Both the position numbers and the translations under genes were made by a program. The notes under the pieces were generated by a model. The model saw only the letters and a program-made list of their open reading frames with translations, had not been told where the DNA came from and did no database searches. A stretch of DNA of 64,000 nucleotides, taken from Cephalotus follicularis (Eukaryota; Streptophyta; Magnoliopsida; Oxalidales; Cephalotaceae). The DNA is taken from NCBI GenBank assembly GCA_001972305.1, contig BDDD01001780.1, forward strand, positions 62,001 through 126,000. Direction: 5' to 3'. Below, one piece after another: positions 1 to 64,000 of this stretch (positions within the stretch are counted from its first letter, which is position 1; each line of letters begins with the position of its first letter).

Positions 1-792
1 GTTAACAGAAGATAACTAACCTTCCTAGTTACATCATTAACAGTACTACTTAAGCAGGGAGCTCGAATTGGAACTTACCAGGAGAAGTCCAAAGCTTCCA
101 AGTCCCATTTTTCACTCTAAGCTTTCAATTCCCACTTTGAGCTCTAATCCATCAACATGCAAGATCCAATGATTTTCCAGCCACTCTCCTCTATCTCCAG
201 TGTTTTTCTAACACACACACAGCTCTAACAGCTGATATAAAGCTTTGAATTCTCCAGGTCCATTACTCACTCAGCTTCTCTCATTTTCTTCTCTCTTTAT
301 CTCACATGTCCATTGTCCACATTTACTTTCTCTCTTTCCCATTTCTGTCTGCAGGTTGCAGGAGGGATAGAAGACATGCAAGCCTTCCTTTTTGCATGCT
401 CTGGCAGCTGGGGGCTTCACCCAACACCTGTCCCCCATGCAATGCCCTCTTGGTTCAGTCACATAGGCATGCACAGACACCTGTTCTGTACCGATCCAGT
501 CGACTGTCCTCACTTGGTAGTCGAATGGTATACCACGCATTGGAAAGTCGACTGTTCCCCTGTGACAGTCGGCTGTTCCTTCATAAACCAGGCAGTCGAC
601 TGTTACCTTGTAACAGTTGGCTGTCTTGCCTGATTTTTGGTTTATTTTAGTTTTGTTTTCACCAATTGTACATCCATTCATCCCAAGCAATTACAAATCC
701 CAATTTTATAATAATTGGACATTAAATTCAAATGAGTGCACATTTTATTAATCAATATTACAATGTACACGAATTGAATTTGCGTTTTTACA
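1..792 (-). mobile_element. LTR fragment, family 2, cut by window edge
   Basis: Read on the minus strand, this begins TGTAAAAACGC at 792 and continues with the same AATTCGTG / ATAAAAT / TTAATGTCC blocks seen at the starts of the LTRs at 8796 and 38154. It is therefore the 5' part of a minus-oriented LTR whose other end lies outside the window. It has no protein-coding content; the two overlapping plus-strand reading frames near 306-650 fall inside the LTR and have no recognisable domain. It carries a palindromic cluster at 498-626. Confidence 0.75.
498..626. repeat. Palindromic TCGA cluster, ACAGTC/GACTGT word
   Basis: Five or six units of the form (A)CAGTCGACTG(T), some decayed (for example CAGTCGGCTG). 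Each unit is self-complementary around GTC/GAC. The word matches the solo LTR at 38154, a member of the same family. Confidence 0.75.
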
Positions 793-1482
793 ATCCATAT
801 GGAAAAATTAATCTAATTAATTTTCTCATAATTTATTATACACCGCCGTAACGCAAGACTTTCCAAGTCATCGGTTCACGTGTACTATAATCCCTTGTCA
901 TACTTGGCCACGATTGAGGTCTAGGGTAAGAATACGTGTCAACCCTAGATACTACCTCAATATCTAAAACATCTTATTATTATTAGGACCTTTGGCAGAT
1001 TCTTCGAAAATCTAATTTCCAATCTACCTTAACCTTGGCCAAGGATTTCATCAGTCCAAAGTACAATCAGACCATAATAGGGTCGATCACCTTCGCTCAG
1101 GTGTGACAATCCCTTATTACGCACTCGCTTATATTCGTATAGATTTGATCACACCCAAGACCACCCGATTGCCAGCCCTGCGCAAGAATTGGGTAAGGTG
1201 GAGATCAAAGCATAACTCTCTCCACACAATATAGAGCAGTCGCTCAGGTCTAAGGATCAGACGAGTTCAAGAACTCGCTAAGTATCTAACACTTATACAC
1301 AACCGCAACAAGTAGGAGTCACTACTAACACGAGAATAGCGACTATCCACACAGTGTCTCCTACACGGGTCCTGTTCAGTGTACACGCTCCCAGCGTGTA
1401 CCCCGTATTTGCCCTAGTGTCCAACACAGATGGTAGTGAGAGAATCCATCCTCCAATTCCATGAGCATGCAACATACACACA
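793..1482. other. Unclassified repeat-like DNA
   Basis: High-complexity sequence with no ORF of note and no domain I recognise. It continues at 4148 after removal of the solo LTR at 1488-4142. The style suggests an old transposon interior or LTR, but I cannot classify it. Confidence 0.4.
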
Positions 1483-1660
1483 AGTCTTGTAACGCCCGGT
1501 ATTTTCCTGAATGTAATATTTCGATTTATGATGTAATCTTAAACTTGGATTAATGAGAATGTTGAGATTTTGAACTCAAAAGATGCTTACAAACCCTAGT
1601 TATGGTTTTGAAATGGAAAGAGTATGTCAAAAGCTTGAAACGGCACTGTTTTGGGACAGA

Positions 1661-1812
1661 GACATCGACGTCTTTGGAAAGACGTCAACGCCTTTGGAGA
1701 CAGAGGTACACGTGAATGCATGGGCATGCACGTTGACATGAAGAGAAGGCATCGACACCTTCTTACAAAATGGAAAAGACATCGACGTCTAAGGAAAGAC
1801 GTCGACGCCTTT
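1661..1812. repeat. Palindromic TCGA cluster, GACATC/GATGTC word
   Basis: Units GACATCGACGTC, GACGTCAACGCC, GGCATCGACACC, GACATCGACGTC and GACGTCGACGCC. Centres fall near 1666, 1686, 1753, 1783 and 1803, so adjacent members of a pair are 20 bp apart. Linkers are A/T-rich (TTTGGAAA, TAAGGAAA). Confidence 0.85.
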
Positions 1813-2564
1813 GTAAAGAATGTCTGCCACGTTCTTCGCTGGCAGAGTAACATGCAATGGGATCTTTGGGGGCTTTACCAGATGCCTTTACAAGTGCATG
1901 GTGACGAATGGATCATGATGGGGTGCTGCCTGGCATCCTCCAAACATGCCCTCACATGGAACATGCAAGGAATTATGCCATCCTAACATGCAACCTGCAA
2001 AAGGAAGGTTAAAGAAAACAAAAGAAATGCAGAAAGAAGGAGAGTGGGAGAGAACATGAAAGTCGCCTTTATATGTAAGAGAAAAAATGTTAGGGGGAGG
2101 TCATCTGCATAAGAACAACCCTCCCCACTTCTCTCTCTCGTTTTAAAACACCAGAAGTAAGAGAGGAAAGAAAACAGTGATTGTGAGAGCCACCATTGTT
2201 GAGTTTGCTTGGAGCTAGAGATTGGAGCTCGTGGGTAGCAGTTGCTGAGGGAACCTTGGAGCTGCTGGTAGCCAGAACTTAGGAACTCATTGAGGCGGAC
2301 TTTCCAGTTCCTAACTTGGAACAATAAGGTAGGGGAAAGTGATGGATTTATATATGCATTTTGAGTTCTAAGTTAATGAATAGCATGGTGAATTGCATGT
2401 TAATGATCGAATTGAGATTCTGGACTTGTTGTAGTGTTACTGTGATACACTGAGTTGATCATGCATGTACGATTACATGAATACGTGAATCTATTGTGTA
2501 AAGGATGGATTTGTTAATGGCCTGGTGTGTTAAAATTATGGAAATGGCGTTCTGGGTTGTGAAG

Positions 2565-2900
2565 ACATCGATGCCTATGTAAAGACGTCGATGCCTTCGT
2601 GTGAATATGTGAAAGACATCGATGTCTTTTTATTGACATCAACGCCTTTTCTAGAAAAATCATAGAACTGTAAAGTTCATTTCAGATGGCCATTTAAGCC
2701 ACTTGGGATCGCCTATTTGGTTTCGATTTGATGTTCTGGTTATGTTGTTGTTAACCAGTAGCATTCCTGACACGTTGTGAGAGTGAGATTTGTTTATATG
2801 AGGGATTAACAGGTCGGATTTCACCCTCCCAAACCAAGACTCCCTCTGGTATGATAAAGATGTCGACGCCTTAGTAATAGACATCGACGCCTTTTCCCCT
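2565..2900. repeat. Further palindromic pairs in the same LTR
   Basis: Pairs at about 2565-2600, 2612-2655 and 2868-2898 use the GACATCGATGCC / GACGTCGATGCC word. Two of the pairs have 20-bp centre spacing. Confidence 0.75.
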
Positions 2901-3274
2901 GATCAGTAGGATTTTACTCAAATGGGACCCGCTAGACCCGAAACGACTCTAGGAACGAACCTAGATGCATTCTGAGCATATGTTTGCCTTGTTACTATGA
3001 TTTGTATTATGGTTGCTTTCTTGAGAGTGTTAAACCATTTTGAAAAGCTTGCATGATTATTATGACCATTTGCGCGAAAATGTATATTTGTCAATATATG
3101 AATTTATATATTTTCGAAATGATTGGGGAAGTATTTCCAAGGACAAGAGAAATGTATTGTTTTAAGTTTATGACTTATTACAACTTGTGAATGGAAAAGT
3201 ATATTTTAAACAAATATATTTGATCAAGTAATTATATGTAATTGCTTGACTTGTACTGTGAAATGCTTGTGCTT

Positions 3275-3425
3275 GTTGATTATTGGCCATCGTGCTAATA
3301 ACTTGTTGATTATTGCCATCGTGCTAATAACTTGTTGATTATTAGCCACCGTGCTAATAACTTGTTGATTACTTAGCCACCGTGCTAGTAACTTGCTGTT
3401 GGTTTAGCCGCCGTGCTAAACAACT
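3275..3425 (+). repeat. TTAGC...GCTAA tandem hairpin array
   Basis: About five units of roughly 31 bp, each with TTAGCC(A/G)CCGTGCTAA or a close variant and a CTTGTTGATTA linker. The TTAGC and GCTAA arms are complementary. E has about two units at 61422-61475. The minus-oriented copy at 5483-8470 has several degenerate units at about 6300-6460. Copy number therefore varies between family members. Confidence 0.75.
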
Positions 3426-4147
3426 TACGGAGGACTTGCTCCAAAATCGTTCGCCAATGGGGATGGAGTAAGAGTGCATGACGTTGGGGCCAGGAGGTGG
3501 CGACGGTCATGACGATTGGATTGTCTGGTTCCTTTTTGGGAACATATTTACTGCTTGTGTTGATATAACTTTTGAGTTATACTTGTACTATGAGCATGCA
3601 TATATTTTTATATATACATACGGAGGTATTCTTATTGTGAAAATTACATGTCATGGCTCATATTAACGCATTCATTCATGATACTCATTATCATATGACT
3701 CTAACTGTATTTATGGATTTATTCACTTAGCCGAGTGAGGACAAAGGCTAACCCCTACTGTAACAGATTAATGAAGTGGGGTCTTGATATGGAGCATGCT
3801 GGCAGACTTAAAGAGAAGGCTTGGATATTCTCTTTTTTTAAGTACTTGGGTTGTTGAACATAGATCATGATATGTATTTTGGATTATTTGTAACATGGGT
3901 TACATTGTTATCTCGTACTGTATTATTATTTCACGCTCCGTTTTGGGCGATCGACAGTTATGTTTGGATTTCTAGGCATCACGCAGTATGGGATGCGTGA
4001 TGCATATTTAAATTCAGCTTGTTTAAGTTATTGCTTCCGCCACTGAAGGTTTTTTGGAAATTTTGTATGAGCTGGATTATCTTATGTTGATTGCCTTACC
4101 ACTTATATGTTGTCTATGTTTCGGAACAAACAGGGTGTGACAAGTCT

Positions 4148-4389
4148 ATCCAGTTGACTAATGCCCACAAAGTGAACCTATGACTTGGAACTAATTTGAC
4201 ATAAGGAATAAGGTAACCAATCTCACAGCCTCCATGCTAGGCATCCAACCTTATGTCAGGGCATCACAAGCGTAAGCAGGTAAATAATAAACTACTTCAA
4301 TTATGTGATAAAACACAAGTGATATTGCAATAACAAATTAGCACATGTCATATATAAAAGGAATAAGATTGTTTATATACAATGATAGA
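4148..4389. other. Unclassified repeat-like DNA, continuation
   Basis: Continues the sequence of 793-1482 across the solo LTR. No coding signal seen. The right boundary with the Copia remnant near 4390 is uncertain. Confidence 0.35.
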
Positions 4390-4491
4390 TATAATGCGAC
4401 AGCCCATCCAATGGCTTATCGGGTCACTACATCTAACACCACTATCACTAACCCTCAAGGACCCAAAATGATTTGGGTACCAAAAGTTTAA
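4390..4491 (+). pseudogene. Copia (SIRE-like) gag C-terminal remnant
   Basis: The frame ending at TAA 4489-4491 reads NPQGPKMIWVPKV. This matches the conserved GPK..WVPK motif at the gag to protease junction of SIRE/Maximus Copia elements. The same motif, GPKFKWVPK, ends the gag of element D in this window. Only about 20-30 codons remain, with no zinc knuckle and no pol downstream. It could belong to element K or to an older neighbour; its proximity to the K ORF favours K. Confidence 0.55.
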
Positions 4492-5269
4492 ATATCTTTT
4501 CTTTGTAGGTGTGCTTGAAGGAAATGTACAATGAAAGCTTCAAGCAATATATGAGTATTAAGTAGAACATATGGGCAGTAAGCACATGAGTACTAAGTGT
4601 TTTGATGATATGCTGACCATGTCTGATAATTACGTGCTTTTAATTGATATTGTAAATAACATGATTTCTGTGTTATTTTGTATGAAAATGTGCTTTTATT
4701 TATCAATTGGTATGTTGACTGATTGTATATGAAATTGAAATTAAGAGTTTGCATGAGCTGATGAAATAGTTAATAGGTTGTTAAGTCTAGAAGAGTTAGT
4801 TAGAAACGTTATTTTTTACCACGTACAGTAGGAGTAGTGAAGGATGGCTTGTATTGAAGGGAATGAATGATAAAAAGTCAGTTTCTTTACTCTTTAATTC
4901 TCTTCTTACTTCCTTCAGATCTTAAGAGTTCATTGCTCACTCGAAGTAGCAATCACCATTACACTTCCACTTGTATTTCACTTATATCAATTGGTGATTG
5001 ATCTTAGCAGGCTAACCGCTAAGAGCTGACGCTTGAATTAAAAGAATTAGTGTTTAAGTGAAAAGCATTGACGCTTTAGGAAAAGCGTCGACGGTTTGGA
5101 TGCACCTATTAGGGTTAAGCGCCGTCTGTTAATATATTTTGTCAAATCCCTAAAGTGCTAAAACGATCTTTGGCGACTTCTGAAACCACTTTAAGCCGAA
5201 ATCTTCTTCAATCCATCATTAAACACTTGCCATTGCATTAAAACTTCTTATTATCTCAACATCTATCAA
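4492..5269 (+). other. Noncoding leader of element K with palindromic units
   Basis: No ORF. From about 5028 to 5130 it holds AAGCATTGACGCTTT, AAAGCGTCGACGGTTT and related units of the AGCGTC/GACGCT word. I do not see a clear LTR end or a Met-tRNA primer-binding site here, so the 5' LTR of K is missing or too decayed to recognise. Confidence 0.45.
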
Positions 5270-5482
5270 ATGGCAAGAACCAAACACGTTTCGGAAGGAG
5301 AGAGTTCAAGAAGGGGCAGAAGAAGGGAAAGAATGCCTAGTGCAGTAGTGCATCAACAACGTCTTGCACAACAAGGTATAAGATATCCTCAAGCTTATTT
5401 TGAGAGAAAAATCCTTCCTGGGAAAACGTTAAATTACGAATTCTGTTTAAGGGAGGGTTTTCCAAATGTTGTCTAGATAAAT
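5270..5482 (+). pseudogene. Plant transposon-protein ORF, segment 1 of 3
   Basis: Codons 1-71 of an ORF that continues in frame at 8476-8795 and 11799-12489 once the two solo LTRs and one copy of each target duplication are ignored. Together they make 407 codons plus a stop. The N-terminus is basic (RRGRRRER, about residues 14-21) and could be a nuclear signal. The codon at 5474-5476 is TAG, a premature stop two codons before the first insertion. The middle of the protein resembles the family databases call putative plant transposon protein (Pfam Transposase_32, named from memory). Such ORFs are common in large non-autonomous plant elements and have no proven function. The start chosen is the first ATG after the leader. 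Confidence 0.7.
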
Positions 5483-8470
5483 TGTCACACCCCGTTTTTA
5501 TAACAACAATAATAGTGGTGGCAATTAACATAATATCTGGCTTATACCAATTTTATGAAAAAATTTAAACTTTTCAAACAGGTTATATCTGACGGAAGCA
5601 TTCGATTATAAGCCGAATTAACAACGTAACACGCATCCCATACTACGTGTTACTAAAAGACAACATTCCATAGTTAATTGCCCTCAAAATGGAGAATGAT
5701 TAAAACATGTCGATACAATATTTCATCCAATACAGTAATCCATACTTAACAATTATCCATCAAATACAATAAACATTTTTCCAGGTTACAATAACAGTTT
5801 AATAAGCCCAATTGGAAATACAAGTCCCTCAGATAATATTAAATACGTAAACCATCAGTACGGTAAACATTAACCATTTGATACCAAACCAGTTTATCAA
5901 TAACCAAGAGAATACAATTCCAATGATTAACATTATTACAACTTGTCCTTCCTCCATGCTAGTCCATATTCGTCCCACTGCATCAATCTGAAATTGTAGG
6001 GGGTTAGCCTTTGTCCTCACTCGGCTAAGTAGAGAAGTTATAAATACAATTCGGGAGTAAAGATAATGCATGTCATGTAATGAATGCACAGTGATGCATC
6101 ACAATATATATAACAGTATATATATATATATATATTCACAGTAGAATGCAACCCTATCAGGCTATGCCAACACAACCAGCAATCATGTCCTCAATGGACC
6201 AATCAATCCAATCAGTACATCACAAAGGACAACAATCTAACAATCATGTCACAAGGACAAATCAATCCAATACACTAAGTACAAACAACGTGCACATTAC
6301 TAGCACGATGGCAAGTAACAACACTCAGGACACACTAAACGATACTAGCACAGTGGCTAAGTACCAACCCTACCCCGCTAACAGCAACACTAGAAATCAC
6401 GATACTAGCACGGCGGCAAAGTACCAACACTACCCCGCTAGCGGCAACGATAGCAATCACATTCAACAATCCACTCAAGTAATTTATAAGTTATAAACAC
6501 TTGAAACATATATATTTGTCACTATATATATAACAACCCATTTTCCAAGTAAGTTATGCTTCATAAAATACTTGTAACACATATTTGTTTAAAATATGTA
6601 ACAATCCTTTTAAAACAGCATATTTATAAATATGCATAAGTCCCTTTTTAAAACTATATTTCGGTCTGAACATAGCTGTTTATACAAAATAATGTTGGAA
6701 AACATCATGAGTGCAACTCCCTAAAATGACAAACATTTTAGAAGTAAAGGATTCATTTCAATCAACAATCCAATTCAATCAACAATCCAGACCCAATATA
6801 AATCAAATGCAATGCAATCATATGCTCAAACGTGCCCAGAGTCGTTTCTAGAGTCGTTTTGGGTCAACTGATACAATTCGAGTCAAACCAACCAAACCAG
6901 TGGGATAAGCGTTGATGCTTATCCTCAGGGCATCGACGCTTATCCTCAGGGCATCGACGCTAATGTCCTCTAAGCGTCAACCTTTCATACCAGGCGTCTG
7001 CGCTTACTCTAGTTACAAACGCGTCAATCTTCTTCATTGGCGTCGATGCTTCAAGGCTAGTACCCTTGAGCATCGATGTTTATCTCGAAGGCGTCGACGC
7101 TTTTCCATAAGTGTCGACGGTTAAGTGATAGCAGACAAGATCACATCAACCAGTCATGATCCAAGGGAGAATCCATCCCCAAACGTACATGCAATCCAAG
7201 GCACATTCCCTTCAAGTATAATACTCACAGTGGGTTAACATTTCATGTAACACAAACACCAAACCATGAACCAGTCATGCATCCACGAGCGAACATTACA
7301 GACTGCAAATGTTCGAACAAGGCGTCGACATTTTCTTTAAGTGTCGACGTCTATAGCCTTAACACGTCAAAGCGTCGATGCTTCTAATGTGAGCGTCGAC
7401 GGTTAAGCAGTTCAGTGCATTTCGTCTTCCTCATTTCAATGAACCAGGGAAAACAACTAAATAATCATGCAAATCCAGTTCGATTATTCACTTAGAATAC
7501 ACATGCATGGTCAGTTGCATATCACAGTAGCCATAACAACAATCCAGTAATCCCAATCCATCCATATCAACATGCAATTCATGCATTTCATCAATGGCAA
7601 CACATTAACTTTGAACTCAAACTTGCATACATAAATTCCCTACAATAATCCCTTACCTTTAGTTCTAAGTTAGGAACTGATTGTCCACCTCTTTGTGTTC
7701 CAAAATCCGGTCACAACAGCCTCAGGTTCATTCAGTAGCTGCAGGCCACAAGCTCCAAGTCCCGAGCTTCAAGTTGGTTCAACAATGGAGGAAATCCTCT
7801 TTCCTTCCCCTACTGGTTTTCCTCTAACCCACCGGTTATTCTTCTTTTTCTTCTCACAGGTGTTTATCCGAGAAAGAGGAGAAGGAAGAGATGTTTTATG
7901 CTAGCAGAAACCATCTCTCCTTCTCATCTGGCCATGCATGCATTTCACAGGTGTTCACTCTTCTCTTCTTGGTTTTGTTTCTTTTCCCTTGACTTTTGAA
8001 GGTGTGCAAGTGATGACGACACCTTACCTTTTACATGCCAAAGGCTGGACACACGTCCCTAATGCCTTTGACACGTCCCCCTACACCTGCCTCATTGCCC
8101 ATGCCGGTTAATGCCACCAGCCAGCATTAATTGACTGTTGTTGCGCACTTAGCAGGGCACAAAGCATTGCCAGTTTGTATGCAGTGTCGACGCTTTAACT
8201 ATTTCGCACAATGGCATCGACGCTTTCCTTCAACATCGACGTTTATGCTCGTGTTTCATGGCTTAGGCGTCAACGCTTTTGGCTCAAAACAACGCCGTTT
8301 TGCCTCAATGCATGCCTTGAACATTTCCTTATCATTCCTCTTTCAAAATTCAACATTATAAAAGAGAAAACATCATCAAAGTCCAGAATTCTGCTATTCT
8401 CATTAATTTCATACATGAAATTACATCGGGAATTAAAATATTACATTATGTGAAAATCCCGGGCGTTACA
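5483..8470 (-). mobile_element. Solo LTR, family 1, inserted in the K ORF
   Basis: On the minus strand it starts TGTAACGCCCGGGATTTTC and ends GGGGTGTGACA, flanked by TAAAT on both sides (5478-5482 and 8471-8475). It matches the LTR at 1488-4142 and that of E in its ends, its TTAGCC/GGCTAA block (near 6006-6030, reversed) and its TAGCACGGTGGC array. Its palindromic clusters use the AGCGTC/GACGCT word, not the GACATC/GATGTC word of those relatives. A minus-strand TATA-like element may lie near 8357. An (AT)n run lies at about 6115-6136. Confidence 0.9.
6907..7124. repeat. Phased palindromic array, AGCGTC/GACGCT word
   Basis: Ten units with centres I place at about 6913, 6934, 6955, 6978, 6998, 7025, 7044, 7074, 7095 and 7115. 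Most steps are 19-21 bp (21, 21, 23, 20, 27, 19, 30, 21, 20). Units include AAGCGTTGATGCTT, GGCATCGACGCT and GGCGTCGACGCTT. Smaller groups of the same word lie at 7320-7400 and 8185-8280. Confidence 0.88.
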
Positions 8471-8475
8471 TAAAT

Positions 8476-8795
8476 GCTCTTGATTTAGGACCACTTTTTA
8501 CTGTTAATCTACCATACTACCCAGACCTTATGAAGGAATTCTATGCTAATTTTGGATACAGCACATCTGTTAGTCTGTCTTCTAGAGTAAAGAACAAAAA
8601 TATTTTCATGAATTATCCAACTCTAGCTTCAATTTTGAGTATTCCCTGTGACGGTTATAGAGGATGGTCAAATAGAAGTTGGGTTGAAGAGGAAGTTTTT
8701 AGCAAAGAAGATAGTGTGCATCTACTTTTTGGAGAACATGCACAAGTAGCTGAAAAAATGTTCTCTCAAAATCTGAGTTTGGACTATAGGCTTTT
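8476..8795 (+). pseudogene. Plant transposon-protein ORF, segment 2 of 3
   Basis: Continues the frame of segment 1 (residues 72-178). It contains the most diagnostic stretch, PDLMKEFYANFGY at about residues 87-99, which matches the EFYAN motif of the putative plant transposon protein family. It is followed by a conserved region with NKNIFMNYPTLASILSIP. The segment is free of stops. It is cut by the LTR at 8796 inside a Leu codon, and CTTTT is duplicated on both sides. Confidence 0.72.
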
Positions 8796-9829
8796 TGTAA
8801 TAACCGCAAATTTCAATTTATGTATATTGTACAATTGAGAAATAAAATATACATGAAACTGAGATTTAATGTCCAATTACCATGTAAGTTGTGATTATCG
8901 GATTAATTGAGCCTTAATGGAATTGGGTTAGACTTAATAGAAGGAGATGAGAAGTTGTATAATTGAAAGGTTAAAGAAAACAGATAAGGTGCCAAAACTG
9001 TCGACGCTTTACGCCTAACCTTTGGCGCTTTGTACAAACGCCAAACCGTCGACGCCTAACCTTAAGAGTCGACGCTCTAGGCCTCACCTTCGAAGCTTTA
9101 ATAAAACTGTCAACGCTTTGCACGCTGTCAGGAATGTGCTACGCGTCAATTACAATTGAACAGTGGCATTTAATTTTTTATGACATAGACATGTGTCCAG
9201 AGACGTTTTAACAACACCAAAAATGTGTCCTTAGCTGCTACCAACACCAGATTAGTGGCATGCATGTGTCTCTAACCTGTAAGAATAGAAGGACAGTGAA
9301 GAAAACAAAACAGAACAATGAATGGGAGATAGAAAAGATAAAATTCTAATGGTTTGAGTTAGATGAATTCAGATGAACCTTGATACTAGAAACATTTATA
9401 TCAGTGGTTAAGAGTATGAATTGAGTGTTGGAATGCTTGAAAGGAGAGGATAAAATTTCCTAGAGATTGCATGTTGACAGTTGAAGTTTCAAAGGGAGTT
9501 TGAAGCTTAGATCCTCCCTGGTAAGTTATTCATTCGAGTTACTTGTGTTATCATGATTCAAAAATTGTATAAACATACTAAATTGATATTATAACTACTG
9601 GTTAACCTACATGTATAGAGTGAATTTCTGGGAAGTGAAGATTGGATTGGAGGGAAAGTGTTGAGCTATAGAATATGAAGAATCAATTCAAATTGATTAT
9701 GGAATTTCAGTTGAGGTAGGGGTTTTATGACATGATTTTGAACATATACTGTGTACTCCATGTTGTGATAAGTTATACATGATTTCATGTTGTTATTGAC
9801 TGGATTGAGTGATGAATTGAATATAGTAT

Positions 9830-10304
9830 TGTCACACCCCGTTTCACTAACAACATATAAATCCAGCTTATGCAATTTACCATAAATTTAAAACTTTTCA
9901 TATCCAATAACAACTTGCGGAAGCATCAAATATAAGCCGAACACATCGCGCATCCCATATTACGTGATGTTTATAATTGTCCCAAACATGACTGTTGATC
10001 GCCCAAAACGGAGCGTGAAATAAAACAATACATCAATACGAGATAATAAAGTAAACCACGTTACAATTAGTCCCCGATACATATCATGATAAATCCAAAG
10101 GAGTCGACGTCTTTCCAAAAGACGTCGATGTCTTTTTCCCCAGAACGTTGCCGTTTCAACTTTGACACACACATTCCAATTCCAAGACCATAAATAGGGT
10201 TTTAAGCATACTTTGAGTTCAAAACTCGACATTCTCATTAAATCAAGTTTAATGATTACATCAAAAATGGAAATATTACATTCAGGAAAATACCGGGCGT
10301 TACA
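9830..10304 (-). mobile_element. 475-bp internally deleted family 1 LTR
   Basis: On the minus strand it has family 1 ends (TGTAACGCCCGG...GGGGTGTGACA) but is only 475 bp, against about 2.7-3.0 kb for relatives. Both ends match 1488-4142, and one palindromic pair remains at 10099-10130 (GTCGACGTC, GACGTCGATGTC). The flanks AGTAT (9825-9829) and ATTAT (10305-10309) are an imperfect target duplication. Either it inserted short, as a miniature element, or it lost its middle later. Confidence 0.78.
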
Positions 10305-10324
10305 ATTATATTCTGGAGAATTGT

Positions 10325-10525
10325 ATGAACGCCACAAAGCGTTGACGCTCAAGTAGTGACCATCGACGCTGAAGGATTTTGTATTTATGTTTTTTAGTGA
10401 AAATTGGTTGACGCTTTGGATAAACCTTTGAAGGTTAGGATAAACCTTCTAAGGTTAGGATAAACCTTTGGCGCTTAATACAAACTGTCAACGGTTAAGG
10501 ACAAACTGTTGACGCTTAAGGAAAT
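10325..10525. repeat. Tandem 19-21-bp units with decayed palindromes
   Basis: Successive units such as AAACCTTCTAAGGTTAGGAT, AAACCTTTGGCGCTTAATAC and AAACTGTCAACGGTTAAGG repeat about every 20 bp. The self-complementary halves are still visible, for example AACCTT..AAGGTT. This shows the array as a true minisatellite with a palindrome in each unit. Confidence 0.75.
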
Positions 10526-11798
10526 TGTCACCTTCTAAGTGGAAAACAGTACTAAAATTGGATGGTATCTAACTGTTTATGCTTGACAAATATGAATTCA
10601 TATCGGATTACTGGATTCATACTTCTAAGGATCAATACCTACTATGCATTGAAACGATTGTGCACTGCCACTGTTTGATTATATCTACTATATGATTTCA
10701 TATTGCACTGGTTTCCAAGTAGGACGACTCCACATTTCATCCTTGCTATGTGTAATCAATCTATAGCATTTACCTGGCTTATACAACCATTGTTCGCTTC
10801 ACATAAGTGGTTTGAGTGTACTGTTTGGTTAAAGCACATAGAATTTCACCATTTCAATAGGGGATGATTTCCATAATCAGCCTCTACTCGATGAAATCAG
10901 AATATAGAAATCGTGCGACTACACTTCTATTGTTTGATTGCATATATTTCTACTGTTTGTATCGTGGAATTGTTAGTGATATTGTTACTGATTTCTCCTA
11001 AGTGAGAATTATTGAAGTATTAATGTTTTCTCTAAGTGAGAACTAATGAAATGTTTTATTGTTTTCTTAAGTGAAAACTTAATGTATCAAGTATTTTATA
11101 ACTATAAACTACTTGAAAATACTTTATTGAATTGATTGTTAGTTACAAATCATAAAGTGTAATATAACCGAATGCAATCATAGAGTGTACGCATCCCTGG
11201 CTTGTGTTGGTTATTGGTTACAAATCATAAAGCGTAATGTAACCAGGATGCTAAACATAGAGTGTAGGTATCCCTAAATCGTAATGTTTGGTCCTTGAGA
11301 CATGTTTGATTAAATGATTGTTTAGCCAACTTGGCCTGTGTGCTTATATATATCCGCACATATATACATACTGCTTCGGATTGTAAACTGTCATGCATAG
11401 TTCATTTATATATTCACTCTCATGCATGATTCCTACTTAGCCGAGTGAGGACAAAGGCTAACCCCTACAATTTTTAGATTGACAGAGATTACTGTGGACG
11501 TGCTGCTGAAGTTGTAACTTGGAGAACTTCTATTCCGAATAAGGTTGTTAATTGAAATGTTGTGTTGTATTGTAATGATTAGTGTCATATCCCGTTACGT
11601 TATATTTACATTTCAAACATGTAATGTATAACTTGTATTGTATTGTGAGCACGTAGTATGGGCTGCGTGCGAAATAATTAAATAATCCGGTATATCGAAT
11701 GCTTCCGCAAGGTTAATTTTTGTGGATTTGGTAATTGCTGGATTATTAACCTGATAACCACTTATGTTAAAGGATTAAAAACGGGGTGTGACACTTTT

Positions 11799-12489
11799 AC
11801 ATAGAGCTGTCAATACTCACATTCTACCTAAGGCAGGTGGTTTGGATGAGATAACACATATGGAAGCTTTTACGATGTTTCATATTGAGACTGGTAGAAG
11901 AATAAATGTGCCTTTAGTAATTTTCAATCATATGAAGGCCATGCAAGCTCGAGAAAATGCTAGACTTCCTTATGGGAACTTGGTTACCAAGATTCTGATG
12001 TACTTTCATGTGGACTTAGACGGGGAAGCACTTCAAAGTGCTTATAAGTTACGAAAAGGAACCCTTGGAAGGATGGGGTTTAAAAAGCATAAGAGACTTA
12101 GGACGTGGATTCCCAAAGATGAGGATTGTGATAGAGTAAGTGGTGAAGAAGAAGAGGAAGGAGAAGAAGTGAAAGGAGAAGAAGAAATAGCTCTGCAAGC
12201 TGACCCCGCTCCGAGTGTTAATCTACCTAACAGCCAGTTTGATCAAATTATGAAAGCTATTAGAGGTTTAGAGATGATCATTCAAATGGTAGAAAGAACC
12301 GGTCAGAAGATAGAGCGAAGGCTAAGAAGACTTGAAAGGAAACTTGTTGAGAAAGGCTTAATTGGAAATGAGGATATGACCAGTGAAGAAGAAGATCAAG
12401 AGAATGCAACAAATGAAGCTGAAGATCAAGATATCGACATTGCAGAGATTGAGGATGAAAATGTTAGAGATGATGGGATGGATGACTAA
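11799..12489 (+). pseudogene. Plant transposon-protein ORF, segment 3 of 3
   Basis: Residues 178-407 and the stop. The early part (LPKAGGLDEITHMEAF, TGRRINVPLVIFNHM) fits the C-terminal half of the putative plant transposon protein domain. After about residue 285 it becomes acidic (runs of E near 285-305). Then comes a predicted coiled coil of about 40 residues (325-365, rich in I/L/R/E, with ERRLRRLERKL) and an acidic tail. No transposase, integrase or polymerase motif is visible. A structural or nucleic-acid-binding role for the parent element is a guess. Confidence 0.72.
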
Positions 12490-13543
12490 TTTCTTGGATA
12501 TCATATCATATTACTTTTGTTGTTTCGCTATAGTTATTTTCTGTTAGTTTTGTTATGTTATCAAAACTCTATTTCTTGAGTTTATAATTGTGTTGGAAAT
12601 TAGATACATATATTGTTGTTATTGGTTTAATTTTCAATTTAAATTGCAATGCATTCTGTATTTCAAAACATTATGCATTTGTCTTGGTAGAATATTGTTG
12701 GTTTGGTTGATATTTTGTTTAAACGTTTAAATTGATATGTTTTTTGTCTGAATATTTCAATTGGTATAATTGATATTCTGTATTTCAATTGATATGTTTT
12801 CAAATGTTTTTTTGTCTTAATGATTCAGTGAATATCTACGCTATGCTGAAATGACTTTGATTATTTGCTTTTCTCAATTTTTGATAGTATTTCAATTTTT
12901 TAATGATATTTCAATTGGTTTTTTGATGAATATCTACACTATGTTTGGTTTAATTTTTTATGATTATTTGCGTAATGATTATTTTTGATGGTATACAAAG
13001 GAAAGAATAAATATGTTCAAAGCTAAGAAGGAGCAAAGACTAAGGGGGAGAGTATTTTCTTCTCAAAACCCATTATTTGAGTTAAATAATCTTTTGCTAG
13101 CAAAGAATAAATGTTGCATATATTGAGGGGGAGCAATGCTCATATATTTTGATATTTAAATATATAATTAGGCTTAATTGGTACATCTATTATAATGCAA
13201 ATTTAAAAAAAGAATAGATGATCTAAGATGGTCTATCTGCACATAAAGGGGGGTCATATGAGTTAAACTGTATATTGATTTCATGAATTCTTGTTCTACT
13301 CTTTTTCATTAATATATACTTAAAAATATTAATGGAAAATTTTAGTTTTTCAATTGGTATTTCCACTCAACTTTATGATGCTATACAAAAAGGGGGAGAA
13401 TTTAATATATTATGCATAAGTTGAGGGAATGGTGAGAACATCTGCTAAATGCTTAGTCTGATATCTTTATCTTTGATTATGCTTACTTATGCATTTATAC
13501 TCATATATTGGCAAATTTTTGTCATCATCAAAAAGGGTAAGAT
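12490..13543 (+). other. K 3' noncoding region with repeated polypurine blocks
   Basis: A/T-rich and without coding signal. It holds at least five purine tracts of the type AAGGGGGAGA: about 13041-13052, 13125-13133, 13244-13253, 13387-13400 and the last, AAAAAGGGTAAGAT, at 13530-13543 directly before the LTR. Repeated polypurine tracts before the 3' LTR are typical of SIRE/Maximus Copia elements, which supports the classification of K. Confidence 0.7.
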
Positions 13544-15412
13544 TGTTGACATTTATATCTCAATCCTAGTTTTAATGATGACATATTTGCATCTAATCAT
13601 TTTACTTTATGTGCAAATTTGAGAGAAATGCAAGTTGAAAAAGCAAAGAAACAAAACACAAAGCGCTAGCAATTAAACTATGTTATGAGCATAAAGCGGC
13701 AATGCTTTATATAAAACCGGCAGCACTTAGAGGTTAAACGCGTCAACGCTCACTTTAAACCATTGGCGCTTAGCAAAGAAGAATGATAAGCTAAGAGGCA
13801 ACGCTCTATCTAAACCATCGGCGCTTAAGGAATAAAGCACGGCGACGCTTTATGTTAACTGTCGACACCTTAGAAGCAGACTTCCCAACTTCGACAGATT
13901 TGGCAACTCAAAAGAGAAGCTAAACAATTGAACAATGCTCGGTAAGACCAAAAGATGCCAAAGGCAGTTTTCACAATTCAGAGAAAAGAAAATCTGATCC
14001 TATGCAACCAAGTGAAATCAAATGCTTGGCAAATTTTAAGAACTATGGCAGACCTTAAGGCTCAAAGTCAGACCACTAATGAGAGGAATCCAAACTACAG
14101 AAATACCAGAAAAGAGAAGGTAGACTTCTAGCAATGATCGGCAACTCAAGGTAGAAATAAGCAAGAGAAATCAGACCTCTACTATGCCAGAAAAGAGGAG
14201 TTCGACTACAAGAAATCAAAGAAGAAAACAAGAAATTAGAGAAGAAAACCAGAAATCCAGAGAAGAAAACCAGAGAAGAAATTCAAAGGAAGCATTCCAG
14301 AGCAGATTATATCCAAGCTCCATAGCAAACTTTAGAATTGCAAAGCATAATATCAAAGCTTCAGGAAATCAAAACTTGAAATCAGACTTGAATAAGTTGC
14401 AGCAAAACAAATCTTGAGGACCGACTAGTGTTCAAAATTGCAAGGGAGAAATCATATCTGAAGCAGACTAGAAGACATTAAAACTTCAAAGATCAGAGAA
14501 AGAATAATGTAAAGTTACGCTACAACTGGCGACGCTTAAAGCAAATAGTCGATGCTCAACTACAAACCGACGATGGTTTACTTAAAGCAGCAGTGCTTTA
14601 ACTAAGCGCTAGAGTAAATCGCAAAACTGTCGAAGACTTAAAGCTAGAAAATTGTGATTAACGCATAATGTTAACATAAGCGGCAACGCTTATAAAGAAT
14701 TAGTCGACGCTTTTTGTGCGGAAAAGCTCAACGAAGTTTTTCATGCAACACTTCCCAATACAACTACGATGGGTCTGTGACTTAACAAACGGTTATATTC
14801 TTCAGAAGTCTATAAAAGGAGACCTGGATCAAACAGAAAAAGAAAGAGAATCATAACAACAAAACAAGAACAACAAGAAATCAACAGAAAACATCACAGT
14901 TCTTCATATTAGTCTTCTTTGTCATTTTGAGCATATCTTTTATCTGCTATTTGTGAGCATATCTCTGAGCTGTACTAAGTCTATATCCAACCTAATAGAG
15001 GTTATACAAAATCACAAAACCATTGTATTTCTTTGATTGAAAAAGGGGAGTGAACCCGAAATTGTACGTGATTGAGGTCAATCAAAGGGAATTGTAAAGG
15101 TGCGCCAAATAGCTCCTGGAAACATATTCAGAGATTGTATTAAGGTCGAATACTGGTGGAATCTCAAGAGGTCTTGAGAAAGTGGACGTATGCAAGAGAT
15201 TGGCCGAACAACTATAAATCGTGTTTGCAATCCTCTTACCCTTTCTCTTTATCTAATTAGTCGGTACTATTTTAATTATTCTCTGTTTTGTTGTCTGATA
15301 GTCCATTACTGCTTTACCAGAATTGCTGACTTAGCCTAATATTACTGACATAATCCTAAAAGTTCATTAATACTACAATTCATCTCCCTCTTGTAGTATT
15401 TCACCTCCAACA
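13544..15412 (+). mobile_element. 3' LTR of Copia-like element K
   Basis: Starts TGTTGACATTTATATC after a polypurine tract and ends CACCTCCAACA. It has a good TATA box at 14811 and shares a downstream block (about 15155-15230) with the LTR of D: GGAATCTCAAGAGG, CTTGAGAAAGTGGACGTA and GCCGAAC. Palindromic units lie at 13660-13870 and 14520-14720 (AAGCGGCAATGCTTT, AAGCGGCAACGCTT, GTCGACGCTTT), mostly decayed versions of the AGCGTC/GACGCT word. The A-rich reading frame at 14184-14417 is low-complexity LTR sequence. Confidence 0.85.
14811..14818 (+). promoter_or_regulatory. TATA box of K LTR
   Basis: TATAAAAG in the context AGTCTATAAAAGGAGACC, followed by an A-rich leader with ACAACAAGAACAACAAG. 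This is the usual layout at the U3/R border of Copia LTRs. Confidence 0.65.
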
Positions 15413-16449
15413 AATCAAACATTCACACGTGGAAGACTGTTGTGTAGTTGATTTACGCATCAACACCTTTAAACCCCTAGGTTACCCCTAGTGGACGAGT
15501 TGTGTCTCGTGAGTGTTTTTAGTGAATAAACACAGAAAATTCATGATTCCAAAAATAGTGTAGATTCTAACTTTGGCATAAGGTAAAATACACATAAATT
15601 TCAAGACAAAGATACTTAACTCGAGATTAAGATACCAAAGGGCATCTCACAGTTGAACTTACTACCTCGTATCGATTCAAGTAACAAGCATGGATCTTAA
15701 TTAGGGACTCCCCTCATATCTTCCAAACACTACCTTACCCTTTATGTAGAACCACTTATGGCATCAAGAGCACCAATGACTTAGGCTTTGGAGAATTTTT
15801 TATCCAACAATATTTTCAATGCAATAATGTTTTCTTCTTTTTTTTTTCTTTTTTTTACAATATAATATAAAATTCCTCTTTTGTTGAACTCACTTTGTTC
15901 CTTCACTACTATTGGCTTGAATGATATGGATGGAGCAAACACTAGATGCCAAAGTTAGTAAGTAGCTTCATAATTTATTGTGCATATATCTATAAGACAT
16001 TGGTACAATATGAGAACAATAAAATTCATCCAATCAAAATTCTTGCAATGCCTTAGCCTCTCAAGCATTCCTATATGACCCATGTAACGAGATTTATGCC
16101 AATTACTCTCAAACCAAATGGAACTAGATGTAGAACAGCCCTAGGACTTACTTACTCAAGTCATATATGCTACAAGCTAAAACTGAATTTAATAAAGGAA
16201 GAAAATAAGAGAAATTAATTTATTGTTTTTTTTTCTTTTTCTTTTCAGTATTTTTTTCTTTTCTCTTTCTTTTAATTAAGTTTTGTCTCAACTCCTAATC
16301 AAAGCTCAAGGAACTATAAAACACAAAAGGGTCCATCCAATGAAATAAAGTTGTGTTCTTATTTTCTAAGTTAAATCCCATAAGAAAAATACACGCCAGT
16401 CACCTTCCTCTCAACAGGCTTTATTCCTTCTCATGTTGGAGTCCCTAAG

Positions 16450-16487
<38 letters not shown>

Positions 16488-16646
16488 CGCATCAAAGCAA
16501 CAGAAAAACATGCATTAATTACAAAAAACCAAAGAAAGAATCTACCAATAATCCTCACACCCTCCCCCACAATTAAATCATGCAATGTCCTTAATGCATG
16601 TTGAAAATAAAGAGCAAACATAAGGGAGAGGCATCATACATGTAAA
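15413..16646 (-). other. 3' noncoding part of element J
   Basis: Lies downstream of the J integrase on the minus strand. It has poly-T stretches (15839-15857, 16226-16260), a (CT)n microsatellite at about 16452-16482 and the phrase AAAGGGCATCTCACAG near 15639. No ORF. The junction with the K LTR at 15412/15413 is sharp; the 3' LTR of J is not recognised. Confidence 0.5.
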
Positions 16647-16982
16647 TCAATCATCAAGATAAAGAGGAACATGGAGATCCATGACCTCTTCCACTGTAGT
16701 AGATCCAGAAGGAAGCTCTAAGAAAGGTTTCAAGCACTGGCCATTAACTTTAAAGACCGTACCAGTACCTGGATTCAAAAGCTCAACAGCACCATGTGAG
16801 AAAACATTATGCACAATATAAGGGTCATCCCAGCGGGATCTCAACGTACCTAGAAATAGATGTAACATAGAATTGTAGAGCAAAACTTTGTCACCCACCT
16901 GGAATGATTTCTGAAGGATTTGTTTATCATAAAAAAATCTTAGTATTTTCCTCGTAAATTTTAGCATTATCGTACCCCTCAT
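16647..16982 (-). pseudogene. J: integrase C-terminal end
   Basis: An uninterrupted 111-residue stretch ending at a natural stop. It contains FQVGDKVLLYNS and RWDDPYIV, then FKVNGQCLKPFLE. This is the C-terminal SH3-like end of Athila/Tat integrases (typical pattern GDKVLL..S...G.L.SRW.GP..V...NG..LKPF). No chromodomain follows, as expected for this clade. Confidence 0.78.
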
Positions 16983-17609
16983 TCCTAAGTTCCTCCAACT
17001 CAGCTAGTTGGAGTTTTTCTATGATTGTCAGCATCAGAAACATCAAAATTCATTTTTTATAGCCTAAAATGCTCTATGCTCAAGTTCAGTTGTCCTATAC
17101 ACAAGACGATAACGAGACTGTCCAAGCTCAGTCTTGAATGTAGTCTTATGAGCCCACAAGGCGTCCACAAGTCAGAGGGGCCAATCCTTGGAATTTGAGT
17201 TGACAGTCTTTTCTAGGATTTGCTTGATTTGTTTATTGGAAACCTCCACTTGGCCACTCGTTTATGGGTGATAAGGGGTAGCAAGCTTATGGGTAATACC
17301 ATACTTCTTCATCAAAGATTCAAAAGTCCGATTATAGAAATACGTACCCCCATCACTAATGATAATACGAGGTGTGCCAAATTAAGTGGGAAAAAATGTT
17401 CTCCTTCAAAAATTTAACAACCACATTGTAGTCATTCAACTTATAAGCAATGACCTCAAACCATTTTGACACATAATCTACAACCAACAAAATGTAAAGA
17501 TTCCCGTAGGCGTTAGGAAATGGCTCCATAAAATCGATACCCCACACATAAAAAATCTCCACAGGAAGGATAGGATTAATGGGCATCATGTTTCTCTTCG
17601 TAATGCGAC
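16983..17609 (-). pseudogene. J: integrase core, broken
   Basis: The clearest part is 17356-17589, with VWGIDFMEPFP and LLVVDYVSKWFE: the first catalytic Asp (GIDFM) and the following V-V-D-Y-V-S-K-W segment. Further fragments (a GDGGTYF-type segment, THKLATPYHP and a GQVE-type segment) can be read from the opposite strand of 17100-17355, but with stops and frameshifts. The HPxxxGQ region is preserved only in part. Confidence 0.72.
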
Positions 17610-18012
17610 CTAAAGATTGACCGGTACTGCAGACTTTGCAATAATTGAATGCTTCTTTGAAGAGACTGGGCCAATAAAATCTACATTGTAAAACTTTGGT
17701 TGTAGTTTTCTTCGGTCCAAAATGGCCTCCACATGCCTGATCATCACAAAAAGATAATATGGTATCTTGTTCATGATTTGGAACACAGCGCTAATCTGGA
17801 CATGTTTTGAATAAGTAAGGATCATCCCAGAAAAAGTATTTGATTAGGGAATGGAACCAATGCTTATCTTGGGTGGACCAATGGTCAGGTGTCACACCCA
17901 TAGCCAGATAATTGACAATATCAGCAAACCAAGGCTCACTAGTTACTGTCATCAGATGTTCATCAGGAAAGTTTTCATTGACTGGAGACTCCTTAGTCAA
18001 AGAATTAGGCAA
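17610..18012 (-). pseudogene. J: integrase N-terminal and linker region
   Basis: Two overlapping broken frames. The first (18012-17791) has EPWFADIVNYLA and FFWDDPYLFK, the linker between RNase H and integrase in Athila/Tat pol (pattern PWYADIVNYL..WDEP.L). The second (17825-17610) covers a degenerate zinc-binding part (HVEAILDRRK). Confidence 0.7.
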
Positions 18013-18078
18013 CCACGATAGATGATCGACAACTAGATTGGCAGTTCCTTTCTTATCCCGTTTCTCGATATCAAACTC

Positions 18079-18324
18079 TTAAAGCAATAAGATCCACTGA
18101 ATGAGAAGGGCCTTAACATCTTTTTTATCCATAAGATATTTGATTGATGCATGGTCCATGTAGACAATCACACGAGATCCAATCAAGTAGGACCCGAATT
18201 TATCTAATGCAAATACAATAGCTAAAAATTCTTTCTCAGTGGCAGTGTAATTAAGTTGTGCATCATTAAGGGTCCTACTTGCATAGTGAATCACAGTGGG
18301 CAACTTATTGATTATTTTCCCCAA
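18079..18324 (-). pseudogene. J: RNase H fragment
   Basis: Contains [19 protein letters not shown] and [18 protein letters not shown]. This is the gypsy RNase H signature (YASR.L..AQ.NYTTTEKELLA.V.A..KFR.YL.G). A stop ends the frame after LLIQWILLL. Confidence 0.82.
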
Positions 18325-18750
18325 GACAGCTCCAAGAGCAAAATCTGAGGCATCGCACTTAGCTTAAAGGGTTCAGTCCAAATAGGCGCCTGAATAATAG
18401 GTGCAGTGGTCAACTTCTTTTTCAAATGCTCAAAAAGTTTGAGAAATTGTTTGGTAAACTCAAATGGTTGATCTTTAAACAGCAAGTTGGTGAGAGGTCT
18501 AGCAACTTTGCTAAAATCCTTGATAAAACGCCTATAAAATCCAATATGTCCCAAAAAGGAAGGGATGTCCTTGACAGATTTAAGGGGTGGTAAATTGATG
18601 TGAGGTCCACCTTAGCTTTATCAACCATAATCACATCCTTTGAAATCACATGATCAAGAACAATGCCTTCTTTCATCATGAAATGACATTTCTCCTAATT
18701 GAGGACCAAGTTCTTTTGTCTACAACTCTCTAGTTTCAATCAAAGATGAT
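18312..18750 (-). pseudogene. J: reverse transcriptase thumb/connection, broken
   Basis: Continues the J reverse transcriptase after insertion of G. Fragments in order include NLVLN then a stop, EKCHFMMKEGIVL (normally NLVLNWEKCHFMV.EGIVLGH), then in another frame GFYRRFIKDFSKVARPL, then EFTKQFLKLFEHLKKKL. At least two in-frame stops and two frameshifts. The stop after NLVLN is TAG where the family has TGG (Trp), a one-base change. Confidence 0.8.
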
Positions 18751-18910
18751 GAAGGTGTTTAGCATAAAATTATGTTGTTTTTAAGAAGTTAATTATTATA
18801 TTTTTATGCTTGGATCAGATTACTTGGGTTGTTTTTATTTGATTTGGAGGTAAAAATATAAAACATGAAAGTGCAGTGAAATTGGCTTAAAAATACCCAA
18901 ATTACAAAAC

Positions 18911-18990
18911 AAAGCGTCGACAGATCTGTTATAAGCGTCGACGCTTATCTTTGAAGCGCTGACGGATTGCTAAAAGCGTCGACGCTTGGC
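18911..18990. repeat. Phased palindromic array in G
   Basis: Four units, AAGCGTCGACAG, AAGCGTCGACGCTT, AAGCGCTGACGG and AAGCGTCGACGCTT. Centres at 18918, 18939, 18960 and 18980, giving steps of 21, 21 and 20 bp. Two units are perfect 14-bp palindromes. Related units recur at 19345-19385, 24893-24985 and 33755-33920 in the same LTR. Confidence 0.9.
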
Positions 18991-20254
18991 TTCTATGCAT
19001 CATTTTGTTCTCTGCTTCACTTAGCGCTTTCTCGTCGCCTTCTCTGACTTTGTGCTTTGGTTTGATTGCTCGAAACTTTTTGGTTTGCATAGTTCAACAG
19101 CTCATCTCTGGTCTGACAAGCACTTCAAGCTTGCCCCATACCAATATTCCATGCTCTGCTCTGTGCTATGTGGAAAGTTTGGTCTGACTAACAACTCTTC
19201 TCTGCAAAGTGGTGCTCAGAAATTCATGGTCTGATTGCTCGGCATCTCAGCAAGTCTAGTCTGGTAGTTTAGCTTTGCTTCTCTGCTCAACACTTCAAGC
19301 TCTGCTCGGCTACATGTCACACTTACAAGTTTGATTTCACGTTTTAAGCGTCGACGCCTTGCCATAGACCGACGACGCTTAACCACTTAAGCTGTAACAC
19401 CCCAAATTTTATAAGTGTTAAGGAATGGAATTTTGGGCTTAAAATGCGATGTTATTGGACTGGAATCGGACTAATGAAGAAATTTCATTTTTTGGGCTTG
19501 GAAATGGGCCCTATGGTATTTGGCCGAATTATGATAAATGGAGAAAGGAAGCCTTGGGCCGAATTTGGTCCAAGGGAGAGAAAGAAATGTTGGGTCGACT
19601 ATCACACTTTAACCCATTTTAGTGAGGCGGCTGTAATTGTGTGGAGAATTCTAGAGTTTCCCATTGTATCTATTAAAAGGAATGTGGAGAGTGTGGGGAT
19701 GGCTGTTGCTGAAATAGAGAGAAAGAGACAAAGGAAGGGTAGTGTTTGGAGAGTTCCTGCCTTCCCCATCCTCTCTCATTTAAATCCTTCACTTTCACCC
19801 TTGAAAAGGATGTGGAGCAAGCAACCTAGAAGTGGAAGAAGAAAATGTGAAGGCAAGGAAACAAGTGTTTAGCTGAGCAAAGGAAAGAACAAGTCAAGGA
19901 TCGATATTAAGGTAGGATCTACTTCCTACTCACATCCTTTATTCTTTATGCGTATTGTTTATGAATTGTTATTGCTTATATTAGAATTTAGGTAAATGAT
20001 AGATTAGAATTTGGGTAAATGATAGAATGGGTCTTATGGTTCTAGCATTAAGGGATGCCTAAACGTTTATATATATATATATATATATTGTGCTTAACTG
20101 GATGTGCTACCATGCATGTACTGGAGCCGTGCGTCCTAGCACTTCAGACCATGCGTTACCATGCATGCGCCCGAGCAGTGCATCCAGCAAGCCATCCATG
20201 CACCGAGCATGCGTCCTGCCATCCATGCTCCGAGCATACATCCTGCCATCCATG

Positions 20255-20725
20255 CGCTAAGCATGCCGAGTATGCGCCTGAGCTCTCCATTATAGGCATG
20301 CGTCTTGTGCATGCCGAGTATGCGCCCGAGCTCTCCACCGTAGGCGTGCGTCCTGTGCATGCTGAGTATGTACCGAGCTCTGCATTATAGGCGTGTGTCC
20401 TGTGCATGCAGAGTATGCATCCGAGCTCTCCACTGTAGGCGTGCGTCCTGTGCATGCCGAGATCTCCATTGTAGGCGTGCGTTCTGTGCATGCTCAGTAT
20501 GCACCCGAGCTCTCAACCGTAGGCACGCGTCCTGTGCATGCCGAGTATGTGTCGAGCTTTCCATTGTAGCCGTGCATCCTGTGCATCCGAGTATGCGCCC
20601 GAGCTCTCCATGGTAGGTATGTGTCCTGTGCATGCTGAGTATGTGCCAAGCTCTCCATTGTAAGCGTGTGTCCTGTGCATGCTTAGTATACCCCTGAGCT
20701 CTCCAACACAGTGCATCCAAGCATG
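20255..20725 (+). repeat. 48-bp tandem repeat array in H
   Basis: About nine to ten units of roughly 48 bp built on GCCGAGTATGCGCCCGAGCT, CTCCATTGTAGGC and GTGCGTCCTGTGCAT. Unit length is nearly constant, so reading frames run through the array on both strands (for example 20055-20390 and 20156-20491). These are by-products of the repeat and not genes. A looser version of the unit precedes it from about 20110, and one more lies at 23670-23730 after insertion I. Confidence 0.85.
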
Positions 20726-21904
20726 CGCTGGTGTAGTGCGTCCTCAGCATCGCATGCGTCCAAGTAATGTCATGCCCCAAACTGTGAGAGTAAACCTCCA
20801 TGATCCGACGCGTGAGATACCTTCCATTCAGTCATTTCATATCCATATTCAAAAGTGCTATAAGTTATAACTTTAAACAGTCATATACACTCGCGGAATA
20901 ATCAATCCATATAAAACTAACTTTTAAAATCTCCCGAAATTTTGGCATGAAGAATTCGTTTATCGGAGCAAACCCCCTGTAAAGAAAAACTCAATCTGTA
21001 TCTCCACACTCCCGAAGGAGGAATAAACAGTTTATATACATATATGGGCTCAGCCCTCAGAACCACAACCTAACTCATAATTACATCATTCACATACGAA
21101 GGATAATTACTCAACTCCTCAACATGATAAGCCTGTCCATATTCAATACATCAACACACATAGAAATCAAGCACTGCCAAATGCCGGCAGGTCAATACAG
21201 AAGGAAAACATGTCTCTTATATAACATTTGTACATTTACATTAATCACATTTATATAAGACAGGTCGGAGGAGATGTAGATCCTTACTCAGCGATTTAGC
21301 CCGGCTGATCATTGCTGCACGCCACCTGGACCTGAACCTGACCCATTACATTACAATACAATGCAATGGGCCAGCAACCCAAAGGTTGTGTCGGATATAC
21401 ATATGCAATGAACATATAGAAGTGCAGTAGATATGTGTACAATATGATGTATGCATGACAACCAATATTAACCATGCTATGAAAACTAGCATTTAGAAAC
21501 ATGCCGTTTATACATAGTAGTCACCACTCAATATCCATATACCATCGCAATCCGGACCATTATGATCCATAAAGATATGATGCATATCCATATCGTATCC
21601 GTTCCATAACCATCCCATAACCGTACCATAATCGTAGCCGCACAACCAGCATGACGGAAAGCTGTATATATGCCATACGATACGACAGTATAACAATATG
21701 CCACAGGGTGGTAATGTGTTATGCATGTAACCAACACAATCATAAGCCATGTGGTGAACAATGTATATATGTGTATCAATATGCCATGTAATGCCACCGC
21801 ATCATAGTATGTCATGTAGTATAACCGTATCACTGTATAGCGGCTGTCTTCGGCCTCCTCTGTCAGTACCAGTTCTCTTTCAAAGATATGAGTCTTATAG
21901 TCCC

Positions 21905-22450
21905 AGTTCCAATAGAGGCCCAGACGTGTGTCCATCGCTAATGGCCAATAACTATTCATTCAATTCCTTTAGGAGTCCAGTTGTGTGTCCACCGCTAATG
22001 GCCAATAACAATTCATTCAATTCCGTTAGGAGTCCAATCGTGTGTCCAACGCTAATGGCCAACAACAATTCATTCAATTCCTCTAGGGGCTCGTGTGTCC
22101 TCAATTACATTAATGGTCCAGTCGCGTGTCCCCACTTAGGGTCCAGTCACGTGTCCCTCATTTACATTAATGGTCCAGTTGCGTGTCTCCACTTAGGGTC
22201 CACTCACGTGTCCCTCAATTACATTAATGGTCTAGTCGTGTGTCCCCACTTAGGGTCCAGTCACGTTTCCCTCAATTATATTAATGGTCCAGTCACGTGT
22301 CCCCACTTAGGGTCCAGTCACGTTTCCCTCAATTATATTAATGGTCCAGTCACGTGTCCCCACTTAGGGTCCAGTCACGTGTCCCTTTCAATTACAATAA
22401 TGGTCCAGTCGCGTGTCCCCACTTAGGGTCCAGTCACGTGTCCCTTTCAA
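21905..22450 (+). repeat. Two adjacent 57-58-bp tandem arrays in I
   Basis: First array, about 21905-22085: three units with AATGGCCAATAACAATTCAT and GTCCAGTTGTGTGTCC. Second array, about 22095-22450: six units of about 57 bp with AATTACATTAATGGTCCAGT, GTGTCCCCACTTAGGGTCC and AGTCACGTGTCCCTC. The 221-codon reading frame across both (21761-22426) is repeat translation, not a gene. Confidence 0.85.
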
Positions 22451-22739
22451 TTCATTCAATCAGTCATTTGTCTATTATACCCATACAAAATTTATTAAGC
22501 CATACAATCAGCAATCATGCATAATCGCAACAATTCACTTAGCACACAATCATCAATGAATAGCATAACAATCCATACCATCCATTCAAAATGCATGAAT
22601 GCAAGTAAAACAGTAAAACCGCACTCTAGTGATCAACCATTCGTATACTACCGTCCCATACCGGCGTATACGAATGGGATCAAGTCACTAGTCATATGGG
22701 CATGTTCCATCAGAGCATATGTATGCCTACCTGTTAACG

Positions 22740-23330
22740 GTTGAGCTTGCGAGTCGGGAGGACTTGCAGTGGAATCGACTAGCTGCCTCCTCCTCGAAGC
22801 TTCGCTCGCGATCACGATCACAGCTCCATTTGGTGTTAACAGAGCTCTATTTCTCTTTCAACATCGCTGCAATAACAATCACACAGTTTGTTACGATCTA
22901 CACATGGATAACCGCGACTCACCGTGAATCGCGCAGTCACAGCCGGCAGTGAGTCAACTCACTTATTTGACTCGTCGGACACCCACAATTCTGGCCACTT
23001 CACAAAAGTGTCACAAAACAGTCGGCTTAAGGTGTCTCCACCCGTAACTCGCCGAGAATCGGCGTGGTTCACTTCGCCGGAGCTCTGACTAGCTCGTCTA
23101 TCTCCGGTCTCGCCATAACCGGCATTAAAATCCTTCAATCAGTCCACTGGCGACCGAGACTCCCCGTGACTCGGTGCTAAATGCGCGGTCATAGGCGACA
23201 GCGAGTTAGGTTCGCTGAGTCGACTCGGCAGCTCAAATTTGACCGATTCTGACCGAATGGCGCCTCAACAGTGGTCAAAACGTGCAGAGCTAGCCTTCTA
23301 GAGGAAGACCCGCTCCATCCGCAATGCTAA
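22740..23330. repeat. GC-rich imperfect repeats in LTR I
   Basis: Repeated clauses of the type CGACTCACCGTGAATCGCG, ACTCGCCGAGAATCGGCG and GAGACTCCCCGTGACTCGG, spaced roughly 120-130 bp apart, with many CpG sites. The segment lies downstream of the TATA candidate on the minus strand. No domain-bearing ORF. Confidence 0.5.
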
Positions 23331-23613
23331 CGGTGGTGAAAACACATGGCCGATGGGCACAGAGGCTTGGCATCGGGGAAGAATGAAAGAGAAAAGAAAG
23401 AAGAGAAAGAGGAAGTTACCGTGGGTGAGGTCGCGCCGCTCGCTCTCCCGGTCCGGTGCCTTCGCAGTCATCTTCTCCGGCGTCTCTCTCCCCTTCTGGT
23501 TCTCTCTCTCCCGTGCTTCCTCTCTCTCACTCTCTCCCTCCCACTGTTTCTTCTTAGCGCGCCTGGAGCTTCTATAAAGCGTCGGGTGCTTTTTCTTCTT
23601 CTTCTTCTTTTTT

Positions 23614-23650
<37 letters not shown>

Positions 23651-23899
23651 AGCTTACAAGTAATGCACCATAGTATGCATCCATGCATGCGTCTGAGCAT
23701 GCGCTCGAACAGTGCGTCTTGTGCATGCGTTATTCCCCCGACCTTGGTGCCCGAGAAGGCTAGCATGACAGGTGAATGGAAGTGAAAGGATAATGATTGT
23801 TGTGCAATGTAGTGTAATATAGTGTAATGTAATGAAGGCAGACCTCATAGTGAAATAGAAATGTAGTGATATTGTAATGTTAATGTAATGTACTGTAAT

Positions 23900-24085
23900 G
23901 GACTGGGTCACCGCTGAGATGAACCCTATGGGGGTCACCGGCCGAGATGAACCAGTAAGGCTATCCTTGAGATGAACCAATGGGTTACCAATTGAGATGA
24001 ACCAGGAGGGTCACCAAGATAGCTTAATCGATCACTGATTCAGATGAGCCAATGGATCACCATTTGAGATTAGCCAATGGATCAC
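23900..24085 (+). repeat. About 30-bp tandem repeats in H
   Basis: Seven or eight degenerate units with GGGTCACC...GAGATGAACC or GGATCACCATT...GAGATGAGCC. Similar GGTTCACC words recur in LTR F at 63640-63900. Confidence 0.7.
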
Positions 24086-25116
24086 CATTCGAGATGAGCC
24101 ACAATGTTAAATGAATCTTAATGTTTAGTGTAATGTATAATGACTGACCAATGGTAATGAAAGTGTGAATGATACTATATAGTGTAATAGTGTCAAGGTA
24201 TTGTGAAAATTATGGTTCCTCTGCCTATAACGCCTAGAGCGCGTAAATTGCTCTTCCTAAAGCCGAGGAACCCAAGGAACTGGTCTGCCAAAAAATGTAA
24301 TGTTTACTCCATCTCAGCTCCTCTGCCTTTAACGTTTGGAGTGCGTCTATCGCTCCTCCCTAAGTAGGGGATGCCGAGGAAGGCTATAAATGATTGTTAA
24401 TGGTATTGCATTTGATTGTTAATGGTACTGTAAAGGTTATGAATGCTCGTATTGTATTGTTGGTTATGCATTGCATTCATGCTGCATTGCACTCCACATA
24501 TGCATGGGTAGTGGTTCCTACACAATCAATGATTGCTAACCCATCGCATTATCATGTAATGGGTCAGGTGCAGGTGAAGCTTCGCAGCAAGCAGAAGATT
24601 GAACCCTGAGTAAGTCTCCTTTTTCCAGTTGCAGTTTGATGACCCACGTGTATAAAGATAAGATTGTATATTGTTTTATGACCTGCCGGCCTGTGGCAGA
24701 GCTAGACTTTAAACAGTAATGTAAAACTATGGGTTTTATCCACATATGAGTCATTGTTTATTGGATTTCCCGCATGCATTATTGTGTTATAAATTGTTTA
24801 AATTTATTCCGCTGAATATTGGTAAATGAATTGTACGGCTTGTGGCACGTCAAACCTTGAGGGTTGACCCTTGGGGTTTGGGGCGTTACATAAGCGCCAA
24901 ATTTTATACGCAAATATCAGCGCTTTGATTCATAATGAATGTTATAAGCGGCGACACTTACTTGGAAAACGTCGACGCTTTGTGGTCTGCTTTGAATAAT
25001 AAGTCACACACCTGAGCTTTGTTTGCCAGCAATTTTTGGAAGTTTTTAGCAGCTGTTTAATTTGTCTTTTAGGAAACTTTTGGGTTGTAATCTTTACCTT
25101 AAATAGGAACAATTAG

Positions 25117-27785
25117 TGTAACACCCCCGATGGTGGCAGCCCTTACAGGTAATAATACCGAACAAAATGTGACAGAAAAACTAAACATGAACTTATGCAA
25201 AACGGATGTGGTGGTCTGAAAGAATATCTTACAACAAACTGATATATAACAGAGTCTGAAAGTTTCAATAAGTCATAAACTGAAACATAACCAGAACAAA
25301 ATCCATAATATGAATAGCCAAACTATTTTAGGGAAAACTACTCTGATGTTGTCTCAAACACGACCGACACTACTGAAAACACAATGGACCAATTCCTAGA
25401 TGATCCTCTGACAAGTGGGTAACTCTCATCACACGTTTCCCCCATCCTTCTGAAAACCTACCGCATAGAAACAAAAATGCGGCTGAGCAAACCTCAGTAT
25501 GGATAAGGAAGTAAAACAGTAAACGGTAAACAGAATATCTTGAACTTGAAAATTTCAGTAAAGTAACATAGTAAACATTCTTTAAAAAGTAAAGCAGAAT
25601 ATTTAAAAACGAGCAGTTATAAAATCATCATAACATTATGAAAAGCATAACATCATAATTAAAAACTTTATATGATTTCATAATTCCATAACAGAGAATT
25701 CTAACATACATACATATATAGGTGCAAGGGGTTTATGAGGCCCGCATGCTCTGACGGAAAAGTCGTGTACGGCACTATGTAAACAATCCCAGTACTGAAT
25801 TTCTGAATTATGACAATAACTAAAGTATACTCATACGTCTCAAAAGGATCCATATCCTACCCTCAGGATACATATTTAAGAGAGACGTCGTAGACCGATC
25901 ACACCGCCACGGTAGGTGTCATGTCCTCCGCGCCAAAGAACATGCCTATGATACCTCATAGGTAGGGTTTTTCTCTGTATGTTATTATGCTAAAATATTG
26001 TTTTAATCTAAAAAAAATTTAATGAATTTCTAAACATTTTCTGATCTTATCTGAAAACAAAATCTTAACTGTATCTGAAGTAAACATACTCTGAAAGTGG
26101 AAGCCATGTTTATATAATATATTTTCAATAGTGAAAATCACGCATATCAAAATCAATATCCGATGTAACAACATTAAAATTCATTTTAATAAGATTATTA
26201 TCAAAACGGGAATATCCGTATCAAAATATGAATGTTATTCCGAATAAAACCAGGACCATATTCATAAAAGCATAAATCCGTTCAAGAACGATGTATCAGT
26301 AAAAATTTACTTTATTTAATTTTAACCAAAGGAATATCCAAGAATCGAAGAATCCGTACCTTAGTCGTCAACGTCTAAACAAACCAAAACAAATCAAAAG
26401 CACACTTGGAACCTCCTAATGTTCACCACAGAAATTATTGAAACCTAGACAAATCAACCAAACCGAAAAATATAATCAACAAGAGGTTAAACAACTTTCC
26501 AGAACGTCACAGTACGTGTCCAAAGCGTCGACGTTTTATTACAAAGCGTTGGCGCTTTAGGGCAAAATGTTAACATAAAGCCAAACAAAGCGTCGACAAA
26601 AACTTGACATTTAACAAAGGAAAGCGTCGACTCTTATATCTAACAAAGAATCAAAGCGTTGACAGTTTCATTGCAAAAAGGAACAAAGCGCAGAGCAAAG
26701 TGTCGACTAACACAACATGAAACAGTAGAAAGCGGCGACGCTTAAATGACAAGCGTCGACGGTTTGCGTCGAACACAGAATACCAGTTGCAGAAAACAGT
26801 TTCAAATCCATGGCCAAATCTGATTTTTCATGAACAATGAGCGTAAATAACAACATGCAGGTTCTATGACATGTTATACCAGTTCAAAAATGCTAGTATA
26901 TAACTATCTTAGTGCATGATCAAAAGTAAAACAAAAGCATGAAGTTTGAAGTAAAAACTTTCTGGTTTAAAACAGTTTATAAAACATATGCTATAATCCA
27001 ATCTTTCTGTGCACAAATCCTAAAATCAGTGACATACATATACTTATAACACAAATTCATTGCTTTAAACACCGACGTATCAATTAAAACATGTAAGAAT
27101 AAGAAATGCATAGTGAATACAAACAGCAGAATTCTATTTCAACAGGCCTCTAAAAACATGCTCAAAGATAAATTCTAACCAGTTTTAATACAAATCAAAG
27201 ATTGATATTGAAACTACATAGTCAAAACTATAACTTTTGTTTACAAAATACCTCCAGAAAACGTCAAGACGATGCAGAGAAAATGTGCTCAAGTTGCTGT
27301 GTTGGTTTGTAAGAAATGCAGAGATGAGTTTGAATTTTAAAAACAATTTGTCTGATTAATGCACAAATACGTGTGTTTAATGGCAAAATCAGTGTTCTAA
27401 GACATTACCAAACTAACCAAAATGCGTCAGATACATAAGGAAAATCGAATAGCCAAAAGAAGGAAAGAATCCAACATTCCAAAAACACTGTCACCATCCA
27501 AAACAATTAAGGAAAGTCGACTAAAGCATCGACAGTTTCTCAAAAAGCATCGACGGTTAAACACTTGAATACAAAACGGGTCGATGTCACACGTTTAGGA
27601 GTCAACGTGTCTCACAGCACCCAAAGCGTCGGCGGTTCTAAATAGAGCGTCGGCGCTTTGAGCCAAGAAAACAAAATAAAAGAAATTCAAAATAAAATCA
27701 AAGAGGTCCACAAACCATAGCACATAACAAAACAAAAGGTATACACCCAACGATAAACATATACGCATAGAAACGGGATATTACA
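25117..27785 (-). repeat. B 3' LTR (2669 bp, long form)
   Basis: On the minus strand it starts TGTAATATCCCGTTTC and ends GGGGGTGTTACA. It holds palindromic clusters at 26520-26765 and 27525-27660 and the CTGAG/CTCAG hairpin at 25483-25497. Parts match the LTRs of C and C' (for example the GCAAGGGG, GAGGCCCGCATG region near 25735 and the GATGATCC block near 25400). Confidence 0.9.
26520..26765. repeat. Phased palindromic array in B LTR
   Basis: Units AAAGCGTCGACGTTTT, AAAGCGTTGGCGCTTT and AAAATGTTAACAT have centres near 26529, 26550 and 26571 (steps of 21 bp). Five or more decayed units follow, such as AAAGCGTCGACAAA, AAAGCGTTGACAGTTT and AAGCGGCGACGCTT. A second group lies at 27525-27660 with AAAGCGTCGGCGGTT and AGAGCGTCGGCGCTTTG, 21 bp apart. 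Confidence 0.85.
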
Positions 27786-27799
27786 TCCACCCCCCCTTA
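27786..27799 (-). other. B polypurine tract
   Basis: On the minus strand TAAGGGGGGTGGA directly precedes the 3' LTR. It is the plus-strand primer for reverse transcription. The same purine tract, with the same upstream TTTCGGGAC phrase, precedes the 3' LTR of C. Confidence 0.85.
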
Positions 27800-27838
27800 A
27801 AAAGGATTTCGTCCCGAAATCATAACCATAGACATACC

Positions 27839-28270
27839 TTATTCAAACAGACGAGGGTATTTTTCCCGAATATGTTCCTCCAACTCCCCAGTAGCTTCGC
27901 TTTCGGGATGATTCTTCCACAAGACTTTTACAAAAGGGATAGTCTTACTACGAGTAACCCTCTCCTGTCTATCAAGAATAGCCTCAGCCTCCTCATCGCA
28001 AGACAAGTCCTCACGAATGCTATCAAAAGGGTAGTGAACCACGTGCAAGGTATGGTACTGGTCACCCCTCAACATAGACACATGGAACACGTTACGTACA
28101 TGAGATAATTGTGGAGGCAAAGCTAACCGGTAAGCAACTGCTCCAACCTTTTCCAGAACTTCAAACGGTCCAATAAACCGTGGACTCAACTTTCCCTTCA
28201 GCCCGAACCTTCGGACTCCTTTCCATGGTGAAACTTTCAGAAACACATGTTCACCAACTCTAAACTCCAA
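27839..28270 (-). pseudogene. B: integrase C-terminus with chromodomain-like tail
   Basis: An open stretch of 143 residues to the natural stop. It begins [20 protein letters not shown] (the GDxVxLKVSPxKGVxRFG motif of chromovirus integrase). It continues with [12 protein letters not shown] and [15 protein letters not shown], and ends [20 protein letters not shown] then [14 protein letters not shown]. This last part is the group II chromodomain-like end typical of the Tekay/Del lineage, lacking some of the aromatic cage residues. Chromodomains are thought to guide integration to heterochromatin. Confidence 0.88.
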
Positions 28271-28341
28271 TTCCCTCTGATATTTGTCTGCATAACTCTT
28301 CTATCGGGATTGAGCTGCTTTCAGTCTTTCCCTAGCTACAG

Positions 28342-28890
28342 TCACTTTCTCCGTAGTGATCTAACTAGCTCAGGTCCTTCAATGACTCTCTCTCCAAGCT
28401 CATCCCAACATGTCGAAGATCGACATTTTCTCCCATACAAAGCCTCAAACGGAGCCATTCGAATGCTAGCATGCCAACTATTATTGTATGTAAACTCCAC
28501 AAAGCTCAAATACTCATCCCAGTTTCCAACCCACTCTAATACACAAGACCTCAGCATGTCCTCTAAAGTCTGGATAGTCCTCTCCGACTGCCCATCTGTC
28601 TGTGGGTGGAAAGTTGTACTGTAGTTAAGCCGTGTTCCCCAAGCCTTCTGGAATCCCTTCCAAAATCTAGACGTGAAACGAGGATCCCTATCCGAAACAA
28701 TGGATACAGGTGTCCCATGTAGTCTCACAATCTCTCGCTAGAAAACCTCCGCCAATGGATATACAGAAAAGTCCTCCCAGATAGCCAAGAAATGTGTCGA
28801 TTTAGTCAAACGATCCACCACTACCCAGATGGTATCATTCCTCTTGAACGTCCTTGGCAATCCTGTAACAAAGTCCATCGCTAAACTCTC
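28342..28890 (-). pseudogene. B: integrase catalytic core
   Basis: The stretch 28728-28342 is open and holds [19 protein letters not shown] (second catalytic Asp), [20 protein letters not shown] (catalytic Glu in SER) and [20 protein letters not shown]. The upstream part with the first Asp (IWVVVDRLTKS type) reads from 28890-28729 with stops and a frame change. The intact pattern is D-x-D-35-E. Confidence 0.85.
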
Positions 28891-28952
28891 CCATTTCCAA
28901 ATTGGAACCTCTGTAACAAACCAGTAGCTCGTTGGTGCTCAATCTTAACCTG

Positions 28953-29246
28953 CTAACAGACCAAACACCTCCCAACATACTCTGCTACATCCCTCTTCAT
29001 TCCATTCCACAAGAAGTTTCGCTTCAAGTCCCTATACATTTTTGTAGAACCTGGATGTATAGAGAATGGAGAGCTGTGCGCCTCTGACAAAACAGCATTC
29101 CTGATAGTAGTATCCGTCGGCACACACAACCGACTATCTAACCAGATCACTCCATGCTCATCCACCCGGAACTCTGACTGTTTACCCTCATCGACATTCT
29201 AGACTAAGGCCCATAGTTCACCATCATCACTCTGAGCCGCCTTAAT
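28953..29246 (-). pseudogene. B: integrase zinc-binding N-terminus
   Basis: Residues EAHSSPFSIHPGSTKMYRDL and VAEYVGRCLVC form the H-x-H-C-x2-C zinc domain (EAH...HPG...C..C). It is followed by a stop where pol normally continues (QVK.EHQRP). Another stop separates it from the RNase H part upstream. Confidence 0.84.
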
Positions 29247-30032
29247 TCACGATATAAAAGTAGGCTCTATATCCATACTAGCCATATAACCTCCAGAACC
29301 CCGAACAAACAAGTTCAAATCCAACCACTCCATATCTGCTATCAACTGCGGCTGTGTGAACAAAGACGCTACACTTCCAGAACTCTTCCTACTCAAAGCA
29401 TCGGCCACCACATTTGCTTTACCAGGGTGGTATTGAATATTCAAATCATAGTCCTTTAGAAGCTCCAACCATCTCCTCTGTCGCATATTCAACTCCTTTT
29501 GCGTAAAGATGTACTTGAGACTCTTATGATCAGTGAAAACATCACAAGTTTCCCCGTACAAATAGTGCCTCCAGATTTTCAATGCAAAAACCACAGCTGC
29601 TAACTCCAGATCATGTGTAGGGTAGTTCACTTCATAAGCCTTCAACTGTCTTGAAGCATAAGCTATCACATGATCATGCTGCATAAGAAAACATCCCAAA
29701 CCCTTCTTGGAAGCATCGCTGTAAATCTGGTATCCCCATGACCCAGACGGTAACCGAAGAATTGGTGCAGACACCAGACCATTCTTCAATTTTTCAAAAC
29801 TTGCTTCCCTTTCTTCATTCCACACAAACTTGGCTCCTTTTCTTAAAAGTTGTGTCAGTGGCAAGGCTATGGAGGAGAAGCCTTCCACAAACCGCCTATA
29901 GTAGCCAGCTAGACCCAAAAAGCTCCTAACTTCCGTTACTGTAGTAGGCCTCGGCCATTTGGTAATAGCCTCAACCTTAACAGGATCCACACTATAACCA
30001 CATGGCCTAAGAATGTCACCTGCTCCAACCAA
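29247..30032 (-). pseudogene. B: RT connection and RNase H
   Basis: An open stretch of about 261 residues. It starts in the connection domain ([31 protein letters not shown]) and runs through [15 protein letters not shown] (RNase H catalytic Asp), [20 protein letters not shown] (catalytic Glu), [12 protein letters not shown] (Asp) and [16 protein letters not shown] (final Asp region). The catalytic residues are present. A frameshift separates it from the polymerase domain at about 30035-30075. Confidence 0.9.
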
Positions 30033-30072
30033 AATTCACATTTCAAAAACTTCGCATAAAGCTGATTCTTCC

Positions 30073-31320
30073 TCAAAATACCACTATACGAAGTTGAGCT
30101 TCATGTTCTTCTCTCGACCTAGAATACACAAGGATGTCATCAATGAACACAATCACAAACTTGTCCAAGTATTCATGAAACACCCGATTCATCAAATCCA
30201 TAAAGACTGCTGGTGCGTTGGTAAGTCCAAATGGCATCACCAGAAACTCATAATGCCCGTGCCGTGTACGAAAAGCAGTCTTAGCTATGTCCTCATCTTT
30301 CACCCATAGCTGATGATAACCAGATGTCAAATCGATCTTAGAAAAATACCGTGCACCTTGGAGTTGATCAAAAAGGTCATCAATCCTAGGCAAAGGGTAT
30401 TTTTTTCTAATGGTAATCCGGTTCAGCTCTCTGTAGTCCATACACAACCTCATGGACCCATCCTTCTTCCTGACAAAAAGAACCGGAGCTCCCCACGGTG
30501 AAACACTAGGACGGATAAAACCCCGATCCAACAACTCTTGCAACTGCTCCTTCAGTTCTTGCAATTCCAACAGTGCCATTCTGTAAGGTGCTTTAGATAT
30601 CGGTGCCGCTCCAAGAATGAGCTCAATGGTAAACTCCACTTCTCGTTGCGGTGACAAACCCGGTAACTCCTTCGGAAACACATCTGAAAACTCTCTAACA
30701 ACCGGATAGTCCTTAAGGCGAGGCTCATCCTTAGAGACGTCTTTTAAAACAGCTAGGTAACCCTCAGCACCCTTAGCTACCGACTTCCGAGCCTTCAAAG
30801 CAGAAATAATCTTAACTTCTTTTCTCAGCTGTGAACCCTGATAAACAAAATCAGGCCTATCCACATCCCCAAACAGAACCCTCCGAAAATGACAGTCAAT
30901 CATGACACGATGGAGATCTAACCAATCCATGCCAAGAATCATGTCGAAGTCAAACATATCTATCGGGAAAAGATCCGCATCTCGAACGCGATCATCAAAA
31001 GCGATAGGACAATCACGAAAATATTCAGATTTCACAACATATGTGCCCATAGGGGTCGAAAGAACCAAAGCTGGATCCAGGGATAAAGTTGGCATCCCAA
31101 GATGCCGAACAAAAGACCTTGCTACTACAGAGTGAGTCGATCCAGTATCATACAAAACATAAGCCATACGACTACAAATAGAGACATAACCCAAAACAGT
31201 ACCTGGAGCACCTGCTGCCTGATGAGTGGTCAAAGCAAAGACTCGACCAACTACATTGCGTTGTCCCGCATCACCACCATTACCTTTCCTCTCCTCTGCT
31301 CGAGGGTCCGTGCAATCCAT
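30073..31320 (-). pseudogene. B: protease and reverse transcriptase
   Basis: A 415-codon open stretch that continues gag. The protease active site is [11 protein letters not shown] (Asp-Thr-Gly present, about residues 56-66), with the ILGMDWL flap-end motif downstream. The linker [17 protein letters not shown] leads to the polymerase. Polymerase motifs seen are [66 protein letters not shown] and [10 protein letters not shown], so the catalytic FIDD is intact. The frame stops at EAQLRIVVF, where one or two bases have been lost or gained relative to the family (VL..LR). Confidence 0.92.
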
Positions 31321-32369
31321 AAAACGATGGCCCTACTGTCCGCACACAAAGCATGCTCCTGAAGCCTTGTAACAATTCCCAACCGGATGCCTCTTCCCAC
31401 AAGTCTCGCACTATGCAATCTAAACATTGGGGTTACCCCCACCAGTAGCTCCTTGATTCTGCCTTTGATCATTCCCAGACTGTCCACCTCCTCGGTTATT
31501 ATTTTTCTTTTGCTGCTTACCATTTCGGCCCTTACCCTGCTGCCCTGAGAATCTCCCCTATTTCTCTTCTTCTCTCCTTCTAATTGAGCAGCCTGAAAAT
31601 CCAACCTTTCCATTTCTATGTTCTTGGCGACGTTCGCAACCTCTGACACATCAGCAAAGCTCGAGTTGATCAGCTTACCCCTAAGCTGATAGTGCAACTT
31701 CCATTTAAACTTTTCTGCATGTTCCGCTGCTGACCCCGCCGCAGGTCCTACAAAGCCTGCCAACCTAGTAAACTGGGCTAAAAATTCAGGAACAGATTCA
31801 CCTTCCTTCTATCTTGTCATCACTAACTCCCTTGCATAAGCCTCTTTATCAGCAGTGGGGAAATACTGCTGATAAAAGATCTCACAGAAATCAGACCAAG
31901 ACAAAGTCTCAACAAAACCTCCACCCTTAGTTGTCTTCAAGGTCTTCCACCATGTCTGGGCATCGCCTTCCAATTTATACGTGGCCAACTTAACCTTCTG
32001 ATCATCGCCACATCCCAGTACATCGAAAATCTTCTCCAAATGAGCAATCCAATCCTCAGCCTCCACTGGTGTTGGCGCCGAACTAAAGGATCACGGTCTC
32101 TGTTTTTGGAACCTCTCCAGCCATACATAAACTGGAGTATCAGGATGGTCCCGAGCTCCCCTAGCTGCATGAGCATCAACTGGTACATTCTCCTCAACTA
32201 CTTGCTCACGACGACCTTGTTCATGACTTTGTTGTTGCTGATGCATTACTCGGTTCACTTCCTGAGCCACAGCCTGTCTAACCATCTTGTCAATTGCAGG
32301 CTCATTTCTTGCTCCATCTTGAGCCACAACTGGTTCAGTTCTCTGAGGGGTATTCCTTGTTCATGCCAT
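31251..32369 (-). pseudogene. B: gag, broken by stops
   Basis: Starts with ATG at 32369-32367 but has TGA as its third codon. It runs through VYVWLERFQKQRP then a stop, then EAEDWIAHLEKIFDVLGCGD, ATYKLEGDAQTWW and FYQQYFPTADKEAYA, a stop, then EFLAQFTRLAG. This is the Retrotrans_gag domain of Ty3/gypsy elements (W...LE..F...C.....V..A...L.G.A..WW). The segment 31763-31251 changes frame in the basic region. The zinc knuckle region lies near 31330-31420 with altered cysteines. Gag would form the cytoplasmic particle. Confidence 0.85.
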
Positions 32370-32525
32370 CTACGCAACATAATCTAGAACAAGATAAAGA
32401 CAAAAGAGTTAGAAGGTCAAAACGAAAGACATATCAAAAGGTCGTAACAAAGAAGTCCTAACCCAGTGTCTACCCAACCTCACAGGTAAAACCTAGTTAG
32501 GTCTTCTAAGGAAACAAAACCTATA

Positions 32526-32537
32526 TCTATGATACCA
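32526..32537 (-). other. B primer-binding site
   Basis: On the minus strand TGGTATCATAGA, directly downstream of the 5' LTR. The first eight bases match the initiator-Met tRNA site TGGTATCAGAGC. The rest has drifted. Confidence 0.75.
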
Positions 32538-32542
32538 CAATC

Positions 32543-33054
32543 TTTAACACCCCCGATGGTGGGAGCCCTTACAAGTCATAATACCGAACAAAACGTGACA
32601 GAAAAACTAAACATGAACTTATGAAAAACGGATGTGGTGGTCTGAAAGCTTATCTTACAACAAACTGATATATAACAGAGTCTGAAAGTTTCAATAAGTC
32701 ATAAACTGAAACATAACCAAAACAAAACCCATAATCTGAATAGCCAAACTGTTTTAGGGAAAACTACTCTGATGTTGTCTCAAACACGACCGACACTACT
32801 GAAAACACAATGGACCAATTCCTAGATGATCCTCTAACAAGTGGGTAACTCTCACCACACGTTTCCCCCATCCTTCTGAAAACCTGCAGCATAGAAACAA
32901 AAATGTGGCTGAGCAAACCTCAGTACGGATAAGGAAGTAAAACAGTAAACGGTAAACATAATAAAATCAAAGAGGTCCACAAACCATAGCACATAACAAA
33001 ACAAAAGGTATACACCCAACGATAAACATATACGCATAGAAACGGGATATTACA
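32543..33054 (-). repeat. B 5' LTR (512 bp, short form)
   Basis: Matches the two ends of the 3' LTR but lacks about 2.16 kb. The join is GGTAAACA / AATAAAATCAAAGAGG, corresponding to the jump from about 25540 to about 27690. All palindromic clusters are absent, while the CTGAG/CTCAG hairpin near 32912 is kept. Its outer base has changed from TG to TT at 32543-32544. Confidence 0.9.
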
Positions 33055-33414
33055 ATTAGGTTATAATTTATTTTCCTTTTCTATTTACGTTTTTTGCAAT
33101 GTACAGATAGAAGATGCTAGGTCACTAAAACATGGTACAAAAGCTGGTGACAAGCTTTGTGGCCGCTCTCTTCTTCCTTATTCCAGTTCTTTTATTTTTT
33201 ATTTACCATGTTTTGTAGCTAAACTCTCAAGGTTTTTAGGGTTAGAACAAGCCATTAGATTGTATTGATACAACTCCATTAATAAAATCCTTGAACCTTT
33301 GATTTGTTCTTCAATTTTCTGTCTTCACACACACTTTGTCTGTCTGATTAAAATCCACAAACACTTTGTCGGTGAATAAGAACGGTGTTGAATGAATGGT
33401 TTTTAACGTGATCA

Positions 33415-33590
33415 ATGGAGTCTACTCATACGGTTTGTCATGCTGAACACACTTCGTATAGACCTAGCATGACTACTCATACGATTTGTTGCCATTGTCA
33501 CACTCCGTATAGACCTAGCATGACTACTCATACGATTTGTCATCACAATGGTACTCCTTATCGACCTAACTGCCGTTGGTTACCAAGGTT
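33415..33590 (+). repeat. About 50-bp triplicate repeat in G
   Basis: Three units with ACTCATACGATTTGT and CCGTATAGACCTAGCATGAC. No other feature is seen. Confidence 0.75.
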
Positions 33591-33754
33591 TGAGCAATCA
33601 AATAAGTGAGTTTTCAATATAATCTATGGTGAGTTTTTATACCCTAAAACCGATTTAATCTTACTTCTTTTTATCCATTTTTTATTTTGCTTTGTTAATA
33701 AATAGATTTTCATGCTTTAGATTTTTAGTAGAGTAGTTTAATTCAAGTCTGTTC

Positions 33755-33925
33755 GAGTAAACATCGATGCTTAGTGAGAGAGCGTCGACGCTTACGACGT
33801 TAGTTAGTACTCTTTCGTTAGTTTATTTGTTATTTATGTTGACGATTTACATTGAGCGGCGATGCTTTACTTGCTTTCAATTATACACGTCAACACTTAA
33901 CGACAAAGCTCGACGCCCTTGTTCC
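33755..33925. repeat. Decayed palindromic units in G right part
   Basis: AACATCGATGCTT, AGCGTCGACGCTT, ATGTTGACGATTT, AGCGGCGATGCTT and CGTCAACACTT. They belong to the same word family as 18911-18990, now separated by insertions H and B. Confidence 0.7.
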
Positions 33926-34115
33926 CTATTTTAATTCAGTAGTTTATTTTTCATGTTTAGGAGTAGTTTTCCTAATTTTCCTTCAATTTTGCATACTTCG
34001 TCTAGGTTGAATAGATTAAAATTAATTTAACTTGTTTCCTAGTGTTCGACCTGTTACTGCACAACCGTAAACTTGCGGTATAAATTTAAAACATTCAAAA
34101 TTTGTGAACGGAAGG

Positions 34116-34506
34116 CACTCAGAATAAGTGGATCCATGAATAGAAAAATCATCCATAAAGACCTCAAGAAATTTTTTCCCCATGTCTGAGAAGATACTCA
34201 TCATGCAACGTTGGAAAGTTGCAGGAGCATTGTATAGTCCAAATGGCATGTGTCAGTAAGTAAACGTTCCAAACGGGCAAGTGAATGTTGTCTTGTGTTA
34301 ATCCTCAGGGGCAATTGGGATTTGGTTGTAGCTAGAATATCCATCTAGAAAATAATAATATCCATGTCCGGCTAGATGCTTTAACATCTAATCGCTAAAA
34401 GGTAAGGGAAAATGGTAATTCCAAGTTACCGTATTTAATTTACGTAGTCAATGCATACTCTCCACCCAGTTTGGATGCGAGTTTGAATCAATTCATTAGT
34501 AGCAGA
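34116..34506 (-). pseudogene. J: reverse transcriptase palm, broken
   Basis: The last part reads MPFGLYNAPATFQRCMMSIF and VFMDDFSIHGS, so the catalytic FMDD box is intact. Upstream, fragments of the fingers and palm (GWRVCID, a Y-F-L-D-G-Y-S-G-type stretch, TF..PFGT) are visible only with stops and frameshifts. The frame is interrupted after SECL by insertion G. Confidence 0.8.
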
Positions 34507-34968
34507 TTAAACTACTGTACTTCCAGCTTTCTTTGGCACTACTTGGACCGGACTTACCCACTGGCTATTAGAAATTGGATAAATGATCCCATTATCCATG
34601 CACTTCAGAATTTCTTTATGAATGGCATCCTTCATCACTGGATTAGCCCTTCTTTGGGGTTCCCTTGAATGTTTGGATCCCTCAATTAAGTGGATATGAT
34701 GTTGAACAATAGATGGGCTAATTTCTTTGATGTCAGTCATCGTCAATCCTAGAGCTTCCTTATTTTTCTTTAAAATCTCGATCAAATCCTCTTCCTGACG
34801 AGTGGTCAAATTAGAAGCAATGATGACTGAAAAAGTACGATCTTCACCTAAGAAACCATAGCTAAGATTGGAGGTCAACTCTTTCAACTCAAGTTTAGGG
34901 GGCTCAACAATGGAAGGTTCAGAAACCAAGGTAGATACATTGGCTCCACATGTGGTTGGACACTCCAA
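34507..34968 (-). pseudogene. J: reverse transcriptase N-terminal part
   Basis: An open stretch of 153 residues. It has LKELTSNLSYGFLGEDRTF and VIIASNLTTRQEEDLIEILK (the linker typical of Athila/Tat pol), then TMTDIKEISPSIVQHHIHL. It ends at NSQWVSPVQVVPKKAG (first RT motif: WVSPV..VPKK.G). It ends in a stop just past this motif. Confidence 0.85.
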
Positions 34969-34986
34969 ATCTCAGAAAAGAGATTA

Positions 34987-35300
34987 TCACCTAAAAATTG
35001 GGTTGCTTGCCAAAGGGCATCTCACAGTCTCAATGTAATATGGGATTCCCTGGAGCATATGAACTTCCTCCTCATTCAAATTGGGTTGCTTGCCCAACCT
35101 AAAAATTTTGAAATCCACTGAGGTGTTACCAAATGACAGTTTCATGACACCATTCCTATAATTGATTAAGGCATTGCTAGTGGCAAGGAATGGTCTACTC
35201 AAAATGATAAGGATTTGGTCTATAATAGAAGGGACTGGTTCTGTGTCTAATGCAATGAAGTCCAAAGGGAATATAAATTCACCAACTTTAATTAAGACAT
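34987..35300 (-). pseudogene. J: protease C-terminal region
   Basis: The frame entering from 35300 reads VGEFIFPLDFIALDTEP, then ILIILSRPFLATSNALI and GVMKLSFGNTSV. This is the part after the protease active site in Athila/Tat elements (F.VLD.....PIILGRPFLAT..ALI). ILGRPF has become ILSRPF. The active-site half lies beyond element A, outside the window. Confidence 0.82.
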
Positions 35301-35482
35301 TGTAACGACCCCAATTCCATTTTTGTACTGTTGAGCACTATTCATGCATATACTGTACCGTATTGTATCATATTGAACTGTATTGTAATGTATTGAATTG
35401 AGGTATTCCTATACCTATTGTTATTGTATTGATTATATGCATGTATAGTCGAGATTTTGGGCTGAGTTTCAGAAAATCGGCA

Positions 35483-35505
35483 GAATTGACTATATAAGTC
35501 AATTC
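35483..35505 (+). promoter_or_regulatory. TATA box within a perfect inverted repeat
   Basis: The 9-bp arms GAATTGACT and AGTCAATTC are exact reverse complements around ATATA, so the TATA element (CTATATAAG) lies at the centre of the hairpin. The same 23 bp recur in the 3' LTR at 55918-55940. Confidence 0.8.
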
Positions 35506-36019
35506 TTTACTCTCATTCTCTCATTTCTCATTCTTCTCCCTCTCTCTATCCTTCTCCTCTCTCTCTCTACTGGGCAGCCTCCATCTTTCTCCATATCAGC
35601 TCCAGATTGTCTTCTCCATCAACAAGGACAGCAATTGCAAGTCTCTTTCTTGCGGATTGAACAAAATAATAGCCGGTTCTTGAGTGTTCCCAGCCATCGA
35701 TCGATCGTTAGCTCAATTGTTGAAGCTTCGATTATAAGTAGGACTTCTCTACTTGTATTGCCTATTGCTTAATTGATTGATTAATTGAATTGCATGATTG
35801 ATTGAATGATTGTATTGTATTGAATTATGAAACTAGGGTTTTTATTGGTTTCCTTGATCTAACTGATCTAGGAAAATTGAAACTAAAATTTGAAGGTTCT
35901 AACTAGTTTTACTAACCTTAAGAGATTGATTTTAACCCTCGGTTTTCAAAGAATGGGTTTTAAATGGATTTTGACTTGACATTTGCTTGTTTTATGCACA
36001 AAAATCGACCATGCCCAGC

Positions 36020-36350
36020 AAAGACATTGATCCCCAGCCCATGGACATCGATGTCTTTTGCTTTAGAATTTAGCATCTTTGATTCCGCAGCAAAGACATC
36101 GACGTCTTTACCTTGGGATCTCTTCTACCTAGAGTAAACATCGATGCTGAACATCGATGCGTATTTCCAGGCTATTTTTATTGAAACGCGTCGACATCTT
36201 TGTCCAAGGACATTGACGTCTTCGGCCAGAACTCTACAGATACAGAGAAAGACATAGATGCCTTTCAAAGACATGGATGTCCTTCTACAGTTTTAAAGGA
36301 ATGCCCTGATACGCATCGATGTCTTTGGGCAAGGGCATCGATGCTTATCG
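36020..36350. repeat. Palindromic cluster, GACATC/GATGTC word, A 5' LTR
   Basis: About ten units, including GACATCGATGTCTTTT, AAAGACATCGACGTCTTT, GCATCGATGTCTTT and GGCATCGATGC. Pairs have linkers of 7-9 bases in places (for example TTTGGGCAAG). The matching cluster in the 3' LTR is 56450-56765. Confidence 0.82.
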
Positions 36351-37395
36351 GGCTGAATTGAACTTTTAACTGTTTTAAAGCTAGTTTCCAATTCATTTTC
36401 ACATTGTTGCTTGACTGGAGCCTCACTTGAGGTATTAAAGCGTTTGAAACACATTTTTCCATGGTTTTCAAAGATTGAATTGATAAATTGATAGAGTGAT
36501 AGCTTGAGCCATAGGCGACGACCTAGTGACTTTCTTTGACTAGGTAGATTTTCTTTCCTATCTCGTTATTTGATTGTCACCATCTATTGGCTATTGATTG
36601 ATTGAGTGAGTGATTGAGCCATAAGTGTTGTGAGTCCAAGTTAGGAACGTTGGACGCGTTTTCCCATTTCTCCATTAGACGTCACCAATTATTGACATTG
36701 TAATGACAGATTGATTGTGTTGTATAAATCCTATAGAACGACCTTATGATTCGCGTCGACATATTAGGTTGTTGACTCTGTCCACCTATTTCATCGATCG
36801 TTTCATTTATTGCATTATCTTGCTGTTGACCACCACCAAGTGTCCGCCATTGATTAATTGTTATAGATCCTATTCATATGCTCTGTTATGGGCTAGTGTC
36901 ATATGGACAGTTAGGTCACCAATTGTATTTATGCATTGTATAGATTGTCACTGATATTGCACATTGTACATGCATACATGTTACATGGGGTTTCTGCTTA
37001 GCCTTGTGGCTAACCCCATCCTTCGGGGTGGGGATGTGTTGTACATTTTGTGTGAGGCATAGGTAGGGCAGCAGGTAGCAGCGGACAGAAGGATTGAAGA
37101 TTCGGTGCGACCGCATGATCATTTTGGATCCAGCAGAGTTCATCTTGTAATATTGTATTGAAGAGATTGATAGATGTATTGTATTAAAATGACTGGTATT
37201 GTACTGTACTATTTTGCATGGGTGGATTATTGTAATGTTTACAAGATAACTGTATTGTATCCTCCGCACAATGACAAGTATTGTAAAGTTTTAAGTTTTT
37301 TCACATTTTTATATTGCTAGTCCTGACCATTGTATGGTATATTGGATTGAGAGTAATGCCACGTGTCTGTCCTCCGAGCACGGGGTGTTACAGAA

Positions 37396-37407
37396 TGGTA
37401 TCAGAGA
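37396..37407 (+). other. A primer-binding site
   Basis: TGGTATCAGAGA, three bases after the 5' LTR end. It is complementary to the 3' end of plant initiator-Met tRNA at 11 of 12 positions. Confidence 0.88.
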
Positions 37408-37557
37408 CATTGGTTGGCCTACTTGCGAAATATATTAATACGTTGACTGAATGGATTTGCATGATATATGTTCTTGCTTATTCATGTCGTTGTTAGTGGA
37501 AAAGAGATTGATATTGGAATTGAATCTGATCATCCCATTATTGTCTTCTTATAGCAA

Positions 37558-38153
37558 TGAACAACAGGGGAAGGCATGGCCGTTGAGGAGGAAGGAATGC
37601 TCCTACCCCTGCTCTTGTTGTTAACGAACCAGCACCCGGTAATGTTTTTCTAGAGTATGATCCTAATGCTCCACCAGTCGGGGCTGACTTTGAGGTTTGG
37701 AGACAGTTGTGTGCCACTATGGCACAGATGCATACTCTGATGGGACGCCAACATGCTCGAGCGGAACATAGACCAAGGAGGGAACACATGTTGGGCCGTT
37801 TCCTTAAGTTGCAACCTCCTGCATTTGTAGGAGTCCCCGATCCTACTCTTGCTGAGCCTTGGCTAGCTCAATTGGAAAAGATCTTTGAAGTCATGGGATG
37901 AGATGATGAACAGAAATTGGTATTGGTAGTATATATGCTCCAAGGAGAAGCTGAGCACTGGTGGGCTATGGTGAATACAGATTGGACAAGAAACGGTACA
38001 GCCCGCTCTTGGGATGCCTTCAAAAGAGAATTCAATGCAAGGTACTACTCTCAGGTAGACGCAGACGGAAGAGAGATTGAATTTACTAATTTGGTTCAGG
38101 GAGGTATGATAGTTGCTGAGTATGAGGCGAGATTCATGCAATTAGCCCAATCT
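37558..38153 (+). pseudogene. A: gag, first part
   Basis: Starts ATG at 37558. Codon 10 is TGA, and another TGA follows the conserved LAQLEKIFEVMG. Retrotrans_gag motifs: PWLAQLEKIFEVMG, VYMLQGEAEHWW, SWDAFKREFNARYY and VAEYEARFMQLAQS. The frame is cut at AATCT (38149-38153) by the solo LTR and resumes exactly at 40678. Confidence 0.88.
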
Positions 38154-40672
38154 TGTAATAACCGCAATTTGCAATTCGTGTATATTGTACTCTTGATGAA
38201 TAAAATATGCACTCACATTGAATTTCAATGTCCTTTTGTATATGGTTTGTGACTATGGTTTTAATTGAAGGAATAAGCTTAAGTAACCAAAACCAGCCTC
38301 AAACAGCCGACTACTTTGATTCAAGGTGTGACAGTCGACTGTCACAGGATAACAGTCGACTGGCTTGGCACAGACAGGTGTCTGTGCATGGCATCTAAAA
38401 TAGGGCAGGGGCAGCCAAAACGTGGCTTGCATGATAGATGCATGCCACCAGGTGTAAAACATGCAGACATAGTGCCTTGCATGTACTATATTCCATCTGC
38501 AGACCTGCAACCTACAAAACAGAAGAGAAAAGAGTGAGAAGAGGTGCATGTGAGAGAGAGAAAGAGGAAAGGCTGAACAAGGAGTAAATGACTGAAATGA
38601 GAATTGGAATGCAATTGCCTTTATAACAGAGGTTGCATGAGTGATTAGAGAGTTAGAGACACTTGAGATAGAAGAAAACGTGTGGGGCAATAGCTGTTGC
38701 AAGTTGAGGCAGGGAGTTTTCAAAGTGCAATTCGGAGCTCAAATCAACTGGTAAGATCTTAGGTTGACTTATGTTACTGGTGTATGGATATACAAGTTCT
38801 AGGTAGGTATAAATGCATGCATGTAACTGCTATTAACATCCAGCTCTTGGATTACATTTATGGAACTTTGCCTGTTGAGGTTGAAGTGTTCAAAGAGAGT
38901 TAGAGCTTAGAATTTCATTGGTAAGCTACTGATTCGACCTCACTTGTTGTTGTCATGATTAAACACCACATAAACATACTAATTTTAATGTTTACACCTA
39001 CTATTTACATGCAAGTAGATTAAATTGCTGGAAATTGAAGTTTGAGTTGGTGTAAAGAGTTTTGAACACAAAGAGAGAAATCAACTCAATTTGATTTCGG
39101 GATAGCGATTGAGGTAAGGGTTTTGACATGTTTTAAAATATATAATATGTATATCATGCCTGGATGTTTTCTGTATGATTGCATGTTATGGATTGATTGA
39201 AATTGGATTGTGAGCATGCATACTCTGTTTTATTAATCTTCTGCTTGATGATTCTGGACAAAAAACAGTCGACTGTTTAATCCCAATAGTCGACTGCTCA
39301 ATGTAAACAGTCGACTATTAAGGACAACAGTCGACTGGCTAATGAAAATAGTCGGCTATTCTTATGAACAGCCAACTGTTAAGTAACAAATTACTGATAT
39401 TAGTAGCCGTTAGGCTTTAAATTATATGTAATTACCCTGGTCTCCACATGGGATGATTGTAACAGTCAATCCTGACCTTAGGTAGTTATATTACAGAAAT
39501 CAAACAACGTATGTACTCCTTGTGAGAGTTGTGCATGAATGACTAGGGTATGCTAACATCTTGTTGAACCCTTGAATTGTGATTGTCCCCTGTTGTTTAA
39601 TGATGCTTATACATACTGTATAGCTATTAAGTGTTCAGAAATACTATTGTTACACTTAATATTAATGATTGAACCAACTAGTGCTATAAGCAGAAATATG
39701 GGTTTTCTTTATTGTTTTCAAAATGAAAACTTATCGTTAACTGAATTACTGAATTTCCTCCAATGAGAGGCACCCTTACTGTACTGAATACCGTTTCCTC
39801 CAATGAGAGGTACGGTTACTGAATGTTAAATGTTTCTAAAAGAAAACAACTATTATATTGCATATTATAGATATATGTAATAGTGCTATTGAATTGATTG
39901 AATTCTTTGTCTATGTTATTGTCGTTAGTCGAGTGATAGGAGACATCATTGGCTACGGGGTGGTCCTATGTGCCAGGAGTTGGCTAGAGCTTCCACCATA
40001 CTTATCTGCAATGCAGATCCTGATTGTTACCTGCCCACTAATGCCAGCAGAATTGACCTGATCTATCATCTTCGGGGTGTAGGGTGATAGTTAGGTGGTG
40101 CACAGTTGGTGCTAGGAGTTAGCGACATGTGACACCCAACCATAGTACTGATTGATTTTACCCTTGTGTGGTATTCCTGAATTGTATTGTCTATGGCCAC
40201 TCGGCATGGTTTCTTATATATATTGAAATACTTATACATATGTTATTTCAGATAACTAACATGCATGTTACATTTATATATTCTTTATGATGCTTTATTC
40301 CTACTTATCCAAGTGAGGACAACGGCTAACCCCCTACAATTTCAGATTAAGTGAAGGCGTTTGGGGAAGTGCTGCTGAAGCTTTATTGGAGAGCTTCTAT
40401 TTCTTGTTAAGGTTGTTGTTCACTATGTTAATTGTATTGAATTGAACGATCATACTCCGTTGTTGTTATCTTTACATTTCCAATATGTAAAAGAATAATT
40501 ATTGTTGGTATTGTATAAGCACGTAGTATGGGCTGCGTGCGGATAATTTTATAATCCGGCAATGAAATGCTTCCACTTATGTTAATGAATGTTGATTAAT
40601 GTTGAATGCTGGATTATTGTTATAACTGATATCTCCATATATGTTGTCTCTAGTGGAAAACGGGGTGTGACA
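38154..40672 (+). mobile_element. Solo LTR, family 2, inserted in A gag
   Basis: Starts TGTAATAACCGC and ends GGGGTGTGACA, flanked by AATCT (38149-38153 and 40673-40677). It has a TATA-like CTTTATAAC near 38620, palindromic units at 38302-38365 and the phased array at 39265-39379. A variant of the hairpin block (CTTATCC...GGCTAACC) lies near 40302. Its relatives are 8796-11793 and 1-792. Confidence 0.92.
39265..39379. repeat. Six-unit phased palindromic array, ACAGTC/GACTGT word
   Basis: Units ACAGTCGACTGT, ATAGTCGACTGC, ACAGTCGACTAT, ACAGTCGACTGG, ATAGTCGGCTAT and ACAGCCAACTGT. Centres at 39270, 39291, 39312, 39332, 39353 and 39373 give steps of 21, 21, 20, 21 and 20 bp. This is the clearest array in the window. 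Linkers of 8-9 bases are A/T-rich and differ from one another. Confidence 0.95.
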
Positions 40673-40677
40673 AATCT

Positions 40678-41442
40678 GCCCCGTACTTCGTGGAAGGCCA
40701 AGAGTGTAGAGCAAAGAAGTTCCTTCGGGGACTGAGAATGGATTTGAGGAGGCACTTGACTCCCTTGGGATTGACCTTCATATGGGATATTTCTTCCCGA
40801 GCTATGCAGGTTGAGGATATTGCAGCTGAGGCTAATCTGATGAGAAATATAGTCCGCATCAGGCCTGCTCCATCTTCCTGGCAGAGTGGTAGTGATAGTG
40901 GCAGTGCTAAATCGCAGAAGACAGATAGTAGTCCCTCTCCTGGTTCTAATGGTAGCAGTCATGGTAGCGGGAACTCATCCCATTCTCAGAGGAGAGGCAG
41001 ATCAAGGAACACACGTCGAGGAGACCGATCTTCAGCACCTAGTTCGGGTACACCCTCCAAATATTCTGGGAGTGGTAATCAGAGTGCTACGGTTCCTTGT
41101 ATGCATTGTCAGAAGACCAACCATACTTCTGAGAATTGTACATGGTTTTTGGGCCATTGCTTGGTTTGTGGTGGTTCCAACCATATTGCTAGAGATTGTC
41201 CTCGGAGTTCTCATCCTAGAGGATTGGATCAGACACAGCAGGCATCGCCTTCACAGGGACCGATAGCTAGTTTACCGTCTTCTTCCCGTGGGACTTCGCA
41301 GTCTAGAGGGAAATAGCCTATGAGTTCTGCTCTGACAGTTCAGGCTAGAGTTTTTACTGTGGAGCCGAGTGGTACAGCCGGGTCTGATATTGTGATCGGA
41401 GGTACCATTCGACTCTTTCAGCTTCCAGCACTGGTCCTTATT
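40678..41442 (+). pseudogene. A: gag second part, zinc knuckles, start of protease
   Basis: Continues gag in frame: KKFLRGLRMDLRRHL, a Ser/Gly-rich basic linker, then two CCHC zinc knuckles, CMHCQKTNHTSENC (from 41098) and CLVCGGSNHIARDC (from 41158), which bind RNA. TAG at 41314-41316 interrupts the frame just before the conserved ALTVQARVFTV at the gag to protease junction. The frame reaches the C insertion at VLI, immediately before the protease active site. Confidence 0.88.
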
Positions 41443-43932
41443 TGTAATATCCCATTTTTCCGTATAGAATTTTCGAGATTTTCGATCTGTTTCGTATGTG
41501 CTGTTTATTTTATTTCGATTTGTGGACTGCCCATTTTTCGGTTTGTTTTGCTTTTGTCTAGGTTAAGCGGGTTTTGGCCTTAGCCTAGTGGGTTTTGATA
41601 TTAAGTCCATGATTAAATAAAACATTTTGGCTTTTTATTTATGTGTTAAAAACCATTTTCAGCATTTTAAAAATTTAGAAACCCTATTTTATAAAAAATG
41701 CTTTCTCTCCCACTCTCTCTCTCTCTCTCTCTCTCCCGGCCACCCTCTCTCACTCTCTCTCTCCTTCAGCAGCTGTCATCGGCGATGCCACCGATATGGC
41801 ACCGACGAAGGCACTGGTCGAACCCCCACGACAACCTGAGTCCATCGGACCCAACCCTTGCACCGGCCAATGTCTCCACCAGCGTGCGCAACGTCTTCTC
41901 TCTCCCGCATCTGTTTGGCGTCGATTCTCCCGCTCCGGTGATCGGCACGACAAGGCAATCACATATTCGGCATCCTGGCGACGAGAGGAAGCGAACCTGA
42001 CCAGCCCCGACCCTTGGTGACGCCGGAAAAGCAGATCAGTGACATAGTCAACAGCGGTCAAAGGCGTCTGTTCCGGCGAAATGCGGCGGTTTTGTGGCAA
42101 ATGCGCCATGGATATGTGATCCCCGGCCTCAAACGCTCCAGATCGGCCCTTCTCAGCGACTGACCGGCGACTCGTGACAGTCACGCGCGGCTGTCTCCAG
42201 CGTAATATTTTCGGACAGTTTTCCGACTCCGCTCTTCGCATAGGTATGATCCGTTCCAGATTCGCGATGCGATTATGACTCTGTGCTTTTGTTTCGACTG
42301 CTTTCGGTAAACTCTGAACCCTACTCCGTTGAATTCTGTTTTCGGTTGAATTATGTATTTATGTAATCGTTTTACGATATTATGAGCTGAACTAGTATTA
42401 TGATTCGAAATTGGATGAATTGGACAAATTGGACTTACCTTAGTGGATTCGAAATTATGTTTAGATGGGGCTTCTGCGAATTAGGCGTATTAAACCTATT
42501 GTTATCTTATATGGTTATGATCAGTGTACATTGACCCATGAGTTAAGGTCTGATTTTATTTCAAGTCCTTATGAGAACGATTTTATTTCTGTTAGATGTT
42601 TGCAACAACCGATGAGCGGTCTAGAGAAGTCTCGATATATGTTCTTGAGGTTATTTTGGTGATCGCATGAGGTACGGATGCTTTTGTTCTTTGGCTATCT
42701 TCCCCTGATTTTAATAGAATAAATTCAGTTTTACTTTTATGAATTAAATATGGATTTTTGGTTCTTGGTTATCTCCTTTCGTTCTTGTTGGAATAAATTC
42801 AGTCTTATTTTTAGGAACGAGTACGGATTCTCCTTTCTTTGGATTCTCTATCGGTTTACTTAAAATAAATTCGGATTATGTTTTTAGTATGGATCTTCGT
42901 TTCTTGATACACTCTTACTGATTTTATTAGAGTACAAATTCAGTTATGTTTTGCGAATAAAATATAGATTCTTTGTTTTGGTTATCATTCGGTTTTATCT
43001 GAATCGAATATGTTCTTGAAATGTACGGATTATTCTTTTGTTCTTGGATACTCCGTTCGATTTTATTTAAATAAAGTCGGTTATGTTTTTGTACGGATGT
43101 TTCGTTCCTTGATATCTCCTTCGGTATTGTTGAGATAAATTCGGTTTTGTTTTAGTAAATGAAGTACGGGTGTCCTTCTTCCTTGACTATCCTTCTAATT
43201 TTATTTGAGATAATTTCAGATTCTGTATTTGGTATGTATTTCCTTTCGTTGGTTTCTCAATCAGTTTTATTGAAATGAATTCAGTTTTACTGTTACGAAT
43301 GTGGTACGGATTTTCTGTTCTTTGGCTATCTTATTTTATTGGAATTGTCCCGTTTTACCTTTATGATTAAAGTATGGAATTTCATTTTTTTGATAAACTC
43401 TTTCTGATTCAGTTCTGTTTTGAGAATAAATACAGATTCTTTGTGTTGGTTATTATGCGGTTTTATGAATATGTCCTTTTCAGATTATGAACTCCGTTTT
43501 GTTTGGGTTTTGAAATGAAGTCAGTTAATATTTTATTGAATATATTTTCTGGCTTAACGGATTCAGCTGTGTTATGTTTACAAAATGCTATGCAAATGTC
43601 TCTTTATTGTCAGCATGGGCAAGTGTGATGAGAGAGTTACCCTATGTCAGAGGATCATCTAGGAGTTTGATCCGGTTATGTTCTTAGTAGTGTTATGGTC
43701 GTGTATAGGCCAGTTATCTAAACAGTATTGTGAAATTGGTTTATGACAAAGTTTTCAGATTATGTTTCAGATTCAGTTTATGTTTCATGATTATACATGT
43801 TTTTAGATTTTTAGAACCACCACGTATTGATGATGATTAAGATTATGATCTTTGATATGTTTTTAGCTCTGTTTGTGTGACACACCGATCCCGAATCGGG
43901 AGTGATCCCGATTCTGAATCGCGGGTGTTACA
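41443..43932 (+). repeat. C 5' LTR (2490 bp, internally deleted)
   Basis: TGTAATATCCCATTTTTC...GCGGGTGTTACA. It matches the 3' LTR but lacks the segment equivalent to 51548-52731 (join at 43611/43612). The CpG-rich stretch 41750-42240 gives overlapping reading frames on both strands (up to 163 codons). They lack any domain and recur only because the LTR is duplicated. A (CT)n run lies at 41705-41735. Confidence 0.9.
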
Positions 43933-45744
43933 GTTATGGTATCAGAGAATAGGTTTTTCTTTCCTTAGAAGACCTATCTAGGTTTGACCTATGAGATGGG
44001 TAGACATTTGGGTTAGGGCTATTCCTTAAGAGTGGTTTCCATATGTCCTTTGTATTCCAGTTTTCTGTCTCTCTTTGTTTTACTCCGTTTCGGTTTTGTT
44101 TCTTGATGACACGGAGAGTCGGACGACTAAGGAATGTTAATTCGGAAGCTGAGTCAGCTGTTTCACAAGAGGATGCACGGCATGAGCCAACTATATAGCG
44201 ATTAAAAGACCAACCGAATGAGCCATAATGCTAAGCGATCGATCGAATGGACCAAAAAGCATAAGTGTTGTCTGAATAGCTTCCGTATCGAACAGTGGTT
44301 GATTGAGATAGAATCTGAATGGTCATTGTGACGGTTAATGTATGGATGGCTAGTGTATCGTTATCGATCGCATAGTATCGTTAAGGACCGTTATTGAACA
44401 GATCATGATCGTAAGGACCATTGTTGAACGAATAGTGATCGTGTGACCCGTTATAGAGCGGACAGTGATCGAATGGGCCGTTCTTGAATGGTTAGTGATC
44501 GGATGGACTGTTATTGAATGGATGGGCATTGCATGGATGATCGAAATAGTTTGTGAATGAACCGATGTGACATTTAACTACTTATGTATACTGATATGAG
44601 ACAATATCTGTATTTAGTCAACCCCTCGACTTCAACTACATATGGAGTTTTCCTCTACTTTCCTAGTGGAGTGTGAAATGACTATGAATCATAAATGGAT
44701 ATGGATTGTAAATGGATATGGACCGCAAACGGATATGAAATGTAATAGATGTAGCATGGTCATGGATTGATATGGATAAAAGGCTTTGGATGATGACATG
44801 TGGTGGAGTTACTGATGATAGATTGTGTTATGGCTTATATGGATATGATATGGCATTGTTCACATCTTTTTATGCTATATATATGCATCTCACATGATCG
44901 ATTTTATATATATATCTTCTACACCTCTGTACACATTTATTGCTTATGATAATGGATATGGATTTGTTTATATGGTTTGTGAAGAGTACCTTTTGTTTAT
45001 AAACTAAACTGTGATTTATGAGACTTGTTATGTATAAGAGGTAACTTAAGAGATATGTTTATTCAGTTATCGACCTGCCAACATGTGGCAGTGCTTATGA
45101 GATGTATGTTGATGTATTAGATATGCATGAGTTTATACTTGAGAGATTGGAATGATGATTCGGACTTAAATTGTGGTTTACTGAGGGCTGAGCCTATTTA
45201 TAACTGATTGTTCCTCCTTCGGGAGTGTGAATATAAATTGTGTTTTCTTTACAGGGGGCATATGTCTGATAAACGAATACTACATGCCCAATTTTCGGGA
45301 GATTATAAGAGTTAGAATTTACTCAATTGATGATTTCTTTGACATGATTATCTTTTGCATGTTTATGATATTATTGGATATGATCAAGCCAATCCTTGAG
45401 AGTATTGAAAGGACTGTCCTTCGCGTGCAAATGATATATTTCATTTAGTGGTGATATAGTTTGGTGCGGGTTGACCCCAGCATATAGATTGTGATGAGAT
45501 ATGAGAGTTGATCTCAAAACATATAAACTGTGGTTTATCAGGTGGCATGAAGTCCGATAAACGAATACATCATGCACGATTTTCGGGAAATCCTAAGAGT
45601 ATGGTTTTTAATGGTTATCCATACTATTTTTACATATGGTTTGAGGTTTCCGTTCATATGATATGGTGTGTTCTGTCTGGATAATCTGCTTGTTTTAGGT
45701 TAGTAGGGGTTTCGGGACAAAATCTTTTTTAAGGGGGGTGGAAA
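43933..45744 (+). other. C interior: noncoding, chimeric
   Basis: The primer-binding site TGGTATCAGAGA at 43937 is followed by about 120 bp similar to the start of the B interior (TCCTTAGAAGACCTA, GGTTTGACCT). Then come degenerate repeats of about 35 bp with GTGATCG..TGG.CCGTTATTGAA.GG (44330-44540). At 45180-45330 the sequence matches LTR I (minus strand of about 20935-21065), including CTGAGGGCTGAGCC and CCTCCTTCGGGAGTGTG. Part of this, GATAAACGAATAC...ATTTTCGGGA, is repeated at 45545-45600. It ends with the tract AAGGGGGGTGGAAA (45731-45744). No coding region. Confidence 0.8.
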
Positions 45745-45798
45745 TGTAATATCCCATTTTTCCGTATAGAATTTTAGGGCTTTTCGATCTGTTTCGTA

Positions 45799-47320
45799 TG
45801 TTGAGAAAATGCGACAATATGGCAACCTTAAATGACAAAAATAATTTGTATGCGGAAAATACAAATTAAGAAATGAATATAAACAATCACACAATCAAAT
45901 AATAAGAATTAAAGAGATAAGGGATAGAGAGTGTGCAAACGAATTTATAGTGGTTCGGCAAATCTATGCCTACGTCCACTTTCTCAAGAACCCCTTGAGA
46001 TTCCACTAGCTACCACTAGCAACCTTTGATTTTCGGCTTCCGGGTGCAAATCAAAGCAAACCACCTTACACTTGATTTTGGGTTCCTGGTGCAAATCAAA
46101 CAAACACCTTACACTTGATTTTGGGTTCCGGGTGCAAATCAATCAAACACCTTACAAGGGTTCACTCCCCTCTAAATTCTCACCAAGGGTTTTAACACCC
46201 TTTTTACAATGATGGATTTGTAAAGATAATTTGTGTTTACTAGTAACCTCTCAAAGGTTAGATATGAAAGTGTAAACAAGTTGCAAGCTTTGAATGTGAA
46301 AGTGTATACTCTAGCTTGATTTCTTTCTCTTTTGTTTGAAGATGTGCAAGATGAGCTTTTGTGATTGGATGTTCAAGAATTGTTCCTCTATCACCTTGAG
46401 CTTGTTTCTTGGCTTGTATTTATAGCATTCTTCAAATTATAGCCGTTGCAAAAGTCTTGGGCATATTGGATATAACATTTTGTTAATGCAGCTTTGTTTT
46501 AGTCTCTGCTGGCAGAAAGACGTCGATGTCTTTCAAAAGGCGTCGATGTCTTTGCTGATATTTGCCGTTGAAAGTGCGCCAACTAGCCGTTCCATGTTTC
46601 CCGGGTCTGTCCATTTAAAAAGACGTCGATGTCTTTTTTAAAGGCATCGATGTTATTTCTAGGAAATCTCCAGGCATGTGAATGTATGAACATCACGTCG
46701 ACTACTTATTCCTGGGTCGATGTCTTTTCTGGTTTTGGCAGGTTAATCTTGAAAGACGTCGATGTCTTATGAAAGGGATCGACTTCTTTTGTACGGACGT
46801 CAACTTCTTTGACTGTATGGATCGATGTCTTCACCAGCATTTGTCCTGTAACTTTGGGCAAGAAAGACGTCGATGTCTTTCTTATAGGGATCGACTTCTT
46901 TTGTACGGACGTCGACTTCTTTTCTGGAAGGTCAATGTCTTTTGTCCTGCAGAAGATTTTTGCCTTGACAGCAAACTTTCTAATGTCTTGCGCATTAAGC
47001 AAACAAGTTAAATGCAAAATTTGTAATCATTAAAACTTAGGATAGGGACTAAAACCCAACAACTTCTTTGACTGTATGGATCGATGTCTTCACCAGAATT
47101 TGTCCTGTAACTTTGGGCAAGAAAGACGTCGATGTCTTTCTTATAGGGATCGACTTCTTTTGTACGGACGTCGACTTCTTTTTCTGGAAGGTCAATGTCT
47201 TTTGTCCTCCAGAAGATTTTTGCCTTGACAGCAAACTTTCTAATGTCTTGCGCATTAAGCAAACAAATTAAATGCAAATTTGTAATCATTAAAACTTAGG
47301 ATAGGGACTAAAACCCAACA
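45799..47320 (-). repeat. D 3' LTR with a 259-bp tandem duplication
   Basis: On the minus strand it starts TGTTGGGTTTTAGTCCCTA and ends TTTTCTCAACA. The segment 46801-47059 is repeated at 47060-47317, so the LTR start sequence occurs twice; CAAC lies at the join. A minus-strand TATA box (TATAAATAC) lies near 46412-46420. Palindromic units with the GACGTCGATGTC word lie at 46518-46640, 46690-46950 and 47080-47205 (for example centres 46524 and 46544). Confidence 0.88.
46022..46160 (-). repeat. 48-bp triplicate in D LTR
   Basis: Three units with CTTGATTTTGGGTTCC, GGTGCAAATCAA and AAACACCTTACA. Confidence 0.75.
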
Positions 47321-47740
47321 ATCTCCCCATTTTTGATGATTACAAAAATTTGCTTCATTATAGAAAAATATGACTTATCAAAACAAAAAGATATTCGTTT
47401 AGATACCAAAGATTAAAAGCATTTAGATATACTCCCCCTAAATGTGATATCTAACTCCCCCTTAACATATTCATCATTAAGCACATTTTCATAACAATCT
47501 CCCCCTTATATGTAGCTCCCCCTTTAGCAAGAGCTATCAATATTTTTCTTTAAGCATAAGCATTCTCCCCCTTTTTGTTTAGCATCAAAAATGGTATGTT
47601 AATAAAATAGATACCAATTGAAATAAAAGATCAAAACAAAGAGAGCAAAAAGATACCTCCCCCTCAATAAGAGCTTTCTCCCCAAGTTATGTACTTGAAA
47701 TGATTGAGCTTGACTCCAAGTACATCTACAAAACAAGGTT

Positions 47741-48298
47741 TTAAGTTTTTGGTACCCATTTGAACTTGGGTCCTTTCAAGTTAGTAACAAAAGTTCCTTT
47801 CGAAACCCAAACCTTTCTAGTTTTACCATAGCAAAAATTATTTCTATATATGCAAGAGGTAGAAACATGTCCTAATTTACCACAATAATTGCAAACAATT
47901 TTAGGCTCACATTTCTTGACAAAGAAATTGTTAAAGTGTTTGACATTTTTCATTTGTTCATAGCCAAGTCCGGCTTTGTCAAACACACACCTTTGAAGTC
48001 CTAACAAATTATCCAATTTAGCACTACTATTTGAAAAGATAGAAAAAGACTTCTTTAAAGCATCAATTTCAATTTTTAGCTTTTCATTTTCTTTCAAAGA
48101 ATCAATAGATAAATTTGAAGAAATATTTAGAATCTCAATTTCATTCATATAAAAGCTATTTTTATCTTTTAAATATTCAATTTCATTCAAATACTTGCTA
48201 TTCTCACCCTTTAGATCTTCAATTTCTTTAGATATGGACATAGCATTTTTCTTTAGGGTCTTGTTCTTTAAACACACATTTTCATAATCATCAAACAA
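47741..48298 (-). pseudogene. D: gag, C-terminal part
   Basis: 185 residues. It is largely predicted coiled coil (repeated LKDKNSFYMNEIEIL-like heptads, about residues 20-90), then a CCHC zinc knuckle CNYCGKLGHVSTSC. It ends GPKFKWVPKT at a stop. This is the second half of SIRE-type gag. A stop and the acidic SISEEESDEE segment separate it from the first half. Confidence 0.8.
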
Positions 48299-48441
48299 TT
48301 TCTAATATGCATTTTGCAACTCATTAAAAGTAAAATTTACCTCATTTTCTTCCTCATCCTCAATTGCCATGTAAGCAATGTGTGCAACTTCTTCATCGCT
48401 TTCCTCTTCGGAGATTGAGGGATCGCTATCCGACCATGTGG

Positions 48442-49380
48442 CTACCATTGCTTTCTTCTTCTTGAAGTAGTCATTCTTTTTCTTGAATGGTTCTTTTTTT
48501 TTTTAAGATTTGGACACTCGTTTTTGAAGTGACTGGGCTTGTTGCATTCGTAACATGTTGGTTCTTCCCTTTTGCTTGACTCTTCATCTTGAGGGAAATT
48601 CTTTTTTAAAGTCTTTCTTCCTTTTTGATTTTTGAGAAATCTTTTGAATTGGGAAGTGATAAGTGCAACGTCTCCATCTTCATCACTTTCGCTATCTTCC
48701 TTTGAAGCTTTAAAAGCGATTGCCTTCTTCTTCTTGACTTCCACATTCTCATGATTCTTCATTGTTGTCTCATGTGTCATCAAGGAGCCTAGAAGTTGTT
48801 CAAGTGGGAGAGTGGAAAGATCTTTGGCTTCCTCTATGGCCGTCACCTTAGGCGTCCAACTCTTCGGCAAGCATCTTAAAATTTTTCTTACAAGCTCTTG
48901 GTTAGAATATGATTTGCCAAGATTTTTAAGAGAGTTAATAATAGTAGTAAATCGAGAAAACATATCACTAATACATTCATTATCATGCATTACAAATAAT
49001 TCGTATTCATGTACAAGCATGCTAATTTTAGATTCCTTAACTTGATTCGTGCCTTCATATGTGAATTCTAAAAAATCCCACATTTCATTTGCCGAATCAC
49101 AAGAGGATATCCGATTAAATTCATTAGGGCCAACGGCACAAAATAAAACATGTTTAGCTTTAGAATTTAATTGGAGCATCCTAAAGTCATTATCATTATA
49201 TTCATTTTCGGGTTTAGGAGATACTACTCCATCTATTGTTCTTGTGGGCATTCTAGGACCATTAACAATTATATGCCATAATTGATAGTATAGGGATTGT
49301 AGAAAAATGGTCATCCTAGTTTTCCAAAAACTATAGTTAACCCCGTCAAAGAATGGAGGTCTAGTTATGGAGGAACCTTC
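48442..49380 (-). pseudogene. D: gag, N-terminal part
   Basis: The frame starts near 49380 with PPFFDGVNYSFWKTRM, the standard Copia gag opening (the first ATG in a good position is at 49314). It continues AKHVLFCAVGPNEFNRI, MWDFLEFTYEGTNQVKESKI and EKIL/VRKILRCLPKSWTPKVTAI-like text (UBN2 / Retrotran_gag type), then a knuckle CYECNKPSHFKNEC. It shifts frame in a Lys-rich run near 48500. The upstream leader, primer-binding site and most of the 5' LTR are deleted. Confidence 0.88.
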
Positions 49381-49393
49381 TAATCCTATGTTC

Positions 49394-49431
49394 TAATCAT
49401 TAAAACTTAGGATAGGGACTAAAACCCAACA
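49394..49431 (-). repeat. D 5' LTR remnant
   Basis: Only the first 38 bp or so of the LTR remain (TGTTGGGTTTTAGTCCCTAT on the minus strand), fused directly to the gag 5' end. A deletion of about 1.2 kb or more removed the rest together with the primer-binding site. Confidence 0.85.
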
Positions 49432-52400
49432 TATGTGATGTTTATTTTATTTTGGTTTGTGGACTGCCCATTTTTCGGTTTGTTTTGCGTTTGGCTAGGC
49501 TAAGCGGGTTTTGGCCTTAGCCTAGTGGGTTTTGATATTAAGTCCATGATTAAATAAAACATTTTGGCTTTTTATTTATGTGTTAAAAACCATTTTCAGC
49601 ATTTTAAAAATTTAGAAACCCTATTTTATAAAAAATGCTTTCTCTCCCACTCTCTCTCTCTCTCTCTCTCTCCCGGCCACCCTCTCTCACTCTCTCTCTC
49701 CTTCAGCAGCTGTCATCGGCGATGCCACCGATATGGCACCGACGAAGGCACTGGTCGAACCCCCACGACAACCTGAGTCCATCGGACCCAACCCTTGCAC
49801 CGGCCAATGTCTCCACCAGCGTGCGCAACGTCTTCTCTCTCCCGCATCTGTTTGGCGTCGATTCTCCCGCTCCGGTGATCGGCACGACAAGGCAATCACA
49901 TATTCGGCATCCTGGCGACGAGAGGAAGCGAACCTGACCAGCCCCGACCCTTGGTGACGCCGGAAAAGCAGATCAGTGACATAGTCAACAGCGGTCAAAG
50001 GCGTCTGTTCCGGCGAAATGCGGCGGTTTTGTGGCAAATGCGCCATGGATATGTGATCCCCGGCCTCAAACGCTCCAGATCGGCCCTTCTCAGCGACTGA
50101 CCGGCGACTCGTGACAGTCACGCGCGGCTGTCTCCAGCGTAATATTTTCGGACAGTTTTCCGACTCCGCTCTTCGCATAGGTATGATCCGTTCCAGATTC
50201 GCGATGCGATTATGACTCTGTGCTTTTGTTTCGACTGCTTTCGGTAAACTCTGAACCCTACTCCGTTGAATTCTGTTTTCGGTTGAATTATGTATTTATG
50301 TAATCGTTTTACGATATTATGAGCTGAACTAGTATTATGATTCGAAATTGGATGAATTGGACAAATTGGACTTACCTTAGTGGATTCGAAATTATGTTTA
50401 GATGAGACTTCTGCGAATTGGACGTATTAAACCTATTGTTATCTTATATGGTTATGATCAGTGTACATTGACCCATGAGTTGAGGTCTGATTTTATTTCA
50501 AGTCCTTATGAGAACGATTTTATTTTTGTTAGATGTTTGCAACAACCGATGAGCGGTCTAGAGAAGTCTCGATATATGTTCTTGAGGTTATTTTGGTGAT
50601 CGCATGAGGTACGGATGCTTTCGTTCTTTGGCTATCTTCCCCTGATTTTATTAGAATAAATTCAGTTTTGCTTTTATGAATTAAATAGGGATTTTTGGTT
50701 CTTGGTTATCTCCTTTCGATCTTGTTGGAATAAATTCAGTCTTATTTTTATGAACGAGTACGGATTCTCCTTTCTTTGGGTTCTCTATCGGTTTATTTAA
50801 AATAAATTCGGATTATGTTTTTAGTATGGATCTTCGTTTCTTGATACACTCTTACTGATTTTATTAGAGTACAAATTCAGTTCTGTTTTGCGAATAAAAT
50901 ATGGATTTTTTGTTTTGGTTATCATTTGGTTTTATCTGAATCGAATCTGTTGTTGAAATGTACGGATTATTCTTTTGTTCTTGGATACTCTGTTTTATTT
51001 TATTTAAATAAAGTCGGTTATGTTTTTGTACGGATGTTTCGTTCCTTAATATCTCCTTCGGTATTGTTGAGATAAATTCGGTTTTGTTTTAGTAAATGAA
51101 ATACGGATTTCCTTCTTCCTTGGCTATCCTTCTGATTTTATTTGAGATAATTTCAGATTCTGTATTTGGTATGTATTTCCTTTCGTTGGTTTCTCAATCA
51201 GTTTTATTGAAATGAATTCAGTTTTACTATTACGAATGTGGTACGGATTTTCTGTTCTTTGGCTATCTGATTTTATTGGAATTGTCCTGTTTCACCTTTA
51301 TGATTAAAGTATGGATTTTCGTTTTTTTGATAAACTCTTACTGATTCAGTTCTGTTTTGAGAATAAATACAGATTCTTTGTTTTGGTTATTATGCGGTTT
51401 TATGAATATGTCCTTTTCAGATTAAGAACTCCGTTTTGTTTGGGTTTTGAAATGAAGTCAGTTAATATTTTATTGAATATATTTTCTGGCATAACGGATT
51501 CAGCTGTGTTATGTTTACAAAATGCTATGCAAATGTCTCTTTATTGTGAAAATAAAAGAGTTGCATTTTGATTATGAAAGTATATATGAAATTATATCGT
51601 TTGTGAACGATTTATGATTATGTTTTGGGAAAACCTTTCTATGAATTTTAAAATTATTTGATGAAATCATAGTTTTTTTTGAAATGGTGAAATACTGAGC
51701 TTTTATAACCACATATGGGGGTACCATAGGCATGCTGTGAGCCTGGCACTGGGGCATGACACTTTCCGTAACGGTGTGATTTGTTTACGGCGTCTCTCTG
51801 GGATATCCTTGGATAGGATTTGTGATAGAGGCGTATGGATCGATCCTAGTTATATGTTTTTGGGATATGTTATGATATGGGAATTGTATGTGTAGTGCCG
51901 TACACTGCAATTCTATTTGGCAATGTGGAATTAGCTACTCCCTTACTACTATGTGTATCCGATATGTTATGGGTTTTGGTGCTCAGTTATGGAACCTATG
52001 TTTTGGGAAAGGTATGTTTTATGCTTTCAAAGTTATGGAACTTATATTTTGAAAGGTTTCGTGTATGTTTCGAAAGTTATGGAACATATGTTTTGAAAAG
52101 TTTCGTGTATGTTTCGAAAGTTATGGAACATATGTTTTGAAAAGTTTCCGGTATGTTTGAAAGTTATGGATTTGGTTTTTATGAAAGTTCGTATTTGACT
52201 TCAAAGAATGTTTAAACTGATATATTGCTTAAGATTTCTGTTTGGAGTTAACTTTGAAATCTTACTGCTTTTAAATTATCATTTATCGTTTACTGTTTTC
52301 TTTTGTTCCGTAATATGTTGTTTCGTACTGTTCAGAAACTGTTTTCTTTTGTTCCGTAAACTGTTCTTTCCTGTTTCGTAAAGTGTTTCATTTCGTAAAC

Positions 52401-53058
52401 TGCTTTGTATCGTATCGTGTTTGTTTCAGATACTGTATCGAGCATGATATTGTTTTATTTCAGATACTGTTTCGTTTTGGTAAACTTCTTTGTTTCGGAT
52501 ACAGCTTTATTTCGTTCTGTTATGATTCGTAACTGATCTGTTATTATTCGTAACTGTTCTGTTTTGTTTCGTAAACCGTTCTGTTTTGATTCGTATTTGT
52601 TTTGATTCGTATTTATGTTGTTTCGTAATTGATTTGTTTCATAAACTGTTCGTAAACTGTTTTATGATTCTATATCCGTACTGAGGTTTGCTCAGTCGCG
52701 TTTTGTTTTCCATACGGCAGGTTTTCAGGGACAGCATGGGCAAGTGTGTTGAGAGAGTTACCCTATGTCAGAGGATCATCTAGGAGTTTGATCCGGTTAT
52801 GTTCTTAGTAGTGTTATGGTCGTGTATAGGCCAGTTATCTAAACAGTATTGTGATTTTGGTTTATGACAAAGTTTTCAGATTATGTTTCAGATTCAGTTT
52901 ATGTTTCATGATTATACATGTTTTTAGATTTTTAGAACCACCACGTATTGATGATGATTAAGATTAAGATCTTTGATATGTTTTTAGCTCTGTTTGTGTG
53001 ACACACCGATCCTGAATCGGGAGTGATCCCGGTTCCGAATCGGGGGTGTTACATTATT

Positions 53059-53635
53059 TATCTGGGTTCATCTCATTCATTCATTACATTGCATTCTGTC
53101 TCCCATGTTGGTTTAAGGCCAGAGTACCTTCCTTTTTTGATGGAGGTATCCACACCTCTCGGTGAGTCAGCGACCACCAATCGAGTGTGTAGATATTGTA
53201 TTGTAGAGATTGATGATCGTTGCTTGTTAGCATCTTATTGTTTTACCAATGGATAGCCTAGATGTGATTATAGGTATGGATTGGTTGTCTGCTAGCTTTG
53301 CTCAGGTGGATTGTCATCAGAAAGTAATGGTTTTTAGTCCTCCGGGACGACTACCTTTCTGATTCCTTGGCACCTTAGAGCCATTGTTTGTTCCAATGAT
53401 CTTGGCTTTGCATGCGGACAGATTGTTACGACAGGGATGCCAGGGGTTTCTGGCACATGTGCTCGATACAGATAGATGGCGGCCGGCACTGAAAGATATC
53501 CCAGTGGTTTGTGAGTTCGAGGATGTTTTTCCTCAGGATTTGACTTCTTTACCGCCTGATATAGAGATAGAATTTGTGATCGACCTGATACCGGGAACTG
53601 CACCAATTTCTTAAGTACCGTACCGAATGACACCG
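53059..53635 (+). pseudogene. A: protease
   Basis: Resumes the frame of 41442. The active-site region reads LIYLGSSHSFI where the family has L.D(T/S)GSSHSFI. The catalytic Asp and the following Ser/Thr are therefore replaced by Tyr and Leu. Later VIIGMDWLSASFAQVDCHQK and VCEFEDVFPQDLTSLPP lie in a second frame, reached by a frameshift near 53250. Stops occur near 53361 and after GTAPIS. Confidence 0.82.
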
Positions 53636-54345
53636 ATAGAATTGAAAGAGTTAAAGATACAGTTACAGAATCTTCTAGACAAAGGTTTTATAAGACCTAG
53701 TGCTTCACCCTGGGGAGCACCTGTTCTTTTTGTCAAGAAGAAAGATGGATCGCTCTGAATGTGTATTGATTACCGATAACTCAACAAAGTTACAGTGAAG
53801 AATAATTACCCTCTACCGCATATTGATGAGTTGTTTGATCAGCTTAGAGGAGCAACAGTGTTTTCTAAGCTCGACTTGAGATCAGGCTATATCCAGCTGA
53901 AATTCAGATAGGAGGATATCCCGAAGACCGCTTTCATATCGCGATATGGCCATTATGAGTTTCTAGTTATGCCTTTTGGTGTGACTAATGCTCCCGTAGC
54001 TTTCATGGACCTGATGAACCAAGTGTTCAAACAGTATTTGGATCATTTCATTGTGGTGTTCATTGATGACCTCTTGGTCTATTCCAGGACCAATGAGGAG
54101 CATGCCCAGCACCTCTACATTGTATTGCAAACTTTGAGGGATCATCGATTGTACGCCAAATTCGATATGTGTGAATTTTGGCTATCAGAGGTTTCTTTTC
54201 TTGGGCACATTGTTTCTGGTAATGGTTTATCCGTGGATCCATCAAAGATAGAGGCAGTGAAAGATCAGAAACAACCGACGAATGCTTCCGAAGTTCGTAG
54301 CTTCTTGGTTTTAGCAAGGTAATATTGTCGGTTTGTTGAGTGATT
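53636..54345 (+). pseudogene. A: reverse transcriptase
   Basis: Motifs in order: [20 protein letters not shown], then a stop in [57 protein letters not shown] and [17 protein letters not shown] is intact. [19 protein letters not shown] and NASEVRSFL follow, then stops at the G.Y.RFVE motif. Four or five in-frame stops in all. Confidence 0.88.
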
Positions 54346-54850
54346 TTCCCGAATTGTTGCGCCATTGACTAGATTGACACAGAAGAATGCTGCTTTTGTG
54401 TGGGATAGTGATTGTGAAAGAAGTTTTCAAGAGTTGAAAGATAGATTGATTTCCGCTCCTGTCCTAGCCTTACCAAATGGGAACGAAGACTTTGTTGTCT
54501 ATACTGATGCTTCTGGGAAAGGTCTCGGTTACGTCCTTATGCAATATGGCAAAGTGATAGCTTATGCATTGAGAAAAATAAAACCATCTGAAGAAAACTA
54601 CCCAGTGCACGACTTGGAGTTGGCGGCCATTGTCTTTGCTCTTGGAAAATGGCGCCACTATCTTTATGGGACCAAGTTTACAGTTTTTACTGATCATAAG
54701 AGTTTGAGATATCTCTTTTCACAGAAGGATTTGAACATGAGACAGAGAAGGTGGTTTTAGCTTCTTAATGATTATGATTGTGACATTGAATATCATCCAG
54801 GAAAAGCAAACGTTGTTGCATATGCCTTGAGTCGCAAGTTGTCTTGTATG
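54346..54850 (+). pseudogene. A: RNase H
   Basis: [18 protein letters not shown] (Asp), [20 protein letters not shown] (Glu), [14 protein letters not shown] (Asp) and [17 protein letters not shown]. In the last motif VADALSRK has become VAYALSRK, so the final catalytic Asp is lost. TAG replaces the Trp-Leu pair after QRRWF. Confidence 0.86.
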
Positions 54851-55690
54851 ACTCTTTCTCACATACAGGTGCAACCTGTATTGCTTAACCAGATTAGAGA
54901 TGCTCGAATTGTGGATATGGAAGTATAGAAAGTGGCTACTGCTATTGATGGGGGTTTAAAACCCGATTTCTCTCTATCTACAGAATGGTTATTGAGATAC
55001 AGGAACAAGATTTGCATCCCAGCCAATAGCGAGTTGAAGGAAGAGCTTCTATCGAAAGCTCATAAATCTCATCTCTCTATCCATCCAGGGAGTACGAAGA
55101 TGTACCATGACCTGAAACTTGGCTATTAGTGGATTGGCATGAAGAGAGAGATCGCAGAGTTTATATCGAGATGCCTCACTTGTCAGCAAGTTAAGGTAGA
55201 ACACCAGAGACCGGCGGGTTTGTTTTAGCCTCTACTCATTCCAGAGTGGAAATGGGAGCATATCACCATGGATTTTGTGTCCAATCTACCTCTGACATGC
55301 AACAGACATGATGCTATATGGGTTGTGGTTGATCGACTTACGAAATCGGCCCACTTTGTACCGACTCGAATGACTTATTCTAGAGAAACGTTGTCCAAAT
55401 TGTTCATGAAAGAGATTGTTAAAGCACATGGAGATCCTGTTAGCATTGTTTCAGATCGAGAATCTCGCTTAACTTCCGGGTTTTGGAGGAAGTTACAGGC
55501 AGCTAGAACATGACTTGTCTTTTATCAAGACTCCTATACAGATTGTTGACAGACAGATCAGAGTATTGAGGAACAAGACCATTCCTTTGATTAGTGTTCT
55601 ATGGTAGTATCACGGTTCAATAGAGCGTACCTGCAAGCGCGAGGACGATATGAGAGAGAGATACCCCTTCCTGTTTAATTAGCTTACCGA
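54851..55690 (+). pseudogene. A: integrase, internally deleted
   Basis: Zinc part: KAHKSHLSIHPGSTKMYHDL and SRCLTCQQVKVEHQRP-like text. Core: MDFVSNLPLTCNRHDAIWVV, VDRLTKSAHFVPTRM and [19 protein letters not shown]. At about 55505 the sequence jumps to the pol C-terminal end (PIQIVDRQIRVL, KTIPLISVLW and EDDMRERYPFLFN). Roughly 200 residues, including the third catalytic residue and the GDKV..K region, are missing. Confidence 0.85.
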
Positions 55691-55722
55691 TTGACTCTTG
55701 AATCTGGGGACCATATTCTTTC

Positions 55723-55735
55723 AAGGAGGGGAGAA
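55723..55735 (+). other. A polypurine tract
   Basis: AAGGAGGGGAGAA directly before the 3' LTR start TGTAACGATTCG. Confidence 0.85.
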
Positions 55736-57124
55736 TGTAACGATTCGAATTCCCTTTTTGTACTATTGAGCATTGTTCGTGCATATACTGTACCGTATTG
55801 TATCATATTGAACTGTATTGTAATGTATTTAATTGAGGTATTCCTATACCTATTGTTATTGTATTGATTATATGCATGTATAGTCGGGATTTTGGGCTGA
55901 GTTTCAGAGAATCGGCAGAATTGACTATATAAGTCAATTCTTTACTCTCATTTCTCATTCTTCTCCCTCTCTCTATCGTTCTCCTCCTCTCTCTCTACTG
56001 GGCAGCCTCTATCCTTCTCCATAATAGCTCCGGATTGTCTTCTCCATTAACAAGGACAGCGATTGCAAGTCTCTTTCTTACGGATTGAACAACATAGTAG
56101 CCAGTTCTTGAGTGTTCACGGCCATCGATCGATCGTTAGCTCAACTATTGAAGCTTCGATTATAAGTAGGACTTCTCTACTTGTATTGCCTATTGCTTAA
56201 TTGATTGATTAATTGAATTGCATGATTGATTGAATGATTGTATTGTATTGAATTATGAAACTAGGGTTTTTAGTGGTTTCCTTGATCTAACTGATCTAGG
56301 AAGATTGAAACTGAAATTTGAAGGTTGTAACTAGTTTTACTAACCTTACGAGATTGATTTTAACCCTTGGTTTTCAAAGAATGTGTTTTAAATGGATTTT
56401 GACTTGAGATTTGCTGGTTTTCTGCACAAAAATTGACCCTGCCTAGCAGAGACATCGATCCCCAGCCCATGGATATCGATGTCTTTTGCTTTAGAATGCA
56501 GCATCTTTGATTCCGCAGTAAAGACATCGACGTCTTTGCCTTGGGATCTCTTCTCCCCAGAGAAGACATCGACGTTGAACATCGATGCGCATTTCTAGGC
56601 TATTTTTATTGAAACGCATCGACGTCTTTGTCCAAGGACAATGACGTCTTCGGCCAGAACTCTACAGATATAGAGAAAGACGTCAATGTCCATCTACAGT
56701 TTTAAAGGAATGCCCTGGTACACATCGACGTCTTTGGCCAAGGACATCGACGCCTATTGGGCTGAATGGAACTTTTAACTGTATTAAAGCTAGTTTTTAA
56801 TTCCTTTTCACATTGTTGCTTGACCGGAGCCTCACTTGAGGTATTCAAGCATTTGAAACACAGTTTTCCATGGTTTTCAAAGATTGAATTGATAAACTGA
56901 TAGAGTGACAGCTTGAGCCATAGGCGACGACCCAGTGACTTTCTTTGACTAGATAGATTTTCTTTCCTATCTTGTTATTTGATTGTCAACGTCTATTAGC
57001 TATTGATTGATTGAGTGAGTGATTGAGCCATAAGTGTTGTGAGTCTAAGTTAGGAAGGTTTGACGCATTTTCCCCTTTCTCCATTAGACGTCACCACTTA
57101 TTGAAATTGTATTGACATTGTACT
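55736..57124 (+). repeat. A 3' LTR, left part
   Basis: Matches the 5' LTR from its start to about position 1390, where C' has inserted after GTACT (57120-57124). It includes the TATA inverted repeat (55918-55940) and palindromic cluster 56450-56765 (for example AAAGACATCGACGTCTTT at 56520). The rest lies beyond the window. Confidence 0.9.
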
Positions 57125-59497
57125 TGTAACACCCCCGATTCGGAACTGGGATCAATCCTGATTCGGGATCGGTGTGTCACACAAAACTGAACTAAAACAT
57201 ATCAAATATCTTAATCTTAATCTTAATATTAATCATCATCAATACGTGGTGGTTCTAAAAATCTGAAAACATGTATAATCATGGAACATAAACTGAATCT
57301 GAAACATAATCTGAAAACTTTGTCATAAACCAAAATGTCATAATCCCAAAAATCACAATACTGTTTAGATAATTGGCCTATACACGACCATAACACTACT
57401 AAAAACATAACCGAACCAATCTCCTAGATGATCCTTAAACATAGATGACATCTCGCTCATCACACATTGCCCGGATGTTGTCCCAGAATACCCGCCGCAT
57501 GGAAAACAAAACGCGACTGAGCAAACCTCAGTACGGATATAGAATCATAAAACATAAAACGATAATTTAAAAGATAGAAAATACCTGAATCTTTAAATAT
57601 CATATACCTTATGCATAAAATAATTTAACATTATTTTCAAAAGCGAAGGTAAGTAGTCATACAATCAATTCAAAATGAATATCCAATTTTCAAAGCGTTA
57701 TTCAATTTCAAAACATAATCCAAGTTCAAAATCCCAAAACATATTCAAAACAAAAAACAAACAGAGACTTATTCGATTCCATAATCTCATCTTAGAGATC
57801 CAAAGCGCATACACATATGCGTAATTGCAAGGGGTTTGCAAGGCCCGCATGCCAAATGGAAGGACGTGTACGACACTACACAATCAATCCCCAGAATTCA
57901 TATCATATCACATATCATATACTAGAGTCGACCCATACGCCTCTATCACACATATTGGATCCATAAGTCCACCTCATGGGATTTATTCATAACATAGAGA
58001 GACGCCGTAGTCGAATCACACTGCTACGGAAGTGTCATGTCCCTGTGTCAGGCCTACGACATACCTATGGTACGCCCCATAGGTGGGAAATATCTCTGTA
58101 TATCTTTATCCAAAGTTAACATACTTCCTAATGTGAAAGTCATGTTTATTTAGCATACTTCGATAGTAGAAGTCATGTTCCTTATCAAAATCATTATACT
58201 TTCATAAACGGAAAATCATCTTATTTATTTTCAAAATAAAGAGACGATTGCACAACATTTCGTAAACAATTCAGAATCGAATTATAAAGCCAGAAAATAT
58301 TTATTTTCACAAAAATATGATACTGACTTCATTTCTAAACATATCTAAAATTTGGAGCATAACGGAGTTCATAAAATCAAAGGAGTCATGTTCATAAAAC
58401 AGAACTGAATTTGTATTCTAATAAAAGATTGTATCAAGAAATGAAGATCTGTACTTTAATCATAAAAAAGTGAAATGGGATAGTTCCAATAAAATCAGAT
58501 AGCCAAAGAGCAGAAAATCCGTACATTTCAACAAACAGATTCGATTCAGATAAAACCGAATGATAACAAAAACAAAGAATCCATATTTTATTCTCAAAAC
58601 ATAACTGAATTTGTACTCTAATAAAATCAGTAAGAGTGTATCAAGAAACAAAGATCCGTACTCATTCATAAAAATAATACAGAATTTGTTCCAAAAAGAT
58701 CGAAATCAGATAGCCAAGAACGAGAAATCCGTACCTCATGCAATCACCAAAATAACCTTAAGAATATATATCGAGACTTGTCTAGACCGCTCATCGGTTG
58801 TTGTGAATATCAAACAGAAATAAAATCGTTCTCATAAGGACTTGAAATAAAATCAGACCTCAACTCATGGGTCATTGTACACTGATCATAACCATATAAG
58901 ATAATAATAGGTTTCTTAAGTCCAATTCGCAGAAGTCTCATCTAAACATAATTTTGAATTCGCTAAGGTAAGTCCAATTTGTCCACTTCATCCAATTTTG
59001 AATCATAATACTAGTTCAGCTCATTATATCGTCAAACGATTACATAAATACATAATTCAACCTAAAACAGAATTTAACGGAGTGGGGTTCAGAGTTTACC
59101 GAAAGCAGACAGAACAGATAACAGGGCCATAATCACACCGCGGAATCGGAGCGGATCACACATGTGCGGAGAACGGAGTCGAAAACTGTCAAAAACGTGT
59201 CGCCGGAGACTACCGCACGTGGGCTCACGCCCCGCCGCTGGCCGGTGCGTGTCTGTCACGCGCGGTCGTCCAGTAGCCGTGAGGGTCCGATCTGGAGCGT
59301 TTGAGGCCGGGGATCACATATCCAGGGCACGTTTGCCACAACGCCGCCGCATTTGGCCGGAATGAAGACATTTGACCACGGTTGACTTTCGGCCGATCTG
59401 CTTTTCTGGTGTCGCCAAAGGTCGGGGTTGGTCGGGTTCGCTTCCTCTCGATGCCAGGATGCCGAATATGTGATTGTCTTGTCGTGACGAACACCGG
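57125..59497 (-). mobile_element. C': C-family LTR, minus strand, cut by E
   Basis: Begins TGTAACACCCCCGATTC, the reverse of the C LTR end, and follows the C LTR backwards. Shared blocks include CTGAG/CTCAG (57517-57531), the GCAAGGGG and AGGCCCGCATGCC region near 57830, GAACGAGAAATCCGTACCTC near 58718 and the CpG-rich block 59100-59480. It keeps the segment that the C 5' LTR lost. The remaining 5' part lies beyond E. The hypothetical reading frames in it are LTR by-products. Confidence 0.85.
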
Positions 59498-62191
59498 TGT
59501 AACGCCTGACATTTTCGTTTTTGTAATATTCTGTTTTAAGATGTAATCTTATGTTGAATTAATGAAAATGTTGGAGATTTTGACCTCAATATTGACACCA
59601 AACCCTAATTATTGTTTTGGGAAAGAAATGTGCAAGATATACAAAAAACGGCGCAGTTTGAGGAAAACGCGTCGATGTCTTTTGAAAGACGTCGACGCCT
59701 ATGGGAGCAAAGGCGTACGTGAATACATGTATATGCACGTCGATGTAGGCAAAGACATCGACCCCCTCATGTGAAAAGGGAAAAGACATCGACGTCTATG
59801 GAAGACGTCGACGTCTTTGGAAAGAATGTCAGTCACGTTATGAACTGACAGAGTAACATGCATGAGGGAAGGAATTAGAATCCTTGCAGACGCCTTGAGG
59901 CACGGGAAGGAGACGTGTTGATCATGCACAATGGCCTCCTGACCTGCATGACTGGAGAAGGGTGAAGTAGGTAACAAGTGTTACCATGCATGCAACCGGC
60001 AAAAGAAAACATGAGAAGAAAACAAAATGGAATGCAGAATTCTGGGAAAGAGGGGGAGAACACGAGAGTGTTCATTGAATGCTAGGAGAAAGAGGATGGG
60101 GGAGCCATCTGCTTAAGAACAACCCCCTCCCCACCTCTCTCTTTCGTTTAAAACACCAAAGGAAAGGAAGAGGAGAAAGCCAGTGAGTGGGAGAAAGAGA
60201 GATACACCATTGTTGAGCTTGATTGAGCTAGAGACTTGGAGCTCGTGGATTGCAGTTGCTGAGAGGATCTTGGAGCTGCTGTGGCCAAAACCTTGGAACT
60301 CAAAGAGGTGGACTTACAAGGTTTCTAACTTGAAACCAGAGGTAGGGGAAAGTGATAATCTTATACATGCATTTTGGGTTTTAAGTTAGTGAATACCATG
60401 ATGAATTGCATGATTATGGATGAATTGTGATTCTGGACTTGTTGTGATAACCACTGTGATGTACGGAGTAAACATGCATGTGCAAATTACATGAGTATTT
60501 GAACTGGTTTATGTAATGGATGATTTTGATAATGGCCTGCTGTGTTAAAACTATGGAGAAAACATTCTGGGTTGGATAAACGTCGACGACTCCCTGAAGA
60601 CGTCGATGTCTTCGTGTACGTATGAAAAGGACATCGATGTTTGAGTAAAAGCATCGACGCCTTTTCTTGCTATTCATAGAATAGTAATGTTTACTGCAGA
60701 TGGCGAATTGGCCACTTGAGGTTGCATGTTTGTTTACGGATTGATGTTCTCGTTACATATCCTAATAACCAGTAGCATTTCTTACGCCTTGCGAGGTTGG
60801 GTTTCGCTTATATGAGGATTTAAGGGCTGTATTCTTCCCTCCAGAATCCAGACTCGCGAACTGATATCTCCTGGTATCATAAAGACATCGATGTCTTTGT
60901 AAAGGCATCGACGTCTTTGGTCCAAAATTGCCTGGGAATAACTGTACGAGAGGTTGACGCCTTAGGGTAAAGACGTCAACGCCTTAGGGATAAACATCGA
61001 CGCCTATCCCCCTGTTTGAAGGAATTTCGCTCGAATGGGACCCGCTAGATCCGAAACGATCCTAGGAACGATCCTAGATGCATTCTGAGCATATGTTTGC
61101 ATTATTACTGTGAATTGCATTATGGTTGATTTCTAAAAAGTGTTAACCATTTTGAAAAGCTTGTATGATTATTATAATCATTTTGTATGAAAATTTATAT
61201 TTGTCAACATATGAATATATATATTTTCGAAATGACTGGGGAAAGTACTTTCCAAAGACGGAGAAATGTTTTAAAGATTTGTTACACAATCAAATGTATT
61301 GTTTTAAGTTTTATAACTTATTACAGCCTGAAAACGGAGTAATATATTTTCATAAATATATTTGATCAAGTAATTATATTTTATTGCTTGACCTGTACTG
61401 TGTAATGTTTGTGCTTGTTGATTATTAGCCGCGGTGCTAATAACCTGTTGATTGTTTAGCCGTCGTGCTAAGCAACCTGTACGGAGGACTTACTCCAAAC
61501 CGTTCGCAAACGGAGATGGGGTAAGAGTGCATGACGTTGGGGCCAGGAGGTGGCGACGGTCATGACGATTGGCTTGTCTGGTTCCTTTTGGAACATATTT
61601 ACTGCTTGTGTTGATATAGCCTTGTGAGGTTATACCTGTACTCTGAGCATGCATATATTTTTATTTGTATATATGGAGATAAAATTACTATGAAAATTAC
61701 ATGTCATACTGCATCATAATGCATTCATTCATGATACTCATTATCATATACCTCGAACTGTATTTATGAGTTTATTCACTTAGCCGAGTGAGGACAAAGG
61801 CTAACCCCTACTGTAACAGATTGATGGAGTGAGGTTTGATATGGAGCAGCGCAAGGAGACTTAAAGAGAAGACTGAGTTGTTCTTATATTATTATGTACT
61901 GGTTTTTGAACAATGATTATAACAATTGGATTATTGTAACGTGGTTTATTATTCGTACTGTATTATCACGCTCCGTTTATGGGCGATCGACATGTTGTTG
62001 GGTTTATATAAACTTTGTGGGTATCACGTAGTATGGGATGCGTGATGCATATTTAAATTCAGCTTATTTATGACTATTGCTTCCGCTACTGAAGGTTTTT
62101 GTTTTTCGTATTATCGCTTGAGCTGAATTATGTTGTGTTGGTTGCCTTACCGCTTTAATGTTGTGCCTTCTTGTAAAAATGGGGTGTGACA
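59498..62191 (+). repeat. E 5' LTR, family 1
   Basis: 2694 bp, TGTAACGCCTGAC...GGGGTGTGACA, preceded by ACCGG (expected target duplication; the other copy is outside the window). Palindromic groups at 59655-59830, 60578-60665 and 60880-61010 use the GACATC/GATGTC word (GACATCGACGTC and GACGTCGACGTC about 19-20 bp apart near 59785-59815). TTAGCC/GGCTAA hairpin at 61780-61804. It is followed by a primer-binding site, which fixes the orientation of the whole family. Confidence 0.92.
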
Positions 62192-62194
62192 ACG

Positions 62195-62206
62195 TGGTAT
62201 CAGAGC
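62195..62206 (+). other. E primer-binding site
   Basis: TGGTATCAGAGC, three bases after the LTR. It is a perfect 12-base match to the plant initiator-Met tRNA primer site. Confidence 0.92.
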
Positions 62207-62303
62207 ATATTCCATATATGCTTAGCTAGGATACTTTCCTTGGCAATCAATAAATTGTTTTTCCTAAACTCGTGACTAACCATCATCCTTCTTATAGGAA
62301 CAA

Positions 62304-63092
62304 ATGGACCGAAGGAGAACACGTACTAGGGCTAGAACTGTTGGAGCCAATGACCCTGAGGAAACAAATATGCCGCAAGGAGTGAATGTCCCCCAAGATG
62401 ATAGGGATCTGATGACCTGGATTACGGATTATTTCCAGCAACAGATGGCCTTTAATATGGCTAACGCGGAGGAGATGCGCCAGTACTACGCGCAAGCTCG
62501 ACCGCAACATAGAGCTCCCGATCACTGCCCGGGAGAGGATAGTAGTCAGTTTGGAAGGGACATCGAAAGATTTATGAGACAGAATCCACCCAGCTTCCGG
62601 GGAGAACTTGATGCGACTGTGGCTGAGAGATGGCTACAGGACTTGGAGAAAATCTTCAAAGTAATGGACTGTACTGAAACTCAAAAACTAAAGTTTGTTG
62701 TATAACGCCTATGGGGTGAGGCCACTCATTGGTGGGAGATGGTCAAGGCCAAATGGGAATCTCAGAAGCTTGACAGTACTTGGGGAAGATTCCAGGCAGA
62801 ATTCTTGGAGACATATGTTCCTCAGTTGGAACAGGAGCGCCGGGAGACAGAGCTCTTGGAGCTGCGACAAGGGGAAATGACAGTGACCGAGTATTAAGCA
62901 AGGTTCATGGAGCTAGCCAGACACTCACCTTATCTGGTAGCTGATGAAGTGAAGAAGATACGAAGATTTCTGAGGGGTCTTTGACCGGATCTTCGGTCAA
63001 GAATCAGAGCTACGGAGTTGGGAACTTTTGTGGAGGTTGCTCAAAAGGCAAGATTGCTGGAGAGCATATCTAATGAAGACCGAGCAGAGAGG
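62304..63092 (+). pseudogene. E: gag, broken
   Basis: ATG at 62304. The N-terminus is Arg-rich. Retrotrans_gag motifs: NPPSFRGELDATVAERWLQD, LEKIFKVMDC, a stop (TAA, 62703-62705), LWGEATHWWEMVKAKW, TWGRFQAEFLETYVP, then EY followed by TAA and ARFMELARHSPYLV, and FLRGL followed by TGA and PDLRSRI. Three stops in all, each explicable by one base change. The frame is cut at 63093 by F. Confidence 0.88.
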
Positions 63093-64000
63093 TGTCACAC
63101 CCCGAACCGTGGGATGGGCCCCACGACTCGACACGTGGCAATCCGTACAATCGTCATCATAATCAAGCATAAAAATTAAAACTTAAAATAAATCATAATC
63201 AAAATCCTTTATTTAATGTGTGGATTACAGACCCAGTTCGAATCATATAAATTACATTGCTATGAACCAGAATAAAATAAATACACAATTTATTTTCCTG
63301 CAACTTTGTCCATGGAAGCGTACTGTCGAGGAGGAGAAACTTACTGTACTCTTTATCCTTGCCGCTACTGCAATGTGCCTCCACTACCTGTTCCTATACC
63401 TGGACCATTCAAAAGAATGGGTCAGCAACCCTGAGGGTTGTGTAGGTCACCCCATATACGGGCACATACTAGAGGAACAAACAATACAAGCAGAAGAGAA
63501 AAAAATATAATAATAAATGTGCATGCCTACATGGATGCAAATCATAATCCATAGCATAATCATCATCATCCTTTGTTCTTGGACTGCTCTACTGAAACCA
63601 TACATAGCAATCATATCGCAGAGGAGTCTAGTCCGGTCATCCTATGGTCTGGTCAGTATACATGGTTCACCTTTAGGTTCACCAGCCCGCGGAATTTTCC
63701 TTCAGGTTCACCTGCTGAGCGGAATTCGCCCCTTAGCTCACCTGCTCTGCGGTTCACCCTTTGGATCACCAACTTTTGCGAAATTCACCTTTAGGTTCAC
63801 CATTGGCGGTTCGTCCGAGGATCACCTGCCTCGCGGAATTCACCCCTTAGGTTCACCTGCTCGGCGGAATTCTCCCCAGTTGGGCTCACCTGCCTGGGGT
63901 CATTTAACTAAAGCTTTTCCTTTTACATTTTATTTCCTAATTCTATTTCCTTCCCTGGCTTATTTCCCTTTCTTTTCTTTGGCTTCCTTAAGCCATTTCT
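63093..64000 (-). mobile_element. F: LTR on minus strand, cut by window edge
   Basis: Begins TGTCACACCCCGAACC, the reverse of a GGGGTGTGACA LTR end, inside E gag after AGAGG (63088-63092, expected target duplication). It contains a hairpin CAACCC/GGGTTG (63426-63440) and a degenerate tandem array (63640-63900). No coding sequence. The element type is not determined; the ends suggest the same broad gypsy group. Confidence 0.75.
63640..63900. repeat. Degenerate GGTTCACC array in F
   Basis: Eight or more units of about 30-35 bp with AGGTTCACCTGC, a variable GC-rich step and GCGGAATTC.CCC.TT. The word GGTTCACC (reverse GGTGAACC) resembles the array in H at 23900-24085. Confidence 0.7.

Follow-up and report, generated by a model that had tools for sequence, protein, structure and literature searches.

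How does one and the same palindromic minisatellite come to lie in the LTRs of retrotransposons from different superfamilies of a single host? The question is raised by a 64,000-nucleotide stretch of Cephalotus follicularis DNA (contig BDDD01001780.1; the window), which is made up of plant LTR retrotransposons nested in one another; the 20 best gag matches, in line with this source, are 78-94% identical. The original prediction held that palindromes with an RTCGAY core may form a shared, undescribed module in the LTRs of unrelated Copia and gypsy groups.

Distribution of the palindromes

RTCGAY was found 138 times in the window, against a mean of 44.2 under a first-order Markov model (maximum 56 in 20 simulations). 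Near-palindromes, defined by at least 6 of 7 matching arm pairs, were centred on TCGA in 37 cases versus 3.35 by chance, an approximately 11-fold excess (simulation maximum 7). Among the 16 centre tetramers tried, the runners-up were TATA (34 vs. 5.7) and ATAT (35 vs. 9.5); GTAC (7 vs. 2.7) and CGCG (2 vs. 0.7) were also enriched, and the others stayed within about twofold of expectation. A chance origin of the palindromes was rejected on the basis of this enrichment over the Markov model and their clustering in LTR sequence.

Sites were defined by at most 3 mismatches to any of five 14-bp consensuses picked by eye, and by this definition the window contains 112 sites; both the consensuses and the types were defined after the data had been inspected. 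The core of the unit is GTCGAC, with AGAC, AGC, ACC or ACA arms, and three half-site types ("dialects") were distinguished: type I (GAC arms), type II (AGC/ACC arms) and type III (ACA arms). The carriers are listed below.

1..800, minus strand: F3, F-family LTR of which the beginning is present (start near 779), with type III sites, 499-597 among them; 5 sites
1488..4142, plus strand: E1, solo LTR, type I array, TSD AGTCT/AGTCT, ends TGTAACGCCCGG...CAGGGTGTGACA; 10 sites, lying around LTR positions 180-317, 1083-1134 and 1378-1399
5020..5100, no strand assigned: three clustered type II sites outside the delimited LTRs
5483..8470, minus strand: E2, solo LTR, type II array (AGC/ACC arms), TSD TAAAT/TAAAT; 14 sites
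8796..11793, plus strand: F2, solo LTR, type II, interrupted by E4, TSD CTTTT/CTTTT; 9 sites outside E4
9830..10304, minus strand: E4, E-family LTR with an internal deletion, nested in F2, TSD AGTAT/ATTAT (one mismatch); 2 type I sites
13544..15608, plus strand: K, Sirevirus-like Copia LTR, type II array, tentative 3' end; 7 sites
18880-19392, 24891-25116 and 33055-34110, no strand assigned: G, type II array-bearing sequence split by C and B; 10 sites
25117..27785, minus strand: LTR of B, a gypsy element of putative chromovirus type (25117-33054), type II array, TSD ATTAG/ATTAG; 11 sites
35301..36708, plus strand: A5, 5' LTR (aligned part) of the gypsy element A, type I, 91.3% identical to 55736-57117; 4 sites
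38154..40672, plus strand: F1, solo LTR inside the gag region of A, type III (ACA arms), TSD AATCT/AATCT; 9 sites
45802..47320, minus strand: 3' LTR of D, a Sirevirus-like Copia element (45802-49431, TSD TATGT/TATGT), type I array; 9 sites
55736..57124, plus strand: A3, 3' LTR of A, type I, cut by an I-like LTR at 57125, PPT AGGAGGGGAGAA; 6 sites
59498..62191, plus strand: E3, 5' LTR, type I array, followed by what we take to be a PBS (TGGTATCAGAGC) and a gag-like ORF at 62298 that has no Pfam match; 12 sites

Palindromic RTCGAY copies are present in every place where the original prediction put them, K being the weakest carrier (3 intact RTCGAY, 7 sites within 3 mismatches), and further copies lie in F3 (499-597), in E4 (10103-10126) and at 5028-5090. 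Array-bearing LTR sequence holds 108 of the 112 sites: 93 lie inside LTRs bounded by array-independent evidence (TG..CA, TSD, PPT or PBS; only tentatively so for A5, A3 and K), and the remaining 15 are in G and F3, both of which are without set ends. The other DNA of the window (25,135 bp) accounts for 4 of the 112, three of them in the one small cluster at 5028-5090. The elements and LTRs without an array (C, I, the I-like LTR next to it and the deleted LTR of B) add up to 13,366 bp and contain no site; C and I, with 0 sites within three mismatches, thus lack the array as had been predicted. H, for which the prediction gave no position, could not be assigned to any element. Within the window, the arrays are nearly confined to LTR sequence. 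A scan of viral contigs for the 18-bp type I palindrome returned 7 contigs with a single site each and no array.

The same palindromes occur in Copia LTRs, with D bounded by a TSD, as well as in the Ty3/gypsy LTRs of A, B and E. The Copia assignment of D rests on a Retrotran_gag_2 match (E=5.9e-31) at 48445-49392, inside the TSD-bounded element; no pol was found, a motif scan giving no RT motif, and a protein search with the ORF spanning the D array gave no candidate. The K LTR resembles that of D outside the array, and a possible TSD of K (AAGAT) overlaps the PPT region. For the gypsy elements, a gag piece of A at 37902-38153 matches Retrotrans_gag, and B has gypsy-type pol matches (RVT_1, RNase H and protease) together with a match to SH3_Tf2-1 above the cut-off and one to Chromo that, at 21.2 bits, stays below its cut-off of 25.1; judging by its RT motifs, B is presumably of the Tekay type. 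The other LTR of B (32545-33054) is without the array-bearing stretch 25538-27687. A separate insertion of the array was nevertheless rejected, since 25668-25988 resembles the I-like LTR at 57769-58109, so that the stretch is LTR sequence lost from the other LTR. As for G, which is interrupted by C (TSD TAAGC) and B (TSD ATTAG), its ends were not found and a TSD search gave no convincing pair. G could thus not be bounded, and its labelling as Tat-like found no support; it lies within what we take to be an Athila-type pol.

Anatomy of the unit and its half-site types

Spacings of 20 or 21 bp make up 59 of 119, and Tandem Repeats Finder recovered 20/21-bp units in several arrays, so the term minisatellite applies to this part of the spacing, but not to the distances of 30-32 bp (10) and 42 bp (7). 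Helical phasing past the 20/21-bp peak was not significant (p 0.21-0.33) and was dropped for the wider spacings. Most of the R/Y degeneracy of RTCGAY comes from GTCGAC through CpG decay (58/129 vs. 3/50). There are up to three CpGs per unit, and the CG at the centre is kept in 73 of 97 sites, while the outer CGs are intact in 116 of 194 cases (p=0.009); the centre is conserved best, as for a dimer interface and not as for a hairpin loop. Between homologous LTRs, this conservation of the centre is weak (E3-E2, p 0.03; E1-E2, 0.08; E1-E3, 0.14; 3/8 directed comparisons), and it is not seen between F1 and F2 (kept in 1/6 and 1/4).

The two arms covary across LTRs, where positions 4 and 6 were matched by 0/2000 shuffles and position 5 by 12/2000 (96 sites), although such site-level permutations overstate independence, because the sites in one array are mutual copies. 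Within a single LTR, covariation of the left and right arms is hardly present (position 4 reached by 22/2000 shuffles, positions 5-9 by 191 to 1030), and arm pairing is hence a family-level property, which is equally expected from the plain duplication of one palindrome.

Each LTR uses mainly one dialect (108/111 sites, against a shuffle maximum of 69%). The half-sites of the Copia element D are closer to those of the gypsy LTRs E1 and E3 (0.64 and 0.60) than to those of the Copia LTR K (0.38), the values being 0.73 for E4 and 0.62 for D against itself. In a consensus-free comparison, D scored 0.577 against the gypsy LTRs of type I, as opposed to 0.393 against those of type II (0/2000 permutations), while K behaved in the opposite way, with 0.383 to type I and 0.450 to type II (1/2000). 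A5 gives a poor separation of the types: it scores 0.45-0.49 against D and E1/E3/E4 and 0.42-0.43 against E2 and G, with 0.38 for A5 against itself. Related LTRs, in turn, carry unlike dialects: E1 and E3 are type I and E2 is type II; F1 is type III and F2 is type II. In summary, the dialects cut across lineage, including the Copia/gypsy boundary, an observation that is new in this analysis.

Descent of the LTRs and known systems

LTRs were compared with 14 bp hidden per site and with A3 omitted as the twin of A5; masks of 20 bp were too harsh, as they also erased the known homology between E1 and E3. With the motif masked, no similarity was detected between Copia and gypsy LTRs: six cross-group pairs vanished, whereas 17 homologous pairs were still recovered. 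Even unmasked, the best matches of D to E3, A5 and E1 cover 39-42 bp, i.e., two units (D-E3: 42 bp, 85.7%). Since what the superfamilies have in common is limited to the motif with its pairing at 20/21 bp, common LTR descent fails for Copia versus gypsy. An independent small mobile repeat was also rejected: the similarity ends at the motif and no common boundaries were seen in the window, as the original prediction required. The predicted lack of relationship does not extend to the groups within gypsy, as E1, E2, E3, F1, F2 and F3 are mutually homologous in the masked comparison (F3 vs. F1, 85% over 80 bp), and descent accounts for the sharing among them. In E1, E2, E3, F1 and F2, the site clusters lie at corresponding LTR positions despite divergence (E1/E3 vs. 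E2, 58% identical; F1 vs. F2, 54%).

The module cannot be called undescribed, since palindromic LTR motifs (RM) of Sireviruses (Ty1/Copia) have been known since 2010. According to excerpts of PMC2829016, an element has no fewer than 8 and as many as 32 copies, which tend to cluster in the upper LTR half, ahead of the TATA box; two of the motifs have the present core (Tnd-1, ACAATCGATTGT; Vitis, CGGTCGACCG). D conforms to this pattern: its array (about 147-796 of a ~1519-bp LTR; 9 palindromic sites at 148-796) ends ~100 bp before a TATAAA near 897, only the last two sites (776 and 796) lying just beyond the LTR middle. The 7 sites of K precede a TATAAA located at 1268 of its LTR, which has four such sequences; in the gypsy LTRs, the arrays could not be linked to a TATA box. 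The usual CGG-CCG core of the RM is lacking here, where the core is GTCGAC, Tnd-1 being an exception in the same excerpts (PMC2829016). There, the RM is termed Sirevirus-specific and absent from other elements, whereas here the gypsy elements A, B and E also carry such motifs, in several half-site types that cross lineages (PMC2829016).

Another Sirevirus trait is a linker with several AGGGGGAG octamers close to the 3' LTR; D has six of them (47439-47664, minus strand) and K three (at 13043, 13126 and 13391, plus strand), and the two strands of the window together have 11. The terminal PPT octamer AGGGGGAG expected 10 bp upstream of the 3' LTR is replaced before the AT/TG by ATGGGGAG in D (one mismatch) and AGGGTAAG in K (two mismatches), and both are called only Sirevirus-like because of this deviation; PPT deviations are also noted for ToRTL1 and Tnd-1 in the excerpts of PMC2829016. 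D and K have, by eye, the AT/TG attachment site and the inverted repeat at the PPT/LTR junction, the latter being present also in almost half of the classic Copia elements, as the same excerpts state (PMC2829016). With respect to the Copia gag/pol trait, D qualifies through Retrotran_gag_2 and K only through the similarity of its LTR to D.

Among the literature matches listed (mostly titles and abstract starts), nothing was noticed on an extension to Ty3/gypsy or on shared dialects, and none of those for any of the six motif strings seemed to concern LTR arrays by title and abstract start. The heat-response site of COPIA elements differs in sequence from the GTCGAC palindromes. As in the case of the arrays, the COPIA heat-response elements are short sites in LTRs, and there they are sites for a host factor; the excerpts of PMC5059998 state that in Brassicaceae they were gained species-specifically in most families and that the ONSEN element grew by duplicating a proto-element. 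In contrast to the arrays, these sites have a known factor, heat shock factor, and the paper speaks of COPIA families (PMC5059998). The excerpts of PMC3601003 and PMC12844716 contained nothing on palindromes.

Origin and role of the arrays

We favour, with a probability of about 0.5, the reading that the arrays are dimer-binding sites for a putative host nuclear factor, gained convergently or via short transfer. We infer protein binding, a host origin of the factor, an effect on transcription and a route of gain. The arrays would sit in the regulatory (U3-type) part of the LTR as multi-copy dimer sites, each unit being a dyad of two half-sites that face the GTCGAC centre, mostly at intervals of 20-21 bp. 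They may be bound by a nuclear protein of the host, or by a few paralogous DNA-binding proteins differing in half-site preference (GACGTCTT, GACGCTT/GACGGTT or GACTGTT), which would raise transcription of the element or relieve its silencing. Copia and Ty3/gypsy elements of one host could have arrived at the same sites if half-sites that arose by chance were duplicated locally or, alternatively, if a stretch of one or two units (~40 bp) was copied between elements, and the half-site type would have switched within lineages.

A wider transfer, in which the array arose in one lineage and reached the others by template switching or recombination, so that the similarity reflects horizontal descent, is possible but unlikely. 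It would agree with the two-unit match between D and E3, with the type I half-sites of D being as near to E1/E3/E4 as to D itself and, descriptively, with the K clusters (158-277 and 988-1163) being placed much like those of gypsy E, F and B; yet the masked comparison shows nothing common beyond the motif (six cross-group pairs lost, 17 homologous ones kept), and two types would require at least two separate Copia-gypsy transfers. Somewhat less probable is an anti-silencing target, whereby an element-encoded, methylation-removing protein would bind the arrays, several lineages would exploit this one trans-acting protein and the types would shift by an arms race. VANC proteins remove methylation at tandem motifs of VANDAL transposons, and these targets are, in the excerpts of PMC5735166 and PMC10398659, non-coding, different between related copies and read by a sequence-specific protein. 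The different dialects of related LTRs (E1/E3 vs. E2, F1 vs. F2) and the at most three CpGs per unit would suit such a target. On the other hand, VANDALs are DNA transposons with a protein of their own, the precedent includes no protein common to Copia and gypsy, and no VANC-like gene was noticed in a Pfam comparison of 18 ORF pieces, Pfam possibly holding no VANC model. The CpG decay of the arrays also points to past methylation of these copies, which is, however, expected for any silenced copy.

We regard as improbable a neutral growth of functionless minisatellites from simple palindromic seeds with a core shared by chance: local duplication would explain the 20/21-bp units and the homogeneity inside an LTR, but hardly a core and arm types common to Copia and gypsy in two dialects, the lack of sites in the 13.4 kb of array-free elements and LTRs, or the clusters kept at like positions in LTRs that are only 58% or 54% identical. 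Similarly improbable are hairpins with a UCGA loop per palindrome that would act in the RNA or single strand, e.g., in packaging or as a source of small RNAs. As RNA, a 321-nt piece of the D array (46510-46830) does fold better than shuffles (z = -2.8, 0/100), as is expected of any palindrome-rich stretch, but the predicted fold consists mainly of distant pairing instead of one hairpin per unit, and the presumed loop, TCGA, is conserved best while the stems vary. Since the D array is upstream of the probable TATA box, it would be in RNA only via the 3' LTR.

The reading as dimer-binding sites for a host factor may be taken further, although we hold this extension to be doubtful: interchangeable palindromic dialects common to the Copia and Ty3/gypsy LTRs of one host would be read by related DNA-binding proteins, and dialect switching independent of ancestry would create regulatory guilds of unrelated elements, co-activated or co-protected by one trans-acting factor, possibly encoded by another element. 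If the pattern is genome-wide, a motif class published as Sirevirus-specific would be widened to Ty3/gypsy LTRs, and unrelated retrotransposon superfamilies would converge on, and switch versions of, one cis-regulatory code in one host. This would point to a specific nuclear factor and make the gain of LTR enhancers and the joint rise and fall of element families testable.

Element anatomy and nesting

The window holds decayed plant LTR retrotransposons nested within one another, and the whole analysis covers this single 64-kb window, with about a dozen LTR copies. Element limits were set by TG..CA ends and target-site duplications (TSDs).

Delimited elements and LTRs (E and F, Ty3/gypsy)
1488-4142: E1, TSD AGTCT
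5483-8470: E2, TSD TAAAT
8796-11793: F2, TSD CTTTT
9830-10304: E4, TSD with one mismatch
19393-24890: C, array-less, TSD TAAGC
25117-33054: B, gypsy element, TSD ATTAG
38154-40672: F1, TSD AATCT
41443-53053: I, array-less, TTATT at both flanks, read by eye
45802-49431: D, Sirevirus-like Copia element, TSD TATGT
59498-62191: E3, 5′ LTR; TGGTATCAGAGC, which resembles a PBS, and a gag-like ORF follow

As we read the nesting, I lies inside A, a gypsy element whose two LTRs are 91.3% identical and to which the pol at 53054-55676 was assigned by position. D lies inside the 3′ LTR of I (LTR pair 97.9% identical) and was therefore inserted later than I, and F1 lies inside the gag region of A. E4 is read as lying inside F2, C and B inside G (array-bearing pieces at 18880-34110, ends not set), and G inside an Athila-type pol. 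This minus-strand pol (16640-18780 and 34118-35340) is interrupted by roughly 15 kb of nested elements; the lineage names Athila and Tekay are assumed from RT motifs. D is only 3.6 kb long, with pol and nearly all of the 5′ LTR seemingly missing, yet it is TSD-bounded. The best 20 of 968 protein matches to the Copia gag (48445-49392) were 78-94% identical, and the 15 of these 20 with a readable organism name were all from Cephalotus follicularis, which makes this species or a close relative the probable source of the DNA. The gag-like ORF after E3 matched regions of A and B at 39-46% over short stretches and had no match in a Pfam scan. Inside C, which has no array, there are long tandem repeats, with a period of about 47/95 bp at 20261-20705 and of 57 bp at 21925-22087 and 22095-22445.

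Enrichment, structure and position of the palindromes

The window contains 138 copies of RTCGAY, where 44.2 were expected, and 37 TCGA-centred near-palindromes, where 3.35 were expected (20 Markov simulations). The next-ranked of the 16 palindromic centres tested were TATA (34 vs 5.7) and ATAT (35 vs 9.5), followed by GTAC (7 vs 2.7) and CGCG (2 vs 0.7), the remainder being within about twofold of expectation. At up to three mismatches to five 14-bp consensuses, which, like the three arm types below, were picked after inspecting the data, we counted 112 sites. Array-bearing LTR sequence held 108 of them (93 in LTRs bounded independently of the arrays, 15 in G and the gypsy LTR F3), and four lay in the 25,135 bp of other DNA of the window, where the density at four mismatches (0.68/kb) was at background level (0.88/kb, five simulations). 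No site at this threshold was found in the 13,366 bp of C, I, an I-like LTR (at 57125) and the deleted LTR of B. This supports the original prediction that the palindromes sit in LTRs of both Copia and gypsy elements and are lacking from C and I; within this window they are nearly confined to LTR sequence. Three of the four sites in other DNA, type II palindromes within about 60 bp (5028-5090), lie outside the delimited LTRs, probably in an LTR remnant.

The predicted RTCGAY core stood as a palindromic centre, but that centre is GTCGAC: R was A in 58/129 half-sites after C, a CpG context, against 3/50 after A or T (p=1.5e-7; 96 sites, with the 3′ LTR of A and one of the two D duplicates left out, and omitting 13 half-sites with a preceding G, eight A and five G). 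CGs were intact at the centre in 73/97 sites against 116/194 for outer ones (p=0.009, duplicates kept). Left and right arms covaried between LTRs (positions 4 and 6 matched by 0/2000 shuffles, position 5 by 12) and hardly within single LTRs (position 4 reached by 22/2000, positions 5-9 by 191 to 1030). The commonest distance between neighbouring sites was 20 or 21 bp (59 of the 119 spacings of at most 110 bp); helix phasing of wider spacings was not significant (p 0.21-0.33).

In D, one broad array spans about 147-796 of the LTR (1519 bp) and precedes a TATAAA near 897, whereas K, the other Sirevirus-like Copia (LTR 13544-15608), has two clusters (158-277 and 988-1163), a layout that seems to resemble those of E and F (about 156-317 and 1073-1241, counted from the start of the LTR and with E4 removed from F2) and B (134-255 and 1028-1256). 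E LTRs have an additional cluster at 1355-1557. A tandem duplication at 98% identity (46801-47321) covers the initial 259 bp of the D LTR together with the array sites in it, a direct instance of array growth. The two LTRs of B differ by an array-holding 2.15-kb stretch, which the LTR without an array seems to have lost by deletion. The best-conserved part common to E and F LTRs (E about 2223-2488, F1 about 2131-2203; 34 bp identical between E1 or E3 and F2, 94% over 51 bp between E2 and F2) may be a polyadenylation or end signal.

Arm dialects and the origin of the sharing

Arm types and their carriers
Type I: AGAC..GTCT, AGGC..GCCT; gypsy E1, E3, E4, A and Copia D
Type II: AAGC..GCTT, AACC..GGTT; E2, F2, B, G, the 5-kb cluster and Copia K
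Type III: AACA..TGTT; F1, F3

With one lone site of the 112 dropped, 108/111 sites were of the majority type of their own LTR or cluster (maximum of 5000 shuffles, 69%). A consensus-free comparison of half-sites agreed with this typing: D scored 0.62 with itself, 0.64 with E1, 0.60 with E3 and 0.38 with Copia K. Among gypsy LTRs, D was nearer to those of type I than to those of type II (0.577 vs 0.393, 0/2000 permutations) and K nearer to type II (0.450 vs 0.383, 1/2000; three sites, six half-sites), permutations that are only indicative because sites in one array are non-independent. The 5′ LTR of A does not tell the types apart well, scoring 0.45-0.49 with D and E1/E3/E4 and 0.42-0.43 with E2 and G.

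When 14 bp were hidden per site, the LTRs grouped by similarity as E+F, B+I+I-like and D+K, with A, G and C single, and no Copia-gypsy pair remained among the masked LTRs of the window. Unmasked, six cross-group pairs appeared (D-E3, D-E1, A-E3, E2-G, G-K, A-D; best matches 38-43 bp), each within one dialect type. Descent accounts for the sharing inside E+F, where dialects changed all the same. Between Copia and gypsy the prediction that common descent is no explanation stands, and the sharing requires either convergence or the passing of a very short stretch between elements. B bears arrays, yet I and the I-like LTR, which are related to it, are array-less.

Known systems and a possible function

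PMC2829016 describes palindromic repeated motifs in Sirevirus LTRs, placed before the TATA box in no fewer than eight and as many as 32 copies per element; the motif is called Sirevirus-specific there, and those of Vitis (CGGTCGACCG) and Tnd-1 (ACAATCGATTGT) share a GTCGAC-type core. This kind of module is thus already described, whereas it had been put forward as possibly undescribed. D and K resemble Sirevirus in linker octamers and junction, but their terminal octamer is inexact, so we file them only as Sirevirus-like. The ONSEN heat elements offer a precedent for repeated gain of LTR sites (PMC5059998), VANC targets one for rapid motif change (PMC5735166, PMC10398659), and insertion of plant LTR elements is reported to show a weak preference for palindromes (PMC6911290). 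C is inserted inside an array of G, a single case that is uninformative on such a preference.

The best reading of these sequences is that the arrays are predicted dimer sites for a putative host nuclear factor, which would bind the arrayed palindromes as a dimer, the arrays serving the LTR as an enhancer or anti-silencing element. Against this, centre-CG conservation was weak among the homologous LTRs compared and absent for F1-F2. A role as RNA hairpins is disfavoured, since the centre is conserved while the stems vary; 321 nt of the D array did fold better than shuffles (z -2.8), as expected from any palindrome-rich stretch. Relative to the literature surveyed, what is new is the motif in gypsy LTRs and the dialects that cross lineages.
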